Origin: Asticcacaulis taihuensis
GTDB lineage: Bacteria; Pseudomonadota; Alphaproteobacteria; Caulobacterales; Caulobacteraceae
Assembly: GCF_900100255.1 (NCBI RefSeq)
Contig: NZ_FMTS01000003.1
Coordinates: 62,001 to 126,000 of the forward strand
Length of the DNA stretch: 64,000 nt
Direction: 5' to 3'
The position numbers and the translations under genes are program-made. Below, piece after piece: positions 1 through 64,000 of the stretch. The first letter of the stretch is position 1. The number at the start of each line of letters is the position of its first letter. A model generated the notes under the pieces. The model searched no databases and had not been told where the DNA came from. It saw nothing but the letters and a program-made list of their open reading frames with translations.

Positions 1-12
1 CAGATTGGCCAT
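1..12 (-). CDS. Start of a divergent gene cut by the left edge
   Basis: On the minus strand an ATG at 12-10 opens a reading frame (Met-Ala-Asn-Leu) that runs off the window. A strong ribosome binding site, GGAGGG, lies at 25-20, seven bases upstream of the ATG. Only four codons are visible, so no product can be named. The gene would diverge from the TonB-dependent receptor at 416 and share its promoter region, including the operator-like palindrome at 40-52. Confidence 0.45.
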
Positions 13-39
13 TTTACCCTCCAGTTGTCGGACAATTTG

Positions 40-52
40 GTATACAATATAC
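40..52. promoter_or_regulatory. GntR-type operator, copy 1
   Basis: GTATA-CAA-TATAC is a perfect 5-bp inverted repeat with a 3-base centre. It lies 28 bases upstream of the start codon of the minus-strand gene at the left edge and matches the palindrome found at six other places in the first 18 kb. Confidence 0.55.
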
Positions 53-80
53 ACTGAATTGCAAGTCCTAAAGCGCATAC

Positions 81-104
81 CCGCCGTAATCCGGCGGCGT
101 TTTT
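81..104 (+). terminator. Hairpin followed by T-run (terminator or attenuator)
   Basis: CCGCCG (81-86) pairs with CGGCGG (92-97) around the loop TAATC, and five T follow at 100-104. It has the form of a short rho-independent terminator on the plus strand, but no plus-strand gene ends here. It may end a short transcript or insulate the divergent promoters. Confidence 0.35.
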
Positions 105-336
105 GGGTGAAAAATATTTGCTTTTGACCGGATTTTTTTCGCAGAGCATATGAAAATCGCCCATCCTTTTATGATGGTTGCCTATGCGGTGGATATTTTT
201 TGTAAAATAATACAATGTGTTATGAATTGCGGCGGATTTCGTTCCTATATATGGAATGCGTGCTGGGCCTACCCTTGACCTGTTGCATATTGGATACATT
301 AAATTGTCATGTTATTAGATTTGTCACGATATTGCC

Positions 337-349
337 GTATATCGTATAA
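337..349 (+). promoter_or_regulatory. GntR-type operator, copy 2, with -35-like TTGAC
   Basis: GTATA-TCG-TATAA is identical to the copy at 5849-5861, and the flanking bases are also nearly identical. TTGAC follows at 356-360, about 13 bases from the operator centre, suggesting that the regulator binds just upstream of the -35 element of the receptor promoter. Confidence 0.6.
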
Positions 350-415
350 AATATTTTGACGATCTCCATTTTTCATGTCCACATCGTGTCATCAGTTTAT
401 CAACGGGGAATACAG

Positions 416-3205
416 ATGTTGACGACACGAGTGAGTAAAACCGTATTGCTGGCCGCCACCGGCATGGCCGCGGCCATGATCTGCGCGCCGGCCCTGGCGC
501 AGGAAGCGTCCGGCACGCCGGAACCGACCGCCGCCGAAAAGGCTGCCACGGCCAAGGCCGAAGCCCAGAGCGACGAGGTCATTATCGTCAAGGGGCTGCG
601 CAAGAGCCTGAAGACGGCGGTAGACCGTAAGCGCAATTCCAAGCAGATTGTTGATTCGATCGATGCCGAAGACGCCGGCAAGCTGCCGGACAATAACGTC
701 ATTGAAGCTCTGGCGCACGTCACCGGTGTTCAGATCACCCGCGCGCGTGGTGAAGGTGAAAGCCTGATGATCCGCGGTCAGGGCGATATCCAGACCACGC
801 TCAACGGCGCCCCGAACGCTTCCGGCGCTGGCCGTACGGCTTCGCTTAACGACATTCCGGCCGAACTGCTGAAGTCGGTGCAGGTCTACAAGACCCGCAG
901 CGCCGATCAGGTCGAAGGTGGTGTTGGTGGCACGGTCAACGTCGATCTGCGTCGTCCGCTGGACCTCAAGAAGGGATGGACTTTCGCCGGCAGCGTCCGC
1001 AATGTCTATGCCAATATCGGTAACACCGAGAGCCCCTACGCCTCGGCCCTGATCGCCAAGCGCTTCGATACCGGCATCGGCGAGATGGGCTTCCTGGTCA
1101 ACCTGTCCTACCAGGAAAACAATTATAACGAACAGTATGTCACCAGTGAAACCCCGGCGCTGTTCTGGTGCTGCGGCACACAGTGGGACAGCGTGCCCAA
1201 CAAGGACACTGACATCGCCATGTATCGCGCCCAGTACGGCGTCGAGTACGGCAAGGTCCGTCGTCCGGCGCTGAACGCCTCTTACCAGTGGCGCGTCAAT
1301 GAACAGCTTGACTTCGTTTTGGAAGCCTCTTCGTTCAACTCAAAGGAAAACCGCTCCTACAGCGCCCTGAATACCCGCATGAAGGACAGCCCAGGTGTCC
1401 TGTCAAATATCGTTTACGGCCCGGATGGTCACACGATCATTTCGATGACGGAAACTGACCCGAATCTGACCGACACGAACATCCTGCCTGTCGGCCCGAC
1501 TTCGCGTGATGACTTCAACAAGGCCACCAACAACCGCGTCAATTTCGAAGCGCATTGGCATAATGATCGTGCGACCGTGAATTTCGCCGTTTACCGCGAT
1601 GAGAACACCTTCGACAACCAGTGGGTCACGCAAACCCTGCGCCTGAATGGTCTTACCGGCTTCAATGTCGATTTCAATTCCGACAAGATTGAAGGCGGCG
1701 GTCCTTACGTCGAATATATCGGCGCCGACCCTTCCAACCCTGACGACTATGGCGTCAAGGAATGGGAAGACGGCAAGGCGTTTGAAAACAGCAATGAAAC
1801 TGTCTGGTCGGCTGACCTGACCTATCGTCTGAGCGACGACAAGTTCTTCCGTTCGGTCCAGATGGGCGTCCGCCATAGCGATCGCAACGTTGATCGTGCC
1901 TATGGCTATCGTTATGCTGGCTTCAACACGCCGCTGGCCATCGCCGACTTCCCCGGCGGCACAGGGCTGGAAGAAGTGCAGAGCGATACGGGCGGCGCGG
2001 CGACGCCGAGCTGGTACCGTATCTCGCGTGAAAGCCTGCTGGCCAATTATGATGCGATCCGTAACTATCTCTATACCGAGCGTGATTATGCGGGCGGTTC
2101 CGGCGACTGGAATAACGAGGTCGTCAATACCGAGCTGATGCAAGGCAGCTTCACGTCCACTGAAAAGACAGCAGCCATCTACGGCATTATTAATTACGGC
2201 TTCAAGGCCTGGAACATTCCGGTAGATGGTTCGATTGGTGTGCGTACGGTCCATACCTGGGGCGAAAGCATCTCCACTCAGCAGGCGGTCGGCAAGGCGC
2301 CGGATTATGCGGTCACGCCCACGCAGGTTGTGGCACCGTCTGACGGTACTGATGTCATGCCGAACGCCACGGCGATCGTTCACTTCACGCCGAAGGTGCA
2401 ACTGCGCCTGGGCTACTCGGTCAATATCCAGCGCCCGAACTTCATCGACGCCAGCTCGTTTGTCTTCTATGACACCAACGGCTGTAACTGCGGCTGGGGC
2501 GGCAACCCCGATCTGAAGCCTTACAAGGAAACCAACTACGACGCTTCGCTCGAATACTATTTCGGCCGTGGTGGTGTCCTGTCGGCGGCGGTTTACGACA
2601 AGAAATCGGATGGGTTCATCGTCTATGGTGCCACCAATCAGGTCTTTGACGGCGTAACCTATCGCATTGGCCGCCCGGTCAACACGGATAAGGGGGAATA
2701 CCAGGGCATCGAACTGACAGCTCAAGGCTTCTTCGACTTCCTGCCCTCACCGTGGAACAACTTCGGTGGCCAGGCGAACTTCACCTATAACAGCAAGGCC
2801 AATATCTACTACTCGCAGTACAATGGCTCGCCCATTACTCAGGAACAGATCGATACCATTCCGGGTATTTTCGATGCGCCGAACAACTCGAAAACGACCT
2901 ATAACCTGATGCTGTACTACGAGACTTCGAAGGTCAGCGCCCGTATCTCCTATAACCACCGCGATTTGTGGCGTGCGGGCCTCGACGGTTACTCGGCGCT
3001 CGGCTACAGCACCTATTTCGCAGCGACTTCTCGACTAGATGCGGCTTTCGACTATACGCCGGTCAAGTGGATGACGATTGCCCTGGAAGGCACCAACCTT
3101 CTGAACGACAATTCGAACACCTATTACGGGGCCAATCATCTGATCCCGCAAGGCGTCCGTGTTGCCGCCCGCACCGTCCAACTCAGCGCGCGTTTCCGCT
3201 ACTAA
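416..3205 (+). CDS. TonB-dependent receptor (Xanthomonas/Caulobacter type)
   Basis: This is an outer-membrane receptor for energized uptake of a substrate, probably an oligosaccharide given the neighbours. The 929-residue protein starts with a clear signal peptide ending in PALAQ. A plug domain follows (about residues 55-185) with the typical run LPDNNVIEALAHVTGVQITR and then MIRGQG. The rest is a long beta-barrel ending in RFRY with a C-terminal aromatic residue. The frame extends 20 codons upstream to 356, but I chose the ATG at 416 because GGGGAA lies about eight bases before it and the signal peptide begins there. A GntR-type operator lies at 337-349 and a bidirectional terminator follows the gene. 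The substrate cannot be told from sequence. Confidence 0.92.
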   Translation: MLTTRVSKTVLLAATGMAAAMICAPALAQEASGTPEPTAAEKAATAKAEAQSDEVIIVKGLRKSLKTAVDRKRNSKQIVDSIDAEDAGKLPDNNVIEALAHVTGVQITRARGEGESLMIRGQGDIQTTLNGAPNASGAGRTASLNDIPAELLKSVQVYKTRSADQVEGGVGGTVNVDLRRPLDLKKGWTFAGSVRNVYANIGNTESPYASALIAKRFDTGIGEMGFLVNLSYQENNYNEQYVTSETPALFWCCGTQWDSVPNKDTDIAMYRAQYGVEYGKVRRPALNASYQWRVNEQLDFVLEASSFNSKENRSYSALNTRMKDSPGVLSNIVYGPDGHTIISMTETDPNLTDTNILPVGPTSRDDFNKATNNRVNFEAHWHNDRATVNFAVYRDENTFDNQWVTQTLRLNGLTGFNVDFNSDKIEGGGPYVEYIGADPSNPDDYGVKEWEDGKAFENSNETVWSADLTYRLSDDKFFRSVQMGVRHSDRNVDRAYGYRYAGFNTPLAIADFPGGTGLEEVQSDTGGAATPSWYRISRESLLANYDAIRNYLYTERDYAGGSGDWNNEVVNTELMQGSFTSTEKTAAIYGIINYGFKAWNIPVDGSIGVRTVHTWGESISTQQAVGKAPDYAVTPTQVVAPSDGTDVMPNATAIVHFTPKVQLRLGYSVNIQRPNFIDASSFVFYDTNGCNCGWGGNPDLKPYKETNYDASLEYYFGRGGVLSAAVYDKKSDGFIVYGATNQVFDGVTYRIGRPVNTDKGEYQGIELTAQGFFDFLPSPWNNFGGQANFTYNSKANIYYSQYNGSPITQEQIDTIPGIFDAPNNSKTTYNLMLYYETSKVSARISYNHRDLWRAGLDGYSALGYSTYFAATSRLDAAFDYTPVKWMTIALEGTNLLNDNSNTYYGANHLIPQGVRVAARTVQLSARFRY

Positions 3206-3224
3206 GCGGAAACCAGCCTTGGGC

Positions 3225-3261
3225 AAAAAAACCCCGCTGGTTCGCCAGCGGGGTTTTTTTT
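3225..3261. terminator. Bidirectional rho-independent terminator
   Basis: A-run 3225-3231, stem CCCCGCTGG (3232-3240), loop TTCG, stem CCAGCGGGG (3245-3253), then T-run 3254-3261. It lies between the convergent ends of the receptor gene (3205) and the cupin-like gene (3272), and can serve both. Confidence 0.9.
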
Positions 3262-3271
3262 GTTCTGAACC

Positions 3272-4276
3272 TTAAAAACGTTTCGGGCCGCCGAGGAAGA
3301 ACGATTTGAGTTGCGTCATTTCCTGCAGGTTGAGGTCGGTATTGAAAGCGCCCCGGATATGTTTGGGCAGGTGGCCGGTCGGATCGCCTTCAAAGACAAA
3401 GTAATCCATCATTTCCCGCCACGCCCTGCGCTGTTCGTCCGGCATGGCGCGGAAGGCCAGACCGGCGATATGCAGGGCGGCCATGGGGTCGACCAGATCG
3501 GGGCGGGCATCGTTCCACCAGTAATTGACCAGCATATTCAGCGGGCCGGTGGTCTGGACATGGTGCCACCACAGGGGCGGGATAAACAGGCCGTCGCCCG
3601 GTTCGAGGCGGGCAGTCAGGGCGTGGTTTCGTGCCTGATCGAGTTGCGGGTAACGCGTCGGATCGGGGGCTTCCAGAGAGGCCATGCTGATGGGGACGCC
3701 GGCCGGAGAGCGATCGAGCGGACCGGGATAGAGGTTCGCGGTCTGATCGGGCGGGAAGAGGGTGAAGACCTTCTCGCCCGCCACGTGGACGGCGATATTG
3801 CTGGTGTAATCGAAATGGGTCTGGGTGCGCAGGGTATTGCCGATCCACAGGCGTGGCCGCACGCCGGAATCCAGCAGGGGCATGTCGAGGTCCGGCGCCA
3901 TGCCCGGCACGAAGCCATCGACCGGCTGGGCCTGGAGATAGACCGATTCATTTTGCGGCTGGCCTATGGTCGAGAGGCACCAGTCGATAATAAAGCTCAG
4001 CGGGCGGCCATAGGTCTTGTAGTTCAGGCCGGTCAGGTCATCATTATAGAAAAAGCGGCCTTCATGTTCTTTTGGCAGGACGGACGCCTTGACTGCGACA
4101 CCCGTGTCGTACTGGCGCAGATAGTCGCCGAGGGCCTTGGGAGAGGCATTGGCGGCCGCTACGGCCGGCCAGTGAGTGGCGAGCCCCTTGAGGATGACTG
4201 GCTGGCCGGAATAACGATTTTCGGCATCGAAAACGGCGCGATTGATCTGCTCGATCACGCGGACGGATTGGCTCAT
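3272..4276 (-). CDS. Cupin-like (JmjC/Cupin_8) protein
   Basis: This 334-residue protein has the features of the Cupin_8/JmjC-like fold, whose members are often Fe(II)/2-oxoglutarate oxygenases. Residues around THFDYTSNIAVHVAGEK hold the H-x-D metal pair, and the later stretch EPGDGLFIPPLWWHHV supplies the distal His and the cupin strand. The early PVILKGLATHWP is also typical of the family. There is no signal peptide, so it is cytoplasmic. It overlaps the halogenase stop codon by four bases (ATGA), so the two are translationally coupled. Such cupin/halogenase pairs recur beside TonB receptors in Caulobacterales and Xanthomonadales, but their shared substrate is not known to me. Confidence 0.8.
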   Translation of the reverse strand: MSQSVRVIEQINRAVFDAENRYSGQPVILKGLATHWPAVAAANASPKALGDYLRQYDTGVAVKASVLPKEHEGRFFYNDDLTGLNYKTYGRPLSFIIDWCLSTIGQPQNESVYLQAQPVDGFVPGMAPDLDMPLLDSGVRPRLWIGNTLRTQTHFDYTSNIAVHVAGEKVFTLFPPDQTANLYPGPLDRSPAGVPISMASLEAPDPTRYPQLDQARNHALTARLEPGDGLFIPPLWWHHVQTTGPLNMLVNYWWNDARPDLVDPMAALHIAGLAFRAMPDEQRRAWREMMDYFVFEGDPTGHLPKHIRGAFNTDLNLQEMTQLKSFFLGGPKRF

Positions 4277-5784
4277 GCCTTCACCAGGGCCGGAGAGTAG
4301 CAGGCTTTGGTGATATAGGCTTCGTGGCCGGGCATTGAATTGGCCAGTCCAGCCGTGCCTTCGCGGACGCGGTCCATCCGCCAGCGGAATTCATCCTCCG
4401 GCATCAGGTCGGCAACCGGGTGATAGGATTTCGGCATCAGCCCTTGCCCCGCCAGGACAGCGAACCAGCTCGCTTCCTTGAAGAGTTCGTTGGGTTTTAC
4501 GAGAGAGAGATTGTGCTGCGCGAAGCTTTCCAGCCGTGCCTTCAGGCTGTCAGGGATGTCCATATGCTTGCAGTAGGCCCAGAAGGGCGTGTCCTCGCGC
4601 TCGGTCACTTTGTAGTGGGCGATCAGGAAATCCTTCACATCGTCATAGGCGAAGAACATCTCGGCGTTGAAGCTGTTGCGCAGACTGTCGGTAATGCGGT
4701 CGCGCGGAAAGAAGCGGATCAGTTTCATGATCGCTTCCTGCACCAGGTAGATGGAGGTCGATTCCAGAGGTTCAAGGAAGCCGCTGGCCAGGCCCATGGC
4801 GATGACATTGCGGTTCCACTGCTTTTTGCGGTGGCCGGTCGTGAAGCGAATGACGCGCGGCTGTCCTTGTGGCTTGCCATCCAGCCGTTGCAGGATCAGG
4901 TCCATGGCCTTGTCTTCCGAGAGGTGGGATTCGCAGAAGACATAACCATTGCCGGTGCGATGCTGGAGCGGGATGCGCCATTGCCAGCCGGCTTCACGGG
5001 CCGTGGACATGGTATAGGGCGTGATGCCGCTGATCTTATCACATGGCACAGCCACGGCGCGGTTGCACGGCAGCCATTGCGACCAGTCTTCGTAACCGGT
5101 TTTCAGGGTCTGCTCGATCAGCAGGCCCCTGAATCCAGAGCAGTCGATGAACAGATCGCCGGCGATGGTCTGGCCGCTTTCGAGCGTAACCGAGGCGATA
5201 TCGCCGCTTTCCGGATGCTGGCTGACGCCGATGATCTTGCCCTCTTGCCGCACCACGCCGCGCGCCTCTGAGTAGCGGCGCAGGAATTTGGCATAGAGCG
5301 AGGCGTCGAAATGGAAGGCGTAGTTGACGTTGGGCGCCTTCGGATTGATCTCGCTCATGCGGCCGAAACGGTTCATGCGCGCGGCGATGGTCTGCGGATT
5401 GAACAGGCCGAAATCACCGTTCCCGCCTGCTAGATGATAGCGCATCCAGTAGTGGGTGAAGTTGACATTCATATCGACGCCATAGACGCCGAACGGGTGG
5501 AAATAGTCGCTGCCCTGGCGTTTCCAGTCGACGAAGCGGATGCCGAGCTTGAAGGAGGCGTTGGTTGCCTTCATGAACTCGTTCTCGTCAAGTTCGAGCA
5601 GCTTATTGAATTCCTGGATGGTGGGGATGGTGGCCTCGCCAACGCCGACCGTGCCGATCTCGTCCGACTCGATCAGGGTGAGGCTGTACTTTTGCGTACC
5701 GAAGACCTTGGAAAGCGCCGATGCCGCCATCCAGCCGGCCGTGCCGCCGCCCACAACCACGATCTTACGAATAGAGTCCGCCAT
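4273..5784 (-). CDS. Flavin-dependent tryptophan-halogenase-family protein
   Basis: This 503-residue protein keeps every hallmark of flavin-dependent halogenases. The FAD-binding GGGTAGW motif is near residue 12. The catalytic lysine is at residue 79 (in NASFKLGIRF), the same number as in PrnA. The WxWxIP motif is at 267-272, and the Glu-Ser pair is in LEPLEST (341-342). It is therefore probably an active monooxygenase/halogenase that depends on a separate flavin reductase, and none is encoded nearby. It heads a two-gene minus-strand operon with the cupin-like gene. The promoter lies in the 5785-5926 gap, which holds operator copy 3. Known relatives linked to TonB receptors act in vitro on indoles, but the natural substrate here is unknown. 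Confidence 0.9.
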   Translation of the reverse strand: MADSIRKIVVVGGGTAGWMAASALSKVFGTQKYSLTLIESDEIGTVGVGEATIPTIQEFNKLLELDENEFMKATNASFKLGIRFVDWKRQGSDYFHPFGVYGVDMNVNFTHYWMRYHLAGGNGDFGLFNPQTIAARMNRFGRMSEINPKAPNVNYAFHFDASLYAKFLRRYSEARGVVRQEGKIIGVSQHPESGDIASVTLESGQTIAGDLFIDCSGFRGLLIEQTLKTGYEDWSQWLPCNRAVAVPCDKISGITPYTMSTAREAGWQWRIPLQHRTGNGYVFCESHLSEDKAMDLILQRLDGKPQGQPRVIRFTTGHRKKQWNRNVIAMGLASGFLEPLESTSIYLVQEAIMKLIRFFPRDRITDSLRNSFNAEMFFAYDDVKDFLIAHYKVTEREDTPFWAYCKHMDIPDSLKARLESFAQHNLSLVKPNELFKEASWFAVLAGQGLMPKSYHPVADLMPEDEFRWRMDRVREGTAGLANSMPGHEAYITKACYSPALVKA

Positions 5785-5848
5785 TTTGTCCGCCTTATGC
5801 TTTGTCGTTTAAGGCTTATGGCCCTGCGGTGCGGATGTCAATTCTGCG

Positions 5849-5861
5849 GTATATCGTATAA
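5849..5861 (+). promoter_or_regulatory. GntR-type operator, copy 3, with -35-like TTGAC
   Basis: GTATA-TCG-TATAA lies in the divergent promoter between the halogenase (minus) and the lectin-like gene (plus). TTGAC follows at 5867-5871, 12 bases from the operator centre, pointing to the plus-strand gene. The block is almost identical over about 27 bases to the one in front of the first receptor, so both promoters are likely bound by the same factor. Confidence 0.6.
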
Positions 5862-5926
5862 AATATTTGACACATGTCCTAAAGCGTGCGGAATAATGTC
5901 GGACAATAATGACTGGGGGTTATGAC

Positions 5927-6481
5927 ATGCGGATAGCGACGATTTTGACCGTCTGTGCAGGTATTGCCTTGGCGGGGGCTGGGCATTCCGCCCTGGCCGA
6001 AACGGTTACGGTCAAGGTGCCAGGCACGGCCATGCCGTGGATCATCAAGAAGAAAAACCCCGACCTGCCTTATGGCAAGGCGGACGGCACGGCGCCGGCG
6101 GTGGCGCCGCTGAAACTGACAGCCGGCATGTCATTGCAGATGACGGCCACCGGCTCGACCACCACGGTGGCGGGCGGCGGCAGTTTCGATCCCGGCGGGC
6201 AGGCCGAGTTCATCTGTGACGATCATCTGGGTGGTTCGGGTATGCCGTTTCCCAGCATCTATATGAGCCACGGCTTCTATCCGGTGCATCTCAACGAACT
6301 GGTGGCCATCTTTACCGATGGCAAGGGCCGGAGGGTCAAGTCGCCGTTTCCGGTCGGCACCGGCCTGACCATTACCGTGCCGGAAGGCGCGGAGGCGATC
6401 CAGTTCGGCCTGAATGACGATATCTACGCTGACAACAGCGGCGAAATCGACGTGACTATCACCCCGGCGGCGGCACAATAA
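5927..6481 (+). CDS. Secreted small protein resembling PA-IL (LecA) lectins
   Basis: The 184-residue protein has a signal peptide ending in SALAE and is otherwise a single beta-rich domain. Its C-terminal stretch NDDIYADNSG (about 163-172) resembles the calcium- and galactose-binding loop of Pseudomonas PA-IL (NDVPGTYGNNSG), and it sits just before a final strand as in that lectin. I infer a periplasmic or secreted sugar-binding protein. The call rests on one motif read by eye. The ATG at 5927 is chosen over 5909 because GGGGG lies eight bases before it. The S9 peptidase follows after 23 bases, so the two are probably co-transcribed. Confidence 0.6.
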   Translation: MRIATILTVCAGIALAGAGHSALAETVTVKVPGTAMPWIIKKKNPDLPYGKADGTAPAVAPLKLTAGMSLQMTATGSTTTVAGGGSFDPGGQAEFICDDHLGGSGMPFPSIYMSHGFYPVHLNELVAIFTDGKGRRVKSPFPVGTGLTITVPEGAEAIQFGLNDDIYADNSGEIDVTITPAAAQ

Positions 6482-6504
6482 CTCAGAAACGGCGAGATTT
6501 CTCC

Positions 6505-8784
6505 ATGCGTCCTTTGTCCTTTGCGCTTGCCGGCGGCATTTCGCTGCTGGCCCTGTCCACCATTGCCCGCGCGGAAATCGCGCCGATCGCCGAACGTTAT
6601 GCGACGGCGGAAGCTTATTTGGCGGGCAAGACCGCTGAACTGGTCACCGATCTCGACCTGCGCGCCCGGTTCGTGGCCGGCGGCGCCAAGGTGCTTTATC
6701 GTCATGGCACGAAAGGGCAGGGAACAATCACTCTGGCCGATGCCGCCACGGGCCAGACCACGGAACTGACGACTGAGGCCGCCTTGCAGCCGCTGCTGAC
6801 GCCGGTAATGGGCGCGGATGCCAAGGGGCCGTTCGATGTCTCGCCGGAAGACTATGACGCCGACAAGCGCATCCTGACGCTCAATTCCGGTGGCAAGAAA
6901 CTGATCTATAACATGGCGGCCAATACGGTCACCGTCGCACCGGTCGAGACGAAGGCCGCCGACGAGGGCGTGGTCTCGCCGGATGGCCTCTACAAGGTGA
7001 TCCACAAGGGTTACGACCTGGCCCTGGTCGAGATCGCTACGGCTAAGGAAACGGCCCTGACCGGCGACGGCAATTATGATCAGCGCTATGGCATGAACTA
7101 TCCGATGTTCGCTGACATGGTCGAGGCCAATACCGAAACCCCGCCGATGCCGGTCAGCGTGCAGTGGTCGCCGGATTCGAAGCAGATTCTGACCTACCGT
7201 CTGGACCGCAACGGCAGCTATATCTGGCATGGCGTCCAGCCCAATCCGCCGGGCAGCCAGTTGCCGCGCCATTTCGACTATGTTTACCCGACCGCCGGCG
7301 CCGAGAAGGTGCCGCAGTTCGTGCCGGTGGTGATCGATGTGGCGGCCGCGCTCAAGGGCACCGTGGCGCCCAAGGTGCTGAACGTCCCTTCAGACTCCAT
7401 GCTGTGGCCGGGCGATCCGAATTTCGGCTGGAACAAGGACAAGATCATCTACCAGTGGACCAAGCGCGGTTATGGAGAACTGGCCCAGTATGAGATCGAC
7501 CCGGTCCGCAATGTGGCGACTGTCAAGGTGCGCGAAGCGGTCAAGCCGCTGGTCACGGTCACCTCGTCCTCGATCCGCCCCGTCCCGGAACTGGATGGTA
7601 GCCTGGTCATTTCCGAGCGCACCGGCTGGGCGCAGCTCTATTTCGTCGGCAAGGCCGATAAGCCCGAAGGCGGCAAGGCGCTGACAAGGGGCAACTGGGA
7701 AGTTACCGATATCGTCCGCGTCGACGACAAGGCGAAGTCGCTGCTGATCACCGGCATCGGCCGCGAGGCTGGCGTCAATCCGTACTTCTCCAGCCTCTAC
7801 AGCCTGACGCTCGACGGCGCAATCCGCAACCTGACGCCGGAACCGCTCGACCACGACGTCAGCGTGTCGGAAGATGGCAAGACCTTCATCGACCGTATGT
7901 CTAGCCCGACCGTACCGACCCGCACCCTGCTGCGCAGCACAACCGACGGCCATATCATCGCTGAACTTGGCAAGGCTGATCCGTCGGCCCTGCTGGCCAG
8001 CGGCTTTACCCCGCCGGAGCCTTTCAGCACCCTGGCCGATGACGGCAAGACCATGCTTTACGGCATGATCTTCCGGCCGAAGAATTTCGATGCCACCCGC
8101 AGCTATCCGGTGATCGAATATGTCTATACCGGCCCGACGACGCATGTGATTGCCGAAGGCTATGGCCGCAATATCCGCAATCCGGCCGAGGGCATGGCGC
8201 AGCTTGGCGCCATCGTGGTTGAAATCGATGCGCGCGGCACCTCGCAGCGCGGTCAGGCTTTCCGCCTGCCGGCCTATCAGAACCTCGGCGAGGTCGGCCT
8301 GGATGACCATATCTGGGTGCTGAAGGCAATGAAGGCGAAGTACAGCTATTTCGACCTCGATCGTGTCGGCGTGTTCGGCCATTCGGCCGGCGGTTATGAC
8401 GCCGCGCGCTTCATCCTGCGCCGGCCGGATTTCTACAAGGTGGCGGTGGCCAATTCGGGCAATCAGGATGAGCGTCTCGACAAGGCCTGGTGGCCGGAAG
8501 TCACCATGGGCATCGCCGATGACGCGACCTGGGAGAAGAACTCCAACATTCCGGTGGCCAAGAACCTCAAGGGCCATCTGCTGCTGACCCATGGCGATAT
8601 CGACGACAATGTGCCGGTGGCGGCGACCCTGCGCCTCGATGCGGCCCTGGTGGCGGCCAACAAGCCGCACGAGCTGGTCATCTTCGCCAACCGCACACAC
8701 AACTCGATCGGGCCCTACTACTGGCGCAAGCACATGGACTTTTTCACCCAGTACCTGCTGGACGAGACGCCACCGGCGTTCTAA
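6505..8784 (+). CDS. S9 family prolyl oligopeptidase / DPP-IV-like peptidase
   Basis: The protein of 759 residues has a signal peptide ending near ARAEI, an N-terminal DPP-IV-type beta-propeller, and a C-terminal alpha/beta-hydrolase domain. The catalytic triad is readable: Ser627 in GHSAGG, Asp700 in HGDIDDNVP and His732 in NRTHNS. The numbering is close to human DPP-IV (630/708/740). It should remove dipeptides from proline-containing peptides in the periplasm. It lies in an operon behind the lectin-like gene and under operator copy 3. A peptidase inside a glycan-uptake region is odd and suggests a glycopeptide or cell-wall-protein substrate, which is inference only. Confidence 0.88.
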   Translation: MRPLSFALAGGISLLALSTIARAEIAPIAERYATAEAYLAGKTAELVTDLDLRARFVAGGAKVLYRHGTKGQGTITLADAATGQTTELTTEAALQPLLTPVMGADAKGPFDVSPEDYDADKRILTLNSGGKKLIYNMAANTVTVAPVETKAADEGVVSPDGLYKVIHKGYDLALVEIATAKETALTGDGNYDQRYGMNYPMFADMVEANTETPPMPVSVQWSPDSKQILTYRLDRNGSYIWHGVQPNPPGSQLPRHFDYVYPTAGAEKVPQFVPVVIDVAAALKGTVAPKVLNVPSDSMLWPGDPNFGWNKDKIIYQWTKRGYGELAQYEIDPVRNVATVKVREAVKPLVTVTSSSIRPVPELDGSLVISERTGWAQLYFVGKADKPEGGKALTRGNWEVTDIVRVDDKAKSLLITGIGREAGVNPYFSSLYSLTLDGAIRNLTPEPLDHDVSVSEDGKTFIDRMSSPTVPTRTLLRSTTDGHIIAELGKADPSALLASGFTPPEPFSTLADDGKTMLYGMIFRPKNFDATRSYPVIEYVYTGPTTHVIAEGYGRNIRNPAEGMAQLGAIVVEIDARGTSQRGQAFRLPAYQNLGEVGLDDHIWVLKAMKAKYSYFDLDRVGVFGHSAGGYDAARFILRRPDFYKVAVANSGNQDERLDKAWWPEVTMGIADDATWEKNSNIPVAKNLKGHLLLTHGDIDDNVPVAATLRLDAALVAANKPHELVIFANRTHNSIGPYYWRKHMDFFTQYLLDETPPAF

Positions 8785-8800
8785 GCGCCGGCGGCAGCCG

Positions 8801-9541
8801 TCAGTAGTCTTGCACCGTGGGCCGGAAGAGGATTTCGTTGATATCGACATCCTCAGGCTGGCTGATGGCGAAGGCGACGCATCTGGCAAAGGAATCGGCC
8901 GGAATGGCCCATTTGTCATAACGGCCGCGGACGGCGGCGGCCATATCCGGTTCGGTGACGCTGGCCGGCAGTTCGGTATCCACCGCCCCCGGCGATATGA
9001 CGGTCGAGCGGATATTGTAGGGCTTCACCTCCTGGCGCAGGCCCTCCGAAATGGCGCGGACCGCGTGCTTGGTGGCGGCATAGACCACGCCGCCGGGGCC
9101 GACCTTATGGCCGGCCACCGAAGACACATTGATGATCTGGCCGCTCTTCTGCGCCTGCATGTGGGGCAGGGCGGCGGCGATGCCATAAAGCACGCCCTTG
9201 ATATTGACGTCGATCATCTGATCCCATTCATCGATCCTCAAGCGATCGAGCAGGGATTGCGGCATGATGCCGGCATTGTTGATGATCACATCGATGCGGC
9301 CATGCAGCGCGATCGCCCGGTCGACGAGGGCCCGGACCTGATCGGCCTGGGTGACATCCATCTGCACGATGGCGCCTTCGGGCAGGCCAAGCTCCGCGGC
9401 CAGGGCTTGCAAGCGGTCGAGGCGGCGCGCGCCTAACACGACCCTGGCGCCTTGTTCGCTGAGCAGCCGGGCGGTGGCTTCGCCCAGTCCGCTGGAGGCG
9501 CCGGTAATGACGACGACCTTGTTGATTATGCCTTGTGTCAT
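8801..9541 (-). CDS. Short-chain dehydrogenase/reductase (SDR)
   Basis: This classical SDR has 246 residues. The cofactor motif TGASSGLG is at 13-20, NNAG at 88-91, and the catalytic set is Ser140/141, Tyr154 and Lys158 (YAATK). The residues after the second beta strand (GARRLDR) favour NADP(H). It is cytoplasmic and its substrate is unknown. It is the last gene of a minus-strand operon with an aldo/keto reductase and a cupin, 11 bases after the former, and has a good ribosome binding site (GAGGAG). The three genes together suggest interconversion of a carbonyl/alcohol compound such as a sugar derivative. Confidence 0.88.
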
Positions 9542-9552
9542 GGGGAAACTCC

Positions 9553-10978
<1,426 letters not shown>

Positions 10979-11006
10979 AGGTTACAGCCTCCAACAGGAG
11001 GTAGTC

Positions 11007-11921
11007 ATGTTCAAGCGTCTGTTGTCTGTGTTCGCGGCCAGTCTGGCCCTAGTTGGCTGGAGCAGTATCGCCCACGCGGCGGGATGCGGGATTGGCGGGG
11101 CAGGGACGACGCAAAGCATTGCCATCGGCCATACCGGGCGGTCGATGCGGGTTCATATGCCGGCTGGCGCGAGTGGCGCACCACTGCCGTTGTTGTTTCT
11201 GTTTCATGGCAGCACCGGCACGGGCGCGGGGATGCTGCGCAACTCGCATCTGGAGGACACCTCCGATCGCCACGATTTTATCCTGGTGGCGCCTGATGGC
11301 GGTATTCCGGTCGATGGCGGCGGTTTTGTCTGGAATATCCCCGGCGTGCCGACGGTCACCGGCCAGATTCCGACGAAAGATGATGCCGATGATGTCGCCT
11401 TTGTCGGGCAGGCCATTGACTGGCTGGTGGGGCAGGGCTGCGTGGACGCTAGCCGCGTCTACGCCACCGGCCTTTCCGGTGGCGGACGTATGACGTCCTG
11501 GCTCGGCTGCGTTGATGCTGACCGCTTCGCCGCCATCGCGCCGGTGGTGGGCTTGCGCGCCGGCAATCCTTTGAAGAGCGATCCGCAAACGCCCGATCCG
11601 GCCACCTGTAAGCCCTCACGGCCAATGCCGGTGATCTCTTTCGCCGGTGACAAGGACACGACCAATCCGATCGAGGGCGGTGGCTCGGGCTATTGGCAAT
11701 ATACCATGCACGCCGCCGAACAGAGATGGGCGCAACTGAACGGCTGCACGGCCGCGCCGACCACGCAATGGGTGGCCACTGGCGTCTATGAGGAGCGTTA
11801 CAGCGGCTGCCGCGATGGCGCTGATGTGACGGGCCGGATCACGGTCGGCGGCACACACACCTGGCTGGCCGACAATGAGGCCATGTGGACGTTTTTGTCT
11901 CAACATCGCCGCCAGGACTGA
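11007..11921 (+). CDS. Secreted esterase of the PHB depolymerase / feruloyl esterase (CE1) type
   Basis: This secreted alpha/beta-hydrolase has 304 residues and a signal peptide ending at AHAAG. The nucleophile is Ser157 in GLSGGG, the acid probably the Asp in GDKDTTNP, and the His in GGTHTW. FLFHGSTGTG near residue 70 forms the oxyanion-hole strand. Families of this type include polyhydroxybutyrate depolymerases and CE1 acetylxylan or feruloyl esterases. Beside arabinan/xylan-directed enzymes, removal of feruloyl or acetyl groups from arabinofuranosyl side chains is the likelier role. AGGAGG lies four bases before the ATG. No operator copy was seen in its short upstream gap. Confidence 0.78.
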   Translation: MFKRLLSVFAASLALVGWSSIAHAAGCGIGGAGTTQSIAIGHTGRSMRVHMPAGASGAPLPLLFLFHGSTGTGAGMLRNSHLEDTSDRHDFILVAPDGGIPVDGGGFVWNIPGVPTVTGQIPTKDDADDVAFVGQAIDWLVGQGCVDASRVYATGLSGGGRMTSWLGCVDADRFAAIAPVVGLRAGNPLKSDPQTPDPATCKPSRPMPVISFAGDKDTTNPIEGGGSGYWQYTMHAAEQRWAQLNGCTAAPTTQWVATGVYEERYSGCRDGADVTGRITVGGTHTWLADNEAMWTFLSQHRRQD

Positions 11922-11963
11922 CTTCGGGCTTCGCAGATCAATACCTATCCGGCAGCATACTTG

Positions 11964-11976
11964 CAAAATCGTATAA
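11964..11976 (+). promoter_or_regulatory. Degenerate GntR-type operator, copy 4, with TTGAC
   Basis: The right half TCG-TATAA matches copies 2 and 3 and the left half (CAAAA) does not. TTGAC follows at 11984-11988, 14 bases from the centre, as in the other copies. No plus-strand protein gene follows. The promoter points into the possible small-RNA region that ends at the terminator at 12255-12297. Confidence 0.4.
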
Positions 11977-12009
11977 TTTATATTTGACGCGCGGCGCGAA
12001 CAGTGGTTT

Positions 12010-12297
12010 AAATTAGTCAGTCAATTAGCCTCCACCATTCCTCCCTGGAAAGGCGCGCTGTTGGCGAACGTCTTTGCGTCGTTCTGTATGGATGGATTGA
12101 ATTTCGTCCGGCCTGCCAGAGGTTCTCCGGCCTTTCCGCGCAGGTTTCCGGACGACGTGCTTGACGTCTCTGATCTGGTTCCGGATCACCCTTTCCGATG
12201 TCCGCCCCGGTCTCACTCCCGTGACCGGCCTCGCGCATCGGGACAAACTTTCAGACGCCTGTCGCTACGGTCCCCCCTCCGCGACAGGCGTTTTTTT
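12010..12297 (+). ncRNA. Candidate small RNA between the esterase and the GntR gene
   Basis: The gap 11922-12295 has no credible protein gene but is built like a transcription unit: an operator half-site and TTGAC at 11984-11988, an AT-rich TTTAAATTAG at 12007-12016 in -10 position, and a strong terminator at 12255-12297. Inside is another stable stem, CCGGTC (12207-12212) with GACCGG (12223-12228). A transcript of very roughly 270 bases is predicted. The 5' end is approximate. Open frames here lack ribosome binding sites and normal composition. Confidence 0.4.
12255..12297 (+). terminator. Strong rho-independent terminator
   Basis: ACGCCTGTCGC (12255-12265) pairs perfectly with GCGACAGGCGT (12281-12291), and the T-run reaches 12297. 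It abuts the stop codon of the minus-strand GntR gene (12296), but the T-run points to termination of plus-strand transcription. Confidence 0.85.
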
Positions 12298-12961
12298 ATG
12301 CGCTTTTCGCCGTCTTTTCCGTTTCGAACTGCTTGCGCAGGTCATCGAGCGTCATGGCGATATGCTGGCGCATCAGGGCCGAGACCTCATCCGACCTGCC
12401 GGCCGACCATAGCTCCAGCAGGGCGGAATGTTCATTATGGGCGCGGTCGTCACGCCCGGCCGGTTCCAGATGTTTACCGACATAGCGTTCGCAGATGATA
12501 TTCAGGCGCTCGATGATCTGGATGGTGACCTGGCGGTGCAGCGGGCGGATCAGCGCCATGTGGAAAGCGCGGTTCAGCCGGCCCACCTGGGTCTTGTCGC
12601 CGCTAACCGCCACATCCAGTTCATCGAGCGCGGCGCGGGCGGCTTTCCTGTCGGCGTCCGTTGCCACCTTGGCGGCTTCGCCCACGGCATCGGGTTCGAG
12701 CTTCAGGCGCAGGGCATAGACCTCTTCGACCTCGTCGGCATTCAGCGGCCGCACGAAGAAGCCGCGATTGGCCTGGGAAATGAGCAGCCCTTCCTGCTCC
12801 AGGCGGGCGAGGGCCTCGCGCAGGGGAATCTTGCTGACCCCCAGTTCGGCGGCCAGTGCGTCCTGGCGGATGGCGGTATCCACCGGGATCCGGCCGGAAA
12901 TGATGCGGTCGCGGACCAGCGAGAAAATCTGCTCGGAGAGGGTTTGAACCACGATGGACAT
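12296..12961 (-). CDS. GntR-family transcriptional regulator (FadR/FCD subfamily)
   Basis: The protein has 221 residues. The N-terminal winged helix (about 8-72) carries the GntR signature SKIPLREALARLEQEGLL. The C-terminal FCD helical domain (about 78-210) has the typical spacing of polar ligand residues, including HSALLELW and a late His in MRQHIAMT. FCD regulators sense small carboxylates or sugar acids, often with a metal. A copy of the GTATA-NNN-TATAA palindrome lies in its own promoter (12986-12998). Other copies precede both TonB receptors and the hydrolase genes, so it is the best candidate for the regulator of the whole first region, probably as a repressor. The ligand is unknown. 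Confidence 0.9.
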   Translation of the reverse strand: MSIVVQTLSEQIFSLVRDRIISGRIPVDTAIRQDALAAELGVSKIPLREALARLEQEGLLISQANRGFFVRPLNADEVEEVYALRLKLEPDAVGEAAKVATDADRKAARAALDELDVAVSGDKTQVGRLNRAFHMALIRPLHRQVTIQIIERLNIICERYVGKHLEPAGRDDRAHNEHSALLELWSAGRSDEVSALMRQHIAMTLDDLRKQFETEKTAKSA

Positions 12962-12985
12962 GAGAGGCGCCCCGAATCTTTGCGT

Positions 12986-12998
12986 TTATAAGTTATAC
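12986..12998 (-). promoter_or_regulatory. GntR-type operator, copy 5 (autoregulatory)
   Basis: TTATA-AGT-TATAC reads GTATA-ACT-TATAA on the minus strand, the same arms as copies 2 and 3. It lies 24 bases upstream of the GntR start codon, where it would allow the protein to control its own gene. Confidence 0.55.
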
Positions 12999-13110
12999 CG
13001 GCAGTAAGGCATTCCTTTTGGCCCCTGACAAGTCCATCCACGGTTGTTTGGTTTTGTTTCACAGCTATCGGGGTGGCGTTTTAGCCATTTATTGCTATTG
13101 TCAGACTATT

Positions 13111-13123
13111 GTATACCGTATAA
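13111..13123 (+). promoter_or_regulatory. GntR-type operator, copy 6
   Basis: GTATA-CCG-TATAA lies 39 bases upstream of the GH43 start codon in the gap between the divergent GntR and GH43 genes. The TTGAC seen beside other copies is missing here (TCTGAC at 13143-13148), so the promoter may lie upstream of, or overlap, the operator. Confidence 0.6.
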
Positions 13124-13162
13124 CGCTTATGTGGGCGAATAATCTGACAAAAGAGGCCATTG

Positions 13163-14758
13163 ATGACCCGGAAATCTACCAAGCTTCAACACGGCCTTAC
13201 CTCCCTGGCCTGCGCCCTGCCGCTGCTGATGGCCTGCGCACACGCCGAGGGTAATTGGCAGACGGTCCATTCGGCCGGCAACCCGATCATATCCGACGGC
13301 CAGAACTTCACGACCGATCCGGCGCCGCTGGTGGCCGATGGCAAACTCTATATCCTGACTGGCCGCGATACCGCGGCGCCCGGCGTCAATGACTTCATCA
13401 TGCCGGAATGGCAGATGTTGGAGACGGAAGATCCAGCCTCGCACACCTGGAAGTATAATCCGCATTTCGTGCGCCCGGAAGCCGTTTTCAAATGGGCGAC
13501 GCCGGCGCGCGCCTATGCCGGTCAGATCGTGCAGGGGCCGGACAAGCGCTATTACATGTACGCGCCGGTCGTGGAGGCCGGCAGTAAGAACAAAGACCCG
13601 TTCGCCATCGGCGTGGCGGTCTCCGATACCCCGACGGGCCCGTGGACCGACGCCCATCCCGCCGGGCCGATCGTCTCGCAATCCTACCCGGTGAAGAACG
13701 ACATTGAAAACATCGACCCGACCGTGCTGGTCGATGACGATGGCCGCATCTATCTCTACTGGGGCACGTTCGGCCGTCTCAAAGCGGTCGAATTGGAAAA
13801 TGACATGGTCACCTTCAAGGGCCAGCCGGTCGATATCCACGGCCTGAAGGGTTTCTTCGAGGCGCCCTGGCTGTTCAAGCGCAACGGCACCTATTACCTG
13901 ATGTATGCCGGCAATGCCGCCGGGCCGGAATCCGACTGCACCGAGGCGGTCTATTATGCCTGCCAGGCCTATGGCACGGCCAGGTCACCGCTCGGCCCCT
14001 GGACCTATCAGGGCGTGCTGCTCGATCCGGTGTCCTCTACCACCTCGCATGGCGGCATCGTGCGGTACAAAGGCAAGTGGTATCTGGCCTATCACAATGC
14101 TGATGCGCCGGGCGGCGACCATTTCCGCCGCAGCGTCTCGATCGACGAAGTGACCTGGGACGACAGCATCACCCCGGCCCTGATCGACAAGGTGATCCCG
14201 ACCCATCCGCCGGCACCGCCGCCTGCGCCTACGCGCAATATTGCCCCGGCCGCGCGCATCGTCGCCTCCAATTCGCCGGTGCCGGTGCAGTACTGGATCA
14301 AGGCGCTCAATGATGGCAAGGTTCATGAAAACCCGCTACCGCCCGATACCTGGGGCACCTGGTCGCCGAACAATCCGGCGCAGCAGTGGGTGGTCTATCA
14401 GTGGGAACAGCCCCTGAAATTCAACGGCTCGCGCATCCGTTTCTGGAACGACCAGCCGGCGGGCTCCGGCGTCGGCGTGGCGGCGCCGAAAGCCTGGCAT
14501 CTCGAATACTGGAAGGAGCAAAAATGGCTCCCGGTGCCCAATGCCAGCGGCTACGGCACCTCGACGGACGCCTTCAATGACGTGACTTTCGATACGGTGG
14601 AAACGCGCTGCCTGCGCGCCGTCTTCGACGCCTCGACCGATGGTAAGACCTACGCCGCCGTCGCCGCCCAGGAATGGGAGGCGCTCTATCCGAAGCCGGT
14701 TCTGGTCGAGCCGGCGGACACGGATATTCCGGCGTCACCGGTCTGTGCCGCCGAATAA
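13163..14758 (+). CDS. GH43 glycosidase with C-terminal discoidin-like domain
   Basis: An exported GH43 beta-propeller enzyme of 531 residues, probably an alpha-L-arabinofuranosidase, arabinanase or beta-xylosidase. The three catalytic acids are Asp52 (TTDPAPLV), Asp185 (NIDPTVLVDDDG) and Glu233 (FFEAPWLF). A proline-rich linker near 350 leads to a beta-sandwich F5/8C-like domain (about 360-515) that is homologous to the N-terminal domain of the next gene. The signal peptide contains LLMAC, so it may be a lipoprotein. I start at the ATG 13163 because AAGAGG lies six bases upstream; the TTG at 13160 is poorly spaced. It leads a GH43-GH127 operon controlled by operator copy 6. Confidence 0.88.
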   Translation: MTRKSTKLQHGLTSLACALPLLMACAHAEGNWQTVHSAGNPIISDGQNFTTDPAPLVADGKLYILTGRDTAAPGVNDFIMPEWQMLETEDPASHTWKYNPHFVRPEAVFKWATPARAYAGQIVQGPDKRYYMYAPVVEAGSKNKDPFAIGVAVSDTPTGPWTDAHPAGPIVSQSYPVKNDIENIDPTVLVDDDGRIYLYWGTFGRLKAVELENDMVTFKGQPVDIHGLKGFFEAPWLFKRNGTYYLMYAGNAAGPESDCTEAVYYACQAYGTARSPLGPWTYQGVLLDPVSSTTSHGGIVRYKGKWYLAYHNADAPGGDHFRRSVSIDEVTWDDSITPALIDKVIPTHPPAPPPAPTRNIAPAARIVASNSPVPVQYWIKALNDGKVHENPLPPDTWGTWSPNNPAQQWVVYQWEQPLKFNGSRIRFWNDQPAGSGVGVAAPKAWHLEYWKEQKWLPVPNASGYGTSTDAFNDVTFDTVETRCLRAVFDASTDGKTYAAVAAQEWEALYPKPVLVEPADTDIPASPVCAAE

Positions 14759-14790
14759 CGACTTAGAAACAATCAAAAAGAAGAAATGCC

Positions 14791-17616
14791 ATGTCCAGGA
14801 AATTTATCGCCGAAACCCATTTTTGCAAGGCTGAGTGCGGCTGCAATGCCGTCAGCCGCCGCAGCGTATTCGCTGGTGCCGCCGGTGTAGCCCTGATCGG
14901 CGCCTCCGGCTTTGCCTTTGCGGCGCGCGCTAACGAAACATCCGTCAACCTGGCGAAAGTCGCCACCCCGTCAGCCTCCTTCCATTCGGGGGACACCCGC
15001 GTGGCGGCCCTGAACGACGGCCACACGCCCGCCAATTCTGCCGACGCTGAAAAAGGCATGTACGGCAACTGGCCCAGGACCGGCGCCGAATGGGTGCAGT
15101 ATGACTGGAGCCAGCCGGTGAGCCTCAACAAGGTCGCCGTTTACTGGTGGGTGGACGGGCAGGGGGTTGGCGCGCCGAAAGCCTGCCGCGTGCTTTACTG
15201 GGACGGCAAGACGTTCGTGCCGGTCACAAACATCAATGGCCTGGGCGTGACGAAGGACGCCTTCAACATCACCACTTTCGATACCGTGAAGACCGACAAG
15301 CTGCGTCTGGAAATCGTTTCGGACGGCACGCTGTCCACCGGTATTCTGGAATGGCAGGTATGGAGCGTCGGGCCCGTGCCGGCCTTTGCCCCGGTCGTGG
15401 CGGCGGGCATTGACCGTACGGTCGTCATGGGCGGCAAGACCTGGCTGATGGGCAAGACGGATACATTGACCGCTGGCGATACGGGAAGCCTGTGGCGCAA
15501 GGTCTCCGGCCCCGGCGATGTCACCTTCGCCGACGCCCTGTCGCCCGAAACCACCGCCACCGTCTCGGCGCCGGGCACCTATGTGCTGGAACTGACCGCC
15601 CATGCCGGCGGCCAGGTGTCAAGCTCGCGCCTGCGTCTGAACGCACAGGCCGCCCCGCCGCCGCAGCGTCTCGATGTCGTCTACACGAAGAAATACACCA
15701 TCGATAGCCCGCTGTGGAATGCGCGCGCAAAGGCGCTGATCGTCAACTGGATTCCGCATGTCATCGACTATTGCGAGCGTACCGACCTCAAGATTGGCAA
15801 TGGCGGCATCGACAATTTCATCGAGGCCGGTAAGGCCAACCGTGGCGAACCGCATGGGCCGCACAAGGGCTATGTCTTCTCCAACGCCTGGGTGGTCGAA
15901 AACGTCGAGGCCATGTGCATCGCCCTGATGGTCGATCCGAAGGGCGATACCGAGATGATCAAGGCGCAGGACAAGATGCGCGCCACGCTGGAGCGCTGGA
16001 TTCCGATCATCCTGGCGGCTCAGGAAAGTGATGGCTACCTGCAAACCGCCAAGACCCTGGCGGCGCCCGGCGAATGGGACGAGCGCTGGTCACCCGATCA
16101 TCGCGGCAATCACGAAGGCTATATCGCTGGTTACTTCATCGAATCGGCCATCAACCACTACACCCTGACCAATGGCCAGGATCTGCGCCTCTATAACGCC
16201 GCCAAGAAACTGGCCGATTGCTGGGTGGCCAATATCGGGCCGGGCAAGAAGGAATGGTTCGACGGCCACCAGGAGATGGAGCAGGCGCTTGTCCGTTTCG
16301 GCCGCTTCGTCAATGACGAGGAGGGCAACGGCCGTGGCGATTCCTATATCGCTTTGGCCAAGTTCCTGCTGGAATCGCGCCGCGGCGGTCAGGAATATGA
16401 CCAGAGCCACCTGCCGCCGGTCAAACAGTATGAGGCCGTGGGCCACGCCGTGCGTGCCGTCTACTTCTATTCCGGCATGGCCGACATCGCCGCCGAAACC
16501 GGCGATGTCGACTACCAGAGCGCGGTCGCCTCGCTGTGGGACAATATGGTCAACCGCAAATATTACGTCACCGGCGGCATTGGGTCGGGCGAGACCTCGG
16601 AAGGCTTCGGGCCGGACTACTCTTTGCGCAACGGCGCCTATTGCGAATCCTGTTCGAGCTGCGGCCTGATCTTCTTCCAGTACAAGATGAACCTGGCCTA
16701 TCACGACGCCAAATATGCCGATCTCTACGAGCAGACCATGTATAATGCCCTGCTCGGAGGAATCGATCTGGATGGGAAGAGCTTCTGCTACACCAATCCG
16801 CTGGTCAATACCGAGCGCACCCTGTGGCACGTCTGTCCGTGCTGCGTCGCCAATATCCCGCGCACGCTGCTGATGATCCCGACCTGGACCTATGTGAAGG
16901 ACGCGCAGGGGTTATATGTCAATATGTTCGTCGGATCGACCATCACGGTCGAGAAGGTGGCCGGTACCGATGTGGAGATGGTGCAGAAGACCGACTATCC
17001 GTGGAATGGCCAGGTGACGATCACCGTCAATCCGAAAGAAGCCAAGACCTTCGCGCTGCGCGTCCGTATCCCCGACCGCACCACCAGCGAACTCTATACC
17101 ACCGTTCCGGTGGTGAAGGGCGTCAAGGTCTTCAAGGTCAATGGCAGGGCGGTGACGCCGCGGATCGTCAAGGGCTATGCCGTCGTTGAACGCGAATGGA
17201 AGGCCGGCGACACCATCGAACTGGAACTGCCGATGGCGCCGCAGCGTATCTACGCCGATCCGAAGATCGAGGCCGATCGCGGCCTGGTGGCGCTGGGCTA
17301 TGGGCCGCTGGTCTATAATGTTGAACTGGCCGACCAGACAAGCATCACCCAACCGCTGGGCAAAGCCGCACTCAAGGCCGAATGGAAGCCTGACCTGCTG
17401 GGCGGCATCATGGCCCTGAGCGGCAAGTGGGCCGATGGTTCGGCCATGCTGGCCGTGCCCAACTATGCCCGCATGAATCGCATCGGCGGTCCTGAAGAAA
17501 TCGGTGCCGGCGATGTCGATTACGCACCGGGCACGGAGCAGGCGTCACTCGCCGAGGTCGGTCCGCGCCGGCACTTCACCGGATTGCAATCCCAGGTGTG
17601 GATCAGGCAGGCGTAA
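14791..17616 (+). CDS. GH127 beta-L-arabinofuranosidase-type enzyme, multidomain, Tat-exported
   Basis: The protein of 941 residues starts with a Tat-type signal (SRRSVFAGAAG). It then has an F5/8C-like sandwich (about 48-190), an Ig-like domain (about 200-295) and a DUF1680/GH127 catalytic domain to the end. By analogy with HypBA1, the zinc and catalytic cysteines are Cys684-Cys685 (CPCC) with Glu619 and Cys621, and the acid/base is Glu604 (SEGFG). It should release beta-linked L-arabinofuranose or a similar sugar in the periplasm. A short cysteine-rich tract, FCKAECGC, precedes the twin arginines, which is unusual. It starts 32 bases after the GH43 gene and precedes the second receptor. Confidence 0.87.
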   Translation: MSRKFIAETHFCKAECGCNAVSRRSVFAGAAGVALIGASGFAFAARANETSVNLAKVATPSASFHSGDTRVAALNDGHTPANSADAEKGMYGNWPRTGAEWVQYDWSQPVSLNKVAVYWWVDGQGVGAPKACRVLYWDGKTFVPVTNINGLGVTKDAFNITTFDTVKTDKLRLEIVSDGTLSTGILEWQVWSVGPVPAFAPVVAAGIDRTVVMGGKTWLMGKTDTLTAGDTGSLWRKVSGPGDVTFADALSPETTATVSAPGTYVLELTAHAGGQVSSSRLRLNAQAAPPPQRLDVVYTKKYTIDSPLWNARAKALIVNWIPHVIDYCERTDLKIGNGGIDNFIEAGKANRGEPHGPHKGYVFSNAWVVENVEAMCIALMVDPKGDTEMIKAQDKMRATLERWIPIILAAQESDGYLQTAKTLAAPGEWDERWSPDHRGNHEGYIAGYFIESAINHYTLTNGQDLRLYNAAKKLADCWVANIGPGKKEWFDGHQEMEQALVRFGRFVNDEEGNGRGDSYIALAKFLLESRRGGQEYDQSHLPPVKQYEAVGHAVRAVYFYSGMADIAAETGDVDYQSAVASLWDNMVNRKYYVTGGIGSGETSEGFGPDYSLRNGAYCESCSSCGLIFFQYKMNLAYHDAKYADLYEQTMYNALLGGIDLDGKSFCYTNPLVNTERTLWHVCPCCVANIPRTLLMIPTWTYVKDAQGLYVNMFVGSTITVEKVAGTDVEMVQKTDYPWNGQVTITVNPKEAKTFALRVRIPDRTTSELYTTVPVVKGVKVFKVNGRAVTPRIVKGYAVVEREWKAGDTIELELPMAPQRIYADPKIEADRGLVALGYGPLVYNVELADQTSITQPLGKAALKAEWKPDLLGGIMALSGKWADGSAMLAVPNYARMNRIGGPEEIGAGDVDYAPGTEQASLAEVGPRRHFTGLQSQVWIRQA

Positions 17617-17704
17617 GCCGGCCTGATCAGCCCGCATCATTGCATGGCATTCAGCTACCACCGAATGTGGCGATAACGTGACAGTGTGTCAAACTTTGCA
17701 TTTT

Positions 17705-17717
17705 GTGTATCGTATAC
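17705..17717 (+). promoter_or_regulatory. GntR-type operator, copy 7, with -35-like TTGAC
   Basis: GTGTA-TCG-TATAC lies 63 bases upstream of the second receptor start. TTGAC follows at 17732-17736, about 21 bases from the centre, roughly eight bases further than in copies 2-4. Confidence 0.5.
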
Positions 17718-17780
17718 GGTAGTAAATATACTTGACCTATTGTAGCCTCGACCCACAAACTTAAAAAAGAGGGTCAGGTT

Positions 17781-20771
17781 ATGAAATTATCGTCGCTTCG
17801 CGGCTCACTTACCTATTGCTCGGTGCTGGCACTGAGCATGGCGGCCTTTACCGCCGCCGGCGCTTTCGCGCAGGAGACATCCGATAAGGACAAGGCCAGT
17901 GATGACAAGGCGTCCGACACCACCGAAGTTGTGGTCACCGGTTCGCGAATCCGCCACAAGGGCGCGGCCAGCGCCACACCGACCACGGTCATCAATGCCG
18001 AAGCCATCCGCAAGTCGGGCGCCCGCCAGGTGGCTGATCTTGTCAACCAGATGCCGGCCCTGGTGATCAGCCAGAGCGACCAGACCTCCAACGCCAACCG
18101 CGACAAGGATTCCATGGACCAGGGCCATCCGGGCCTGAATGCGCTTGACCTGCGCGGCCTTGGCACCAAGCGGACGCTTGTTCTGGTCAATGGCCGCCGC
18201 CATGTGCCCGGCGCGCCCGGCACCTCGGCGGTCGATATCAGCACCATTCCCGGTGGCCTGATCGAGCGCGTCGAAATCATCACCGGCGGCGCCTCGGCGC
18301 AATACGGCGCCGACGCCGTGGCCGGCGTGGCCAACTTCATCCTGAAGAAGAACTACCAGGGGCTGGACGCCAATATCCGTTACGGCAATTCGACCTATGG
18401 CGATATGCCGAGCTATGACGCCGATATCCTGTGGGGCAAGAATTTCGCCGGTGGCAAGGCCAATATCACTCTTTTCGGCACCTATGGCCAGTCGAACGGC
18501 GTGGTGGCCGGCCAGGATCGCCCCTCGACCTCGCGCGGCAATCCGTGGTGGGCCCGACCGAATTCGTCGGTGCCCTATACCGTGCTCGATGACCAGCACA
18601 GCCTGCAATATTCGCCGCGCGCCGTCGTCCTGCTGGGCTCTAAGCCCTATGTCTTCAATGACGATGGCACCATGCGCGATCCGATTCTCGGCACGGCGGG
18701 GCTGATCTCGACCCTGACTCCGGCCCAAATGGCCCTGAACTCCAGCGTCGCCCAACTCGTCACCAACAGCGGCGGTGAATTCGACGGCCGCTATGACAAC
18801 TGGCTGCTGTCGGTGCCGAGCGACCGCTTCATCACCCACGGCACCTTCGGCTATCAGTTCAACGAAAACATGCGTTATTTCCTTGAACTGGACTACGCCA
18901 CCAACAAGTCGCACGGCGAATACGGCCTGTGGTGGGAAGGCGGCACCAACAAGCTGTGGGACGGCAACCCGTTCATCACGCCGGAAATCATCGCGGCCAA
19001 TGGTGGGCAGGGTTTCCCGGATGGCCTGTCCTTCGTGCGCAATTTCCCCGAATTCGGCAAGTCGCGTTCCAACTATCGCCGCGAACTCAAGCAGGTGGTG
19101 ACCGGCTTCGAAGGTGAACTACCGGCCCTGTTCCGCGAACATGACTGGGCCTGGTCGACCTATATTTCCTACGGCAAGACCGAGGAAACCGTCCAGGACT
19201 TCAACAACACCTCCAACGAGCGCTACATGCGCGCTCTGGATGCTGTCACGGGGCCGGGCGGGACGCCGATCTGCTGGGTCAATTCCGACGCCGATACCTC
19301 GAACGACGATCCGGCCTGTGTGCCTTTGAACCCGTTCAAGCCCGCGACGCAGGACGTCATCAACTACCTGCAATTCGATTCCAGCCCGATGACCACCTCG
19401 CTCGAGCAGTATGTCTGGTCGGGTTACATGACCGGCGGCCTGTTCACCCTGCCGGCCGGCGAGGTCCAGGTGGCACTGGGCGCCGAATACCGCCGAGAAG
19501 CCAACAATATCGGCGCGCGTGACGAGTATAACCCCGACAGCCCGAACTATGTCCCCGATTATGGCGTGGTCGAAACCCCGCTGAAGGGCGAGTTCGACGT
19601 CAAGGAAGTCTTCGCCGAACTGAGCGTGCCGATCCTGAAGGATCTGCCGTTCGCGTACCGCCTGACCGCCGACGCCGCCGTGCGGACCGCCGACTATTCG
19701 ACCGCCGGCAAGACGACGGCCGAAAAGTACGGCCTGCAATGGGCGCCGATCCGCGATGTCCGCTTCCGCACCACCTACGGCAAGGCCGTGCGCGCGCCAA
19801 ACATCAGCGAAGTCTTCACCGCTTCGTCGATCAGCGGTCAGTGGCTCAGCGACCCCTGCAACTACTGGAACCTGCCCAATCGCGCCGACAAGACACAATA
19901 TACCGCCGCCAACTGCGCCGCGGTCATGCCGGCCAACAAGAACGACTACTGGCTGTGGCTGGATGTCAACAAGAAGGGCAATCCGGACCTGAAGGTCGAG
20001 ACGGCCAAGACCCTGACGCTCGGCGTGGTGCTGCAACCGCGTTTCATGAAGAATTTCAGCGCCACGGTCGATTATTATGACATCGACATGAGCAATGTCA
20101 TTTCGTCGGTCGAGCCGCAGACCATCATCAACAAGTGCATGGACGCGCCGACGCTCGACAATAATTACTGCGATCTGGTTGTCCGCGATCCGGTGACCAA
20201 TAACCTGGTCTCGGTCATCAAGCAGAACATCAACCTGGCGCGCCGCAAAACCAGCGGCATCGATACCGAAATCGACTATTCGGTTAATCTCGCCTCATGG
20301 GGGTGGGGCAGCAATGCCGGCACCCTGTCGATCAACAGCATCTGGACACGCCTGTTCGAGAACAAGTACACGCCCGATCCGGATAACCCCGACAGCGTCA
20401 CCGATACGGTCGGCATTTTCGGCTTCCCGAAGCTGAAGGGCCGCACCTCGTTCAACTACAGCCGCGACAAGCTGTCCTTCGGCTGGACCTCGCGCTTCTA
20501 TTCGGGGATGCGCCAGACGGTGACCATCACGCCGGAATCCTACGCGCCCTACAAGACCAAGCCGATAGCCTATGATGATCTCTATGTCTCGTACTGGGTG
20601 AAGCCGAACATGAACCTGAGCGCCGGGCTTTCCAATGCGCTCAATAAGCAGCCGCCCCGTTATCCGGGCGCGGAAGCCGGCGGCGCCTATTTCGGTGACG
20701 AAGGCTGGCAGGCCGGGGTTTATGATGTGATCGGCCGCACCGGCTGGATCAATCTGCGCTTCACGCGCTGA
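17781..20771 (+). CDS. TonB-dependent receptor
   Basis: This outer-membrane receptor has 996 residues, a signal peptide ending in GAFAQ, and the N-terminal TonB-box-like stretch TEVVVTGSRI. The plug (about 65-185) includes NALDLRGLGTKRTLVLVNGRR and ASAQYGADAVAGVANFIL. The remainder is barrel, with the conserved RTTYGKAVRAPNISE in mid-barrel. It ends FTR, so the usual last aromatic residue is two places in. It is only distantly related to the receptor at 416, which belongs to another subtype. It has its own operator copy and follows GH43-GH127, so it probably imports the arabinose-containing oligosaccharides these enzymes act on. GAGGGTCAGG precedes the ATG. Confidence 0.92.
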   Translation: MKLSSLRGSLTYCSVLALSMAAFTAAGAFAQETSDKDKASDDKASDTTEVVVTGSRIRHKGAASATPTTVINAEAIRKSGARQVADLVNQMPALVISQSDQTSNANRDKDSMDQGHPGLNALDLRGLGTKRTLVLVNGRRHVPGAPGTSAVDISTIPGGLIERVEIITGGASAQYGADAVAGVANFILKKNYQGLDANIRYGNSTYGDMPSYDADILWGKNFAGGKANITLFGTYGQSNGVVAGQDRPSTSRGNPWWARPNSSVPYTVLDDQHSLQYSPRAVVLLGSKPYVFNDDGTMRDPILGTAGLISTLTPAQMALNSSVAQLVTNSGGEFDGRYDNWLLSVPSDRFITHGTFGYQFNENMRYFLELDYATNKSHGEYGLWWEGGTNKLWDGNPFITPEIIAANGGQGFPDGLSFVRNFPEFGKSRSNYRRELKQVVTGFEGELPALFREHDWAWSTYISYGKTEETVQDFNNTSNERYMRALDAVTGPGGTPICWVNSDADTSNDDPACVPLNPFKPATQDVINYLQFDSSPMTTSLEQYVWSGYMTGGLFTLPAGEVQVALGAEYRREANNIGARDEYNPDSPNYVPDYGVVETPLKGEFDVKEVFAELSVPILKDLPFAYRLTADAAVRTADYSTAGKTTAEKYGLQWAPIRDVRFRTTYGKAVRAPNISEVFTASSISGQWLSDPCNYWNLPNRADKTQYTAANCAAVMPANKNDYWLWLDVNKKGNPDLKVETAKTLTLGVVLQPRFMKNFSATVDYYDIDMSNVISSVEPQTIINKCMDAPTLDNNYCDLVVRDPVTNNLVSVIKQNINLARRKTSGIDTEIDYSVNLASWGWGSNAGTLSINSIWTRLFENKYTPDPDNPDSVTDTVGIFGFPKLKGRTSFNYSRDKLSFGWTSRFYSGMRQTVTITPESYAPYKTKPIAYDDLYVSYWVKPNMNLSAGLSNALNKQPPRYPGAEAGGAYFGDEGWQAGVYDVIGRTGWINLRFTR

Positions 20772-20790
20772 TAACAAAATGCGCTAACAA

Positions 20791-20822
20791 AACCCCCGGC
20801 ATCCTGGATGCCGGGGGTTTTT
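20791..20822. terminator. Rho-independent terminator after the second receptor
   Basis: AACCCCCGGCAT (20791-20802) pairs with ATGCCGGGGGTT (20808-20819), and the T-run follows. It ends the receptor transcript. Its right end abuts the stop codon of the small minus-strand gene at 20824. Confidence 0.88.
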
Positions 20823-20823
20823 G

Positions 20824-21000
20824 CTATTTGGGGAGAGGTGCATGGGTCAGGCAAGGGGTGGGCCTTGCCGGATGGTCCGCCTGGCAGGCTTTTTCCGCCC
20901 GGTAGGCGAAAAAGGCGCTCAGCAGCCACCACCAGACGGCGATGCAGACGGCAACACTTGCCAAAAAGACCCAGCCCCGAAAAGAAATGCGTGCGGTCAT
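20824..21000 (-). CDS. Small membrane protein, 58 residues
   Basis: A 58-codon minus-strand frame starts at the ATG at 21000 with AAAGG five to six bases upstream. It opens MTARISFRGWVFL, has one strongly hydrophobic tryptophan-rich segment (about 9-33, with three consecutive Trp) and ends in a polar Cys- and Pro-containing tail. The stop lies right at the receptor terminator. The composition, ribosome binding site and single transmembrane helix support a real small protein. I recognise no family. The stretch 21001-21252 upstream of it holds nothing else I can support. Confidence 0.5.
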   Translation of the reverse strand: MTARISFRGWVFLASVAVCIAVWWWLLSAFFAYRAEKACQADHPARPTPCLTHAPLPK

Positions 21001-21252
21001 TGCACCTTTAATCCCTATGTTCTGGCAAATAGGCGGGTTTCTGAAAAAGATGTTATTGCGCCTCTGAGGGGATAAGAAAGATGATTAATACTTCCTTTAA
21101 CGCCTCAGTGGGGAATAAGTCCCATCATGCTGTATGTGCGTCAATAGAGATAAGATAGTTAACTGTGAAAAGTGGCCATCTCTGGTCTAAATGCTGTTGA
21201 AATTAACTATAGTCGTTCAGGCTTAGGTTTCGAGCCGGGTAATGTCTGCGCG

Positions 21253-21687
21253 TTAAAGTGTCTTTTGCATGACAATGTGTGCGATCATCACTTCCTCAAA
21301 AACGTCGCCCACGGCCACGTAGCCATTCCGGGCATAGAAGGGCTGGACGCTGACACGGGCGGCCAGACTGATGCGCGTCTTGCCGACGGCGCGTGTCTCG
21401 GTCTCGGCCGCGGCGAGCAGGGCGGCGCCCACGCCCTTGCCCTGGCTGTCGGGATCGACCGCCATCTGGCGCAGCCTGAGCGTCGTGTCGTCATGAGCAG
21501 TCAGAAGTAGCGTGCCGATCAGGTCTTCGTTTTCAAAAGCGGCGAGGTGGATGTCACCGGCCTCGCCGGCCAGTTGCGCCGAGGTGAAGTCCAGGCCGAG
21601 CGGGGTGCGCAGGACGGCGCGGCGCAGGTTGACGGCAGCGGCATAATCGGCGGAACCGTGGGGAATGCGGCGAACAGTGAGAGACAT
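21253..21687 (-). CDS. GNAT-family N-acetyltransferase
   Basis: The protein has 144 residues and the GNAT acetyl-CoA fold. The core reads LRLRQMAVDPDSQGKGVGAALL, with the Q/R-x-x-G-x-G/A pyrophosphate loop at QGKGVG, followed by the late strand FYARNGY. The frame stays open much further upstream, but MSLTVRRIPHG at 21687 is the natural start, with AGGAT before it. The substrate is unknown. It stands alone and diverges from the lipoprotein gene at 21826. Confidence 0.82.
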   Translation of the reverse strand: MSLTVRRIPHGSADYAAAVNLRRAVLRTPLGLDFTSAQLAGEAGDIHLAAFENEDLIGTLLLTAHDDTTLRLRQMAVDPDSQGKGVGAALLAAAETETRAVGKTRISLAARVSVQPFYARNGYVAVGDVFEEVMIAHIVMQKTL

Positions 21688-21825
21688 GCGGAAATCCTGT
21701 AACAATAGCGACTGTAATGATCGGCAATTTATAAAATCCGGGGCGGCCCGGCATGGTTTTATATATATTCCCTCCCTAATGCTCCCCATATTGATGAAGA
21801 CATGCGCCGCCAGCGGAGAAAAGCC

Positions 21826-22281
21826 ATGAAAAACCTTGCGAAACTGACCTGCCTGACTGCGGTTTCGGCACTCATTCTGCTCGGCGCCTGCTCGCCAAAG
21901 CCGGACGCCGATGACGTCGCGGCCTCGCAAGCCTCCGAATCGGCGGCCATGTCGATCACGGCGGCCGAGGCGGCCTCTCAGGCAGTGGCCGAGGCCATGA
22001 CCAGCGTGGACGCCACCGGCTATGTCGGCAAATGGACCGGACCGGAAGGCACCGCCATGACCATCACCCCGGCCGGCAGCGAGTACGAGGTGATGATTAC
22101 CAATCTGGATGGGCCGCGCACCTTTACCGGCACGCTGGAAGGCGACGGCATCCACATCACCCGCGACGCCACGCCGCTGGTCATTCACAAGGGCGATGGC
22201 CAGGCCACGGGCATGAAGTGGCTGGCCGACAAACATGACTGCCTCGTGGTCGCGGCCAATGAAGGATTCTGCAAGGATTAG
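21826..22281 (+). CDS. Small lipoprotein
   Basis: The 151-residue protein has a lipobox LLGAC, with the lipidated cysteine at residue 22. An Ala/Ser/Glu-rich spacer (about 30-62) is followed by a small beta-rich domain (about 64-151) that starts GYVGKWTGPEGT and contains two cysteines near the end that could pair. I chose the ATG at 21826 over 21802 because GGAG lies eight bases before it and the signal peptide starts there. The spacer and small barrel suggest a periplasmic ligand-binding lipoprotein, but no function is known to me. Confidence 0.72.
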   Translation: MKNLAKLTCLTAVSALILLGACSPKPDADDVAASQASESAAMSITAAEAASQAVAEAMTSVDATGYVGKWTGPEGTAMTITPAGSEYEVMITNLDGPRTFTGTLEGDGIHITRDATPLVIHKGDGQATGMKWLADKHDCLVVAANEGFCKD

Positions 22282-22356
22282 TCATTTGCCGCCGGGGGCG
22301 GCTTAGGTTAGGCGGACAGAGGCGGTATGGAATTCGTCAAGAAGGCGTAAGGGGCA

Positions 22357-23121
22357 ATGAAGCGTCGCGTGCAGTCGATCGTGGTTTTGGCGCTGGCCGT
22401 CGCCCAGATTGCGACCGCGCGCCTGATGGAGGCACTCGGCATCGGCGAGCCGATCCAGATGCAGACGGCGCTGGTCTCCCATCCCCTGGTGCCTTATCGC
22501 ACGGCCTATCTGCTGACGGGCGTGATCTATGCCTTTGCCCTGATAGCCGCCATCTGGCAGGTACTGCCGCGCCAGAAGGAAAGCGTGGCGCTGGAAACGG
22601 TGGACTGGAATTTCATCGTCCTCTGGCTGGTCAATTCGCTGTGGCAGATGTGGGTATCGGCGATCGGTCTGGAATGGATCAGCTTCTGCCTGATCGCCGT
22701 GGCGGTCTTTGCCGGATTGAATGGTCTGCTGAAATTGCGTCATGAACTGAAACTGTCGCGGAAGGAAAAGCTGCTGGTGGCCGGACCGCTGGCCTTGGTA
22801 ACGGGCTGGCTGACCGCCGCCTGTGTCGTCAACTTTACCTCGGCCATGATCTGGACCGGTTTCGGCCTCGATGCCGGAAATGCCGCCGTGTCGGTCATCT
22901 TCCTGATCGCCCTGATCGCCTTTGGCGGCTGGATGGTTTACCGCACGGGCAACAGTCTCTATGCGGCGGGGCTGGCCTGGGCGCTCTTCTGGGTGCTGAT
23001 CGCTAACCAGAGCCGCGACCATGAACCGGCCATGGTGGCTGTCGCCGCCATCGGCCTGGCCCTGGTGGTGGGGATACGGCTCTATCTGCTGTGGCGCAAG
23101 CCGCAGGCGCTGGCGGCCTGA
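22357..23121 (+). CDS. Tryptophan-rich multi-pass membrane protein
   Basis: This membrane protein of 254 residues has about seven predicted transmembrane helices and many Trp residues (LWLVNSLWQMWVSAIGLEW in the middle). It faintly recalls the larger TspO/MBR-related membrane proteins, but I cannot confirm the family. The GNAT gene starts two bases after its stop codon, so the two are translated from one message. Confidence 0.6.
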   Translation: MKRRVQSIVVLALAVAQIATARLMEALGIGEPIQMQTALVSHPLVPYRTAYLLTGVIYAFALIAAIWQVLPRQKESVALETVDWNFIVLWLVNSLWQMWVSAIGLEWISFCLIAVAVFAGLNGLLKLRHELKLSRKEKLLVAGPLALVTGWLTAACVVNFTSAMIWTGFGLDAGNAAVSVIFLIALIAFGGWMVYRTGNSLYAAGLAWALFWVLIANQSRDHEPAMVAVAAIGLALVVGIRLYLLWRKPQALAA

Positions 23122-23123
23122 CC

Positions 23124-23561
23124 ATGCAGGTTTTACCGGCGACAGAGGATGACAAGGCCGAATGGCTGCCGTTGTGGCGTGCCTATCTCGATTTCTACAA
23201 ACAGGCGCTGGATGACGAGATCACCGACCTGACCTTTGCGCGTGCGCTGGAATCCGGCGAAAACCTGAACCTGCTCGTGGTCAAAAGTGAAGGCCGGATC
23301 ATCGGCTTCGCCACCTATGTGCTGCACCGCTCAAGCTGGGCGCGTGACTGGTATTGCTATCTCGAAGACCTGTTCGTGGCCGAAGACCAGCGCGGCAGGG
23401 GCGTGGCGCGGGCCTTGATCGCTGCCGTGGCCGAAGCCGGCAAGGCGAAGGGCGCCGAACGGCTGTACTGGGTCACGGATGAGGCCAATAAAACCGCCCA
23501 GGCGCTGTATGAAAAACTGGCGACGAAGACCGATTTCATTCAGTTCCGCCGCGATTTGTAA
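23124..23561 (+). CDS. GNAT-family N-acetyltransferase
   Basis: The 145-residue protein has the GNAT layout: an N-terminal helix pair, strands around IIGFATYVLH, the acetyl-CoA loop RGRGVARALI, and the C-terminal NKTAQALYEKLATKT. Proteins of this shape often acylate small amines. The ATG at 23124 lies two bases after the upstream membrane-protein gene, so coupling is likely. It converges on the hydrolase gene, with the two stop codons directly adjacent (23561/23562) and no terminator between them. Confidence 0.82.
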   Translation: MQVLPATEDDKAEWLPLWRAYLDFYKQALDDEITDLTFARALESGENLNLLVVKSEGRIIGFATYVLHRSSWARDWYCYLEDLFVAEDQRGRGVARALIAAVAEAGKAKGAERLYWVTDEANKTAQALYEKLATKTDFIQFRRDL

Positions 23562-24494
23562 TCATTTCAGGGCGGATTCGAGCGCCGACTGAAAGACCGC
23601 CGGCTGGTCGAGCATGATGAAGTGCCGGCTGTTGTCGATGCGGTGGAACGTCATGTTCGGTTTGGTGGCGTAATTGGCCTGGTAGGTCGCCTCGGTGGTG
23701 GTGGCGTCTTCACCAGCGGCGACCGGATAAATCAGCACGGTCGGTGTATTGATTGCCGCCAGATCCGGGCGCAGGTCGATGGTCATGTCTTCATAAAAAC
23801 TTTCGGCCAGAACGCGGCGGTCGGAGGTCATTGACCAGTCGAGCAGTTTCGCCTGATTGTCCGGATCAGTGACCAGCCGTGCCGTGCCCGCGGCCTGCTG
23901 GGCTCTGAAGGCATCGGCAGGGGCGGCGACCATGCCGTCACGCATCGCGGCGGCCTGCGGGCGGACCATATCCACCGTCGCGGTCGGGCTGAAAATGACG
24001 CCGACATAGGGCAGGGTGTCGACAATGACCAGCTTGCCGGTGTCCTCCGGATGGGCCTTCGCCAGCATCAGGGCCATCAGTCCGCCGAGCGAATGACCGA
24101 CCACGACCGGCTTTTGCAGATGACTGGCCTTGATATAGGCGTCTATGGCCTCGACTGACGGCGCAAGGATTTCGCCGTCCGTATTTGCGCCGGCCGGCTC
24201 ACCGGCGAAACCAGCCAGGTTAAGCACATGCAGGCGATAATGGCCTTTCAGATGCATCACCGTATCGTCCCAGACCGCACCGGACGAGGCGAGGCCGGGG
24301 ATCAGGATGATATCCGGGCCTTGGCCACTGACCGTCACTGAAAAGCGGGCCGAGGCGGCATCGGGGAAGGGCGTGGCGGCTCTGGAATGATTGGCGGTCA
24401 GGGCCGCGATAATACCGACGATAATGGCGATCAGCGCCATAGGGCGGTTGAAAATGCCGCTCCTGCGGCGATCGGGGCAGTTGAATTCGGACAT
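23562..24494 (-). CDS. Alpha/beta-hydrolase with N-terminal membrane anchor or signal
   Basis: This alpha/beta-hydrolase of 310 residues carries a hydrophobic segment at about 18-36 that acts as a signal peptide or anchor. The oxyanion-hole motif is IPGLASSG, the nucleophile elbow GHSLGG, and the terminal His in NSRHFIML. It should be a periplasmic esterase or similar enzyme of unknown substrate. It is the last gene of a four-gene minus-strand operon (membrane protein, Xre regulator, small membrane protein, hydrolase). Its ribosome binding site GAGG overlaps the end of the preceding gene, so translation is coupled. Confidence 0.82.
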   Translation of the reverse strand: MSEFNCPDRRRSGIFNRPMALIAIIVGIIAALTANHSRAATPFPDAASARFSVTVSGQGPDIILIPGLASSGAVWDDTVMHLKGHYRLHVLNLAGFAGEPAGANTDGEILAPSVEAIDAYIKASHLQKPVVVGHSLGGLMALMLAKAHPEDTGKLVIVDTLPYVGVIFSPTATVDMVRPQAAAMRDGMVAAPADAFRAQQAAGTARLVTDPDNQAKLLDWSMTSDRRVLAESFYEDMTIDLRPDLAAINTPTVLIYPVAAGEDATTTEATYQANYATKPNMTFHRIDNSRHFIMLDQPAVFQSALESALK

Positions 24495-24498
24495 GGGA

Positions 24499-24684
24499 TT
24501 ACCTCAGTATGGCGTTGAAGAGCGCGGTGAACAGCGAAATGAAGACGCGAACCAGATGATGCCCCGGCTCGACCAGCAGAAGGGCGTAGACGCCCGTGCC
24601 GAGGATGACTGTGGCGACCTGGAGGCGGTACAGGTTGCGGGCAAGGGGGGAGCGCGTACGCTCCGAAGGGATGCGCAGGGGCAT
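24499..24684 (-). CDS. Small membrane protein, 61 residues
   Basis: The protein has a basic N-terminus (RIPSERTRSPLARN) and two short hydrophobic stretches (about 21-38 and 44-60). It sits between the Xre regulator and the hydrolase in an operon, four bases before the hydrolase start. The position, hydrophobicity and coupling support a real gene. I recognise no family. Confidence 0.6.
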   Translation of the reverse strand: MPLRIPSERTRSPLARNLYRLQVATVILGTGVYALLLVEPGHHLVRVFISLFTALFNAILR

Positions 24685-24709
24685 AGGAAATGCCTTTATG
24701 GATTGAGGT

Positions 24710-24907
24710 TTAGCGGTAGGGGTTCTGGAAGATCGCCTCGACCGGCAGGTCGAAAACGGCGGAAATCTTGTAGGCGAGATCGAGCGACGGCGAGTGCTTG
24801 TCGGTTTCCAGGGCGATGACGGCCTGGCGGGAGACGCCCAGTTGATTGGCGAGATCGGCCTGGGTCAGGCCCTTTTCGGTACGCAGTTCACGCAGGTTTT
24901 GTTTCAT
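24710..24907 (-). CDS. Xre/Cro-type helix-turn-helix regulator
   Basis: This 65-residue protein is a single HTH_3 domain (LTQADLANQLGVSRQAVIAL) ending in VFDLPVEAIFQNPYR. Such minimal Xre proteins commonly occur in pairs with a multi-pass membrane protein, as here, and repress their own operon. Its ATG overlaps the upstream membrane gene stop codon by four bases. The inverted repeats at 25331-25346 and 25366-25394 upstream of the operon are likely binding sites. Confidence 0.88.
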   Translation of the reverse strand: MKQNLRELRTEKGLTQADLANQLGVSRQAVIALETDKHSPSLDLAYKISAVFDLPVEAIFQNPYR

Positions 24908-25293
24908 GAGGCTTTCCTCAGGATGAGGCTGGTGATGCCGAACAGGCCCCAGAAGAGCGGATAGACGAGATAGAGCGAAAAATGATGCGCGCCGGCATTG
25001 TTTTCCATAAAGCCCCAGGCGGTGCAGATGAAAAGGGTCAGGCCGGTGGCGATGATGAAGCGCCTGACGAGCACCGCCCGCAGGTATTCATCCACGCGTT
25101 CGATATAGGCGAGGAAGGTCAGGATGGTGCCGCCGATCGGCAAGGCGGGCAGTACGGCGAGGGCGTAAAGCAGCGGTCCGGTAGGCGCCTGGGCTTGTAT
25201 CAGGGTGATCGAGCCAAATAGGGCGGCGGCATAGAGCACCATCCAGATGGCCATGCCGGTGGAATAGCGGGCGGCGGGAGATTTCAGGTTCAT
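24904..25293 (-). CDS. Four-helix membrane protein paired with the Xre regulator
   Basis: The protein of 129 residues has about four transmembrane segments and a charged loop YIERVDEYLRAVLVRR in the middle. It is the first gene of the operon. I start at 25293 (MNLKSPAARYS) because GGAAACC precedes it; the frame is open to 25323. Membrane/Xre gene pairs of this shape are common in bacteria. Their role is unclear to me, possibly sensing envelope state. Confidence 0.72.
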   Translation of the reverse strand: MNLKSPAARYSTGMAIWMVLYAAALFGSITLIQAQAPTGPLLYALAVLPALPIGGTILTFLAYIERVDEYLRAVLVRRFIIATGLTLFICTAWGFMENNAGAHHFSLYLVYPLFWGLFGITSLILRKAS

Positions 25294-25330
25294 GAATCGG
25301 TTTCCAGATAGAGTGAAGGGCATTACCGGT

Positions 25331-25404
25331 GTAAGGCTGACCTTACATCACGCGAATGTAATGTCAACCTGACATCGTGAAAAAATGTCAGGTTTTCCTT
25401 ACAT
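25331..25404. promoter_or_regulatory. Cluster of inverted repeats upstream of the Xre operon
   Basis: GTAAGG-CTGA-CCTTAC is at 25331-25346. AACCTGACAT (25366-25375) pairs with ATGTCAGGTT (25385-25394), nine bases apart. TGTCA-ACC-TGACA is at 25362-25374, and CCTTACAT occurs twice (25341-25348 and 25397-25404). These arms make a good operator set for the small Xre protein encoded downstream on the minus strand. Confidence 0.55.
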
Positions 25405-25508
25405 TTTATTTGGTCCCTTATTGGTCTCTATGTGGATAGAACCAAGTGGGGCTTGGCAGAGGCGGCAAGCTATGAGACTGTATCCTGAAATAAAATCAGG
25501 GGGCGCAG

Positions 25509-26693
25509 GTGGCAGCCGAAATACTCAAGTTTGAAAAACGCGAACAGCCGAAAGTTGAGACACCAAAGGCGAAGCGCTTCGAGGCACTGGATATCCTGCG
25601 CGGCCTGTTCATCATCGGCATGTTGCTGGCCAATAATGCCGGCGACTGGTCGCACATCTGGGCGCCGTTCGATCACGCCGAATGGCACGGTTTCACCATG
25701 ACCGATCTGGTGTTCCCCGGTTTCATGGTCTGCGTCGGGATTTCGATGACGCTTTCTATGAGCCGGCGGATCGGCGAGGGCGGTAAGGGTGAAATGGCGG
25801 TCCATGTGGTGCGCCGGGCCGCTATACTGATTGCCATCGGCCTGTTCCTCAACCTGCTGCCGCATTTCGATTTCGCCCACTGGCGCTATCCGGGCGTATT
25901 GCAACGGATCGGCCTGTGCTACGGGCTGGCCTCGGGGCTGGTCCTGCTGCACAGCCATATCGAAGGCGGCAGGCTGGTGCTCCATGCCCGGCCGCTGGCC
26001 ATTTGGGCCGCCGGACTGATCCTGGGTTATGCCGTCGTCCTGAAATTCGTGCCGGTGCCGGGCTACGGCCTTGGCGATTCCTTCGGGCCGGAAGGTTCGT
26101 GGCCGGCCTATATCGACCGCATCATCCCTGGCATCCAGCACATCTACCAGGGCGGCACCAATGAAGCCGGTCAGGTGGTCTATGATCCCGAAGGCCTGCT
26201 TTCCACCTTCCCGGCGATTTTCAATATCCTGGCGGGGCTCCTGATCGGTCTGCTGATCCAGAAGCAGACCCCGGCGAAGGCGGTCGGCAGCGTGGCCCTG
26301 GCCGGGCTGATGCTGGTGATTGCCGCCCTGGCGATGGACAGCCAGATTCCGATCATCAAGAAGCTGTGGACCTCGTCCTTCGCGCTTTTGACCAGTGGAC
26401 TGGCCATGATTCTCCTCTCCGGCCTCATGCTGGTCATGGACCGAATGGGGCATACGAAATGGGCCATGCCGATCCGCGTCTTCGGCACCAATGCGATCCT
26501 GGCCTATGTCTTCGCCTGGCTGTTTTCGGTCTTCCTCGATGTCACCGGCCTGGCGGGCATGGTCATCCGCTGGATGCACAGTGTGATCGCCGATCCATAC
26601 GCCATGTCGTTCCTGTTCGCGCTGGGCGTCCTCGTCATCTGCTGGATGTTCATTCTGCCGTTTTATCTCAGGAAGATATTCCTCAAGATATAG
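25509..26693 (+). CDS. NagX-like (DUF5009/HGSNAT-related) membrane protein
   Basis: The protein has 394 residues, a cytoplasmic N-terminal tail and about ten transmembrane helices. The opening FEALDILRGLFIIGMLLANN, then HGFTMTDLVFPGFMVCVG with its conserved His and Asp, and the later FNILAGLLIG fit the heparan-alpha-glucosaminide N-acetyltransferase-like family, of which bacterial NagX in GlcNAc/chitin use is a member. The start is GTG at 25509 with AGGGGG before it. No chitin or GlcNAc genes are next to it here, so the substrate is open. A terminator follows. Confidence 0.8.
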   Translation: MAAEILKFEKREQPKVETPKAKRFEALDILRGLFIIGMLLANNAGDWSHIWAPFDHAEWHGFTMTDLVFPGFMVCVGISMTLSMSRRIGEGGKGEMAVHVVRRAAILIAIGLFLNLLPHFDFAHWRYPGVLQRIGLCYGLASGLVLLHSHIEGGRLVLHARPLAIWAAGLILGYAVVLKFVPVPGYGLGDSFGPEGSWPAYIDRIIPGIQHIYQGGTNEAGQVVYDPEGLLSTFPAIFNILAGLLIGLLIQKQTPAKAVGSVALAGLMLVIAALAMDSQIPIIKKLWTSSFALLTSGLAMILLSGLMLVMDRMGHTKWAMPIRVFGTNAILAYVFAWLFSVFLDVTGLAGMVIRWMHSVIADPYAMSFLFALGVLVICWMFILPFYLRKIFLKI

Positions 26694-26711
26694 CGGATAT
26701 CACCAGACGCG

Positions 26712-26748
26712 AAAAAGGCGCGCTTTCCTGTGGAGAGCGCGCCTTTTT
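26712..26748. terminator. Bidirectional rho-independent terminator
   Basis: AAAAAGGCGCGCT (26712-26724) pairs perfectly with AGCGCGCCTTTTT (26736-26748) around an 11-base loop. It sits between the convergent NagX-like gene (26693) and the lipoprotein gene (26764) and can stop both. Confidence 0.9.
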
Positions 26749-26763
26749 CATTCCACCACGGGT

Positions 26764-27375
26764 TCAGGGCAGTTTGGCGCTGTCCATGACCGCTTTTACA
26801 TTGGCCAGACTGGCATCGTAATAGTGCTCTTCCGGCGCGATATAGACGATGTAATAGCTCAGGCCCTTGTCGGAAACCGCCTGGGCCAGACCGCGCATAT
26901 TCAGCCCATCGGTGGTACGGGCGGTGAATTCAAAGCGCACCCCGCGGGTATTGCCTATAGTCACCGGCTGCGGATTGCGCGTCTCAACCTTCTGGTAATC
27001 GAGTTCGCTGACCGAGGCGGCGACAAATTCCATCTGCTCGGAAAGCGACATGCCGGCCTTGCCGCGCGGCGCGATGTGGTTCTTGTTGTCGCCCAGCATT
27101 ATGTTGATCATCAGCGGATCGCTGGAACTGAGGCCATCCGACACATAAAGACGGTTAAGCAAAACGCCGTCGATCGACAGGATGCGCACCTTTTCGGCGC
27201 GGCGGTAAAACAGCTTCGAGACATCGGTCCAGTTGCGATCCAGCGTCACATTATAGGCGCTGGCGATGGTCAGTTTGCCGGCGGGAGCAAGCGGCGGCGC
27301 CGAGGCGCAGGCGGTCAGCAGTGTGGCGGCCAGAGCAGCAGTTGCGCTCAGCTTGAGCGTGGTCTTGATGGTCAT
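26764..27375 (-). CDS. Lipoprotein of unknown function
   Basis: The 203-residue protein has a clear lipobox LLTAC near residue 23 and a mixed alpha/beta body. It is the last gene of a three-gene minus-strand operon and overlaps the M48 protease gene by four bases. No family recognised. The arrangement suggests it works with the protease at the envelope. Confidence 0.75.
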   Translation of the reverse strand: MTIKTTLKLSATAALAATLLTACASAPPLAPAGKLTIASAYNVTLDRNWTDVSKLFYRRAEKVRILSIDGVLLNRLYVSDGLSSSDPLMINIMLGDNKNHIAPRGKAGMSLSEQMEFVAASVSELDYQKVETRNPQPVTIGNTRGVRFEFTARTTDGLNMRGLAQAVSDKGLSYYIVYIAPEEHYYDASLANVKAVMDSAKLP

Positions 27376-28811
27376 GTGGTTCCCCCTGAAGATGATGCGG
27401 CCGGCGCGGTTTCAGCCGGTGTGGCGTTAATGCTCGGCGGTGTGGTTGTCGGCGCCTCGGTCGGTGTGATGACGGGCGCGGGGCGCAGATCTTTCGACAG
27501 GGTGTCGATCTGGTCCTGCACCATCCAGGCATCCTGGGCATCGGGCGCCAGCGCGATATAGTGCTTGAAGGCATCCACTGCCTCGATATTCATGCCGAAG
27601 TGGCGGTAAACATCCCCCAGTTGCCGCCAGGTTTCCTTTGGCGCGTCGGGGTTTTCAAGCGCGGCCTTGTAGGAGGTTATGGCGTTTTCCATGTCAGACC
27701 CCTCCGCCCCGCGCTTGCCGCGCAGGCGCAGGGCCTCGCCCTTGTAGAAGTTGAGCAGGCCGGGATCGAGGCCGTCACGGCTCAGGCGGCCGATGATATA
27801 GAGGGTTTGGCCATAATCCTGGCGGCGCAGATCGTCCTTCAGCCAGGCGCCGAGCCAGGGGCGTATGTGATCACGATAGGCTGCGCGTGCCGCCTTGGAG
27901 TCTTCGGGGGAGCGGAAGGACGCCTTGCCGCCATTAAGGCTGAGGTCGCGGGCGTTGAGCGCGGTGATGCGGTCGGCCTCCAGCGGATGGTCGCCGAAGA
28001 CATTGATGCGCGAGGGCGAGCGGCGGACCTTTTCATAGTCGGAGGCGGCCGTTTCATTGAGCCGTTCGCGCCACAGGTCGGCCGCGCTGCCGGTATAGTA
28101 GTTTGCCGCGCGGGCATAGATCAGGCCATAGGCATCGGCCTGGGCCTCCATATCGCGCGAATAGTTCATCAGGGCGGCGATGGTGCCGAGATAGGTCAGG
28201 TTGACCAGTCCGCTGGTGACATTATTGATGTCGCGTATGGCCGAATAGGAGTTGGCATTGAGCGATGCGCCCAGTGCCACGGCACTGAGCAGGATGCTGG
28301 CGGCGAGGGCGGCGTTCTGACCGTCCTTCATCGCCTGGTATTGCCGCATGACGTGCGAGTGGCGGAAGTGCCCGGATTCATGGCCGAGCACGAAGGCGAG
28401 GTCGTCCTCGGTCTCGCAGCGCAGCAGCAGGCCGGTCCACACCTCGGTATAGCCAGTGGCGGCCATGCTGGCATTGAAGAACGGGCGATCCATGACATAG
28501 AGCCGCACATCACCGGAAAACGGACCAGCGACCCGTGTCAGCACGCCGCCGATATAGGCTTCAAGCGCCGGATCGGTGTCGCGTTCGCCAGAGGTCCGGG
28601 CGTCATGCTCGACCTTGGCGGTTTCGGCCCAGATACCGGCTTCAAGGCTGTTCGGCACCGGTTTCTGGCCGGGCTGGCGTTCGGGGGAATCATTGCCGAG
28701 ATTGACGACAAGAGGGGGCGCGTCGGTTTGCGCCTGCACCGCGAAGGGGAGGGCGATCGACAGGGCCACACCGGTAAGCAGCACCGCCCGCAGGCTTTTC
28801 AGGGCTGACAT
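27372..28811 (-). CDS. M48-family metalloprotease with TPR region
   Basis: This exported protease of 479 residues has a signal peptide ending at VQAQT. The zinc site is HESGH (144-148) with the third ligand Glu222 in RDMEAQADAYG. The C-terminal half (about 340-440) has TPR-like helices (ETWRQLGDVYRHFGMNIEAV), then a Thr/Pro-rich tail. This resembles BepA/YfgC-type periplasmic proteases, which act in outer-membrane protein quality control. It is the middle gene of the operon; the gene before it ends 9 bases upstream and the lipoprotein gene after it overlaps by four. Confidence 0.87.
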   Translation of the reverse strand: MSALKSLRAVLLTGVALSIALPFAVQAQTDAPPLVVNLGNDSPERQPGQKPVPNSLEAGIWAETAKVEHDARTSGERDTDPALEAYIGGVLTRVAGPFSGDVRLYVMDRPFFNASMAATGYTEVWTGLLLRCETEDDLAFVLGHESGHFRHSHVMRQYQAMKDGQNAALAASILLSAVALGASLNANSYSAIRDINNVTSGLVNLTYLGTIAALMNYSRDMEAQADAYGLIYARAANYYTGSAADLWRERLNETAASDYEKVRRSPSRINVFGDHPLEADRITALNARDLSLNGGKASFRSPEDSKAARAAYRDHIRPWLGAWLKDDLRRQDYGQTLYIIGRLSRDGLDPGLLNFYKGEALRLRGKRGAEGSDMENAITSYKAALENPDAPKETWRQLGDVYRHFGMNIEAVDAFKHYIALAPDAQDAWMVQDQIDTLSKDLRPAPVITPTEAPTTTPPSINATPAETAPAASSSGGTT

Positions 28812-28820
28812 TGCGTGGGC

Positions 28821-29534
28821 CTAGAGCGGCAGGTTGGCGGTCAGGGTATTGACCGCGTCGGCGGCACCCTCGGCCTCACGGATATCGGTGCCGGCAGGCA
28901 CGATCATGAAATTGTACCATACCACCTGGCCGGTTTTCAGGTCGACCAGCGACGCCTGAATGGTCTGGCCGCCCATGGGCATGGCGGCGCCGAGCATGGC
29001 CATGCCCACCATCATGGCGGCGCGGCCGCCGCTCGAATAGCTGCCCTTGACGCGGACGAACAGGGCGTAGGCCGGGGGCGTTTCAGGTGCGGCATCGATC
29101 GGAATCAGCGTGGTGACGCCGTCGCCCAGTGTCCAGTCAAAGCCCGTCTTGGTGGGCAGGCGATAGGTGACGATCTGATTAAGGGAGATCGAATCGATGA
29201 CCGCGTCGTTGAGTTTCAGCATCTGGATGGCGCGCGTGTCCTCGGTGGCGGCCAGATCGACGGTTGCGGGCTTGTACTTGCGGTTGGCCAGAACCGTGGT
29301 CAGGCTGGCGCCAATAAACTTGCCTGCGGATTTCGACCATTCTTCCTTGGGGTCCTGCGAGCCGCCGGCGGTCAACAGGGAGAGCGACACTTCCGGCTGG
29401 ACAATGAGGACCGGCGTATCGGCGGCCGGCTTGGTGATCTTGACATAGGTCACTGGCGCTTCGGCTTGGGCCGGCGATAGCACGGCAGACGAAATGGCAA
29501 GCGCGAGCAGGCTCGCCGCGATGGTGCGGTACAT
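28821..29534 (-). CDS. Exported protein of unknown function
   Basis: This 237-residue protein has a signal peptide ending at PAQAE. The body is mixed alpha/beta with a Gly/Met-rich segment (GGRAAMMVGMAMLGAAMPMGG, about 166-186) that could insert in a membrane. The frame reaches 29660, but MYRTIAASLL at 29534 has GGGGGAG upstream and begins the signal peptide. It is the first gene of the exported protein/M48/lipoprotein operon and diverges from the TetR gene. Its role is not known to me. Confidence 0.7.
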   Translation of the reverse strand: MYRTIAASLLALAISSAVLSPAQAEAPVTYVKITKPAADTPVLIVQPEVSLSLLTAGGSQDPKEEWSKSAGKFIGASLTTVLANRKYKPATVDLAATEDTRAIQMLKLNDAVIDSISLNQIVTYRLPTKTGFDWTLGDGVTTLIPIDAAPETPPAYALFVRVKGSYSSGGRAAMMVGMAMLGAAMPMGGQTIQASLVDLKTGQVVWYNFMIVPAGTDIREAEGAADAVNTLTANLPL

Positions 29535-29685
29535 TGGAAAACTCCCCCCATGAATCAATAAAATCGTTTCAATACATACGTCTAGTACAGTGTAACGATT
29601 TTCATGACTCATATCGTGTTCCCGAAATTCCGGCAAGTGGGATTGTGACGGCGCTGACATATCTATTGCGGACGGGTGTATTAGA

Positions 29686-29717
29686 CTCTATAGTACTGAC
29701 CGGTCAGTACTATAGAG
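29686..29717. promoter_or_regulatory. Perfect 32-bp palindrome, TetR operator
   Basis: The two 16-base arms (29686-29701 and 29702-29717) are exact reverse complements centred on GACC/GGTC, with core TACTGACCGGTCAGTA. It ends 11 bases before the TetR start codon, where such regulators commonly bind to repress their own operon. Confidence 0.85.
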
Positions 29718-29728
29718 AAGTCGTAAGG

Positions 29729-30352
29729 ATGGAAAAAACTGTTCGCCGCCGCGCCGCACCGGAAGTGCGCCAGGCCGATATTCTCGATGCCGCGTTGGCG
29801 GAATTCGCCCGCCATGGCTTTGAAGGTGCGCGCATGGAGGACGTGGCGCGGGCGGCGAAGGTCTCAAAAGGCACGGTCTATCTCTATTATCCCACCAAGC
29901 AGGCTTTGTTTGAGGCGCTGGTGAGGCGAGATATCGCCCCGCGCGTTGAACTGGCCTCGACCTTTCTGAAGGGCTATGACGGCCCGCTGGAGCCGGCCCT
30001 GATGCGTATGGTCGAAATGGCGGCCATGGCGATCGAGGCGGGCCGGCTGCCGGTCTACCCCAAGCTTTTGATCGCCGAAGCGCAGCGCTTCCCGGAACTG
30101 GCGGCTTTTTATCGCCGTGAGGTCGTGCAGAAGATGCTGGGGGCGCTCACTGGCCTGTTTCAGCGGGCGCTGGATCGTGGGGAAATCTCCGGCATCGAAG
30201 CCGATATGGCGGCCCATTTGGTGATCGCCCCGGTGCTGAAATCCGCGCTGTGGGCGCTGGTTTTTGCCGATAGCGATGAGAAACCGTTTCCGCCATTGCC
30301 TTATCTGCAAACCCATGTCCGCGTCTTCCTGAAGGGCCTCGATCATGCGTAA
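29729..30352 (+). CDS. TetR-family transcriptional repressor
   Basis: The 207-residue protein has a typical TetR N-terminus: RQADILDAALAEFARHGFEG, then DVARAAKVSKGTVYLYYPTK (the recognition helix region, about 35-55). The helical ligand-binding domain follows. I place the start at 29729 (MEKTVRRRAAPEVR). The ribosome binding site is weak, and the long upstream open frame contains the operator and is not coding. It heads a TetR-HlyD-ABC-permease operon and overlaps the HlyD gene by eight bases, so it likely regulates export of a drug-like inducer. Confidence 0.9.
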   Translation: MEKTVRRRAAPEVRQADILDAALAEFARHGFEGARMEDVARAAKVSKGTVYLYYPTKQALFEALVRRDIAPRVELASTFLKGYDGPLEPALMRMVEMAAMAIEAGRLPVYPKLLIAEAQRFPELAAFYRREVVQKMLGALTGLFQRALDRGEISGIEADMAAHLVIAPVLKSALWALVFADSDEKPFPPLPYLQTHVRVFLKGLDHA

Positions 30353-31277
30353 TCTTCTGCTGCTGAGTACATGTCTTGTGCTGGTATCCTGTCAGTCGAA
30401 ACCGGCCGATAGCTACAGCGGCTATATCGAGAGCCAGACGGTCAGCATCAATGCGCCGCAATCGGGCTGGTTGTCGGCTGTCAATGTTGATCGCGGTGAT
30501 GCGGTGAGTGAAGGCGAGGCGCTTTTCCGGCTCGATGCTACTCAGCAAGAGCATGCCCTGAGCGGTGCCGAGAACCGGGCCGAAGCCGCTCAGGCGCAGG
30601 CGGCTGATCTGGCCAAGGGCGCGCGTGAAGCCGATATCGCGCCGTTGCTAGCCCAGCGCATCCAGGCGCAAAGCCAGCTCGATCTCGCCCGCGCCAATCA
30701 GGCGAGATACGCGCAACTGGAGCCGAAGGGATATGTTTCGGCGGCGCAGATGGATAGCTTGCGGGCAGCGACGAAATCGGCTCAGGCGCAATTGGTCAAT
30801 ATTGATAAACTGATCGGCGAGAAGCGCCTGGCCTCGCGCGAGGACCAGCAAAGGGCCGCTCAGGCCCAGGCGGCGGCGGCCAGTGCCGATGTCGCCGGGG
30901 CGCAATATACGGTCGATGATCGTGATGTGAAGGCGCGACTGACAGGCCAGGTGGATGAGCGTCTGCGTGAGCCGGGCGAGTTCGTGGCGGCGGGCGCGGC
31001 GGTTCTGACCGTGCGGCCGAAGGGACGGGAGTTTGTGCGGTTTTATGTGCCGCAGGCGGACCTCAGCAAGTTCAGGGTAGGGAGCGTGGTGCATGTCGGC
31101 TGCGATGGCTGTACGGGGCAGACGGCGAGGGTGCGTTTTATCTCACCGGAAGCCGAATTTACCCCGCCGGTGATCTACAGCGTGAAGGAGCGTCAGAAAC
31201 TGATGTTCCTGATCGAGGCGACACCGGAAAAGCCCGAAGCGCTGCATGCTGGTCAGCCGGTGGATGTGAAGCTGTGA
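30345..31277 (+). CDS. HlyD-type membrane fusion lipoprotein
   Basis: This periplasmic adaptor has 310 residues and a lipobox LVLVSC near residue 16. The biotinyl-lipoyl halves are around PQSGWLSAVNVDRGDAVSEGE (about 39-59) and ARLTGQVDERLREPGEFV, separated by a long Ala/Gln-rich coiled-coil hairpin (about 75-185). A beta-barrel region follows. It resembles YbhG/YhiI adaptors that partner with ABC-2 exporters, which is the gene order here. Its start overlaps the TetR stop. A long palindromic repeat separates it from the ATPase gene. Confidence 0.88.
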   Translation: MRNLLLLSTCLVLVSCQSKPADSYSGYIESQTVSINAPQSGWLSAVNVDRGDAVSEGEALFRLDATQQEHALSGAENRAEAAQAQAADLAKGAREADIAPLLAQRIQAQSQLDLARANQARYAQLEPKGYVSAAQMDSLRAATKSAQAQLVNIDKLIGEKRLASREDQQRAAQAQAAAASADVAGAQYTVDDRDVKARLTGQVDERLREPGEFVAAGAAVLTVRPKGREFVRFYVPQADLSKFRVGSVVHVGCDGCTGQTARVRFISPEAEFTPPVIYSVKERQKLMFLIEATPEKPEALHAGQPVDVKL

Positions 31278-31286
31278 GGGAAAGGG

Positions 31287-31434
31287 AAGCAAGAAACCCC
31301 ACCACCATCTGCGCTTCGCTTGATGGTCCCCCTCCCTACCAAAGGTGGGGAGGTATAATCTCTTGTACCTCCCCGGCTATGCCGGGGAGGGGGACCGACG
31401 CACTCTTGCGCGTTGGTGGTGGGGTTTCTTGCTT
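31287..31434. repeat. 148-bp nested inverted repeat (MITE- or REP-like)
   Basis: Perfect 21-bp outer arms lie at 31287-31307 and 31414-31434. Inside are GGTCCCCCTCCC (31325-31336) paired with GGGAGGGGGACC (31385-31396), and GGGGAGGTA (31347-31355) paired with TACCTCCCC (31366-31374). It lies within an operon between the adaptor and ATPase genes. The form suggests a mobile or repetitive palindromic element. I see no second copy in this window. Confidence 0.75.
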
Positions 31435-31449
31435 TCTTGTGAGGGCACT

Positions 31450-32397
31450 ATGAGCGACACCGAATGCGCCCCAAAAGACCTCGCCATCGATGTCCGTGGC
31501 CTGACCAAGTCTTTCGGCAAGCTCAAGGTCGTAAACAGTGTCGATATCCGAATGCCGCGCGGCCAGGTCTGGGGCTTTCTGGGGCCTAACGGCTCCGGCA
31601 AGACAACCACCATCCGTATGCTCTGCGGCCTGCTGAAACCGGATGCCGGTGAAGGCACCTGCCTGGGCTTTGATATCCTGAAAGAAAGCCGCGAGATCAA
31701 GAACCAGGTCGGGTACATGACACAGAAATTTTCCTACTGGGAAGACTTGTCGATCCGTGAAAATCTGGAATTTGTGGCCAATCTCTATGACCTCAAGAAA
31801 AAGAAACAGGTCGTTGATAAAACTCTGGAAACGCTTGGTTTAAGTTCGCGCCAGAAACAACTGGCCGGCACGCTTTCCGGCGGCTGGAAGCAGCGCCTGG
31901 CCCTGGCCGCCTGCACCCTGCACAATCCGAAAATGCTGATGCTCGATGAGCCGACCGCCGGTGTCGATCCGCAGGCGCGGCGCGATTTCTGGGACCAGAT
32001 CCACCGCCTGTCATCTGAAGGCATGACCGTGCTGGTCTCGACCCACTATATGGACGAAGCCGAGCGCTGCGATCAGATCGCCTATATCGCCTACGGCAAC
32101 CTGATGGCGCAGGGGCGGGTGGAGGACATTATCGACCAGTCGGGCCTCTATACCTTTATCGCCGAAGGGGTTGGCGTGCGCGAATTGATGGAGCGGCTGC
32201 GCGGCCAGCCTGGCGCCGATCACGTCGCCTATTTCGGCAACGCCCTGCATGTCAGCGGCGGCGATTTGGACGCGCTGAAACGTCTGGTCGCGGCGCATCA
32301 GGCGGCTGGTATCAAATGGCGCCAGGAACGGCCCAATCTGGAGGACGTCTTCATTCACCTGATGGGGCAATCCAAAGATAACTCTGTGGCGGTGTAA
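31450..32397 (+). CDS. ABC-2 type transporter ATP-binding protein
   Basis: The 315-residue protein has Walker A GPNGSGKT (45-52), signature LSGGWKQ (142-148), Walker B LMLDEP (163-168) and the H-loop in VSTHYMDEA. It is the ATPase of a drug/lipid exporter of the YbhF/CcmA-like group. The frame continues upstream through the palindromic repeat to 31345, but the ATG at 31450 with GAGGG four bases before it fits the family N-terminus. The permease gene follows after one base. Confidence 0.9.
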   Translation: MSDTECAPKDLAIDVRGLTKSFGKLKVVNSVDIRMPRGQVWGFLGPNGSGKTTTIRMLCGLLKPDAGEGTCLGFDILKESREIKNQVGYMTQKFSYWEDLSIRENLEFVANLYDLKKKKQVVDKTLETLGLSSRQKQLAGTLSGGWKQRLALAACTLHNPKMLMLDEPTAGVDPQARRDFWDQIHRLSSEGMTVLVSTHYMDEAERCDQIAYIAYGNLMAQGRVEDIIDQSGLYTFIAEGVGVRELMERLRGQPGADHVAYFGNALHVSGGDLDALKRLVAAHQAAGIKWRQERPNLEDVFIHLMGQSKDNSVAV

Positions 32398-32398
32398 T

Positions 32399-33526
32399 AT
32401 GAGCGCATTACGGCGCATTGGCGCCATACTGACCAAGGAATTCATCCAGATGCGGCGCGACCGGCTGACCTCGGCCATCATGGTCGTCATGCCGATCATG
32501 CAACTGATCCTGTTCGGTTTCGCCATCAATTCCGATCCGCGCCACCTGCCGACCCTGCTGTATCTGGAGGACCGTTCGGCCATTGTGAGATCGCTGACAG
32601 CGGGCCTGCAAAACTCCAGCTATTTCGACATCCAGGGCGAGGTGCAGAGCGCCGAAGCGGGGACAAAAGCGCTGCAATCGGGCGAGGCGGCCTTTGTCAT
32701 TACCGTGCCCGCCGGCTTCACGCGCGAAATGCTGCGCGGTGACCGGCCGCAATTGCTGATCGAGGCCGATGCCTCAGACCCCTCGGCGGCCAGCAATGCC
32801 GTGGGGATGATCCAGCAAATCACGCAATCGGCTTTGAAGCAGGATTTGAAGGGAGAGTGGGCGTCGCTGGCGCAAGCGCCGCCACCGGTCGATATCGTCA
32901 TCCACCGCATGTATAATCCGGAAGGCATATCGCAGTACAATATCGTGCCCGGCCTGCTCGGCGTCATCCTGACCATGACCATGGTGATGATCACCTCCAT
33001 CGCCATGACGCGCGAAACCGAGCGCGGCAATATGGAAAACCTGCTGGCCATGCCGGCGCGGCCGTGGGAGGTGATGGCCGGCAAGATCGTTCCCTATATC
33101 GGCGTCGGAATCGTGCAAACGGCTATTGTTCTGCTGGCCTCGACCTTCGTCTTCGGTGTGCCCTTCCTCGGATCAGTCTGGCTGCTGTCGCTGGGCGTCG
33201 GGTTATTCATAATCGCCAACCTGGCCGTGGGCTTCACCTTCTCGACCGTGGCGCGCTCGCAGATGCAGGCCATGCAGATGACCTTCTTCTTCTTCCTGCC
33301 GTCGATCATGCTGTCGGGCTTCATGTTTCCGTTCCGCGGAATGCCGGCCTGGGCGCAGGGGATCGGACAGATTTTCCCGCTGACCCACTTCCTGCGCGTG
33401 GTGCGCGGCGTGATGCTGAAAGGCTCGGACTTCGCCGCCATGTGGCCAAATATCTGGCCGATGCTGATCTTTATCGCCGTGGCGACGACGGTTGCGATGG
33501 CGAGATATCGGTCCACACTCGACTGA
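32399..33526 (+). CDS. ABC-2 type transporter permease
   Basis: The protein has 375 residues, one N-terminal helix (about 22-46), a periplasmic domain (about 47-175) and five further helices, as in YbhS/YbhR permeases. Signature stretches include NIVPGLLGVILTMTMVMI and ERGNMENLLAMPARP. Only one permease gene is present, so the transporter is probably a homodimer with the ATPase just upstream and the HlyD adaptor. An outer-membrane channel must come from elsewhere. Confidence 0.88.
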   Translation: MSALRRIGAILTKEFIQMRRDRLTSAIMVVMPIMQLILFGFAINSDPRHLPTLLYLEDRSAIVRSLTAGLQNSSYFDIQGEVQSAEAGTKALQSGEAAFVITVPAGFTREMLRGDRPQLLIEADASDPSAASNAVGMIQQITQSALKQDLKGEWASLAQAPPPVDIVIHRMYNPEGISQYNIVPGLLGVILTMTMVMITSIAMTRETERGNMENLLAMPARPWEVMAGKIVPYIGVGIVQTAIVLLASTFVFGVPFLGSVWLLSLGVGLFIIANLAVGFTFSTVARSQMQAMQMTFFFFLPSIMLSGFMFPFRGMPAWAQGIGQIFPLTHFLRVVRGVMLKGSDFAAMWPNIWPMLIFIAVATTVAMARYRSTLD

Positions 33527-33567
33527 TACTTATCCACGCTTCTCGACTTGACTCTTTCCTTGCGTAA

Positions 33568-33582
33568 GAACAAAATAAGAAC
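33568..33582 (+). promoter_or_regulatory. LexA (SOS) box of alphaproteobacterial type
   Basis: GAAC-AAAATAA-GAAC is an exact GAAC-N7-GAAC direct repeat, the reverse complement of the GTTC-N7-GTTC alphaproteobacterial LexA site. It lies 22 bases upstream of the small Cys-rich gene at 33605 and downstream of a TTGACT at 33548-33553, in position to block its promoter. Confidence 0.75.
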
Positions 33583-33604
33583 ATTGATGCTCGGAGATAT
33601 GCCC

Positions 33605-33865
33605 ATGTCATGGTTCTGCGAAACGCAGTTGAGGGATTTGCCGGCCGGCTGCCGGATCATGATCACCTGCGAGAAATGCGGTCAGCAGCGCGCGGAATCG
33701 GTACGGCAACTGGTCAATGAGGCACGTGTGGGGGCCATGTATCTCGACCTGATCGAATGGGCCTTCAGTTGCGCCGATTTCCATTGCGGCGGTAGTGTAT
33801 CGTTCGGTATTTTCACGCCGGTGAAATTAAGTCATGAGGTTCCTGCCATATTATTGCGGGCATGA
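33605..33865 (+). CDS. Small Cys-rich protein, probably SOS-induced
   Basis: The 86-residue protein has a CEKCG pair in the first third and a second pair in SCADFHCGG, the spacing expected for a zinc-ribbon-like fold. I start at 33605 because GGAG lies eight bases before it; an ATG six bases earlier (33599) is too close. The LexA box upstream suggests induction by DNA damage. I recognise no named family. A DNA-binding or protein-binding adaptor role in the damage response is a guess. Confidence 0.7.
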   Translation: MSWFCETQLRDLPAGCRIMITCEKCGQQRAESVRQLVNEARVGAMYLDLIEWAFSCADFHCGGSVSFGIFTPVKLSHEVPAILLRA

Positions 33866-33922
33866 GGGGTGTTATTGTCACGCCGCATCTTATCTGACTT
33901 CAGATCTTAGGAATTTATAGCC

Positions 33923-34549
33923 GTGTCCCTTGAAACCTGGTGCCTGTATTTCGCCGCCGTCTTCCTGCTGAGCGGCACGCCGGGGCCGAACATGCTCCAT
34001 GTCCTGTCGCGCAGCGTACGTTTCGGTTTTCGCCGCTCCACCGCTGCCATGGCCGGATGCGGGCTGGCCGTGGTTGTGGCCCTGATCGCATCGGCGGCCG
34101 GACTGGCGGCGGTGCTGACGGCGTCACCCCTGCTGTTTGAGATCATTCGCTATGCCGGTGTGGCCTATCTGGTCTGGCTTGGCATTAAAGCTTGGCTGGA
34201 CAAGGGGGAAGATACGGGGCCTCGCCCGGACGGCACGCTGGCCGGCCTGTCGAGCCTGGCCCTGTTTCGTGGTGGCTTCCTGGTCAGTATCACCAATCCG
34301 AAACTGCTGCTGTTCGCGGCGGCTTTCCTGCCGCAGTTCATCAATCAATCGGCGGCGAAATTCCCGCAGTTCGCCATCCTGATCGTGACCTTCGCGGCGA
34401 TCGAGACCTTCTGGTACGCCATGTATGGCCTGGGCGGCCAGAAACTGGCCGGCTACCTCAGGAAGCCGGCGCTCAACAGGCTGTTCAACCGGCTGACCGG
34501 CACCTTGTTCTTCGGGTTTGGTTTCATGCTGCTAAAAGCCAAACACTAG
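33923..34549 (+). CDS. LysE/RhtB-family amino-acid exporter
   Basis: The 208-residue inner-membrane protein has six helices and the LysE signature near the N-terminus (SGTPGPNMLHVLSRSVRFGF), then GVAYLVWLGIKAW and GFLVSITNPKLLLFAAAFLPQF, all typical of the RhtB group. It should export an amino acid or similar small solute. The start is GTG at 33923, and the upstream AGGA is rather distant (11 bases). It converges on the rhodanese gene, with stop codons two bases apart. Confidence 0.9.
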   Translation: MSLETWCLYFAAVFLLSGTPGPNMLHVLSRSVRFGFRRSTAAMAGCGLAVVVALIASAAGLAAVLTASPLLFEIIRYAGVAYLVWLGIKAWLDKGEDTGPRPDGTLAGLSSLALFRGGFLVSITNPKLLLFAAAFLPQFINQSAAKFPQFAILIVTFAAIETFWYAMYGLGGQKLAGYLRKPALNRLFNRLTGTLFFGFGFMLLKAKH

Positions 34550-34551
34550 GC

Positions 34552-34872
34552 TTATCGGGCGACCGGCAGTCCGGCCATCGCCCAGGCGCGCAGGCCGCCG
34601 GCGAGGTGGTCATGGATATCGATCCCCGCCGCCTGGCATTGCAGGGCGGCAGTCACTGAGCGAACGCCGCCGGCACAGGACAGCACCATATACTTGCCTT
34701 CAGCCGAGGGCAGGGCGGAGGGATCGAGTGTCGACAGCGGATAGTTGACGGCGCCTTCGATGCGGGCATCGGCAAACTCGTGCGGCTCGCGCACATCTAC
34801 CAGCAGGATTTCATCGGCGGCCAGGGCGGCGCTGACCTCTTCGGGCGTCATATTGCGGATCGGTGTGGACAT
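34552..34872 (-). CDS. Rhodanese-like sulfurtransferase
   Basis: A 106-residue single rhodanese domain with the motif LLVDVREPHEF and the active-site loop CAGGVRS, whose cysteine carries the persulfide. It is cytoplasmic. The start at 34872 (MSTPIRNMTPEE) has AAAGG upstream. It stands alone between convergent and unrelated neighbours. Its acceptor is unknown. Confidence 0.9.
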   Translation of the reverse strand: MSTPIRNMTPEEVSAALAADEILLVDVREPHEFADARIEGAVNYPLSTLDPSALPSAEGKYMVLSCAGGVRSVTAALQCQAAGIDIHDHLAGGLRAWAMAGLPVAR

Positions 34873-34943
34873 GGCAGGGCCTTTCAAAATGGACCACCTA
34901 AATATTACCTGCGCGGTTCAGGCGCAATGACCAGGTTCGGAGT

Positions 34944-36371
34944 TCAGATCAAACCGTGGAAAATTTGAGAAAAAGCCAGATCCAATGTCGGGTAGCGAAA
35001 CAGGTAGCCTGTTTCCAGTGCGCGCTTGGGCACGACCTTCTGGCCACGCAGCAGAATGGTTTCCGCCATCTCGCCAAGTCCCATCTTTAACGCAAAACCT
35101 GGAAGCGGCAATATGGCCGGGCGGTGCATAGTGCGTCCGAGCAAGCGGATGAAGTCCTTATGACGTAAAGGTTGAGGCGCCGTCGCATTTACCGGCCCGT
35201 CGATTCGGGCGTTGATAATGTGGGCTATCAGACCGCAGGCATCATAGATATGAATCCATGACATCCATTGCCGGCCATGTCCCATTGGCCCGCCTATACC
35301 GAATTCGGACGGGAACAGCATTTGCGCCAATGCGCCGCCCTCCAGCGCCATGACGAGGCCAAGGCGCAAATAACTGACTTTTACGCCGTAACTGGCCACC
35401 TGCCCGGCGCAGTTTTCCCATTGCCTGCAAAGATCGCTGGCCAGGTCGGGCTTGCCTCCGCTGCTGCTTTCATCGAATTCCAATATTTCGCTGTGGCCGT
35501 AATAGCCGACCGCCGAGGCATTGATCAGGTGTCGCGGCTTTTCTTTTGCCACCGCGATCCAGTCTGCAAGAGCCTGCGTCAGCTTGAGACGGCTGTCGTA
35601 CATCGCCTGCTTCTTTGCTCTCGTCCAAAAGCCATCACTCAGCGATTCCCCGGCCAGATTAACGATAATATCGACAGTGCGCAGATCCTCCAACCGGTCG
35701 ATGAGTGTGACACGGCCGCTGAATTGTGCAGCTTTCGCTTTGTCACGGGTGAGGATAGTAATATCGTGGCCGTCATTGATCAGGGCCTGGCCAAGCCGCC
35801 GGCCGATCAGGCCTGTACCGCCGGTGATGAGGATGCGCTGGCGGGGGACTTCGAGATGCAGGACAGGCGGACTTTCCACCACCTTGAAGCGCTTTGAACG
35901 TGAATAGTCGAATAAAGCCCAGGCCAATACGCCCAAGGCGAAAATGCTCATGACCCAAGACCATATGTCATGGAAGACAACATGAAAGCCGGTGGGCAGG
36001 GCGCTCCAGCGCATCATTTCCGGCGCCAGCAAAGCCAGGATGATACCATAATTGATGGCGAGGATCGTATGCGTGATGCGTTCACTGGCCGGCAATTTCC
36101 GTGTGCGGTCCTCGATAACGAAATCCCAAAGTGTCAGCCCGATTTCACCGAGCAGCATGGCCGCGAAAAGACAGGAGAGCCATCCGCCCCACGACAGCCA
36201 ACCGAGCGAGAAGAAGATGACGGCGTAAAAGAAGTTTCGTACGCCATGAATCCACAATTCCTGCGCGGCTTGGGGTTTCCACGGCAGGCGCTCGGTGAAT
36301 TCATGGTGATAAAGCGTGTCGAAGGCACCAAGACAGCCCTGAATCGTCATGATGATAAGGAGGGTATTCAT
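34944..36371 (-). CDS. Membrane domain fused to an SDR epimerase (TIGR01777/DUF1731-like)
   Basis: This 475-residue protein has about four transmembrane segments in its first 150 residues. An extended-SDR domain (about 178-475) follows, with the cofactor motif ITGGTGLIGRRLGQ, the conserved NLAGESLSDGFWT and YYGHSE, and a C-terminal DUF1731-like part ending around GQKVVPKRALETGYLFRYP. Most relatives consist of the SDR part alone, so the membrane fusion is notable. Its ATG overlaps the DUF4166 stop codon by four bases, so they form an operon. The frame extends upstream within the DUF4166 gene and is not used. Confidence 0.82.
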   Translation of the reverse strand: MNTLLIIMTIQGCLGAFDTLYHHEFTERLPWKPQAAQELWIHGVRNFFYAVIFFSLGWLSWGGWLSCLFAAMLLGEIGLTLWDFVIEDRTRKLPASERITHTILAINYGIILALLAPEMMRWSALPTGFHVVFHDIWSWVMSIFALGVLAWALFDYSRSKRFKVVESPPVLHLEVPRQRILITGGTGLIGRRLGQALINDGHDITILTRDKAKAAQFSGRVTLIDRLEDLRTVDIIVNLAGESLSDGFWTRAKKQAMYDSRLKLTQALADWIAVAKEKPRHLINASAVGYYGHSEILEFDESSSGGKPDLASDLCRQWENCAGQVASYGVKVSYLRLGLVMALEGGALAQMLFPSEFGIGGPMGHGRQWMSWIHIYDACGLIAHIINARIDGPVNATAPQPLRHKDFIRLLGRTMHRPAILPLPGFALKMGLGEMAETILLRGQKVVPKRALETGYLFRYPTLDLAFSQIFHGLI

Positions 36372-36997
36372 GGAGTGACCTCGCGGAATAAACCAGTCTG
36401 GTAGAAGGTGCGGCCCAACTGATGATGGTCCATCGATATCGTGAATCGGAAATCGCCGCCGCCGAGGTCGGTGTGGATGACATGGGTCTGGCCAGGAGAA
36501 AGCCAATGTGGCAATGGGATTTGTATGCCGGCGACTTCCCAGAAATAGCGCTCGCTGATGAAATGCAAAGCGCCGTCCTTTGCGAACACGCCCAGCCTCA
36601 TGCCAAAGCCCATCCCGACATATTCGCAAAGCTGGCCTTTCGCATTTTCGCGCTTCGCGGAAATGACGGTGAAAGGGCGAGCGAAACCATAGGTGCGCTG
36701 CCACCAGACGCCACCACCATCGCGCTGTGTCAGCAGAACCTGCATGGCGATATTACACCCGCGATGGGCCGCCAGTGGATTGCCAATCAGGCGCGTCAGT
36801 TGCGCAAATAGCCAGCCGGCCGACGAGCAATGGACAACTTCCATTACGCCCTTGTAAAGGACAGGCTTTTCCGGTTCGCGCGCGAAACGTGCACGGACAG
36901 CGGGATGCAGGCGGTACCAGTTGGCCCCCAGCAACCGTGGCAATAGTCCTGCCTCATCCCCGAAGCTTTCATGACTTTTGCATACAGCCTGCATCAC
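36368..36997 (-). CDS. DUF4166-like protein
   Basis: The protein has 209 residues and no signal peptide. It opens with LLGANWYRLHPAVRARF and contains WWQRTYGF and later GDFRFTISMDHHQLGR, matching DUF4166 proteins, which are often fused or linked to SDR/epimerase proteins, as here. Function unknown. It diverges from the ArsR gene, and inverted repeats lie between the two. Confidence 0.72.
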   Translation of the reverse strand: MMQAVCKSHESFGDEAGLLPRLLGANWYRLHPAVRARFAREPEKPVLYKGVMEVVHCSSAGWLFAQLTRLIGNPLAAHRGCNIAMQVLLTQRDGGGVWWQRTYGFARPFTVISAKRENAKGQLCEYVGMGFGMRLGVFAKDGALHFISERYFWEVAGIQIPLPHWLSPGQTHVIHTDLGGGDFRFTISMDHHQLGRTFYQTGLFREVTP

Positions 36998-37055
36998 ACT
37001 CCCCTTGGTCTGTCAGACCACATTAGCCTTGACCAGCAGAGCGGAATGCTCTACG

Positions 37056-37095
37056 ATTAGCTAATAAACGAATTGTTAGCGGGGCAAATTCGTTT
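37056..37095. promoter_or_regulatory. Inverted repeats in the ArsR/DUF4166 divergent promoter
   Basis: ATTAGCTAAT (37056-37065) is a perfect palindrome. AAACGAATT (37066-37074) pairs exactly with AATTCGTTT (37087-37095). These are plausible binding sites for the ArsR-family protein encoded 52 bases to the right and would control both divergent units. Confidence 0.6.
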
Positions 37096-37146
37096 AGTCA
37101 ATAGCCTAATTATCTAAATGTAGTTTCGCGGCTTTCTGGTGATAAC

Positions 37147-37467
37147 ATGCGTATGGTCAAAACCTTTGAGGCCCTGGCTTCGGAACCAAGATTGAAAATC
37201 CTGGCCTATCTGTCGAAAGCGACGATGACGGCGGGTGAGATCGCCGAACGCTTCGACATGGCCAAACCGTCGCTCTCCAAGCATCTGAGCATTCTCGAAA
37301 ATGCCGGCCTGATCACCGGCGTCAAGAAGGGCAAGTTCATTCATTACAGCATCATCCAGGACCATATCGTCAATTCGCTGGATGGATATCTTCAGGAGGT
37401 CTGCCCGACGCGCAAGCCCCTGCGCGAGGAAAGCGCTGCCAAGGCGAAGGGCGAGGCGGAAGGCTAG
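37147..37467 (+). CDS. ArsR-family transcriptional regulator
   Basis: The 106-residue winged-helix protein has EPRLKILAYLSKATMTAGEI, the recognition region KPSLSKHLSILENAGLI and the wing KKGKFIHYSI. It lacks the ELCVCDL metal-binding motif, so it is more like the SdpR/metal-independent branch. It diverges from the DUF4166-epimerase operon and probably regulates it. The C-terminal Lys/Ala/Glu-rich tail is unstructured. Confidence 0.88.
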   Translation: MRMVKTFEALASEPRLKILAYLSKATMTAGEIAERFDMAKPSLSKHLSILENAGLITGVKKGKFIHYSIIQDHIVNSLDGYLQEVCPTRKPLREESAAKAKGEAEG

Positions 37468-37469
37468 TT

Positions 37470-37787
37470 TCAGCCGATATTCGACAGTATTGCGGCAATA
37501 CATGCCACGAACAAAGCGATCGCAACCGCTGGCACCCAATAGGCCGCTCTTTGCTTTTTGAAGGCGAACAGGATGGGCGAGGCTATCTGTGCGATCAGGA
37601 CGGCCGGGATGCCGATAAAATACGACATCATGTAAATGTGCTGGAGCAGATCACGGTGATCTTGCGGCCAGTGGGCAAAACCCATTCCCAGTGGTGACAT
37701 ATACCAGACCAGCGCCAAGCAAAGAGCCAACGCCAAGCTGACGATGAAATACAGAATGTAAGGAAAGAACTGATAAGCCTTGGTCAA
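37470..37787 (-). CDS. Small three- or four-helix membrane protein
   Basis: A membrane protein of about 105 residues with hydrophobic stretches beginning FFPYILYFIVSLALALCLAL, then FIGIPAVLIAQIASPILF and VPAVAIALFVACIAAIL. I chose the TTG at 37787 because GGGAGG sits five bases upstream. A GTG at 37814 in the same frame lacks such a site. No family recognised. It converges on the ArsR gene. Confidence 0.6.
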   Translation of the reverse strand: MTKAYQFFPYILYFIVSLALALCLALVWYMSPLGMGFAHWPQDHRDLLQHIYMMSYFIGIPAVLIAQIASPILFAFKKQRAAYWVPAVAIALFVACIAAILSNIG

Positions 37788-37928
37788 ATTCACCTCCCAT
37801 CTGTGATAATTCACTATAGCAAATCTCTTAACCCATCCACCTGCGACAGCCTGACGCGCGGCAGGATGCGCAGGTTACCCATATAAAATTTGTGGATATA
37901 AGACGCCATCACCTCAGCAAGAAGGAAC

Positions 37929-38594
37929 ATGGCTGTCATGACACGTAATCTCAAATCTATCGCCGCTGTAAGCGCACTCGCCTTGGTCGCCACTGCCGGC
38001 GTTACCCACGCAACCGACTTCAAACCGAAGCAGAAAGGCACCTTCGTCGTCGCGGCCCGCGTGACGACGGTGGCGCCCGATGAAAGCGGCGACATCAAGA
38101 CGGCGGCGGGCGCGGATTCCGGCCTCAGTGTCGATGTCAATAACAGCACCGTGCCGACGCTCGGCTTTACCTACTTCTTCACCGACCATGTGGCGGTTGA
38201 GGGCATTCTCGGCACCTCGAAGCATCAGATCAAGGCCGTTGGGCCATCCACCGATGTCGAGGTTCACGAAACCTGGGTGCTGCCGCCGGTGGTGACCCTG
38301 CAATATCACTTCAATCCGGCCGGCAAGGTCAGCCCCTATGTCGGTGCCGGCGTCAACTATATGGACTGGTATGGCGGCAAGGACCAGAACGGCTTCAAGG
38401 TCAGGCTCAAGAGCGGCGCCGGCACGGCGCTACAGGCCGGCGTCGATGTGGCGCTGCAAGGCCCGTGGTCGCTCAATCTCGACGTCAAGAAGGTCTTCTA
38501 CAAGACCGACGCGAAGATCAATGACGGTGCACTGGTTTCCAAGGTCAAGCTCGATCCCGTGGTCGCCTCCGTGGGCATTGCCTACCGCTTCTGA
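37929..38594 (+). CDS. OmpW-family outer-membrane protein
   Basis: The 221-residue protein has a signal peptide ending near THATD and then an eight-stranded barrel with the OmpW hallmarks TLGFTYFFTDHVAVEGILG, HFNPAGKVSPYVGAGVNY and LNLDVKKVFY, ending in AYRF. It forms a small hydrophobic channel in the outer membrane. GAAGGAAC precedes the ATG. A terminator-like hairpin follows. Confidence 0.93.
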   Translation: MAVMTRNLKSIAAVSALALVATAGVTHATDFKPKQKGTFVVAARVTTVAPDESGDIKTAAGADSGLSVDVNNSTVPTLGFTYFFTDHVAVEGILGTSKHQIKAVGPSTDVEVHETWVLPPVVTLQYHFNPAGKVSPYVGAGVNYMDWYGGKDQNGFKVRLKSGAGTALQAGVDVALQGPWSLNLDVKKVFYKTDAKINDGALVSKVKLDPVVASVGIAYRF

Positions 38595-38619
38595 TCCGTT
38601 TCCCGAGTGTCCCCCGACT

Positions 38620-38654
38620 GCGGCGGTCCTGTTCGAGCAGGCTGCCGCTTTTTT
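38620..38654 (+). terminator. Terminator after ompW-like gene
   Basis: GCGGC (38620-38624) pairs with GCCGC (38644-38648), and CCTG with CAGG inside, separated by a small internal loop. Six T follow at 38649-38654. Confidence 0.7.
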
Positions 38655-38689
38655 ATGGATAAAGCGAAATTCATCTGACAAAACATCAT

Positions 38690-38703
38690 GGATAGCGCTA
38701 ACA
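38690..38703 (+). promoter_or_regulatory. LacI-type operator upstream of the GH74-like gene
   Basis: The core TAGCGCTAACA matches the right part of the perfect palindrome at 44268-44283, while the left end (GGA) deviates. It lies about 33 bases before the GH74-like start codon, so the gene is likely co-regulated with the xylan cluster. Confidence 0.55.
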
Positions 38704-38735
38704 TGATGCGGAACCATAATAATCAGGAGCAGGAA

Positions 38736-40853
38736 ATGATGGGCAAACGTCTTTGGGCGGCGATTCTGGCGGGCACCCTGATCTCCATAGGCGGTCTGGC
38801 GCGGGCCGAATCTTACGACTGGAAAACCATTCCCTTTGAAGGCGGCGGCTTTGTCGATGGCTTTCTCTATCACCCGAAATCGCCCGGCATTCTCTATGCC
38901 CGTACTGATGTCGGCGGCATGTATCGCTTTGATTTCGCTCGTAAAAGCTGGGTGCCGCTGATGGATGGCTTCGGCCGGGACGATTGGGACTGTTTCGGCA
39001 TTATGACCATGGCGGTCGATCCGAATAATCCGGACCGGCTCTATGCCACTTGCGGGCTTTACCTGAGCGACCGTGTGCCGGATGGCGCGGTGGTGCGCTC
39101 GGAGGACCAGGGCGCGACGTGGCAGGTCACGCGACTGCCGGGCATCAAGCTCGGCGGCAATGCCATGGGGCGCGGCACAGGTGAACGCCTCCAGGTCGAT
39201 CCGACGGATGGCGATACCGTGTGGCTCGGCACTAACCAGGATGGCCTGTGGGTCAGTCATGATCGCGGCCGGAGCTTTACGCGCTCTGCTTATGCGCAAA
39301 AATCCGTCACGACTGTGCTGATCAGCGGCCAAACCCTCTATATCGGCTCCGGCGAGGTGGGTGAGGGGCTTTTCCGCAGTAGCGATGGCGGCAAGACTTT
39401 TGCGGCCGTGCCGGGCTCGCCGAAAATGATCCCGCACCAGATTGCGATGGGGCAGGACGGTACGCTCTATGTCACCTTCAGCGATAATCTCGGCCCGCAT
39501 GGCGTGACAGGTGGCGCGGTCTGGAAGCTGAAAGGCGATACCTGGACCGACATCACCCCGGCGAAACCATCCAAAGGGACACCTTTCGGCTATTCCGGCC
39601 TCGATCTGCAAAACGGCTGGCTGGTGGTCTCGACCTCGGATCGTTACAGCGGCAGCGGCGACGACCTCTATGTCAGCCGCGATGGCGGCGGACACTGGAC
39701 GCCGGTCGGGCCGCAGGCGTCGCACGACGTGGCGGGGCATCCGTGGCTGATCGACTATATGGGCGGCGACGACAAGGACGCTGTGGCCCGCAAGCATATG
39801 GGCCACTGGATGGACGCGGTGAAGATCAATCCGTTCAACCCGAAGGAACTGCTCTACGGCACAGGCTACGGCGTCTGGATGACGGAAAATCTCGATGCGC
39901 TGGGCGGTGAACATAAGGTCGAATTTGCCTTTGCAAACAATAATCTCGAAGAAACGGTTATACTGGGACTTGAGAGTCCGCCCGCAGGGCCGAAGGTGCT
40001 GATGGCGGCGGGCGATGTCGCCGGCTCGGCCTTCACCGATCTCACCAAAACGCCCTCGCATGGCCTGTTTTCACCGACCAACAAGACCAATCAAAGTGTC
40101 GCTTTTGCTGCCCGGAAGCCGAACATTATCGTCCGCAGCGTCGATGCCGAGGATGGGCATGGCTATATCTCGACCGATGGCGCCGAAACCTGGGCAGCGC
40201 TCAATCCGCCGCCACCCCTGGCCACGACCGACTGGCATAATCATCGCGCCGGCAAGCTGGTAATTTCGAGCGAAGGCAAGAACCTCGTCTGGGTGCCGGA
40301 AAATGAGGGCGCCTGGTATTCGGGCGATCTCGGCAAGACCTGGGCGCTTTCGACGGGCTGGCCGAAGCCGGAACGCGGCCAGGAAGCCATCGCCGATCCG
40401 GTCAATGACGCGGTGTTTTATGCGTTCGATCACCATACGGGCCGGGTGCTGGTCAGTCATGACAGCGGGGCATCCTTCGCGCCGCTTTACACACTGGCGG
40501 CCGATGAGGGGCAGTTGCGTGCCGTACCCGGCAGCGAAGGCGATCTGTGGCTGGCGGCGGGCAGCGCACTCTATCATAGGCAGACGCCGATAGTGGGCGT
40601 TGATGCCGCCTGGCAGGTCACCTTTGGCAAGGCGGCGCCGGACCATGACTATCCGGCAGTTTTCCTGTGGGGCCAGGTGAAGGGCGAAGAGGGCCTGTGG
40701 CGCTCGGATGATGCAGGCGTGAGCTGGACGCGCATCAATGATGACGCGCATCGGTTTGGCCGGATGCGCGCCATTGCCGGCGATCCGCGGGAATATGGCA
40801 CGCTTTATATTTCGCCGGATGGACGCGGGACCATCGTGGGCCGGATGAAATAA
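38736..40853 (+). CDS. GH74-like beta-propeller glycoside hydrolase
   Basis: The 705-residue protein has a signal peptide ending in ARAES. Its two seven-bladed propellers carry many Asp-box-like repeats (SHDRGRSF, SSDGGKTF, SRDGGGHW). GH74 features include YARTDVGGMYR (Asp58), INPFNPKELLYGTGYGVW and the C-terminal HRFGRMRAIAGDPR. Asp427 in GDVAG is the likely second catalytic acid. GH74 enzymes cut xyloglucan-type beta-glucans. The start at 38736 has AGGAG before it; the upstream open frame overlaps a LacI-type operator. It faces the divergent xylanase operon tail to tail. Confidence 0.85.
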   Translation: MMGKRLWAAILAGTLISIGGLARAESYDWKTIPFEGGGFVDGFLYHPKSPGILYARTDVGGMYRFDFARKSWVPLMDGFGRDDWDCFGIMTMAVDPNNPDRLYATCGLYLSDRVPDGAVVRSEDQGATWQVTRLPGIKLGGNAMGRGTGERLQVDPTDGDTVWLGTNQDGLWVSHDRGRSFTRSAYAQKSVTTVLISGQTLYIGSGEVGEGLFRSSDGGKTFAAVPGSPKMIPHQIAMGQDGTLYVTFSDNLGPHGVTGGAVWKLKGDTWTDITPAKPSKGTPFGYSGLDLQNGWLVVSTSDRYSGSGDDLYVSRDGGGHWTPVGPQASHDVAGHPWLIDYMGGDDKDAVARKHMGHWMDAVKINPFNPKELLYGTGYGVWMTENLDALGGEHKVEFAFANNNLEETVILGLESPPAGPKVLMAAGDVAGSAFTDLTKTPSHGLFSPTNKTNQSVAFAARKPNIIVRSVDAEDGHGYISTDGAETWAALNPPPPLATTDWHNHRAGKLVISSEGKNLVWVPENEGAWYSGDLGKTWALSTGWPKPERGQEAIADPVNDAVFYAFDHHTGRVLVSHDSGASFAPLYTLAADEGQLRAVPGSEGDLWLAAGSALYHRQTPIVGVDAAWQVTFGKAAPDHDYPAVFLWGQVKGEEGLWRSDDAGVSWTRINDDAHRFGRMRAIAGDPREYGTLYISPDGRGTIVGRMK

Positions 40854-41387
40854 TTACGTCAGGCTCATATTGAGGATAAAGGCGGGGCCGAGATATATGG
40901 TCTGTTTGCCGGTATTGAGGTGGATGGTCATGGCGGCGGTTTTCGGCGCATGGTCCTCGGCGGCGGTGAATTCCAGGGTCTGCATCTGCCAGTCGGGGCC
41001 GACGCTGATCGCTTTTTCGCCAAAGGAATTATAAGGCGGAGAACTGATCTGCATCCGCATATTGAGATTGACTGGCGCATTGTCGGCCGTTTTGGCGCGC
41101 ACCCACACGGCAGCGACGATCTTGTCGCCCCTGGTGATCTTGCCGGTGATCGGACTTTCAGCCGCCGCGTCCCAGGGATTGCCACCACTACCGGCGATCT
41201 TGATCTCCATGGCCTGACCACCCTGGACATTGGCGTCCTTGACGCGCTTGTTTGTCTGGGCCGCGCCGTAAATATTCCAGGCACCGGGTTCGTTTATGAG
41301 CTTTTTGGCAATGTCATCCTGCGCGAAAGCCCGTGATGCAAAGGCGGTGGCGCAGACAGCGCCCATCAGAAGATGGCGACGGTTCAT
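40854..41387 (-). CDS. Exported CBM-like (CBM4/9 fold) protein
   Basis: The 177-residue protein has a Tat-like signal (NRRHLLMGA) and a single beta-sandwich domain whose segments GAWNIYGAAQT, TRGDKIVAAVWVRAK and GPDWQMQTLEFTA resemble CBM4/9-type carbohydrate-binding modules. It has no catalytic domain. It is the third gene of the GH10-GH43-CBM operon and probably helps bind xylan fragments. Its ribosome binding site GGGAGA is buried in a perfect 13-bp hairpin (41393-41424), suggesting that its translation depends on translation of the upstream GH43 gene. Confidence 0.7.
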   Translation of the reverse strand: MNRRHLLMGAVCATAFASRAFAQDDIAKKLINEPGAWNIYGAAQTNKRVKDANVQGGQAMEIKIAGSGGNPWDAAAESPITGKITRGDKIVAAVWVRAKTADNAPVNLNMRMQISSPPYNSFGEKAISVGPDWQMQTLEFTAAEDHAPKTAAMTIHLNTGKQTIYLGPAFILNMSLT

Positions 41388-41392
41388 AGGTC

Positions 41393-41424
41393 TCTCCCGG
41401 ATAATGTTGTTATTATCCGGGAGA
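41393..41424 (-). promoter_or_regulatory. Hairpin that covers the ribosome binding site of the CBM-like gene
   Basis: TCTCCCGGATAAT (41393-41405) and ATTATCCGGGAGA (41412-41424) are perfect 13-bp complements around a six-base loop. On the minus-strand RNA the 3' arm holds GGGAGA, five bases before the ATG at 41387. The GH43 stop codon is 10 bases upstream of the 5' arm, so a terminating ribosome could open the stem. No T-run follows, which argues against a terminator. Confidence 0.65.
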
Positions 41425-41433
41425 TTACATCAA

Positions 41434-43122
41434 TTACGGCCTTTTTCCATAGGCATAGGGGCCGATAAGCGTGCCGACAAAGCCGCCGGCCTTGTCTGTT
41501 GACAGATTTGTCACATCGACATCCGCAGCAATGGTCGTGCCCTTGCCGTAGCTAAAGGTGGCCCGGCCGGCCCTGATATCGGCCTTGAGGCTTACCGGTC
41601 CGACGGGCGCCGGCTGGGAAGCGATGACCAGGCCATCCAGTGGATCACTGCGTCCGGCGCGGCGCGTAACTTCCAGCACCGTTTTGCCGTTACGCATGGC
41701 CAAACCGTAGAAGATGTAGAAGTCGTCGTTCTGGACGGCCAGTATGCCGGCGCGGTCACCTTCCTTAAGCGGCTGGTAATTGACCACGGTGCTGAAGGTG
41801 GCGTTCACATGCTTCTGGCGCAGGCCGATAAAGGCCGGGTGCGACTGCACATCGCCGATGGCCTCCGGCAAGGCGGTCAGGCCGATGGTTTCATCGTTTA
41901 AGACGGTCAGGAAGTCGCTCTTCGGTGTGCGGATCTGCAACCAGTCAAGTGGGGTCACCCCGCCATAGCTGTAGCCGAAGTGGTGCGAATAGCGGGTATA
42001 GTGCGGCTCCTGCACCTGACCGGGCAGGTCCGGCAGATCGACCGCCGCAGGAATCGCCATGCCCTTAGGCAGTATGATCGGCCAGGCGATGCCTTGCGCG
42101 TCCTTTTGCCAGTTTACCGGCAGCATGAAGGTTTCGCGGCCGGCATTGTAGAGATTGCCTTCATAGGGCTGGACAGCCAGGAAGATGGCGTGCCAGTCGC
42201 CGTTTGGCGTCTGCACCAGGTCGGCGTGACCTGCGGAGGTAATGGGCATGGGCCGCGCCGGATCGAGGTCGCGCTGGGTCAGTATGGGGTTGCCGGCATA
42301 GGGCACATAGGGGCCGCCGATCTTTTCCGAACTCAGGATGACTTCCGAATGATTGACCGAGGTGCCGCCTTCCGCCGCCATCAGGTAATAGCGGCCATCC
42401 ACCTTGTAGATGTGCGGCCCTTCGATCCAGACCGGCTTTTTCGAGATATCGACGCCGCCGTTGACGACGACATGCTTCTCGCCGACCATCTGCATTTTGG
42501 CGGGGTCAAACTGCTGAATCCAGATGGCTCGGTGGCCTTCATAGAGCGGCTGGCCTTCGGGAGAATCATTCCACACGACCCAGGCCTTGCCGTCGTCATC
42601 CCAGAAAATAGACGGGTCGATGCCGCCGAAGTTCAGCCAGACGGGATCGGACCACGGACCGGCGGGATCCCTGGCCGTGATGACGAAGTTGCCGCCGCAA
42701 TCGACGCAGGTGTTGATGATATAGAACAGGCCATCATGGTGGCTGATGGCCGGTGCGAACACGCCGCGGGAAGTGGCGAGGCCGGAGAAGTCAAGCATTC
42801 CCGGCCGGTCGATGGCGTTGCCGATCTGCTTCCAGTGGACGAGGTCGCGCGAGTGAAAAACCGGTATGCCGGGGTAATAGGCGAAGCTTGAATTGATCAG
42901 GTAATAGTCATCACCGGCGCGGGTGATGCTGGGATCAGGATAGAAGCCTGGCAGGATAGGATTTTCGTACTGCGGTTTGGTCAGTTTCGCCTGGCCGGGG
43001 ATTTCGCTGTCCAGGCGGATATCGGAAAAGACAGCCTGGCCGGGTTGCGGCGCTGATGTTTGCGGCAGGGTGGCACAGGCGGAAAGCGCCAGAAGCGCTA
43101 CGGCGGGGAGAAAGGCTTTCAT
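41434..43122 (-). CDS. GH43 glycosidase lipoprotein (xylosidase/arabinofuranosidase type)
   Basis: This lipoprotein of 562 residues has a lipobox LLALSAC (Cys16), so it is membrane-anchored. The GH43 propeller has Asp63 (FYPDPSI), Asp169 (GGIDPSIFWDDDG) and Glu234 (WIEGPHIYK) as catalytic acids. A C-terminal beta-sandwich (about 380-560) of the GH43_C2 type follows. Such two-domain enzymes are usually beta-xylosidases or alpha-L-arabinofuranosidases that act on xylo-oligosaccharides. It lies between GH10 (two bases before) and the CBM-like gene in an operon controlled from the divergent LacI-type operator. Confidence 0.9.
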   Translation of the reverse strand: MKAFLPAVALLALSACATLPQTSAPQPGQAVFSDIRLDSEIPGQAKLTKPQYENPILPGFYPDPSITRAGDDYYLINSSFAYYPGIPVFHSRDLVHWKQIGNAIDRPGMLDFSGLATSRGVFAPAISHHDGLFYIINTCVDCGGNFVITARDPAGPWSDPVWLNFGGIDPSIFWDDDGKAWVVWNDSPEGQPLYEGHRAIWIQQFDPAKMQMVGEKHVVVNGGVDISKKPVWIEGPHIYKVDGRYYLMAAEGGTSVNHSEVILSSEKIGGPYVPYAGNPILTQRDLDPARPMPITSAGHADLVQTPNGDWHAIFLAVQPYEGNLYNAGRETFMLPVNWQKDAQGIAWPIILPKGMAIPAAVDLPDLPGQVQEPHYTRYSHHFGYSYGGVTPLDWLQIRTPKSDFLTVLNDETIGLTALPEAIGDVQSHPAFIGLRQKHVNATFSTVVNYQPLKEGDRAGILAVQNDDFYIFYGLAMRNGKTVLEVTRRAGRSDPLDGLVIASQPAPVGPVSLKADIRAGRATFSYGKGTTIAADVDVTNLSTDKAGGFVGTLIGPYAYGKRP

Positions 43123-43124
43123 GA

Positions 43125-44243
43125 TTACCGCTCCGGTGCAGACTTGAAGGCGGCGGCGATGGCGTCATAAAGCGGCTTGGGCTTGAAATCTGCATCGAAC
43201 GGTGTCGGACGCAGGGGCAGGCCATCCTTGCGCGGCGTAAAGCCCTGCAGCCAGTTGTACTGGTCCGGCATTCCCCAGAAAAGCACGTCCTTGGTCTGTT
43301 TATAGCTCAGCATCTGGTCGAGATAGATGCGCCCCACCGTGGCGACGATGGCGTCGCGCTGTTCGATGTCGCCGGTGGGGATGGTCTGGTCATCGACGTC
43401 GAATTCGGTGATCAGCAGGTCGAGATCGAGCGAAACGACCTCATCCAGGAAGTCCTTCCACTGATTGACCTGGCCGGCCATCAGGTCGAAGCCGTTGCCG
43501 ATATGGGATTGCACGCCCAGCGCATCGATCGGCACCTTATTGTCGCGGAACCAGTGCAGCAGTTTCAGCACGCCCTTGCGGTGATTTTCGTTGCCGGCTT
43601 CCCAACTCATATAGTCGTTATAGACAAGCTGCATCTTCGGCATGTATTCGCGGGCCGCCTCGAAGGCGATGCGCAGGGTATCCATGCCGAGTACGCGTGA
43701 GAAGGCGTTTTCGCGGACTTCGCCGGTTTTCGGGTCGATGGTTTCATTGACCACATCCCAGGAGGTCAGGCGCTCGCCGTAATGCTGCGCAACGGCAGCG
43801 ATATAATCACGCAGCAGCTTTTCGGCTTCGGCCTTGCTGGAAAATTTGTATTCCTTCAGCCATTTGGGCGTGTATTCGTCGCGCGCCCAGAAAAGGTTGT
43901 GGCCGCGCATGGCTATATGGTTGGTTTCGGCGAAAGCCAGTAATTCATCCGCAGGCTTGAAATTATATTCCGTGGGGCCGTTATTGTGCGTCACGTACAG
44001 TTTCAGTTCGTTTTCTGGTACGATGATATTGCATTCGCGGATGGTAAGCTCACGCACACGTGGATCAGCGAGCATCCGCATACCGATAGCGGTGCCAAAG
44101 CGCAGGCCCTTGGCGGCGGCCAGATCCTTAAGGGGGAGACCCGAGGGAGACGGTGTTGTGTCGGCAAGGGCAGGGAGCGCTGTCAGGGCGGACGTGGCGG
44201 CCCCAAAACATAAGGCATTGCGGCGAGTCAGTGATTGGTTCAT
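43125..44243 (-). CDS. GH10 endo-beta-1,4-xylanase
   Basis: The 372-residue exported enzyme has a Tat-type signal (LTRRNALCFGAATSAL). The TIM barrel carries the acid/base Glu167 in SWDVVNETID and the nucleophile Glu280 in LLITEFDVDD, with the conserved MRGHNLFW and ALGVQSHIG. It cleaves the xylan backbone into short oligosaccharides for the GH43, GH115 and GH3 enzymes beside it. AGGGAAAA precedes the ATG. It diverges from the GH3 gene, with a perfect LacI-type palindrome between them. Confidence 0.95.
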   Translation of the reverse strand: MNQSLTRRNALCFGAATSALTALPALADTTPSPSGLPLKDLAAAKGLRFGTAIGMRMLADPRVRELTIRECNIIVPENELKLYVTHNNGPTEYNFKPADELLAFAETNHIAMRGHNLFWARDEYTPKWLKEYKFSSKAEAEKLLRDYIAAVAQHYGERLTSWDVVNETIDPKTGEVRENAFSRVLGMDTLRIAFEAAREYMPKMQLVYNDYMSWEAGNENHRKGVLKLLHWFRDNKVPIDALGVQSHIGNGFDLMAGQVNQWKDFLDEVVSLDLDLLITEFDVDDQTIPTGDIEQRDAIVATVGRIYLDQMLSYKQTKDVLFWGMPDQYNWLQGFTPRKDGLPLRPTPFDADFKPKPLYDAIAAAFKSAPER

Positions 44244-44267
44244 AAATTTTCCCTGTTGAATTTTATT

Positions 44268-44283
44268 CTGTTAGCGCTAACAG
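44268..44283. promoter_or_regulatory. LacI-type operator, perfect 16-bp palindrome
   Basis: CTGTTAGCGCTAACAG is a perfect palindrome with the central CG typical of LacI/GalR-family sites. It lies between the divergent GH10 and GH3 genes, 24 bases from the GH10 start. No LacI-family gene is present in this window, so the regulator must be encoded elsewhere. Confidence 0.85.
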
Positions 44284-44366
44284 TGTCATCGTTCAATTCC
44301 GCCGTCAAGCGCGGCAGCGGCCTTCGTAATTGGAAGTGCCGGCAATAGAAAAACAGGGATGAAGTT

Positions 44367-46760
44367 ATGAAGTCTGCGACCGCCGTCGTCACCCGCCGCC
44401 TGTTCGGCGCCTCGACCATAGCCCTGACGGCCGCCACGGCCACGGGCGCATTGGCGAAGGCCAAGGAAACCCTGCCGTACAAAAACCCCGGCCTGTCCAC
44501 TGAAGCGCGCGTGGCTGATTTGCTCGGGCGCATGACACTGGAGGAAAAGGTCGCCCAGATGGAATGCGTCTGGCAGAAAAAGGGCGACATCCAGGACCCT
44601 GACGGTAAGTTTAATCCGAAAAAGGCGTCGCAGGTCTGGCCAAATGGCCTCGGCATGGTGGCGCGCCCGTCCGACCAGCAGGGGTTGGCTACCACGACCG
44701 GCGCGGGCGATTCCGGTGCCATGGGCAACCGCGACGCCTTCAATACCGCCACCCACGTCAATGCCATGCAGAAATGGGCGGTCGAAGAGACCCGCCTGGG
44801 CATCCCGATGATCATGCACGAGGAAGCGCTGCACGGTTATGTGGCCAAGGACGCCACCTCCTTTCCGCAGGCCATCGGCCTGGCCTCGTCTTTCGATCCG
44901 GACATGGCCACCAAAATCTTCTCGGTCGCCGCCCGTGAAATGCGCGCTCGTGGCGCCAATTTCGCCCTGGCACCGGTGGTTGATGTCGCCCGCGAACCGC
45001 GCTGGGGCCGTATCGAGGAAACCTACGGCGAAGACCCGCATCTCTGCGGCGCCATGGGCAAGGCGGCCGTGATCGGATTCCAGGGCGAGACCCTGCCGCT
45101 GGCGAAGGACAAGGTGTTCGCCACACTGAAGCACATGACCGGCCACGGTCAGCCGGAAAACGGCACCAATGTCGGACCGGCCGAGGTATCCGAACGCACC
45201 CTGCGCGAGGACTTCTTCCCGCCGTTCGAGAAGATCGTCAAGGAAACCAATATCCGCGCCGTCATGCCGTCCTATAATGAAATCGACGGTGTGCCTTCCC
45301 ATGCCAACAAATGGTTGCTGACCACCATCCTGCGCAACGAGTGGGGCTTCAAGGGCGTCACGGTCTCCGACTATTTCGCCATCAACGAAATGATCACGCG
45401 CCACCATCTGGTGCCGAACACGACCGAAGCCGCCTTCCGCGCCTTCAAGGCCGGCGTCGATATCGAGACCCCGGACAACCAGACCTATGGCAATCTGATC
45501 GACCTGGTGAAGGCCGGCCGCATTTCGGAAGACGAGATCAACGCCGTGGTCAGCCGCATTCTCGAAATGAAGTTCCAGTCTGGTCTGTTCGAGAATCCCT
45601 ACGTTGACGCGAAAAAAGCCGATGCCTTGACCGCCACGCCGGACGCCGTGGCCCTGGCCCGCGAAGCCGCCACTAAATCGGTGGTGCTGCTGAAGAACAA
45701 CGGCGTTCTGCCGCTTGAAGCCAAAAAGGTCGGTAAGCTGTTGGTGCTCGGCACCCATGCGAAGGATACGCCGATCGGCGGCTATTCCGACAAGCCGCGC
45801 CATGTCGTTTCGGTGCTCGAAGGCTTGCAGGCCGAAGGCAAGAAAGGTGGCTTCGAGGTGGCCTATTCCGAAGGGGTGCGTCTCACCGAACAACGCATCT
45901 GGGGCCAGGACGTGATCAATTTCACGCCGGATTCGGTCAATGACAAGCTGATTGCCGATGCGGTTGAAGCCGCCAAGTCCGCCGACACCATCGTCATGGT
46001 GCTGGGCGATAACGAACAGACCTCGCGAGAGGCCTGGGCCGACAACCACATGGGCGACCGTCAGTCGCTGGACCTGATTGGCCGCCAGAACGATCTGGCC
46101 GCGCAGATATTTGCACTTGGCAAGCCGACCGTCGTTTTGTTGCTCAACGGCCGTCCGCTCTCGGTCAACCTGCTGAACGAAAAAGCCGATGCCCTGATCG
46201 AGGGCTGGTACATGGGCCAGGAAACCGGATGGGCCGCCGCCGATATCCTGTTCGGCCGGGCCAATCCGGGCGGTAAACTGCCGGTTTCGATTGCGCGCAA
46301 TGTCGGTCAGCTTCCTATCTTCTATAATTACAAGCCGACCGCCCGTCGCGGCTATCTCGATGGCACCACTTCGCCGCTGTTCCCCTTTGGCTATGGGCTT
46401 TCCTATACGACCTTCGATATCTCGGCCCCGAAGCTGGAAAAGGATACCATCGGCGCGGCGGACAGCGTTGTGGTTTCCGTAGAGGTAAAGAATACCGGTT
46501 CGCGCAAGGGCGACGAGGTCGTCCAGCTCTATATCCGAGACGACTTCTCGTCGGTGACGCGTCCAGTCAAGGAACTGAAGGGCTTCAAGCGCATCACGCT
46601 GGAGCCCGGCGCCAGCCAGACGGTCAGCTTCACCATCACGCCCGCCGATCTCCAATTCTACAATATGGATATGCAGCGCGTTGTTGAACCGGGCACCTTT
46701 ACGATCTCCGTCGGACCCAATAGTGTAGACCTGAAGACGGCCACGCTGACTGTGGCCTGA
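44367..46760 (+). CDS. GH3 beta-glycosidase (beta-xylosidase type)
   Basis: The 797-residue enzyme has a Tat-like signal (VTRRLFGAS) and the three usual domains: the GH3 barrel (about 45-380) with nucleophile Asp335 in VTVSDYFAI, the alpha/beta sandwich (about 430-660) and a fibronectin III-like end (about 690-785). Its sequence MIMHEEALHGYVAKDATSFPQAIG resembles xylosidases and related beta-glycosidases. In this cluster it most likely releases xylose from short xylo-oligosaccharides in the periplasm. AGGGA precedes the ATG. The next two genes follow on the same strand. Confidence 0.93.
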   Translation: MKSATAVVTRRLFGASTIALTAATATGALAKAKETLPYKNPGLSTEARVADLLGRMTLEEKVAQMECVWQKKGDIQDPDGKFNPKKASQVWPNGLGMVARPSDQQGLATTTGAGDSGAMGNRDAFNTATHVNAMQKWAVEETRLGIPMIMHEEALHGYVAKDATSFPQAIGLASSFDPDMATKIFSVAAREMRARGANFALAPVVDVAREPRWGRIEETYGEDPHLCGAMGKAAVIGFQGETLPLAKDKVFATLKHMTGHGQPENGTNVGPAEVSERTLREDFFPPFEKIVKETNIRAVMPSYNEIDGVPSHANKWLLTTILRNEWGFKGVTVSDYFAINEMITRHHLVPNTTEAAFRAFKAGVDIETPDNQTYGNLIDLVKAGRISEDEINAVVSRILEMKFQSGLFENPYVDAKKADALTATPDAVALAREAATKSVVLLKNNGVLPLEAKKVGKLLVLGTHAKDTPIGGYSDKPRHVVSVLEGLQAEGKKGGFEVAYSEGVRLTEQRIWGQDVINFTPDSVNDKLIADAVEAAKSADTIVMVLGDNEQTSREAWADNHMGDRQSLDLIGRQNDLAAQIFALGKPTVVLLLNGRPLSVNLLNEKADALIEGWYMGQETGWAAADILFGRANPGGKLPVSIARNVGQLPIFYNYKPTARRGYLDGTTSPLFPFGYGLSYTTFDISAPKLEKDTIGAADSVVVSVEVKNTGSRKGDEVVQLYIRDDFSSVTRPVKELKGFKRITLEPGASQTVSFTITPADLQFYNMDMQRVVEPGTFTISVGPNSVDLKTATLTVA

Positions 46761-46770
46761 TGGTTTGGTC

Positions 46771-46826
46771 GCGCAATGTAACCGAAAAGTGCATAGTCTC
46801 TTTGCATGACACTTTTCGGATTGCGC
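46771..46826. repeat. Long imperfect hairpin between GH3 and the esterase gene
   Basis: GCGCAAT (46771-46777) pairs with ATTGCGC (46820-46826), and CCGAAAAGTG (46782-46791) with CACTTTTCGG (46810-46819), leaving a four-base bulge on the left. CAT/ATG pairs extend it inward. No T-run follows, so it is more likely an RNA-stability or processing element than a terminator. Confidence 0.65.
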
Positions 46827-46842
46827 TTAAAGGGGATCGATT

Positions 46843-47643
46843 ATGACGGATATCAGGCGGCGCCATCTCTTGAGCGGGGCGCTGGCGGGTGGAGCGATGC
46901 TGAGCGTCGCCTCGGCGGCCAGCGCGCAGAACAAGGGCCAGCCCAATGCGGAATCGCAGGCCATACAGGCGGCGTTGCAGGATTATAACGATCCGGCAAC
47001 GCTGACCGTACAGCCCGCCGGCACCGACTGGGCACAGCTTCGCCGCTATCACCTGGCCAATGCCGACGTGGTTCAATTGCCCGAAACTGCGCGCAAGGTC
47101 GTCATGATGGGCGATTCCATCACCGATGGCTGGCCGGGGCAATCCGGCACTCTGTATGCCGATAACGGCTTGGTTGGGCGCGGGATTGGCGGGCAGGTTT
47201 CGGCGCAGATGCTGGTCCGGTTCATGGCCGACGTAGTGGCCCTGCGTCCGAAGGCGGTGCATATCATGGCCGGCACCAACGATATCGCGCAAAACCAGGA
47301 TCCGTATGATCCGGTGGCCACCACCAATAACCTGCAAGCCATGGCCAATCTCGCCTCGGTCTATGGTATCAAGGTCATCATGGCCAGCGTGCCGCCGGCG
47401 GATCATTTCCCGTGGCGGCCGGAGGTCGGCAATCCGGTCGAGAAGATCAGGGCGCTGAACGAATGGATCAAGTCCGTTTGCTCGACCCAGAACTATACCT
47501 ATGTCGACTATTGGCCGGCCCTGGCGCTGGATAGTGGCGCCATGCGGACCGAGTTCAGCGCCGATGGCGTCCATCCCAATGCCCAGGCCTATGCCGCCAT
47601 GGCGCCCTATACCCTGGCCGCCATCGCTGCCGCCCTGGCGTAA
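46843..47643 (+). CDS. SGNH/GDSL hydrolase, probable acetylxylan esterase
   Basis: The 266-residue protein has a Tat-type signal (RRRHLLSGALAGGAML). SGNH block I is MMGDSITDGWP (Ser92), the glycine is in RGIGGQ, the Asn in MAGTND, and the Asp/His pair is in FSADGVHPNA. SGNH enzymes in xylan clusters usually remove O-acetyl groups from xylose residues. It follows GH3 after a hairpin and precedes GH115, giving a GH3-esterase-GH115 plus-strand unit. Confidence 0.86.
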   Translation: MTDIRRRHLLSGALAGGAMLSVASAASAQNKGQPNAESQAIQAALQDYNDPATLTVQPAGTDWAQLRRYHLANADVVQLPETARKVVMMGDSITDGWPGQSGTLYADNGLVGRGIGGQVSAQMLVRFMADVVALRPKAVHIMAGTNDIAQNQDPYDPVATTNNLQAMANLASVYGIKVIMASVPPADHFPWRPEVGNPVEKIRALNEWIKSVCSTQNYTYVDYWPALALDSGAMRTEFSADGVHPNAQAYAAMAPYTLAAIAAALA

Positions 47644-47698
47644 TGACCGGCCGGCATAGGGCGAATGAACAGCCTGCTACAGGAAGTTGAAGTGATTT

Positions 47699-50251
47699 AT
47701 GCGCGGCGATAGGATCATGAAACAGATTTGGTTGGCGGCAATTCTTTTGGCCGTATTTCCGGCAGGCGCCCTGGCCTGCGAGGGACCGGTGTCGGTGTGC
47801 GATGGCGTGTCGGCCGCGGGTTTCGCCCTGATCAGGGACGGCAAACCGGCCACCGTCTATGTTGATGCCGGGGCGTCAAAGCCCGTGCAGCGCGTGGCCG
47901 AGGATTTCGCAGCCGACCTGGAACGCGTATCGGGTGTGCATCCGGCGGTGATAAATGACCTGAAGGACATGACCGGCTCTGTGGTGGTGATTGCCGTGGC
48001 CGGCCATTCGCCACTGCCGGTCGATGAGGGCGGTGTGGCCGGCAAGTGGGAAGCCTATCAGCAATCCGTGGTCGATACCGGCCACGGCAAGGCGCTGGTG
48101 ATCCTGGGCGCAGATGCGCGCGGCGCGATTTATGGCACCTATGATCTGTCGGCGAAGATGGGCGTGTCGCCGTGGTACTGGTGGGCCGATGTGCCGGTGG
48201 TGAAAAAGACTGACTTGTATGTGACGGCGGGCTCGCGTATCGATGCGCCGAAGGTGAAGTACCGCGGCTTCTTTATCAATGACGAGGAGCCGGCCTTCGG
48301 CGGCTGGGCGCGAGAAAAGTTCGGCGGCATTAATCATCAACTTTACGGCCATGTCTTCGAACTGGAACTACGCCTGAAGGGCAATTATCTGTGGCCAGCC
48401 ATGTGGGGCAAGGCCTTCTCAGACGATGATCCGCTCAACCAGCAAACTGCCGCCGAATACGGCATCATCATGGGCACCTCGCACCATGAGCCGATGACGC
48501 GGGCGCAGGAGGAATGGCACCGTCATAAGGAAGGCGGTGTTACCGGCGGCAAGTGGGATTACACGACGAATGCTGATAACCTGCGCACCTTCTGGCGCGG
48601 CGGTATCGAACGGATGAAAGCCGGTAATTTTGAGAATGTCGTCACGGTCGGGATGCGCGGCGATGGCGACGAGCCGATGAGCGAGGGCACGGCCACGCAT
48701 CTGCTGGAAAACATCGTGGCCGATCAACGCCGGATCATCGCCGATGTCACCGGCAAGCCGGCCGACCAGACGCCGCAGGTCTGGGCGCTCTACAAGGAGG
48801 TGCAGGACTATTATGACCACGGCATGACCGCGCCGGATGACGTCACCCTGCTGTTTTCTGACGACAACTGGGGGCAGATACGGCGCTTGCCTGATCCGAC
48901 CGCGCCAAAGCGGGCCGGCGGCTATGGCGTCTATTACCATTTCGATTATGTCGGCGGGCCGCGCAATTACAAATGGATCAATACCAACCAGATTGAAAAG
49001 ACCTGGCAACAGATGGATTTGGCCTATGACAGCGGCGCCGATCGTCTGTGGATCGTCAATGTGGGTGATATCAAGCCGATGGAATTCCCATTGAGCTTCT
49101 TCATGGACATGGCTTGGAACCCGGAAGCGATGACGCCGGAAGCGCTAAAGGCTTACCCGGCGAAATGGGCCGGCCAGCAGTTTGGGCAGGCACATGCGGC
49201 GGAGATTGGTGACATACTGACGCGCTATAGCCAGTATAATGCCCGCAAGAAGCCGGAACTGATCACGGCGGACAGTTTTGATATCACCAGCTTGTCGGAA
49301 ATGGAGCTAGATTATGGTGTCCTCGCGCAACAAACGCAGACATTAGGCAAGACCCTGCCGGCGAATGCGAAAGACGCCTATTTCCAGCTTGTCGAATACC
49401 CGACAGTGGCCAGCGCCAATCTCTATAGTCTTTATTACAACACCGCGCTCAATCATCTGGCAGCCTTGGAAGGCAGTCCACGCGCCAATCTTCTGGCCGA
49501 TATCGTCGAAAAAAACTTCCAGACGGACAAGGGTCTGGCGGCGCAATATAATGGGCTGGCCGGTGGCAAATGGAACCACATGATGGACCAGACCCACATC
49601 GGCTATGACAATTGGCAACAGCCGGAAGTCCAGGTTCTGCCGAAGCTGATCCGTGTGCCTGAAAAGGGAAAACCGGCGCACAATGCATATAAGAGCGATC
49701 GCCTCTATCTGCGCCCTTCCTTATCGAAGGCGGGCACATTTGTCGAAAACGAAGGCGCCATTGCCATTGAGGCTCAGCACTTTATCCGCAAGACCGAAGT
49801 GCCGGGGCTGCACTGGCAAGTCATCCCTGAACTGGGACGAACCCTGTCATCGGTCGTCTCGCTGCCGCAGGCGGCACCCGCCACGGCACCGGGCGACATG
49901 GCGCTGGAATACGATTTCCAGCTTGCCAAGGAGGTTGATGTCACGCTCAATCTGTATCTGGCGCCGACGCTGGACACACAAGGCAAAGGCGGACTGCGTA
50001 TCGCCGTCACGATCGATGACCGGCCGGCGCAAACCCTGACTTTCGACCTCAGGCCCGATACGCCGCAATGGACCCAGGCGGTCAAGAACAATATCCTCAT
50101 CCTGCCGGCGGCATTCAATAGCCTCAAGCCCGGCAAGCACACCATTAAGGTGTTCCGCATCGACGGCAATGTGATGCTGGAGCGGCTGGTGCTCGATACC
50201 GGCGGGCTGAAACCGTCCTATCTCGGACCGCCGGAAAGTGCGGCGAATTAA
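47699..50251 (+). CDS. GH115 xylan alpha-1,2-glucuronidase
   Basis: This exported enzyme of about 850 residues has a signal peptide ending in GALAC. GH115 features include DARGAIYGTYDLS, KYRGFFINDEEPAFGGWA, LELRLKGNYLWPAMWGKAF and LLFSDDNWGQIRRLP, followed by the C-terminal helical and beta-sandwich parts. It removes (4-O-methyl)glucuronic acid from glucuronoxylan. The start may be 47699 (AGGAAG 12 bases upstream) or the ATG at 47717, which begins the hydrophobic segment more tightly but has AGGA only two bases away. Its stop codon overlaps that of the convergent tipF gene. Confidence 0.93.
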   Translation: MRGDRIMKQIWLAAILLAVFPAGALACEGPVSVCDGVSAAGFALIRDGKPATVYVDAGASKPVQRVAEDFAADLERVSGVHPAVINDLKDMTGSVVVIAVAGHSPLPVDEGGVAGKWEAYQQSVVDTGHGKALVILGADARGAIYGTYDLSAKMGVSPWYWWADVPVVKKTDLYVTAGSRIDAPKVKYRGFFINDEEPAFGGWAREKFGGINHQLYGHVFELELRLKGNYLWPAMWGKAFSDDDPLNQQTAAEYGIIMGTSHHEPMTRAQEEWHRHKEGGVTGGKWDYTTNADNLRTFWRGGIERMKAGNFENVVTVGMRGDGDEPMSEGTATHLLENIVADQRRIIADVTGKPADQTPQVWALYKEVQDYYDHGMTAPDDVTLLFSDDNWGQIRRLPDPTAPKRAGGYGVYYHFDYVGGPRNYKWINTNQIEKTWQQMDLAYDSGADRLWIVNVGDIKPMEFPLSFFMDMAWNPEAMTPEALKAYPAKWAGQQFGQAHAAEIGDILTRYSQYNARKKPELITADSFDITSLSEMELDYGVLAQQTQTLGKTLPANAKDAYFQLVEYPTVASANLYSLYYNTALNHLAALEGSPRANLLADIVEKNFQTDKGLAAQYNGLAGGKWNHMMDQTHIGYDNWQQPEVQVLPKLIRVPEKGKPAHNAYKSDRLYLRPSLSKAGTFVENEGAIAIEAQHFIRKTEVPGLHWQVIPELGRTLSSVVSLPQAAPATAPGDMALEYDFQLAKEVDVTLNLYLAPTLDTQGKGGLRIAVTIDDRPAQTLTFDLRPDTPQWTQAVKNNILILPAAFNSLKPGKHTIKVFRIDGNVMLERLVLDTGGLKPSYLGPPESAAN

Positions 50252-51540
50252 GCCCGGCGGCGGCCCTGTTGCGGCAGGGTCGACTTGATAAAGCCGGCGG
50301 GCGGATCGGTTTCGGCCAGCACCTGTTCCTTGATGGCGCGCGGTTCGCCGAACAGGTGGCCCTGGGCATAGCCGATTTCGATATCGAGAATATCGACCAC
50401 CTGCTTTTCGCTCTCGACCTTCTCGGCGATGACCTCGATGCCGTAGCGCGCCAGCAGGCCGGCATAGTCGCCCGCATGAATGTCCTTGAGGAACTTCATC
50501 GCCGGCTTGCCCTCGACTTCAAGAAGCTGTTCGAGCAACAGATTGGCGCCGATCTTGACATAGCGCACATCCGAGCGGTGCAGGTCCTGGAGATCGAAGT
50601 CGATGCTCGTCACCTTGTCGAGCGAGAAGCGGAAGCCGAGGTCGGCCAGCTTGGCCATGTTGCGCGCCTCGACCGAGCCGCGCGTGGCGAAGGCGTCCTG
50701 ACCGAGTTCGAAGATCAGCGAACCGGCGAGATCGCGGTTTTCATTGAGGAATTCAAGGAATTGCGGGAAGAAGGTCTCGTCGCGCAGGGAAGTCAGCGAG
50801 ATATTGCAGAAGATGCCGATGCGGCGGTCCTGCTTGGCCAGGCGGCGGACGATCTGCACGCAGCGGAACAGCAGCAAATTGTCGATCGAAGGGACGAGAC
50901 CCTCAGCATCGGCGACATTGAGATATTCGGCCGGCATCAGCACGCGGCCGGTGGCGTCACGCAGGCGCGAGAACGACTCGTAGAAGATGGTCTTGCGCTG
51001 GGGCAGGGAGACGACCGGCTGGAGGTAGAGATCGACACGATTGGCGATCAGCGCCTCTCGGATGGTCTCGATCAGGGCCAGCGCCTGGGCTTCCTTGGCG
51101 TTCATCGCCGGCGTGCCGCGCAGGGGCACGACCGTGGCGGCGGGCGCGGCCTGCCAGCTATTCAGGCGGTCCTCGATGCTTTCGCCGAGTTTCATCACCA
51201 GGTCTTCCAGCATTTTCACTTCCGAGGTCAGTTCCTCAGAGCGCGAGGTGCGCTGGTTCTGTACGCGGTCGGCCAGTTCCAGCATGTCCTTCTGGGTCGA
51301 GTCGATGGCATCGACCATCAGGCGGTGGGCGTCGCGGACGTTTTCGACATCACGGAGAATGCGGCGCTCGGCCAGTTGCTGCGAGGCATAGGCATGAAAG
51401 GAGAGGCAGACCCCCAGCGTGCCGGCGAGAACCGCCAGGGCCGTGCCGAAATCGGAGCCACCGTTCCAGACCATGGCGGCAAGGCTCAGGCCCACCAGAA
51501 TATAGGTCAGAACAAGAATAGCCGGGGTGAACTTGCCCAT
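50248..51540 (-). CDS. tipF: TipF-like EAL-domain flagellar regulator
   Basis: The 430-residue protein has two N-terminal transmembrane helices (about 5-23 and 32-50), a coiled coil (about 52-125) and an EAL domain (about 150-400). That layout and the alphaproteobacterial setting match TipF of Caulobacter, a c-di-GMP receptor that places the flagellum at the new pole. The EAL signature is degenerate (ESF at 188-190), so it should bind rather than cleave c-di-GMP. I start at 51540 (MGKFTPAIL), with GGGA upstream. A CtrA-like site and two CcrM GANTC sites lie in the promoter. Confidence 0.8.
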   Translation of the reverse strand: MGKFTPAILVLTYILVGLSLAAMVWNGGSDFGTALAVLAGTLGVCLSFHAYASQQLAERRILRDVENVRDAHRLMVDAIDSTQKDMLELADRVQNQRTSRSEELTSEVKMLEDLVMKLGESIEDRLNSWQAAPAATVVPLRGTPAMNAKEAQALALIETIREALIANRVDLYLQPVVSLPQRKTIFYESFSRLRDATGRVLMPAEYLNVADAEGLVPSIDNLLLFRCVQIVRRLAKQDRRIGIFCNISLTSLRDETFFPQFLEFLNENRDLAGSLIFELGQDAFATRGSVEARNMAKLADLGFRFSLDKVTSIDFDLQDLHRSDVRYVKIGANLLLEQLLEVEGKPAMKFLKDIHAGDYAGLLARYGIEVIAEKVESEKQVVDILDIEIGYAQGHLFGEPRAIKEQVLAETDPPAGFIKSTLPQQGRRRA

Positions 51541-51631
51541 AATGGTCCCATTTCGCAGGATGTGGCACACAGAATCGCCAGCCTGACTATGGGATGATTC
51601 AAGTCACTCGCCTAGTGGGCGTTAAGATTTA

Positions 51632-51646
51632 CTAACAGAAGATTAA
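51632..51646 (-). promoter_or_regulatory. CtrA-like box upstream of tipF
   Basis: On the minus strand TTAA-TCTTCTG-TTAG matches the CtrA consensus TTAA-N7-TTAA at seven of eight positions. It lies about 92 bases upstream of the tipF start codon. GANTC methylation sites at 51572-51576 and 51596-51600 lie between it and the gene. Confidence 0.4.
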
Positions 51647-51648
51647 AG

Positions 51649-52143
51649 TTAATAAGCGCCGTCGGTATTGCGGCGGTACGGGCCGGCGTAATTCTGATCA
51701 CCGGAACGGCGGCGGTCGGGGCCGAAATAGGTCTTGCAGCGGATAAAGGGGCGTGGTCGCATGATCACCGAATCAAGCCGGCCGAGCAGGGCGCGCGCGG
51801 TCAGGGGCTTGACGATGAATTCATTGACGCCGGCATCGCGCGCCTGGATAACGCGAGAGCGTTCGGAATGGCCGGTGATCATAATGATCGGCAGGTAGGG
51901 ATTGGACGAATCCGCCGAATTGCGCAGCAGACGGGTGAACTCGACGCCATCGATCGGGGACATGTTGAAATCGACCAGGGCGATATCAGCCGGATACTGG
52001 CGCAGCATGTCCAGCCCCTCGGCGCCATCGCGCGCTTCGCGCACATTGCGGATTCCCGTGCCCTTGAGGATGGCGGTGACGATGGAGCGCATGTGCTGAT
52101 TATCTTCGATCAGCAGGATTTTCAGACTACTGTAATCGGCCAT
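51649..52143 (-). CDS. CheY-like response regulator with Arg-rich tail
   Basis: The 164-residue protein is a receiver domain with acidic pair Glu13-Asp14, phosphorylation site Asp58 (ALVDFNM), the Thr in MITGHSE and Lys in FIVKPLTA. A short tail rich in Arg and aromatic residues follows (TYFGPDRRR and GPYRR). There is no output domain. The tail recalls c-di-GMP-binding Cle-type CheY proteins of Caulobacter, but this is only resemblance. It lies directly upstream of tipF on the same strand, so a motility role is plausible. Confidence 0.82.
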   Translation of the reverse strand: MADYSSLKILLIEDNQHMRSIVTAILKGTGIRNVREARDGAEGLDMLRQYPADIALVDFNMSPIDGVEFTRLLRNSADSSNPYLPIIMITGHSERSRVIQARDAGVNEFIVKPLTARALLGRLDSVIMRPRPFIRCKTYFGPDRRRSGDQNYAGPYRRNTDGAY

Positions 52144-52273
52144 ATGCTCGGAGTGTCGCTGTGAAAGGCAGGCGCGCCTTATAGAGTGTTGCTATGAGCA
52201 ACGCATAGGCCCGTTAAGCAAAATATTCAAATATTTCCGAGAGAATAGTTCGCTGTGGTAATTGGGTGACGGC

Positions 52274-53134
52274 CTACCCGACCATAAGGCCCTGAGTCAT
52301 AAGGCTGGGGTCCATGTGGCGGTCGCCCCATTTCAGCCGCCAGCACAGGTGAGGGCCGGTGGCGCGGCCGCGATCGCCCACCAAGCCGATCAGTTGCCCC
52401 TGGATCAGGCGGTCGCCTTTACTGACCAGCACGCGAGACTGGTGGAGGTACATCGAGATCACGCCCTGGCCGTGATCGATAAAGGTCAGGCCGCCTTCGT
52501 AGAAGAGGTCGGGCTCGGCCAGCACCACAAGGCCGCCCTGCGGCGCATAGATCGGCGTGCCGATTGGTGCCGCCATGTCGAAACCGTAGTGCGGGCTTTT
52601 GGGGACGCCGTTGAGGATGCGCTGATTGCCGAAACGACCTGAAACAATGAAGTTTTTCAGCGGCCAGATAAAGCCGCTTTTGAAGCTGTCACCGCTGTCG
52701 CGGTTGGCAAAGGCGGTTGCTTTCAGCGCGGCGTCACGCTTGATGCGCTCAAGGACTTCTGGGGCTTGGGGGGTGACGGTTTCCGGCGGCAGGCCGTCGA
52801 CGCGCTGGGTGTCATAGGTCTGGGGCGCGATGGTGACGGTGGTGGTCTGGGTGTCAGTGGCCGTGCGTGTTTCGATCAGGCAGGCAACCGGGGAATCGCG
52901 GTCGAAACCGACATAGAACCAGCCGTCGGCGGAGGCCGTGCTCTGCCGGATACCATCCACCCAGAGTTCGGCATTGGGCGCAGACCGCCCGACGCAATAG
53001 CCGCTCTGGATAAAGCGGCCCTTAAGCCCGAAAGGATCAACGGTCTGCGCGCGCGCCAAAGAACCCAGACCGCCAAGCAGGGCGGTTGCACCTGTCAAAA
53101 CAATGCGGCGGTTCAGCGCTTCAGGTTTTTCCAC
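52274..53134 (-). CDS. M23-family peptidase (LytM-like), exported
   Basis: The 286-residue protein has a Tat-like signal (LNRRIVLTGATALLGG), a beta-rich N-terminal half and a C-terminal LytM domain (about 175-280). The zinc site is HYGFDMAAP plus the later GPHLCW, with YLHQS in between. It probably trims peptidoglycan crosslinks, though the HxH position reads PHL and should be checked for activity. Its start overlaps the DUF2093 gene by 22 bases. Confidence 0.83.
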   Translation of the reverse strand: MEKPEALNRRIVLTGATALLGGLGSLARAQTVDPFGLKGRFIQSGYCVGRSAPNAELWVDGIRQSTASADGWFYVGFDRDSPVACLIETRTATDTQTTTVTIAPQTYDTQRVDGLPPETVTPQAPEVLERIKRDAALKATAFANRDSGDSFKSGFIWPLKNFIVSGRFGNQRILNGVPKSPHYGFDMAAPIGTPIYAPQGGLVVLAEPDLFYEGGLTFIDHGQGVISMYLHQSRVLVSKGDRLIQGQLIGLVGDRGRATGPHLCWRLKWGDRHMDPSLMTQGLMVG

Positions 53135-53328
53135 GCCTGGGTAGCCTCCTCCGGGCCGGCATAGGCTTCCTGGGTGCGGGGGTTCCAGTATTTCAGCGCC
53201 TCAAGCGGAACCTGCCGGCCGGAAACAGCGCACAGCACGAACTTGCCGGGACGCATGATAGTATAGTCGCCATCGCCGTAATGAAGAACGGCCTGGCCAG
53301 GCAAGGGGGAGGGCGTGTGCATATTCAT
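53113..53328 (-). CDS. DUF2093 family protein
   Basis: The 71-residue cytoplasmic protein matches the alphaproteobacterial DUF2093 family: AVLHYGDGDYTIMRPGKFV, then GRQVPLEALKYWNPRTQEAY. It overlaps the M23 peptidase gene by 22 bases and lies just downstream of xseA, 45 bases away. Function unknown. Confidence 0.85.
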   Translation of the reverse strand: MNMHTPSPLPGQAVLHYGDGDYTIMRPGKFVLCAVSGRQVPLEALKYWNPRTQEAYAGPEEATQAWKNLKR

Positions 53329-53373
53329 GCCGCCAACATAGGCCGGGCGAACGCCATGATCAAGATGCGGGCG

Positions 53374-54966
53374 TTAAAACAAACTGCCTTGATCAGGGGC
53401 GGGCGGTTTGGGCCTTGAGGGCGCGGGCTTGGGCGTCGCCCTGGCGGGCGGCGGTGTTCCGCCACTGCCGGCGATGACATCGAGGGTCTGGTCGCCCTTG
53501 AAGGTCAGGATCAGGGCCTCGCCGTTTGCCACGCCGGCCGGTGACTTTATGAGCACACCGTCAGGCCGGTTGACACGGGCGAAACCGAGATCGAGCGGTC
53601 GATCGGGGTTGAGGCTGACACGCAATTGTTCAAGCCTTTGAAGGCGTTCCTGTCTTTGCCTGAGATCGCGTGCGAACGCTTCTGACAGGCGTTTGCTGAG
53701 TTCAGGAAGCCGTTCGCCGCTGCGCCTGACGGTCCGGTTCAGCGCCTCGCTCATGCGGTTTGTCAGTTCCGGCAGGCGGGCATGGCTAGTAGCGAGGGTC
53801 ACGCGGCGCCCGACCGCCAGATCGAGGCGTGCGGCGAGTTGGCCCAGGTGCGTGCGCTTTAGCTGCACCTCGCGTTCCAGCAAGGCGGGCGCGAAACGAC
53901 CGGAGAGGCGGGCATAGGCCGTCTGATGCAGGTTGAGGTTTTGCCGCAGGCCGCCATCGAGCCGGTGCGCCACGAAATCGAGCCGTTGCTGGGCGGTATG
54001 GATCAGGTCGAGGGGCTTGGGCAGGGTGCGTGCCAGCAGGGCCACGCGCTCGCGGCGGGTTTCCAGCAGCCGCGCCATCGTGCCCTGACGTCGGCGTTCG
54101 AGATCGGCGGTGAAGGCGCGCAATTCGCCGAGCACCGGCGTCGCCATTTCGGCGGCACCCGTGGGGGTGGGGGCGCGCCGGTCGCTGACATAGTCGATCA
54201 GGGTGGTGTCGGTCTCGTGGCCCACGGCCGATATGACCGGGATGGTGCTGGCGGCCACGGCGCGCGCCAGGTCTTCACTGTTGAAGGCCCACAGGTCCTC
54301 GACCGAACCGCCGCCGCGCGCCACAATGATCACATCTGGCCGCGGCAAGGCGGGGTCCGTGTGGAAACCGCGCAAGGCGCCGATCACCTGCGGCGCGGCG
54401 GCATCGCCCTGGACGATGACCGGCCACACGATGACACGGCAGGGCCAGCGGTCGCGGATGCGGTGCAGTATATCACGGATGACGGCGCCGGTCGGCGAGG
54501 TGATGACGCCGATGGTACGCGGCGCATAGGGCAGGGGCTTCTTTCGCGCCGGATCGAAAAGGCCCTCGGCATGGAGTTTCTTTTTCAGGCGGTCGAGCTG
54601 GGCCAGCAGGGCGCCGATGCCGGCCACCTCCATGGCCTCGATGACGATCTGGTATTTCGACGAGGCCGGAAAGGTGGTGATCTTGCCGGTGACAATGACT
54701 TCGAGACCGTGTTCCGGCTGGGCCTGCAGGCGGCTGACATTGCCTTTCCAGATGACGCCGTCGATTGCCGCCTTGTCGTCCTTGATCGTCAAATAGACGT
54801 GGCCGGAGGCGTGGCGCGTGACCTTGGAGATTTCGCCTCGCAGACGGACATGGTCATAAGTCGTTTCCAGCGTGCGCTTCAGTGCGCCGGCGAGTTCGGA
54901 CACCGAATAGGCGGCGGCGTTCGTGGCGCCTGGGGTCGATTCGGAGGAGAGCAGATCATTGGCCAT
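53374..54966 (-). CDS. xseA: Exodeoxyribonuclease VII large subunit
   Basis: This 530-residue protein has the N-terminal OB fold (about 18-115), the catalytic region with [39 protein letters not shown] and [20 protein letters not shown], and a long coiled-coil C-terminus, all characteristic of XseA. With XseB it degrades single-stranded DNA in both directions. The end is longer than usual, with a Pro/Ala-rich tail. The xseB gene is not in this window. Confidence 0.96.
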
Positions 54967-55098
54967 GGCTTCAGTTTAGCTTAAATTTTGCGCTGGCCCC
55001 AGTTTTGCGGCTCTAATCGTTTTTTATCCACAAATGTTTAGGTTTTCTTCAGGGGGCTCAACTTAGGGTGAGTCTTACAAGAAGCAGGACAGAGCGCC

Positions 55099-57171
55099 AT
55101 GCGCCGCAAAGTGCCCATGGCTGAGGAAGCCGGCCGCCACGCCGTTTTTCATCAGCCGGATATATTCGAAGCGGAGCCGGATTCGGGCTTCGATCATCTG
55201 ACCGCACTGGCGGCGGATATCTTCGGCGCGCCTATCGTCCTGATTTCGCTGGTGGATGGTGAGCGCCATAGTTTCGTGACCGCCCACGGTATCGACCTGC
55301 GCTCCATACCGGCGGAAATATCGTTCTGCGAACATACCCTGCGATCCGGCGGCCTGATGATCGTGCCGGATGCATTGGTCGATACGCGCTTTTCCGGCAA
55401 CCCCTTCGTGACACATGCGCCGGCCGTCCGCTTCTATGCCGGCCAGCCCCTGCATTACGAGGGCGCCCAGATCGGTACATTCTGCATTCTCGATACGGTC
55501 GCAAGAAGTGACTTTGACGCGGTCCAGGCCGGTCGGTTGAAAAAGCTGGCGGCCAGCGTCTCCGATATGCTGGCCCTGCGGCGCAGTGGCGCGGCGAAGA
55601 AGGCGGCGATCCGCCGGCTCCAGGAAACCCAGCGCAAACTGGAATTGATGGAAGAGGTGGCCGGCGTCGGCTACTGGCATATCCATGCGCCCACCGGCGA
55701 TTGTTTCTGGTCGCGCGGGGTCTATGCCATTCACGGCCTGAGCCGTGACAGCTACCAGCCTCAGATCGATACGGCCATCCAGCTTTTCCACCCGGATGAC
55801 CGGGCGGCGGTCGAAGCCTGTGTGGGCCAGGCCCTGTCGTGTGGTGAGGATTTTACCTTCGAACATCGCCTGATGCGCGCCGATGGTGAGGAACGCATCG
55901 TCTATTCCAAAGGCGGCGCCGAATATACCGAGGACGGCCGGCCGGAATATATTTTCGGCATATTGCAGGACATAACCGAGCAGGCGCATCTGGAAGAGAC
56001 CCTGCGCACGGCCAAGGAAACGGCGGAAGCCTTTGTTATGGCCAAGTCGGATTTCCTTTCCAATATGAGCCACGAAATCCGCACGCCGCTGACGACCATA
56101 CTGGGCTACGCCACGCTCTTGAACAGCGTGCCCGACATGCCGAAGGATGCGCGCCACTATATCGGCCGCATCAACAAGGCCGGTGAGGCCCTGCTCAGCC
56201 TGATCACGGATATCCTGGACTTCTCCAAGCTGGAAGCCGGGCAGGTGCGGCTCGATCCGCAACCGGCAAATTTGCGTAATCTGGCGTCTGATATTGTCGA
56301 TCAGTTCGCAGTGCTGGGTGAAACACGCGATATAGACGTTGTTTGCGAATATGATCCAAACATGCCGGACTGGCTGCTGCTGGATGATGTGCGCCTGCGC
56401 CAGGTTTTTTATAATCTGGTCGGCAATGCCTGCAAGTTCACGCAGAATGGCAGGGTCGTGGTTGCGGCAAAGATGTCGGGAGAGGATAGGCTGCGCGTCG
56501 AGGTGCGCGACAACGGACCGGGTATCCCCTATGACCAACAGCCGCATCTCTTTACGCGGTTCAATCAGATCGACAACAGCATCAGCCGCAAATATGGCGG
56601 CTCCGGCCTCGGACTTTCCATCTGTCATGAAATCATCAAGCTGATGCAGGGCCGGATCGGCGTCGAGTCCGTGCCGGGCGAGGGCGCCTGTTTCTGGTTC
56701 GAGATACCGGTCGGTGAAGCAGCCGCACCGGCGCCGGTAGTAAGCGCCAATGACCTGAAGCCGGTTTTCCTGGAGGACCGTAAGGTTCTGATCGTCGACG
56801 ACCACCCGATCAACCGCGAACTGATCCGCCTTCTGATGACGGATTCCGGGCTGGAAATCCACGAGGTCTGCGACGGAGCGGCAGCGCTGGAAATCTGCGA
56901 CCGCATCAGATTCGACCTGATCTTCATGGATCTGCAGATGCCTGTGCTGGATGGCATAGCCGCCACGCGCACCTTGCGCGAAGGGCGTGGGCTCAATGCG
57001 GAAACGGCGATCGTGGCGCTCAGCGCCGCCGCCCAGACCAAGCTTTCCGACGATACGCGCGGCCATGGTTTCAATCATGTCCTGACCAAGCCGATCGATA
57101 TGCCGCAGTTTTTCAATATTCTGCACGCCTGCCTCGAAGGCACCGTCACGCCCTATCGATTGGCGGGCTGA
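55099..57171 (+). CDS. GAF-PAS hybrid histidine kinase with receiver domain
   Basis: This 690-residue cytoplasmic protein has a GAF domain (about 30-160), a PAS/PAC segment (about 190-300), HisKA with the phosphorylated His325 in NMSHEIRTPL, HATPase_c (about 430-550, with NACKF, DNGPGIP and GGSGLGL) and a C-terminal receiver with Asp611 in FMDLQMP. It is a hybrid sensor kinase with no transmembrane segment, sensing a cytoplasmic signal. No partner response regulator is adjacent. The ATG at 55117 is an alternative start. Confidence 0.92.
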   Translation: MRRKVPMAEEAGRHAVFHQPDIFEAEPDSGFDHLTALAADIFGAPIVLISLVDGERHSFVTAHGIDLRSIPAEISFCEHTLRSGGLMIVPDALVDTRFSGNPFVTHAPAVRFYAGQPLHYEGAQIGTFCILDTVARSDFDAVQAGRLKKLAASVSDMLALRRSGAAKKAAIRRLQETQRKLELMEEVAGVGYWHIHAPTGDCFWSRGVYAIHGLSRDSYQPQIDTAIQLFHPDDRAAVEACVGQALSCGEDFTFEHRLMRADGEERIVYSKGGAEYTEDGRPEYIFGILQDITEQAHLEETLRTAKETAEAFVMAKSDFLSNMSHEIRTPLTTILGYATLLNSVPDMPKDARHYIGRINKAGEALLSLITDILDFSKLEAGQVRLDPQPANLRNLASDIVDQFAVLGETRDIDVVCEYDPNMPDWLLLDDVRLRQVFYNLVGNACKFTQNGRVVVAAKMSGEDRLRVEVRDNGPGIPYDQQPHLFTRFNQIDNSISRKYGGSGLGLSICHEIIKLMQGRIGVESVPGEGACFWFEIPVGEAAAPAPVVSANDLKPVFLEDRKVLIVDDHPINRELIRLLMTDSGLEIHEVCDGAAALEICDRIRFDLIFMDLQMPVLDGIAATRTLREGRGLNAETAIVALSAAAQTKLSDDTRGHGFNHVLTKPIDMPQFFNILHACLEGTVTPYRLAG

Positions 57172-57216
57172 GACTTTTCGCTTGACCCGGAAGGCCGGGT
57201 GAGGGAAGCGAAGGCC

Positions 57217-58482
57217 ATGAACATTCTGCTGATCGGTTCGGGCGGCCGCGAACACGCCCTCGCTTGGAAAATCGCCCAGTCTTCGCTGTGTGACGCACTG
57301 GTCATCGCGCCGGGCAATCCCGGCATGGCGGCTTTAGGTGAGTGCCGAAATATCAAGGCCACCGATGTGCCGGGGCTGGTGGGGCTCGCCCGTGAAATCA
57401 AGGCGGACCTGGTGGTAGTCGGACCTGAAAACGCCCTCGCGGAAGGCCTGGCTGATGCCCTCGCCAGCGCCAATATTCCCTGCTTCGGGCCGCTGAAGAA
57501 GGCCGCGCAACTGGAGGCCTCCAAGGGCTTTACCAAGGACTTCTGCAAGCGCCACAATATCCCGACGGCCGCCTATGAGACCTTCGACAATGTCGAGGAA
57601 GCACGCGAGTTTCTCAAGACCTACAGCCCGCCCTATGTGATCAAGGCCGATGGCCTGGCCGCCGGCAAGGGTGTCGCCATTTCGCCGGATTACCAGGACG
57701 CCGTCGCCGAGGTCGAGGCCATGCTGGGCGGCCGCTATGGTCCGGCCAGCTCGAATATCGTCATCGAGGAGTTCATGACCGGCGAGGAGGCGTCGGTCTT
57801 CGCCCTGTGCGACGGCGAGACGGCGATTCTTTTTGGATGGGCGCAGGATCATAAACGCGCTTTTGATGGTGATACCGGCCCGAATACCGGTGGAATGGGC
57901 ACTTACAGCCCGGCGCCGATCGTGACGCCGGAGTTGCTCCGCATCACCGAGGCCGAAATCCTGGCCCCGACCATGGCGGGCATGAAGGCCGAGGGCAATC
58001 CGTATAAGGGTGTGCTCTATGCCGGCCTGATGGTCGAAAACGGCCGTCCGCGTCTGGTGGAATATAATGCCCGCTTCGGCGATCCGGAATGCCAGGTACT
58101 GATGCTGCGCCTGAAAAGCGACATCGTGCCGTACCTGCTGGCCGCCGCGACCGGCGGCCTGAAAAACCTGCCGGCGCCGCAATGGCATGAAGACCCGGCG
58201 GTCTGTGTGGTCTATGCCGCCAAGGGCTATCCCGATAGCCCGCTGACCGGTTCGGTCATTCGTGGCGCGGAGCAGGACTTCGGCCCGGATGTGACGGTTT
58301 TCCATGCCGGCACCAGCCGCGGCGAGGATGGATCTTTGCGCGCCGCTGGCGGCCGGGTGCTGAATATCTGCGCCCGTGGCAAAACCCTGCAGGACGCCCG
58401 CGATAAGGCTTATGACGCGATCAGCCAGATCGACTGGCCGGGCGGGTTCTACCGCACCGACATCGCCTGGCGCGCGCTCTAA
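57217..58482 (+). CDS. purD: Phosphoribosylamine-glycine ligase
   Basis: The 421-residue ATP-grasp enzyme makes GAR in purine synthesis. Diagnostic stretches are ILLIGSGGREHALAWK, VVGPENALAEGLADAL, VIKADGLAAGKGV, DGDTGPNTGGMGTYSPAP and VEYNARFGDPECQ. The start at 57217 (MNILLIGSGG) has GAAGG before it; the frame reaches a GTG at 57199. It is a housekeeping gene in single copy. Confidence 0.97.
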   Translation: MNILLIGSGGREHALAWKIAQSSLCDALVIAPGNPGMAALGECRNIKATDVPGLVGLAREIKADLVVVGPENALAEGLADALASANIPCFGPLKKAAQLEASKGFTKDFCKRHNIPTAAYETFDNVEEAREFLKTYSPPYVIKADGLAAGKGVAISPDYQDAVAEVEAMLGGRYGPASSNIVIEEFMTGEEASVFALCDGETAILFGWAQDHKRAFDGDTGPNTGGMGTYSPAPIVTPELLRITEAEILAPTMAGMKAEGNPYKGVLYAGLMVENGRPRLVEYNARFGDPECQVLMLRLKSDIVPYLLAAATGGLKNLPAPQWHEDPAVCVVYAAKGYPDSPLTGSVIRGAEQDFGPDVTVFHAGTSRGEDGSLRAAGGRVLNICARGKTLQDARDKAYDAISQIDWPGGFYRTDIAWRAL

Positions 58483-58489
58483 GCTCCAT

Positions 58490-58572
58490 ATTTTGGCGAT
58501 AGGCGTCGCAGTCGTCGCTCGCGGGTATCAAGTATACCCGCGTCGCTAGCCGGCTAGCCTCTCATCCAAAAT
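58490..58572. repeat. Nested palindromic element after purD
   Basis: ATTTTGG (58490-58496) pairs with CCAAAAT (58566-58572). Inside are CGCGGGTAT (58520-58528) with ATACCCGCG (58534-58542), and the perfect palindrome GCTAGCCGGCTAGC (58545-58558). It lies between the convergent purD and the 58605 gene and may act as a terminator or be a dispersed repeat. Confidence 0.55.
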
Positions 58573-58604
58573 CTGGGCTTATAGCCTACAGTGAGCTAAT
58601 AAGA

Positions 58605-58916
58605 TCAGCCTTCGATCATGTAGGTGAACGGCTTGCCGCGCGATTCCGGCTCCCAGCCATCGGCGATGGCCTTGCCGATCTGGATGGCGACATCGCGCTT
58701 GTCGACCTTTGGGCGCTGGGCGTGACGGCTCGGTTTCGGGAACGGATATTCCAGCAGCAGCACCTTTTGCGGATTTTCGGCGTGCTGCACCGAAAGGCAC
58801 AGCCCCTTGGCGCCATCCACCGAAGCCCATTGCGGCTCGCGGTGGATGTGCCAGCGGTAAGAGACACCGTCCACCAGGGCGGTGTCTTCCATTTGTCGTT
58901 TCGCTTTTGCGACCAT
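58605..58916 (-). CDS. Conserved hypothetical protein, 103 residues
   Basis: This cytoplasmic protein has a basic start (MVAKAKRQ), a beta-rich middle (YRWHIHREPQWA, LCLSVQH) and a Lys/Arg-rich loop (PKPSRHAQRPKVDKRD). I recognise no family. It starts six bases after the end of the minus-strand GH5 gene at 58923, so the two could share a transcript. Confidence 0.72.
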   Translation of the reverse strand: MVAKAKRQMEDTALVDGVSYRWHIHREPQWASVDGAKGLCLSVQHAENPQKVLLLEYPFPKPSRHAQRPKVDKRDVAIQIGKAIADGWEPESRGKPFTYMIEG

Positions 58917-58922
58917 TGATAA

Positions 58923-59948
58923 CTACTTTGGGATCAGGGCATCCAGAATCGGCTTCACCCATACCTTCTTTTCGGCGTCATAGACACCAAAACCACCATC
59001 CCAGTACCAATAGGCTGTGGCAAATCCATGTGTGTGGGCCGAATCCGATACGGCCCGCGTCCACAGGGCACGGTCATCCAGTTTGCCGAACTTGTCGTAG
59101 GCGCCGAATTCGCCGAGGAAAATGGGCCGGTTAGAAGCTTTTGACCATTCCGCTACCTTGTCGAAATCGGCATTGATGGCCGCCACCTCCTCCGGTTTTC
59201 CTTGCCAGCGAATGCCGCTGAGCTTCTGGGTTTCGGGATCGGCCCATGAGGCGCCCTGATGGGTGAAGTGGAACGGATCGTAATAGTGGAAGGTTACGAT
59301 GATATGCCGGTCATTTTCCGGTAACTTCAACAGGGGCAGGTCGTTGCGACTGTTCCAGTGCGTCGGGCCGATGATGACATTGCGCTCCGGATTGGTCTCG
59401 CGCACAATCGCCAGCAGATCGACCAGCCAGGAATTCCATATCTGGTCATTGACCTGACCGTTCGGCTCATTAAGGAGTTCAAAGATGACGCTGTTGGGGG
59501 CAGACTTGAAATGCTCGGATAGCTCGTACCAGACATTGCTCAGATTGATGGCGCAGGCATCCGCATCCTTGGCGCAGGTTTCGAAATCATGCTCATCGAG
59601 AATGACAATCAGGCCATTGGACAGGGCCGCATCGACCACCTGATCAATGCGCTTGAAATAATCCGCATCCAGGTGGTCGTCCTTATCCAGATGCTTGAAA
59701 GCGAACAAGGGAATGCGCACGGTGGAAAAGCCGGCCGTGCGGATCTTGCCGAAGTCACTCAGGCTGAACTGGGTCTGGCCACCATCCCACCAGGCATCGT
59801 AGCCGCCGATGACATTGACGCCGGCGCCCATCTTCGCCACCTGGGATTCAGGCGAGATCGCTTCAAAAGGGGCGGATGACTGAGCGGAAGCCACCGCAGG
59901 TGACAGGGCCACAGCAGCCGCGAAGCTTAAGAGAGAGAAAAAACGCAT
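58923..59948 (-). CDS. GH5 endo-glycanase (cellulase family)
   Basis: The 341-residue secreted enzyme has a signal peptide ending at ASAQS. The TIM barrel carries the acid/base Glu161 in FELLNEPNG and the nucleophile Glu280 in IFLGEFGAYD, with the conserved HYYDPFHFTHQG. It is a close paralog of the next gene upstream (59952), three bases away, and was probably made by tandem duplication. GH5 enzymes cut beta-1,4-glucans, mannans or related chains. The exact substrate is not evident. Confidence 0.92.
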   Translation of the reverse strand: MRFFSLLSFAAAVALSPAVASAQSSAPFEAISPESQVAKMGAGVNVIGGYDAWWDGGQTQFSLSDFGKIRTAGFSTVRIPLFAFKHLDKDDHLDADYFKRIDQVVDAALSNGLIVILDEHDFETCAKDADACAINLSNVWYELSEHFKSAPNSVIFELLNEPNGQVNDQIWNSWLVDLLAIVRETNPERNVIIGPTHWNSRNDLPLLKLPENDRHIIVTFHYYDPFHFTHQGASWADPETQKLSGIRWQGKPEEVAAINADFDKVAEWSKASNRPIFLGEFGAYDKFGKLDDRALWTRAVSDSAHTHGFATAYWYWDGGFGVYDAEKKVWVKPILDALIPK

Positions 59949-59951
59949 CGG

Positions 59952-60980
59952 TTACTCCTTCGGCGGGATCAATGCATTCAGGATCGGCTTGACCCACTGC
60001 TGTGTCTTGAAGTCATAGAGGATGAAATCGCTGGAGAATTGCCAGTAGGCAAAGGCGAAGCCATGGCTCTCGGCACTGCGGGCCACGCTTGAGGTCCATA
60101 GTACGCGGCTGTCCATCGGCGCCTTGTCATAGGCGCCGAATTCACCAAGGAAGATCGGGCGGTTATGTGCCGCCGACCAGGCCTTGACCGCATCGAAATC
60201 GGCATTGATCTGCGCGATTTCGGCCGGCGTGCCGAAGGGGATATCATGGCCCTTCTCGATTTCCGGGGGCGCCCATGAGGCACCCTGATGGGTGAAATTG
60301 AACGGATCGTAATAGTGGAAAGTGACGATCAGGTGGCGGTCGTCTTCCGGCAGTTTCAACTGGTCCAGGTCGTTACGGCTGTTCCAGTGCGTGGGGCCGA
60401 CAATGACATTTCGAGTCGGGTTCGACTGACGGACCACGGCCAGCACCTGCGGGAAGAGGTCGTTCCAGACTTCGCCATTCAGCGCATCGTGCGGCTCGTT
60501 GAGGAGTTCAAACAGGACGGTATTCGGCGCGTCCTTGTAACGCGTGGCCAGTTGCGACCAGACAGTCTTCAGTTGGACGGCGCAGGTCGCGGCATCTTTC
60601 GCGCAGTCGTTAAAGTCATGCTCGTCGAGAATGGTATTAAGGCCGTATTTCTGGCCCATCTCGACCACCCAGTCGAGCTTCTTCAGCCACTCCGGATCAA
60701 GCTGACCGTCCTTGTCCAGGTGTTTGAAGGTAAACAGCACGACGCGGATATTGCGGAAGCCGGCATCGTGGATGGCCTTAAAGTGGGCTTCCGTATAGTT
60801 GCCCTTGCCGCCTTTTTGCCAAAAGGGATCATAACCGATGATATTGACGCCCCGGCCCATCTGCGCCACCTGCGCTTCGGGCGTGAGGGACTGAAAAGGC
60901 GTCTCCGCTTTTGCGTGCGAAACCATCAGCCCCGCGCACAAGGCCAGGGTCAGGCCCGTACCTGCCAGTTTACTGAACAC
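59952..60980 (-). CDS. GH5 endo-glycanase, tandem paralog
   Basis: This secreted enzyme has 342 residues. Catalytic residues are Glu162 in FELLNEPHD and Glu280 in IFLGEFGAYDK. The layout and long runs of sequence are shared with the following GH5 gene (THWNSRNDL, TFHYYDPFNFTHQGASWA). The frame opens at a TTG (60998), but GGAGGAG sits five bases before a GTG at 60980, which begins the signal peptide, so I use the GTG. It is the first gene of the GH5 pair. Confidence 0.9.
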   Translation of the reverse strand: MFSKLAGTGLTLALCAGLMVSHAKAETPFQSLTPEAQVAQMGRGVNIIGYDPFWQKGGKGNYTEAHFKAIHDAGFRNIRVVLFTFKHLDKDGQLDPEWLKKLDWVVEMGQKYGLNTILDEHDFNDCAKDAATCAVQLKTVWSQLATRYKDAPNTVLFELLNEPHDALNGEVWNDLFPQVLAVVRQSNPTRNVIVGPTHWNSRNDLDQLKLPEDDRHLIVTFHYYDPFNFTHQGASWAPPEIEKGHDIPFGTPAEIAQINADFDAVKAWSAAHNRPIFLGEFGAYDKAPMDSRVLWTSSVARSAESHGFAFAYWQFSSDFILYDFKTQQWVKPILNALIPPKE

Positions 60981-61063
60981 TCTATCTCCTCCAACCAAAT
61001 TGTTTATTTGGCATTATTTTATTATTTGCGTCATTCTAAGCGCAATTAACAACGCAAGGCAAG

Positions 61064-62074
61064 TCAGCCCTGTCGCGCCCGGATCAGGGCCAGCAGGCCG
61101 GCTTCGTCATCGAATTTCGCGGTAATCGGCAGGCAGGCGATGCGGGCGCGCCAGACGGGATCGAGCTTGATCCAATCCTTCTGCGTGGTGATCAGGCGGG
61201 CATTGGCGGCCGCGGCCTTAGCCGCCAGGGTTTGCAGTTCGGCGGTAGTGAGAGTGGCATGATCCGGGAAGCCTTGGAAGCCGGCGATATCATAACCTTC
61301 GCTGCGCAGGGTCGCTTCGAACTTCCATGGCTTGGCAATGCCGGCAAAGCCATAGACCGCCGCAGGAATGGCCGGAGCCTGAGCCTTGAGACGGGCAATG
61401 AGGATGGGCTTATCGCCCAGCAGCGCCAGCAGGTCCGGATCGGGTTGGGCATCCTCATCCGGCATCCATAGTACGCAAATATCGGCCCGCGCTAGGCCGG
61501 GTTTGAGTGGCTCACGCATCGGCCCATAAGGGCATACGCCGCCATCGCCAAAAGGCCAGGCGCCATTGCGGGTATCGCCGTCGATGACGAGGATATGCAG
61601 ATCCTTGGCGATTTTCAGGTTCTGGTGGGCGTCATCGACGATGACGATCCTGGGCTTTGGGGGCTTGCGCCGCTTCTCGATCAGACGCAGGCCGGCAGCG
61701 CGGTCACCGGCGATTACAAAGGGATGTGTCTGCGCCAGCATCAGGGGTTCGTCGCCGACCTCGGCAGCCGTATGTGTATGAGGATCAACAGTGATCGGGC
61801 CGGTAAGCGTGCCGCCATGACCGCGCGACAGGCCCACGGCTTCCGGTGCCAGAAGATCCAGCAACGCACCGGTAATCGGCGTCTTGCCGGAGCCGCCCAG
61901 AGTTACATTGCCGACGCTGATAACGAAAAGCGGCGAGCGGTAGGGCCGAGCATTGGCCGCCTTGATGGCGTTGACCGCCCGCCAGACCAGCGACAGGGGC
62001 CACAGAAGCGGCCGCCACCACGGTGCGCCGGCGGCATTTTTTCTGTACCACCAGTCGGGGGTCTTAATCGCCAT
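61064..62074 (-). CDS. lpxK: Tetraacyldisaccharide 4'-kinase
   Basis: The 336-residue protein phosphorylates the lipid A disaccharide precursor. The P-loop is at 55-65 (GNVTLGGSGKTP). Typical stretches include LSRGHGG, VIAGDRAAG, VDDAHQN and the late ITTQKDWIKL. I use the start MAIKTPDWWYRK at 62074, which overlaps the waaA end by 11 bases, over the longer frame to 62131. It is the last gene of the DUF374-waaA-lpxK operon. Confidence 0.95.
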   Translation of the reverse strand: MAIKTPDWWYRKNAAGAPWWRPLLWPLSLVWRAVNAIKAANARPYRSPLFVISVGNVTLGGSGKTPITGALLDLLAPEAVGLSRGHGGTLTGPITVDPHTHTAAEVGDEPLMLAQTHPFVIAGDRAAGLRLIEKRRKPPKPRIVIVDDAHQNLKIAKDLHILVIDGDTRNGAWPFGDGGVCPYGPMREPLKPGLARADICVLWMPDEDAQPDPDLLALLGDKPILIARLKAQAPAIPAAVYGFAGIAKPWKFEATLRSEGYDIAGFQGFPDHATLTTAELQTLAAKAAAANARLITTQKDWIKLDPVWRARIACLPITAKFDDEAGLLALIRARQG

Positions 62075-63353
62075 GGGCGCTTTTCGCGGTTTTCGGCGGC
62101 AGCAAAGGTTCGAGTGCCATCCACACGACATCCAGCGTGTCGGCTTGCCTGCGGCTGACTTCCAGGGCGCGTTTGTCGGTGGCCTTCACGACTTCGGGGT
62201 GCTGGCGAAGCTGGCTCAGCAGGAAGCCCAGTTCGGCGGTGCCCTTGACGCGGAAACCGCCCTCGGCATCGAGCAGGTCGGCATAGATGCCTGCCCAGTT
62301 GCTGATATCCGGTCCGGTAATGACGCATTTGCCGAGGCGCGCGGCTTCAAGCGGATTGTGCCCGCCGATGCTTTCGAGGAAGCTGCCGCCCATGAGGGTA
62401 ATGCCGGCCACCGAAAAGAACAGGCCGAGTTCGCCGAGGGTATCGGCGAGATAGACGTGGGTCTGGCTGGTGATTGGCTCGCTCTTCGAGCGCTGTGCCA
62501 CCTTCAGCCCCATGGCTTCGAGATCAAGCCGGATTTCGCCGGCGCGGATCGGGTGGCGCGGTGCCAGGATGAGCAGGTCGCCGCCCCAGAGCGCCGGTTC
62601 CAGCGTCTTGGCGATCAGGCTGTCCTCGCCATAATGGGTGCTGGCGGCAAAATAGACGAATTGTTTGCCGATCTGCTTTTTCAGTTCGGTCAGCGCCTTG
62701 GAATCGACGGGCGGCGCAGTGCCCAGTGTTTTCAGGTTGGCGCGCGGTCCCGGCGTAACCCCCATGGCTTTCAGACGGTCCTCGCTGGCCTTGTCCTGTG
62801 CCATGATCAGGCTGTAGCCCGCCAGAAGCGAGCGCATGGCCCCCTTGAAGCGCTGCCAGCCTTTGTAGGTCTTTTCGGTGATGCGGGCGCTAAGAAGGAC
62901 ATGGGGCGTACCGCGTCGGGTCAGTTCGCGCAACTGGGTGGGCCAGATATCGCTTTCGATAAAGACGGCGAGGTCGGGCCGCCAGTGGTCAAGGAAACCT
63001 GTGACCGCCTGTGGCGTATCGAGCGGCGCGTACTGGTGGATCACGCCCTCGGGCAAACGCTTGGCCAGGATATCCGCGGAGGTGGTTGTGGCCGAGGTGA
63101 TCAGGATGTTGAGGTCCGGCCGCTCGACCGACAGGGCCACGATCACCGGCAGGACCGACAGGCTTTCGCCGACACTGACGCCGTGGAACCAGACGAGTTG
63201 GCCTTCCGGGCGGGGATGATCGGTCTGGCCCAGCTTTTCGCGCCAGCGTGCGGCGTCTTCCTTGCCGCGCTGGACGCGCCTTTTCAGCAGGCCGGGAGCG
63301 ATGCCGTGCGCCGCGCCCATCAATCGTTGATAAATAGATAGCGAGAGGCTCAT
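62064..63353 (-). CDS. waaA: 3-deoxy-D-manno-octulosonic acid (Kdo) transferase
   Basis: The 429-residue GT30 enzyme adds Kdo to lipid A. Its N-terminal domain has FHGVSVGESLSVLPVI with the catalytic Glu, and IESDIWP. Its C-terminal domain has FAASTHYGEDSLI, LAPRHPIRA and GGSFLESIGGHNPLEAA, all diagnostic of WaaA/KdtA. It overlaps the upstream DUF374 gene by four bases and the lpxK start by 11, so all three are tightly coupled. Confidence 0.95.
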   Translation of the reverse strand: MSLSLSIYQRLMGAAHGIAPGLLKRRVQRGKEDAARWREKLGQTDHPRPEGQLVWFHGVSVGESLSVLPVIVALSVERPDLNILITSATTTSADILAKRLPEGVIHQYAPLDTPQAVTGFLDHWRPDLAVFIESDIWPTQLRELTRRGTPHVLLSARITEKTYKGWQRFKGAMRSLLAGYSLIMAQDKASEDRLKAMGVTPGPRANLKTLGTAPPVDSKALTELKKQIGKQFVYFAASTHYGEDSLIAKTLEPALWGGDLLILAPRHPIRAGEIRLDLEAMGLKVAQRSKSEPITSQTHVYLADTLGELGLFFSVAGITLMGGSFLESIGGHNPLEAARLGKCVITGPDISNWAGIYADLLDAEGGFRVKGTAELGFLLSQLRQHPEVVKATDKRALEVSRRQADTLDVVWMALEPLLPPKTAKSAHGD

Positions 63354-64000
63354 GATGCCCCCTGCGGCACAAGGCCCAGTATTTCATCGGCGCGATCGGT
63401 CACGCCGGTCAGGGCCTGTTCGGCCTGAAGGCGCAGCGCCTCCATCGCCGTTTCATCGGTATCGGCCGGAATGGCCGGAAGAACGCCCCAGACCATGGCG
63501 CCACGTGAGAAGGGCAGGGGAATGCGCATCCGGTCCCAGGTCTTGAATTCCATGTAGTTTTTTGTCGATTGCCCCAGCACAACAAGCGGGGCGCCGGACA
63601 TCTGCGACAGTTTGAGCGACCCTTCGGTCATGACCCGCGACGGGCCACGCGGGCCATCCGGCGTCATGGCGACGCAGCGACCGCCGGTGTCCCGGTCGCC
63701 ACGAATCCAGCGGATCAGTTCGCGGAAGGCCTGGGCGCCGCCCTTCTGCTTGGTCGGGTCGGACTTCTTGGCCGAGGAACCGCGGATGGAATGATAGCCG
63801 AAGCGGGTGTTGATTTTCATGCTGACCTCGCCGCTTTTCGACATCGAGGCGAGCACGCAGACCGGCTGACCGCGATCGCGTGGCCAGGAGGCGTGTCCCA
63901 GATGCAGGCGGCCATGCCAGAACATCAGCACGACCGGCCCTTTGCCATCCCATATGGCCTCAACCGGTGCCTGACCTTCTATGGTCCAGCGCGTTGTTTT
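63350..64000 (-). CDS. DUF374 lysophospholipid acyltransferase-like protein, cut by the right edge
   Basis: The frame is open to the window edge, so the N-terminus is missing. Visible signatures are VVLMFWHGRLHLG and later AMTPDGPRGPSRVMTEG, typical of DUF374 proteins related to lipid A acyltransferases. It precedes waaA with a four-base overlap, fitting a role in lipid A or Kdo assembly. Confidence 0.88.
   Translation of the reverse strand, partial: KTTRWTIEGQAPVEAIWDGKGPVVLMFWHGRLHLGHASWPRDRGQPVCVLASMSKSGEVSMKINTRFGYHSIRGSSAKKSDPTKQKGGAQAFRELIRWIRGDRDTGGRCVAMTPDGPRGPSRVMTEGSLKLSQMSGAPLVVLGQSTKNYMEFKTWDRMRIPLPFSRGAMVWGVLPAIPADTDETAMEALRLQAEQALTGVTDRADEILGLVPQGAS

Follow-up and report, generated by a model that had tools for sequence, protein, structure and literature searches.

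A short palindrome that recurs in a 64 kb stretch of the Asticcacaulis taihuensis genome (the window) is, judging from sequence, very probably the site through which a GntR-type regulator switches a single regulon for hydroxyproline-rich plant glycoproteins that occupies two places in the genome. The genes concerned would very probably let a bacterium strip such glycoproteins, take them up and feed on them. Among the major glycoproteins of plant walls are extensins and arabinogalactan proteins, yet the literature searched yielded no bacterial regulon in which their sugars and their hydroxyproline are handled as a single nutrient. The shared predicted operator offers a possible context for the halogenases, TonB receptors and DUF5695 and DUF885 proteins that carry it. 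It also opens both the inducer and the cross-talk between two paralogous regulators to direct testing.

Palindromic sites and genes in the window

The window palindromes are real and above chance level. The exact form GTATANNNTATAA occurs at four places (337, 5849, 12986 on the minus strand and 13111) and in none of 100 dinucleotide shuffles of the window. Allowing at most one mismatch, the symmetric form GTATANNNTATAC matches eight places against 0.17 expected (maximum of 2 per shuffle, 100 shuffles); seven were predicted originally, at 40 (exact), 337, 5849, 11971, 12986, 13111 and 17705, while the eighth, at 58525, lies inside a GC-rich hairpin and looks unrelated. The original prediction had described seven copies of GTATA-N3-TATAA, of which four are exact and three are not; each place is nevertheless within one mismatch of GTATA-N3-TATAC, the fourth only after a 7-base shift, since nothing fits at 11964-11976 and the actual match is 11971-11983. 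All seven are intergenic by likely start codons, although some are overlapped by mechanical ORFs. The predicted TTGAC spacing of 12-14 bases is correct when measured from the motif centre (337, 5849 and the 11964 register). By sequence, the motif appears common to the same genes as first proposed, namely the GntR gene, two TonB receptors, the halogenase/cupin genes, a secreted protein/peptidase pair and GH43/GH127.

Predicted operator 1 (GTATACAATATAC, 40..52, no strand assigned) is located 28 bp upstream of a GH127/GH146-type beta-L-arabinofuranosidase gene on the minus strand, a distance that follows from its probable start at window 12 (ATG with a Shine-Dalgarno sequence); the gene runs leftward out of the window, and its longest ORF extends beyond the site. 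Throughout the arabinosidase set, the choice between GH127 and GH146 follows the nearest solved structure only. Predicted operator 1 is kept in the sister genome (G017) and in other genomes of the genus. Predicted operator 2 (GTATATCGTATAA, 337..349, plus strand) has TTGAC at +19 and lies upstream of a TonB-dependent receptor (416..3205, plus strand, likely ATG at 416; Pfam barrel and plug, TIGR01782). Predicted operator 3, identical in sequence (5849..5861, plus strand), occupies the divergent promoter between a flavin-dependent, tryptophan-type halogenase (4273..5784, minus strand), which adjoins a Cupin_8 protein (3272..4276, minus strand; Pfam), and a small protein with a signal-like N-terminus (5927..6481, plus strand), with TTGAC at +18 and, on the opposite strand, at +20. 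A halogenase homologue (at least 69% identity) is present in 19 of 25 genus genomes and in none of the four genomes without the regulator. The small protein had been called a lectin, a label that finds no support from Pfam, a PDB sequence search or a usable model; its structure model (mean pLDDT 30) was set aside. It is followed by a DPP-IV/prolyl-oligopeptidase-type peptidase (6505..8784, plus strand). The SDR, aldo-keto reductase and cupin genes at 8801-10978 carry no motif site and fall outside the proposed scheme.

Predicted operator 4 (GTATAATTTATAT, 11971..11983, plus strand) abuts TTGACG at 11984, and the identical 26 bases precede a DUF5695 gene on contig C8. Downstream is a candidate small RNA (12020..12298, plus strand, ends placed by eye) with a terminator-like stem at 12254-12290 and a T run. 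It gave a weak match to ar14 in Rfam (27.1 bits, gathering threshold 58.8), and a genome search with its Rfam family returned no match anywhere, the controls likewise being without match; similar DNA occurs in 2 of 25 genus genomes (its own and the sister). The proposed scheme does not readily account for the halogenase, the DUF5695 protein or the candidate small RNA. The GntR/FCD regulator (12296..12961, minus strand) has an 89%-identity paralogue on C8, and predicted operator 5 (GTATAACTTATAA, 12986..12998, minus strand) lies 25 bp upstream of its start, which bears out the claim that the GntR gene is itself among the motif-bearing genes. Predicted operator 6 (GTATACCGTATAA, 13111..13123, plus strand) is upstream of a GH43 glycosidase (13163..14758, plus strand), followed by a GH127-type enzyme (14791..17616, plus strand; weak F5/8-type match at the N-terminus), and predicted operator 7 (GTGTATCGTATAC, 17705..17717, plus strand) is upstream of the second TonB-dependent receptor (17781..20771, plus strand).

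A second island and genome-wide distribution

The regulon is less compact than first proposed, since contig C8 carries a second island with the same motif, in which ten further one-mismatch places (two pairs overlapping) surround the GntR paralogue, including a predicted site of the paralogue's own. The island encodes a 4-hydroxyproline epimerase that exceeds the NCBIfam cut-off (542 vs 376 bits), FAD-oxidoreductase, DHDPS-type, Ldh_2 and M24 family enzymes, as well as a GH127/GH146-type arabinofuranosidase, an alpha-galactosidase and peptidases. Predicted sites are found upstream of both hydroxyproline-catabolism genes and the regulator, as expected of a HypR-type regulon, and the GH43 plus GH127/GH146 set associated with hydroxyproline-rich glycoprotein arabinosidases is present. 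The S. meliloti-type aldehyde dehydrogenase (alpha-ketoglutarate-semialdehyde dehydrogenase, hypH) had no match at 1e-40 in a search run without a positive control.

Genome-wide, exact GTATANNNTATAM occurs at 15 distinct places, 11 of them within two clusters totalling 42.4 kb (1.07%; binomial 2.7e-19, which is optimistic because the cluster borders were drawn from the sites themselves). With one mismatch, 17 of 40 places fall in the clusters, which make up 1.1% of the DNA. The motif is concentrated in the two islands and is not in excess over the whole genome, where the reversed-pattern control gives 47 one-mismatch places against 40 for the motif, so that a lone one-mismatch match elsewhere is no evidence of a site. 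Further targets were sought among the 23 places outside the clusters. Of the 21 checked for ORF cover (all but C8:1045733 and the hairpin at window 58525), 15 are covered by an ORF of 90 aa or more, as often happens by chance in DNA of this kind. Among six candidates, intergenic-looking or leading, whose neighbours were scanned, C16:230858, before a GH2 gene, is the sole plausible extra, and a mechanical ORF covers this site too.

Regulator and predicted operator architecture

The window regulator consists of a GntR helix-turn-helix and an FCD domain, as does the S. meliloti protein taken as HypR. Residues N130, H134, H178 and H200 of the FCD domain, which we take to be metal-binding, show no variation across the 18 aligned sequences. 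After alignment of the sites, the lone-palindrome register was replaced by a GTATAC core plus half-box, and a FadR-type GT-AT-AC core flanked by a half-box seems a better description of the element than GTATA-N3-TATAA standing alone. FadR-subfamily operators are described as TKGT-N2/3-ACMA, with GT and AC 2 nt apart and an extra half-box 7-12 nt from the centre (PMC4494728). The 89 relatives' sites are compatible with this description, having a GTATAC core, a box to the left and a conserved GA to the right, of which only the right flank was unselected by the search. Measured from the start of the motif, TTGAC falls at +13 in 10 cases and at +18 to +20 in 12 among 318 oriented flanks, and 0-4 times at each offset elsewhere; orthologous promoters are included in these counts, which are hence not independent.

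Conservation in related loci and genomes

In a tblastn comparison (best-labelled matches at 1e-15, any identity) of 73 fetched loci, each with a GntR relative, DHDPS was detected in 53, epimerase in 44, permease in 44, FAD oxidoreductase in 38, M24 in 33 and GH127/GH146-type genes in 23. Motif counts use 66 of these loci, from other genomes (L093-L099, at most 44% identity, were dropped), in which there are 128 matches with up to one mismatch (117 places when overlaps are merged) against 1.8 in shuffles. None lies inside a matched gene, and 116 of 128 are at most 350 bp upstream of one, for example DHDPS (41), FAD oxidoreductase (33), GH127/GH146 (22) and GntR (18), with divergent promoters counted twice. 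The motif is present in 40 of 43 loci with the epimerase (at least 60% identity) vs 5 of 23 without it. The 21 of 66 loci without a motif match include many Sphingomonas loci where the regulator adjoins a permease, and the motif is within 300 bp upstream of the regulator in only 15 of 66.

Regulator and epimerase occur together in 20 of the 25 genus genomes and are jointly missing from 4; the last, G015, has nothing but a regulator fragment at a contig edge. Counted on both strands, exact motif matches number 276 against 102 for the reversed control in the 21 regulator-bearing genomes, and 13 against 21 in the 4 regulator-free ones; the excess is small despite the regulator in G008 (16 vs 13), G002 (14 vs 11) and G001 (7 vs 5). 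Window-type and hydroxyproline genes are united in one island in three genomes (G005, G009, G011). At the window-type locus of G006 and of G007, the fetched 19 kb lack a GntR gene but retain the sites and a DHDPS gene, the single GntR copy sitting elsewhere. A plasmid search with the regulator covered 1463 records, two of which were at 60-80% identity.

Proposed mechanism and alternative explanations

The motif, its clustering, the paralogue, the gene families, their conservation and their co-occurrence can all be read directly from the sequences, and from them we infer binding, repression, ligand and substrate. In the mechanism that we favor, the sites would be operators of the GntR/FCD protein 12296-12961 and its C8 paralogue. 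Without inducer, a dimer would bind the GT-AT-AC core (consensus ~tcGTATACga) and a half-box 7 bp away, blocking promoters near the start or where the site abuts the -35 TTGAC. Binding of hydroxyproline or an early breakdown product to the FCD domain would release the repressor, allowing joint expression of both islands: outer-membrane receptors with halogenase/cupin, arabinose- and galactose-stripping glycosidases, prolyl-type peptidases, transporters and the 4-hydroxyproline pathway (epimerase, FAD dehydrogenase and DHDPS-type deaminase). We regard this explanation as a whole, from operators and repression to hydroxyproline signal, two islands and plant glycoprotein substrate, as a good deal more probable than otherwise. 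Gene context alone indicates that the signal is likely hydroxyproline or a product of it, and the substrate is most likely a plant hydroxyproline-rich glycoprotein (extensin or arabinogalactan protein). The GH127/GH146, GH43 and alpha-galactosidase enzymes are compatible with other arabinose polymers too.

The best-surviving alternative, though unlikely, is that the regulon deals with arabinan on the one hand and with free hydroxyproline or peptides on the other, under a shared control not aimed at hydroxyproline-rich glycoproteins. One GH146 member does act on both arabinan and arabinogalactan proteins, while characterised GH146 enzymes free arabinose from Ara-Hyp (PMC10850190), and GH127/GH146-type and hydroxyproline genes share predicted operators in several genera (22 near-gene counts). 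Somewhat less likely again, the regulator may be an activator or dual, with operators just upstream of the -35 TTGAC activating and those nearer the start repressing. The phasing of TTGAC at +13 or +18 to +20 would suit this, but an operator abutting the -35 box is also consistent with repression by occlusion, and HypR of S. meliloti and S. coelicolor are reported as repressors (PMC5343134; PMC6608401); in the S. coelicolor mutant one promoter drops (PMC6608401).

It is improbable that the regulator senses a sugar acid, in the manner of UxuR/ExuR, within a system for pectin or hemicellulose side chains. GH43, GH127 and TonB receptors would fit plant-polysaccharide loci, the window locus includes an SDR and an aldo-keto reductase, the DHDPS family includes sugar-acid enzymes (below-cut-off NCBIfam matches), and the GTATAC core resembles sugar-acid FCD operators. 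Against this, no protein scanned in either island was assigned to uronate or aldonate breakdown, and no NCBIfam regulator model reached its cut-off (NanR, 36.1 bits vs 260). The sugar-acid signal originally envisaged is unlikely because the regulator's relatives adjoin hydroxyproline-catabolism genes, and the island gene content points the same way. That the sites are AT-rich promoter elements (-10/UP-like) shared by chance is very improbable: several are AT-rich and run into or adjoin promoter-like sequence, and genome-wide the one-mismatch motif does not outnumber its reversed control, but the sites are concentrated in 1.1% of the genome, kept across genera before the same genes, and show no excess in the four regulator-free genomes.

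Comparison with known systems

The proteobacterial HypR regulons (Leyn et al. 2016, PMC5343134) likewise combine a GntR regulator with hypE/hypO/hypD-type genes, autoregulation in many genomes and, in some groups, a TonB receptor, prolyl peptidases and collagenases; here, unlike in that description, the regulon would extend to glycosidases, halogenase and receptors, with the regulator duplicated across two islands. Since its record is unannotated, the S. meliloti protein taken as HypR was picked by its position next to genes for DHDPS, Ldh_2, aldehyde dehydrogenase, FAD oxidase and epimerase. It has 27% identity to the window regulator over 145 aa, and matches the two copies in this genome at 8.8e-9 and 1.3e-8 and a third GntR protein at 2.1e-8. 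The 20 kb S. meliloti stretch (L103) contains no GTATA-N3-TATAC site within one mismatch, and TTGTCGACAA (read by eye) flanks the S. meliloti gene on both sides, in contrast to the predicted GTATAC-based operator here. The window regulator would work like HypR, although its orthology to Sinorhizobium HypR is unproven given the low identity and different operator. We propose only tentatively, at slightly under even probability, that Caulobacterales and Sphingomonadales have a system dedicated to using hydroxyproline-rich glycoproteins, with its own GTATAC operator, in which hydroxyproline would be the signal from outer-membrane import through glycan removal and peptide cleavage to catabolism, and which here comprises two islands with duplicated, cross-acting repressors, the halogenase and perhaps a small RNA.

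Streptomyces coelicolor HypR, likewise a GntR/FCD protein, represses L-hydroxyproline genes together with a gene for a putative collagenase, but its operator is CTNTGC(A/C)ATGTCAC, and the portions of that account drawn on here mention no glycosidases or TonB receptors (PMC6608401). The Xanthomonas and Bifidobacterium HypAA/HypBA1/HypBA2 enzymes similarly pair GH43 with GH127/GH146 on hydroxyproline-linked arabinose, whereas the corresponding portions mention no hydroxyproline catabolism, and the Xanthomonas operon is upregulated by HrpX (PMC6085000, PMC10850190). E. coli NanR, a GntR-type repressor, recognizes similar GGTATA-type repeated boxes before different genes (PMC8012715).

Two clusters of putative operator sites

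Four exact copies of the motif GTATANNNTATAA stand in the 64 kb window, and 100 dinucleotide shuffles of it yield none; the symmetric form GTATA-N3-TATAC, with one mismatch allowed, has eight places in the window, against 0.17 expected. The original prediction had listed seven copies, all intergenic, which agrees with our reading of the gene starts; all seven are among the eight places (window 40, 337, 5849, 11971, 12986, 13111 and 17705), with the copy placed at 11964 requiring a shift to 11971. Site 40 is 28 bp upstream of where a GH127/GH146-type gene probably starts, with its ATG and Shine-Dalgarno sequence on the minus strand at window 10-24, although the longest mechanical ORF extends beyond the site. 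The eighth match (58525-58537) belongs to a hairpin rich in GC (GCGGGTAT...ATACCCGC) that may be a terminator rather than an operator.

Across the 3.97 Mb genome (19 contigs, the window being C10:62001-126000), exact copies of GTATANNNTATAM stand at 15 separate places, 11 of them in two clusters that together occupy 1.07% of the genome: that of the window (C10:62040-79717) and a new one on a second contig (C8:1012388-1037117). The clusters also hold 17 of the 40 one-mismatch places (7 on C10 and 10 on C8, the latter including two overlapping pairs). Since a reversed-pattern control yields 47 places genome-wide, isolated one-mismatch matches outside the clusters carry little weight. An operator-like GTATACTTTATGC close to where a GH2 (beta-galactosidase-type) gene begins (C16:230858; position 2859 of locus L135) marks a possible third regulon locus.

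A probable hydroxyproline island on C8

The C8 cluster contains a paralogue, 89% identical and preceded by a motif site, of the window's GntR/FCD regulator (12296-12961, minus strand). The genes scanned in this island include those for transport proteins (TonB receptor, MFS transporter, amino-acid permease), glycosidases (GH127/GH146-type enzyme, GH43, alpha-galactosidase), M24 and DPP-IV-type peptidases, other enzymes (FAD oxidoreductase, Ldh_2 reductase, and proline-racemase-family and DHDPS-family enzymes), cupin_8, two DUF885 proteins and DUF5695. The racemase-family protein scores 542 bits, above the curated 376-bit cut-off for 4-hydroxyproline epimerase. Genes for relatives of D-amino-acid oxidase, DHDPS and malate/lactate dehydrogenase-2 have been reported next to those for hydroxyproline epimerases and dehydratases (PMC4113996). 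A search for the S. meliloti-type semialdehyde dehydrogenase, run without a positive control, gave no match at 1e-40. The DUF5695 protein (L017:7079-9910) stands under a predicted operator in several relatives, and a sequence search found no relative of it with a solved structure.

Linkage of the two islands

In three other Asticcacaulis genomes (G005, G009 and G011) a single island combines window-type genes (GH127/GH146, receptor, halogenase, DPP-IV) with the hydroxyproline genes and GntR, with sites at promoters corresponding to those in our genome. The hydroxyproline clusters at the named Asticcacaulis loci L032 and L033 also hold some window-type genes. The spaced triplet of window sites 40, 337 and 5849 recurs as exact matches in nine (G001, G003, G005-G009, G011 and G014) of 14 other genomes compared, a set that does not take in G016-G024. 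In seven of the nine it lies no further than about 31 kb from the epimerase gene, and in G006 and G007 it is far off. These two genomes have one GntR copy each, and their window-type locus keeps the sites and a DHDPS gene with no GntR within the 19 kb examined, an arrangement that suggests regulation in trans. In the sister genome both GntR copies are present, together with all six window sites covered by the comparison and with sites in its C8-type cluster; the stretches compared reach neither the 17705 site nor the receptor end of that cluster.

GntR relatives turned up at 73 loci when named genomes were searched, the closest ones coming from Asticcacaulis. Their gene content, taken from best-labelled tblastn matches at 1e-15, includes DHDPS (53), epimerase (44), permease (44), FAD oxidoreductase (38), M24 (33), DUF885 (28), GH127/GH146 (23) and Ldh_2 (22). 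The 66 loci whose regulator is at least 49% identical contain 128 motif matches, or 117 places once overlaps are merged, where shuffles give 1.8; 45 loci have at least one and 21 have none. None of the 128 falls within a matched gene, and 116 stand no more than 350 bp upstream of such a gene. Of the 43 loci whose epimerase reaches 60% identity, 40 have the motif, as do 5 of the 23 without such an epimerase, some loci being short. A second GntR, 52-58% identical, adjoins the first in several relatives (L027-L030, L039, L044, L045 and others).

Predicted operator form and comparison with HypR

When 11 of our own sites and 89 from relatives are aligned on GTATAC, the three positions to its right are conserved in relatives (G 0.64, A 0.78, T 0.60), outside what the search selected for. 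The pattern is consistent with a FadR-type core, in which two bases separate GT from AC, accompanied by a further half-box. Suvorova et al. assign HypR such a core, and place the additional half-box of FadR-type sites 7-12 nt away from the operator centre (PMC4494728). Among 318 oriented flanks, TTGAC recurs at +13 (10 times) and +18 to +20 (12 times), other single offsets having 0-4. This phasing fits a -35 box that the bound regulator would block; activation by the regulator is a less likely reading. At window 11984-12298, a promoter-like TTGACG fused to a putative operator is followed by some 280 nt lacking any clear gene, closing with a terminator-like stem. This DNA, with a 93% identical counterpart only in the sister among 24 other genus genomes, is a possible small RNA under the regulator's control.

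HypR regulons are known. Those of some gammaproteobacteria take in TonB receptors, prolyl peptidases and collagenases (PMC5343134), and in Streptomyces a putative collagenase belongs to the regulon (PMC6608401). Over 145 aa, the present regulator shares only 27% identity with the S. meliloti protein taken as HypR by gene position, reciprocal matching is ambiguous, and the S. meliloti region carries TTGTCGACAA in place of the motif; we therefore call the regulator HypR-like, a name that stands for a predicted likeness in function and makes no claim of orthology. Our search of the open-access literature, with most subscription journals outside its coverage, found no paper on such a regulon.

The solved structures nearest to the C8 GH127/GH146-type enzyme are 5opj and 8k7x, which we take to be GH146 (family names partly from PMC10850190), and those nearest to the window GH127 are 6ex6, 4qjy and 3wre/3wkw. 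Members of both families take arabinose off hydroxyproline (PMC10850190; PMC6085000). The glycosidases thus point to plant hydroxyproline-rich glycoprotein as the putative substrate, but these families also act on other arabinose polymers.

Distribution in Asticcacaulis

The regulator is present in 21 of 25 genus genomes (as a contig-edge fragment in G015) and the epimerase in 20, the same four genomes lacking both. Exact motifs outnumber reversed controls 276 to 102 in genomes with the regulator and stand at 13 to 21 in those without, the genomes being related and the trials not independent; individual genomes may show little excess (16 to 13 in G008). A homologue of the window halogenase (at least 69%) occurs in 19 of these 25 related genomes; all four without the regulator lack it. 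Tryptophan-halogenase-type genes are abundant genus-wide, a single genome having as many as 18 matches at 1e-150.
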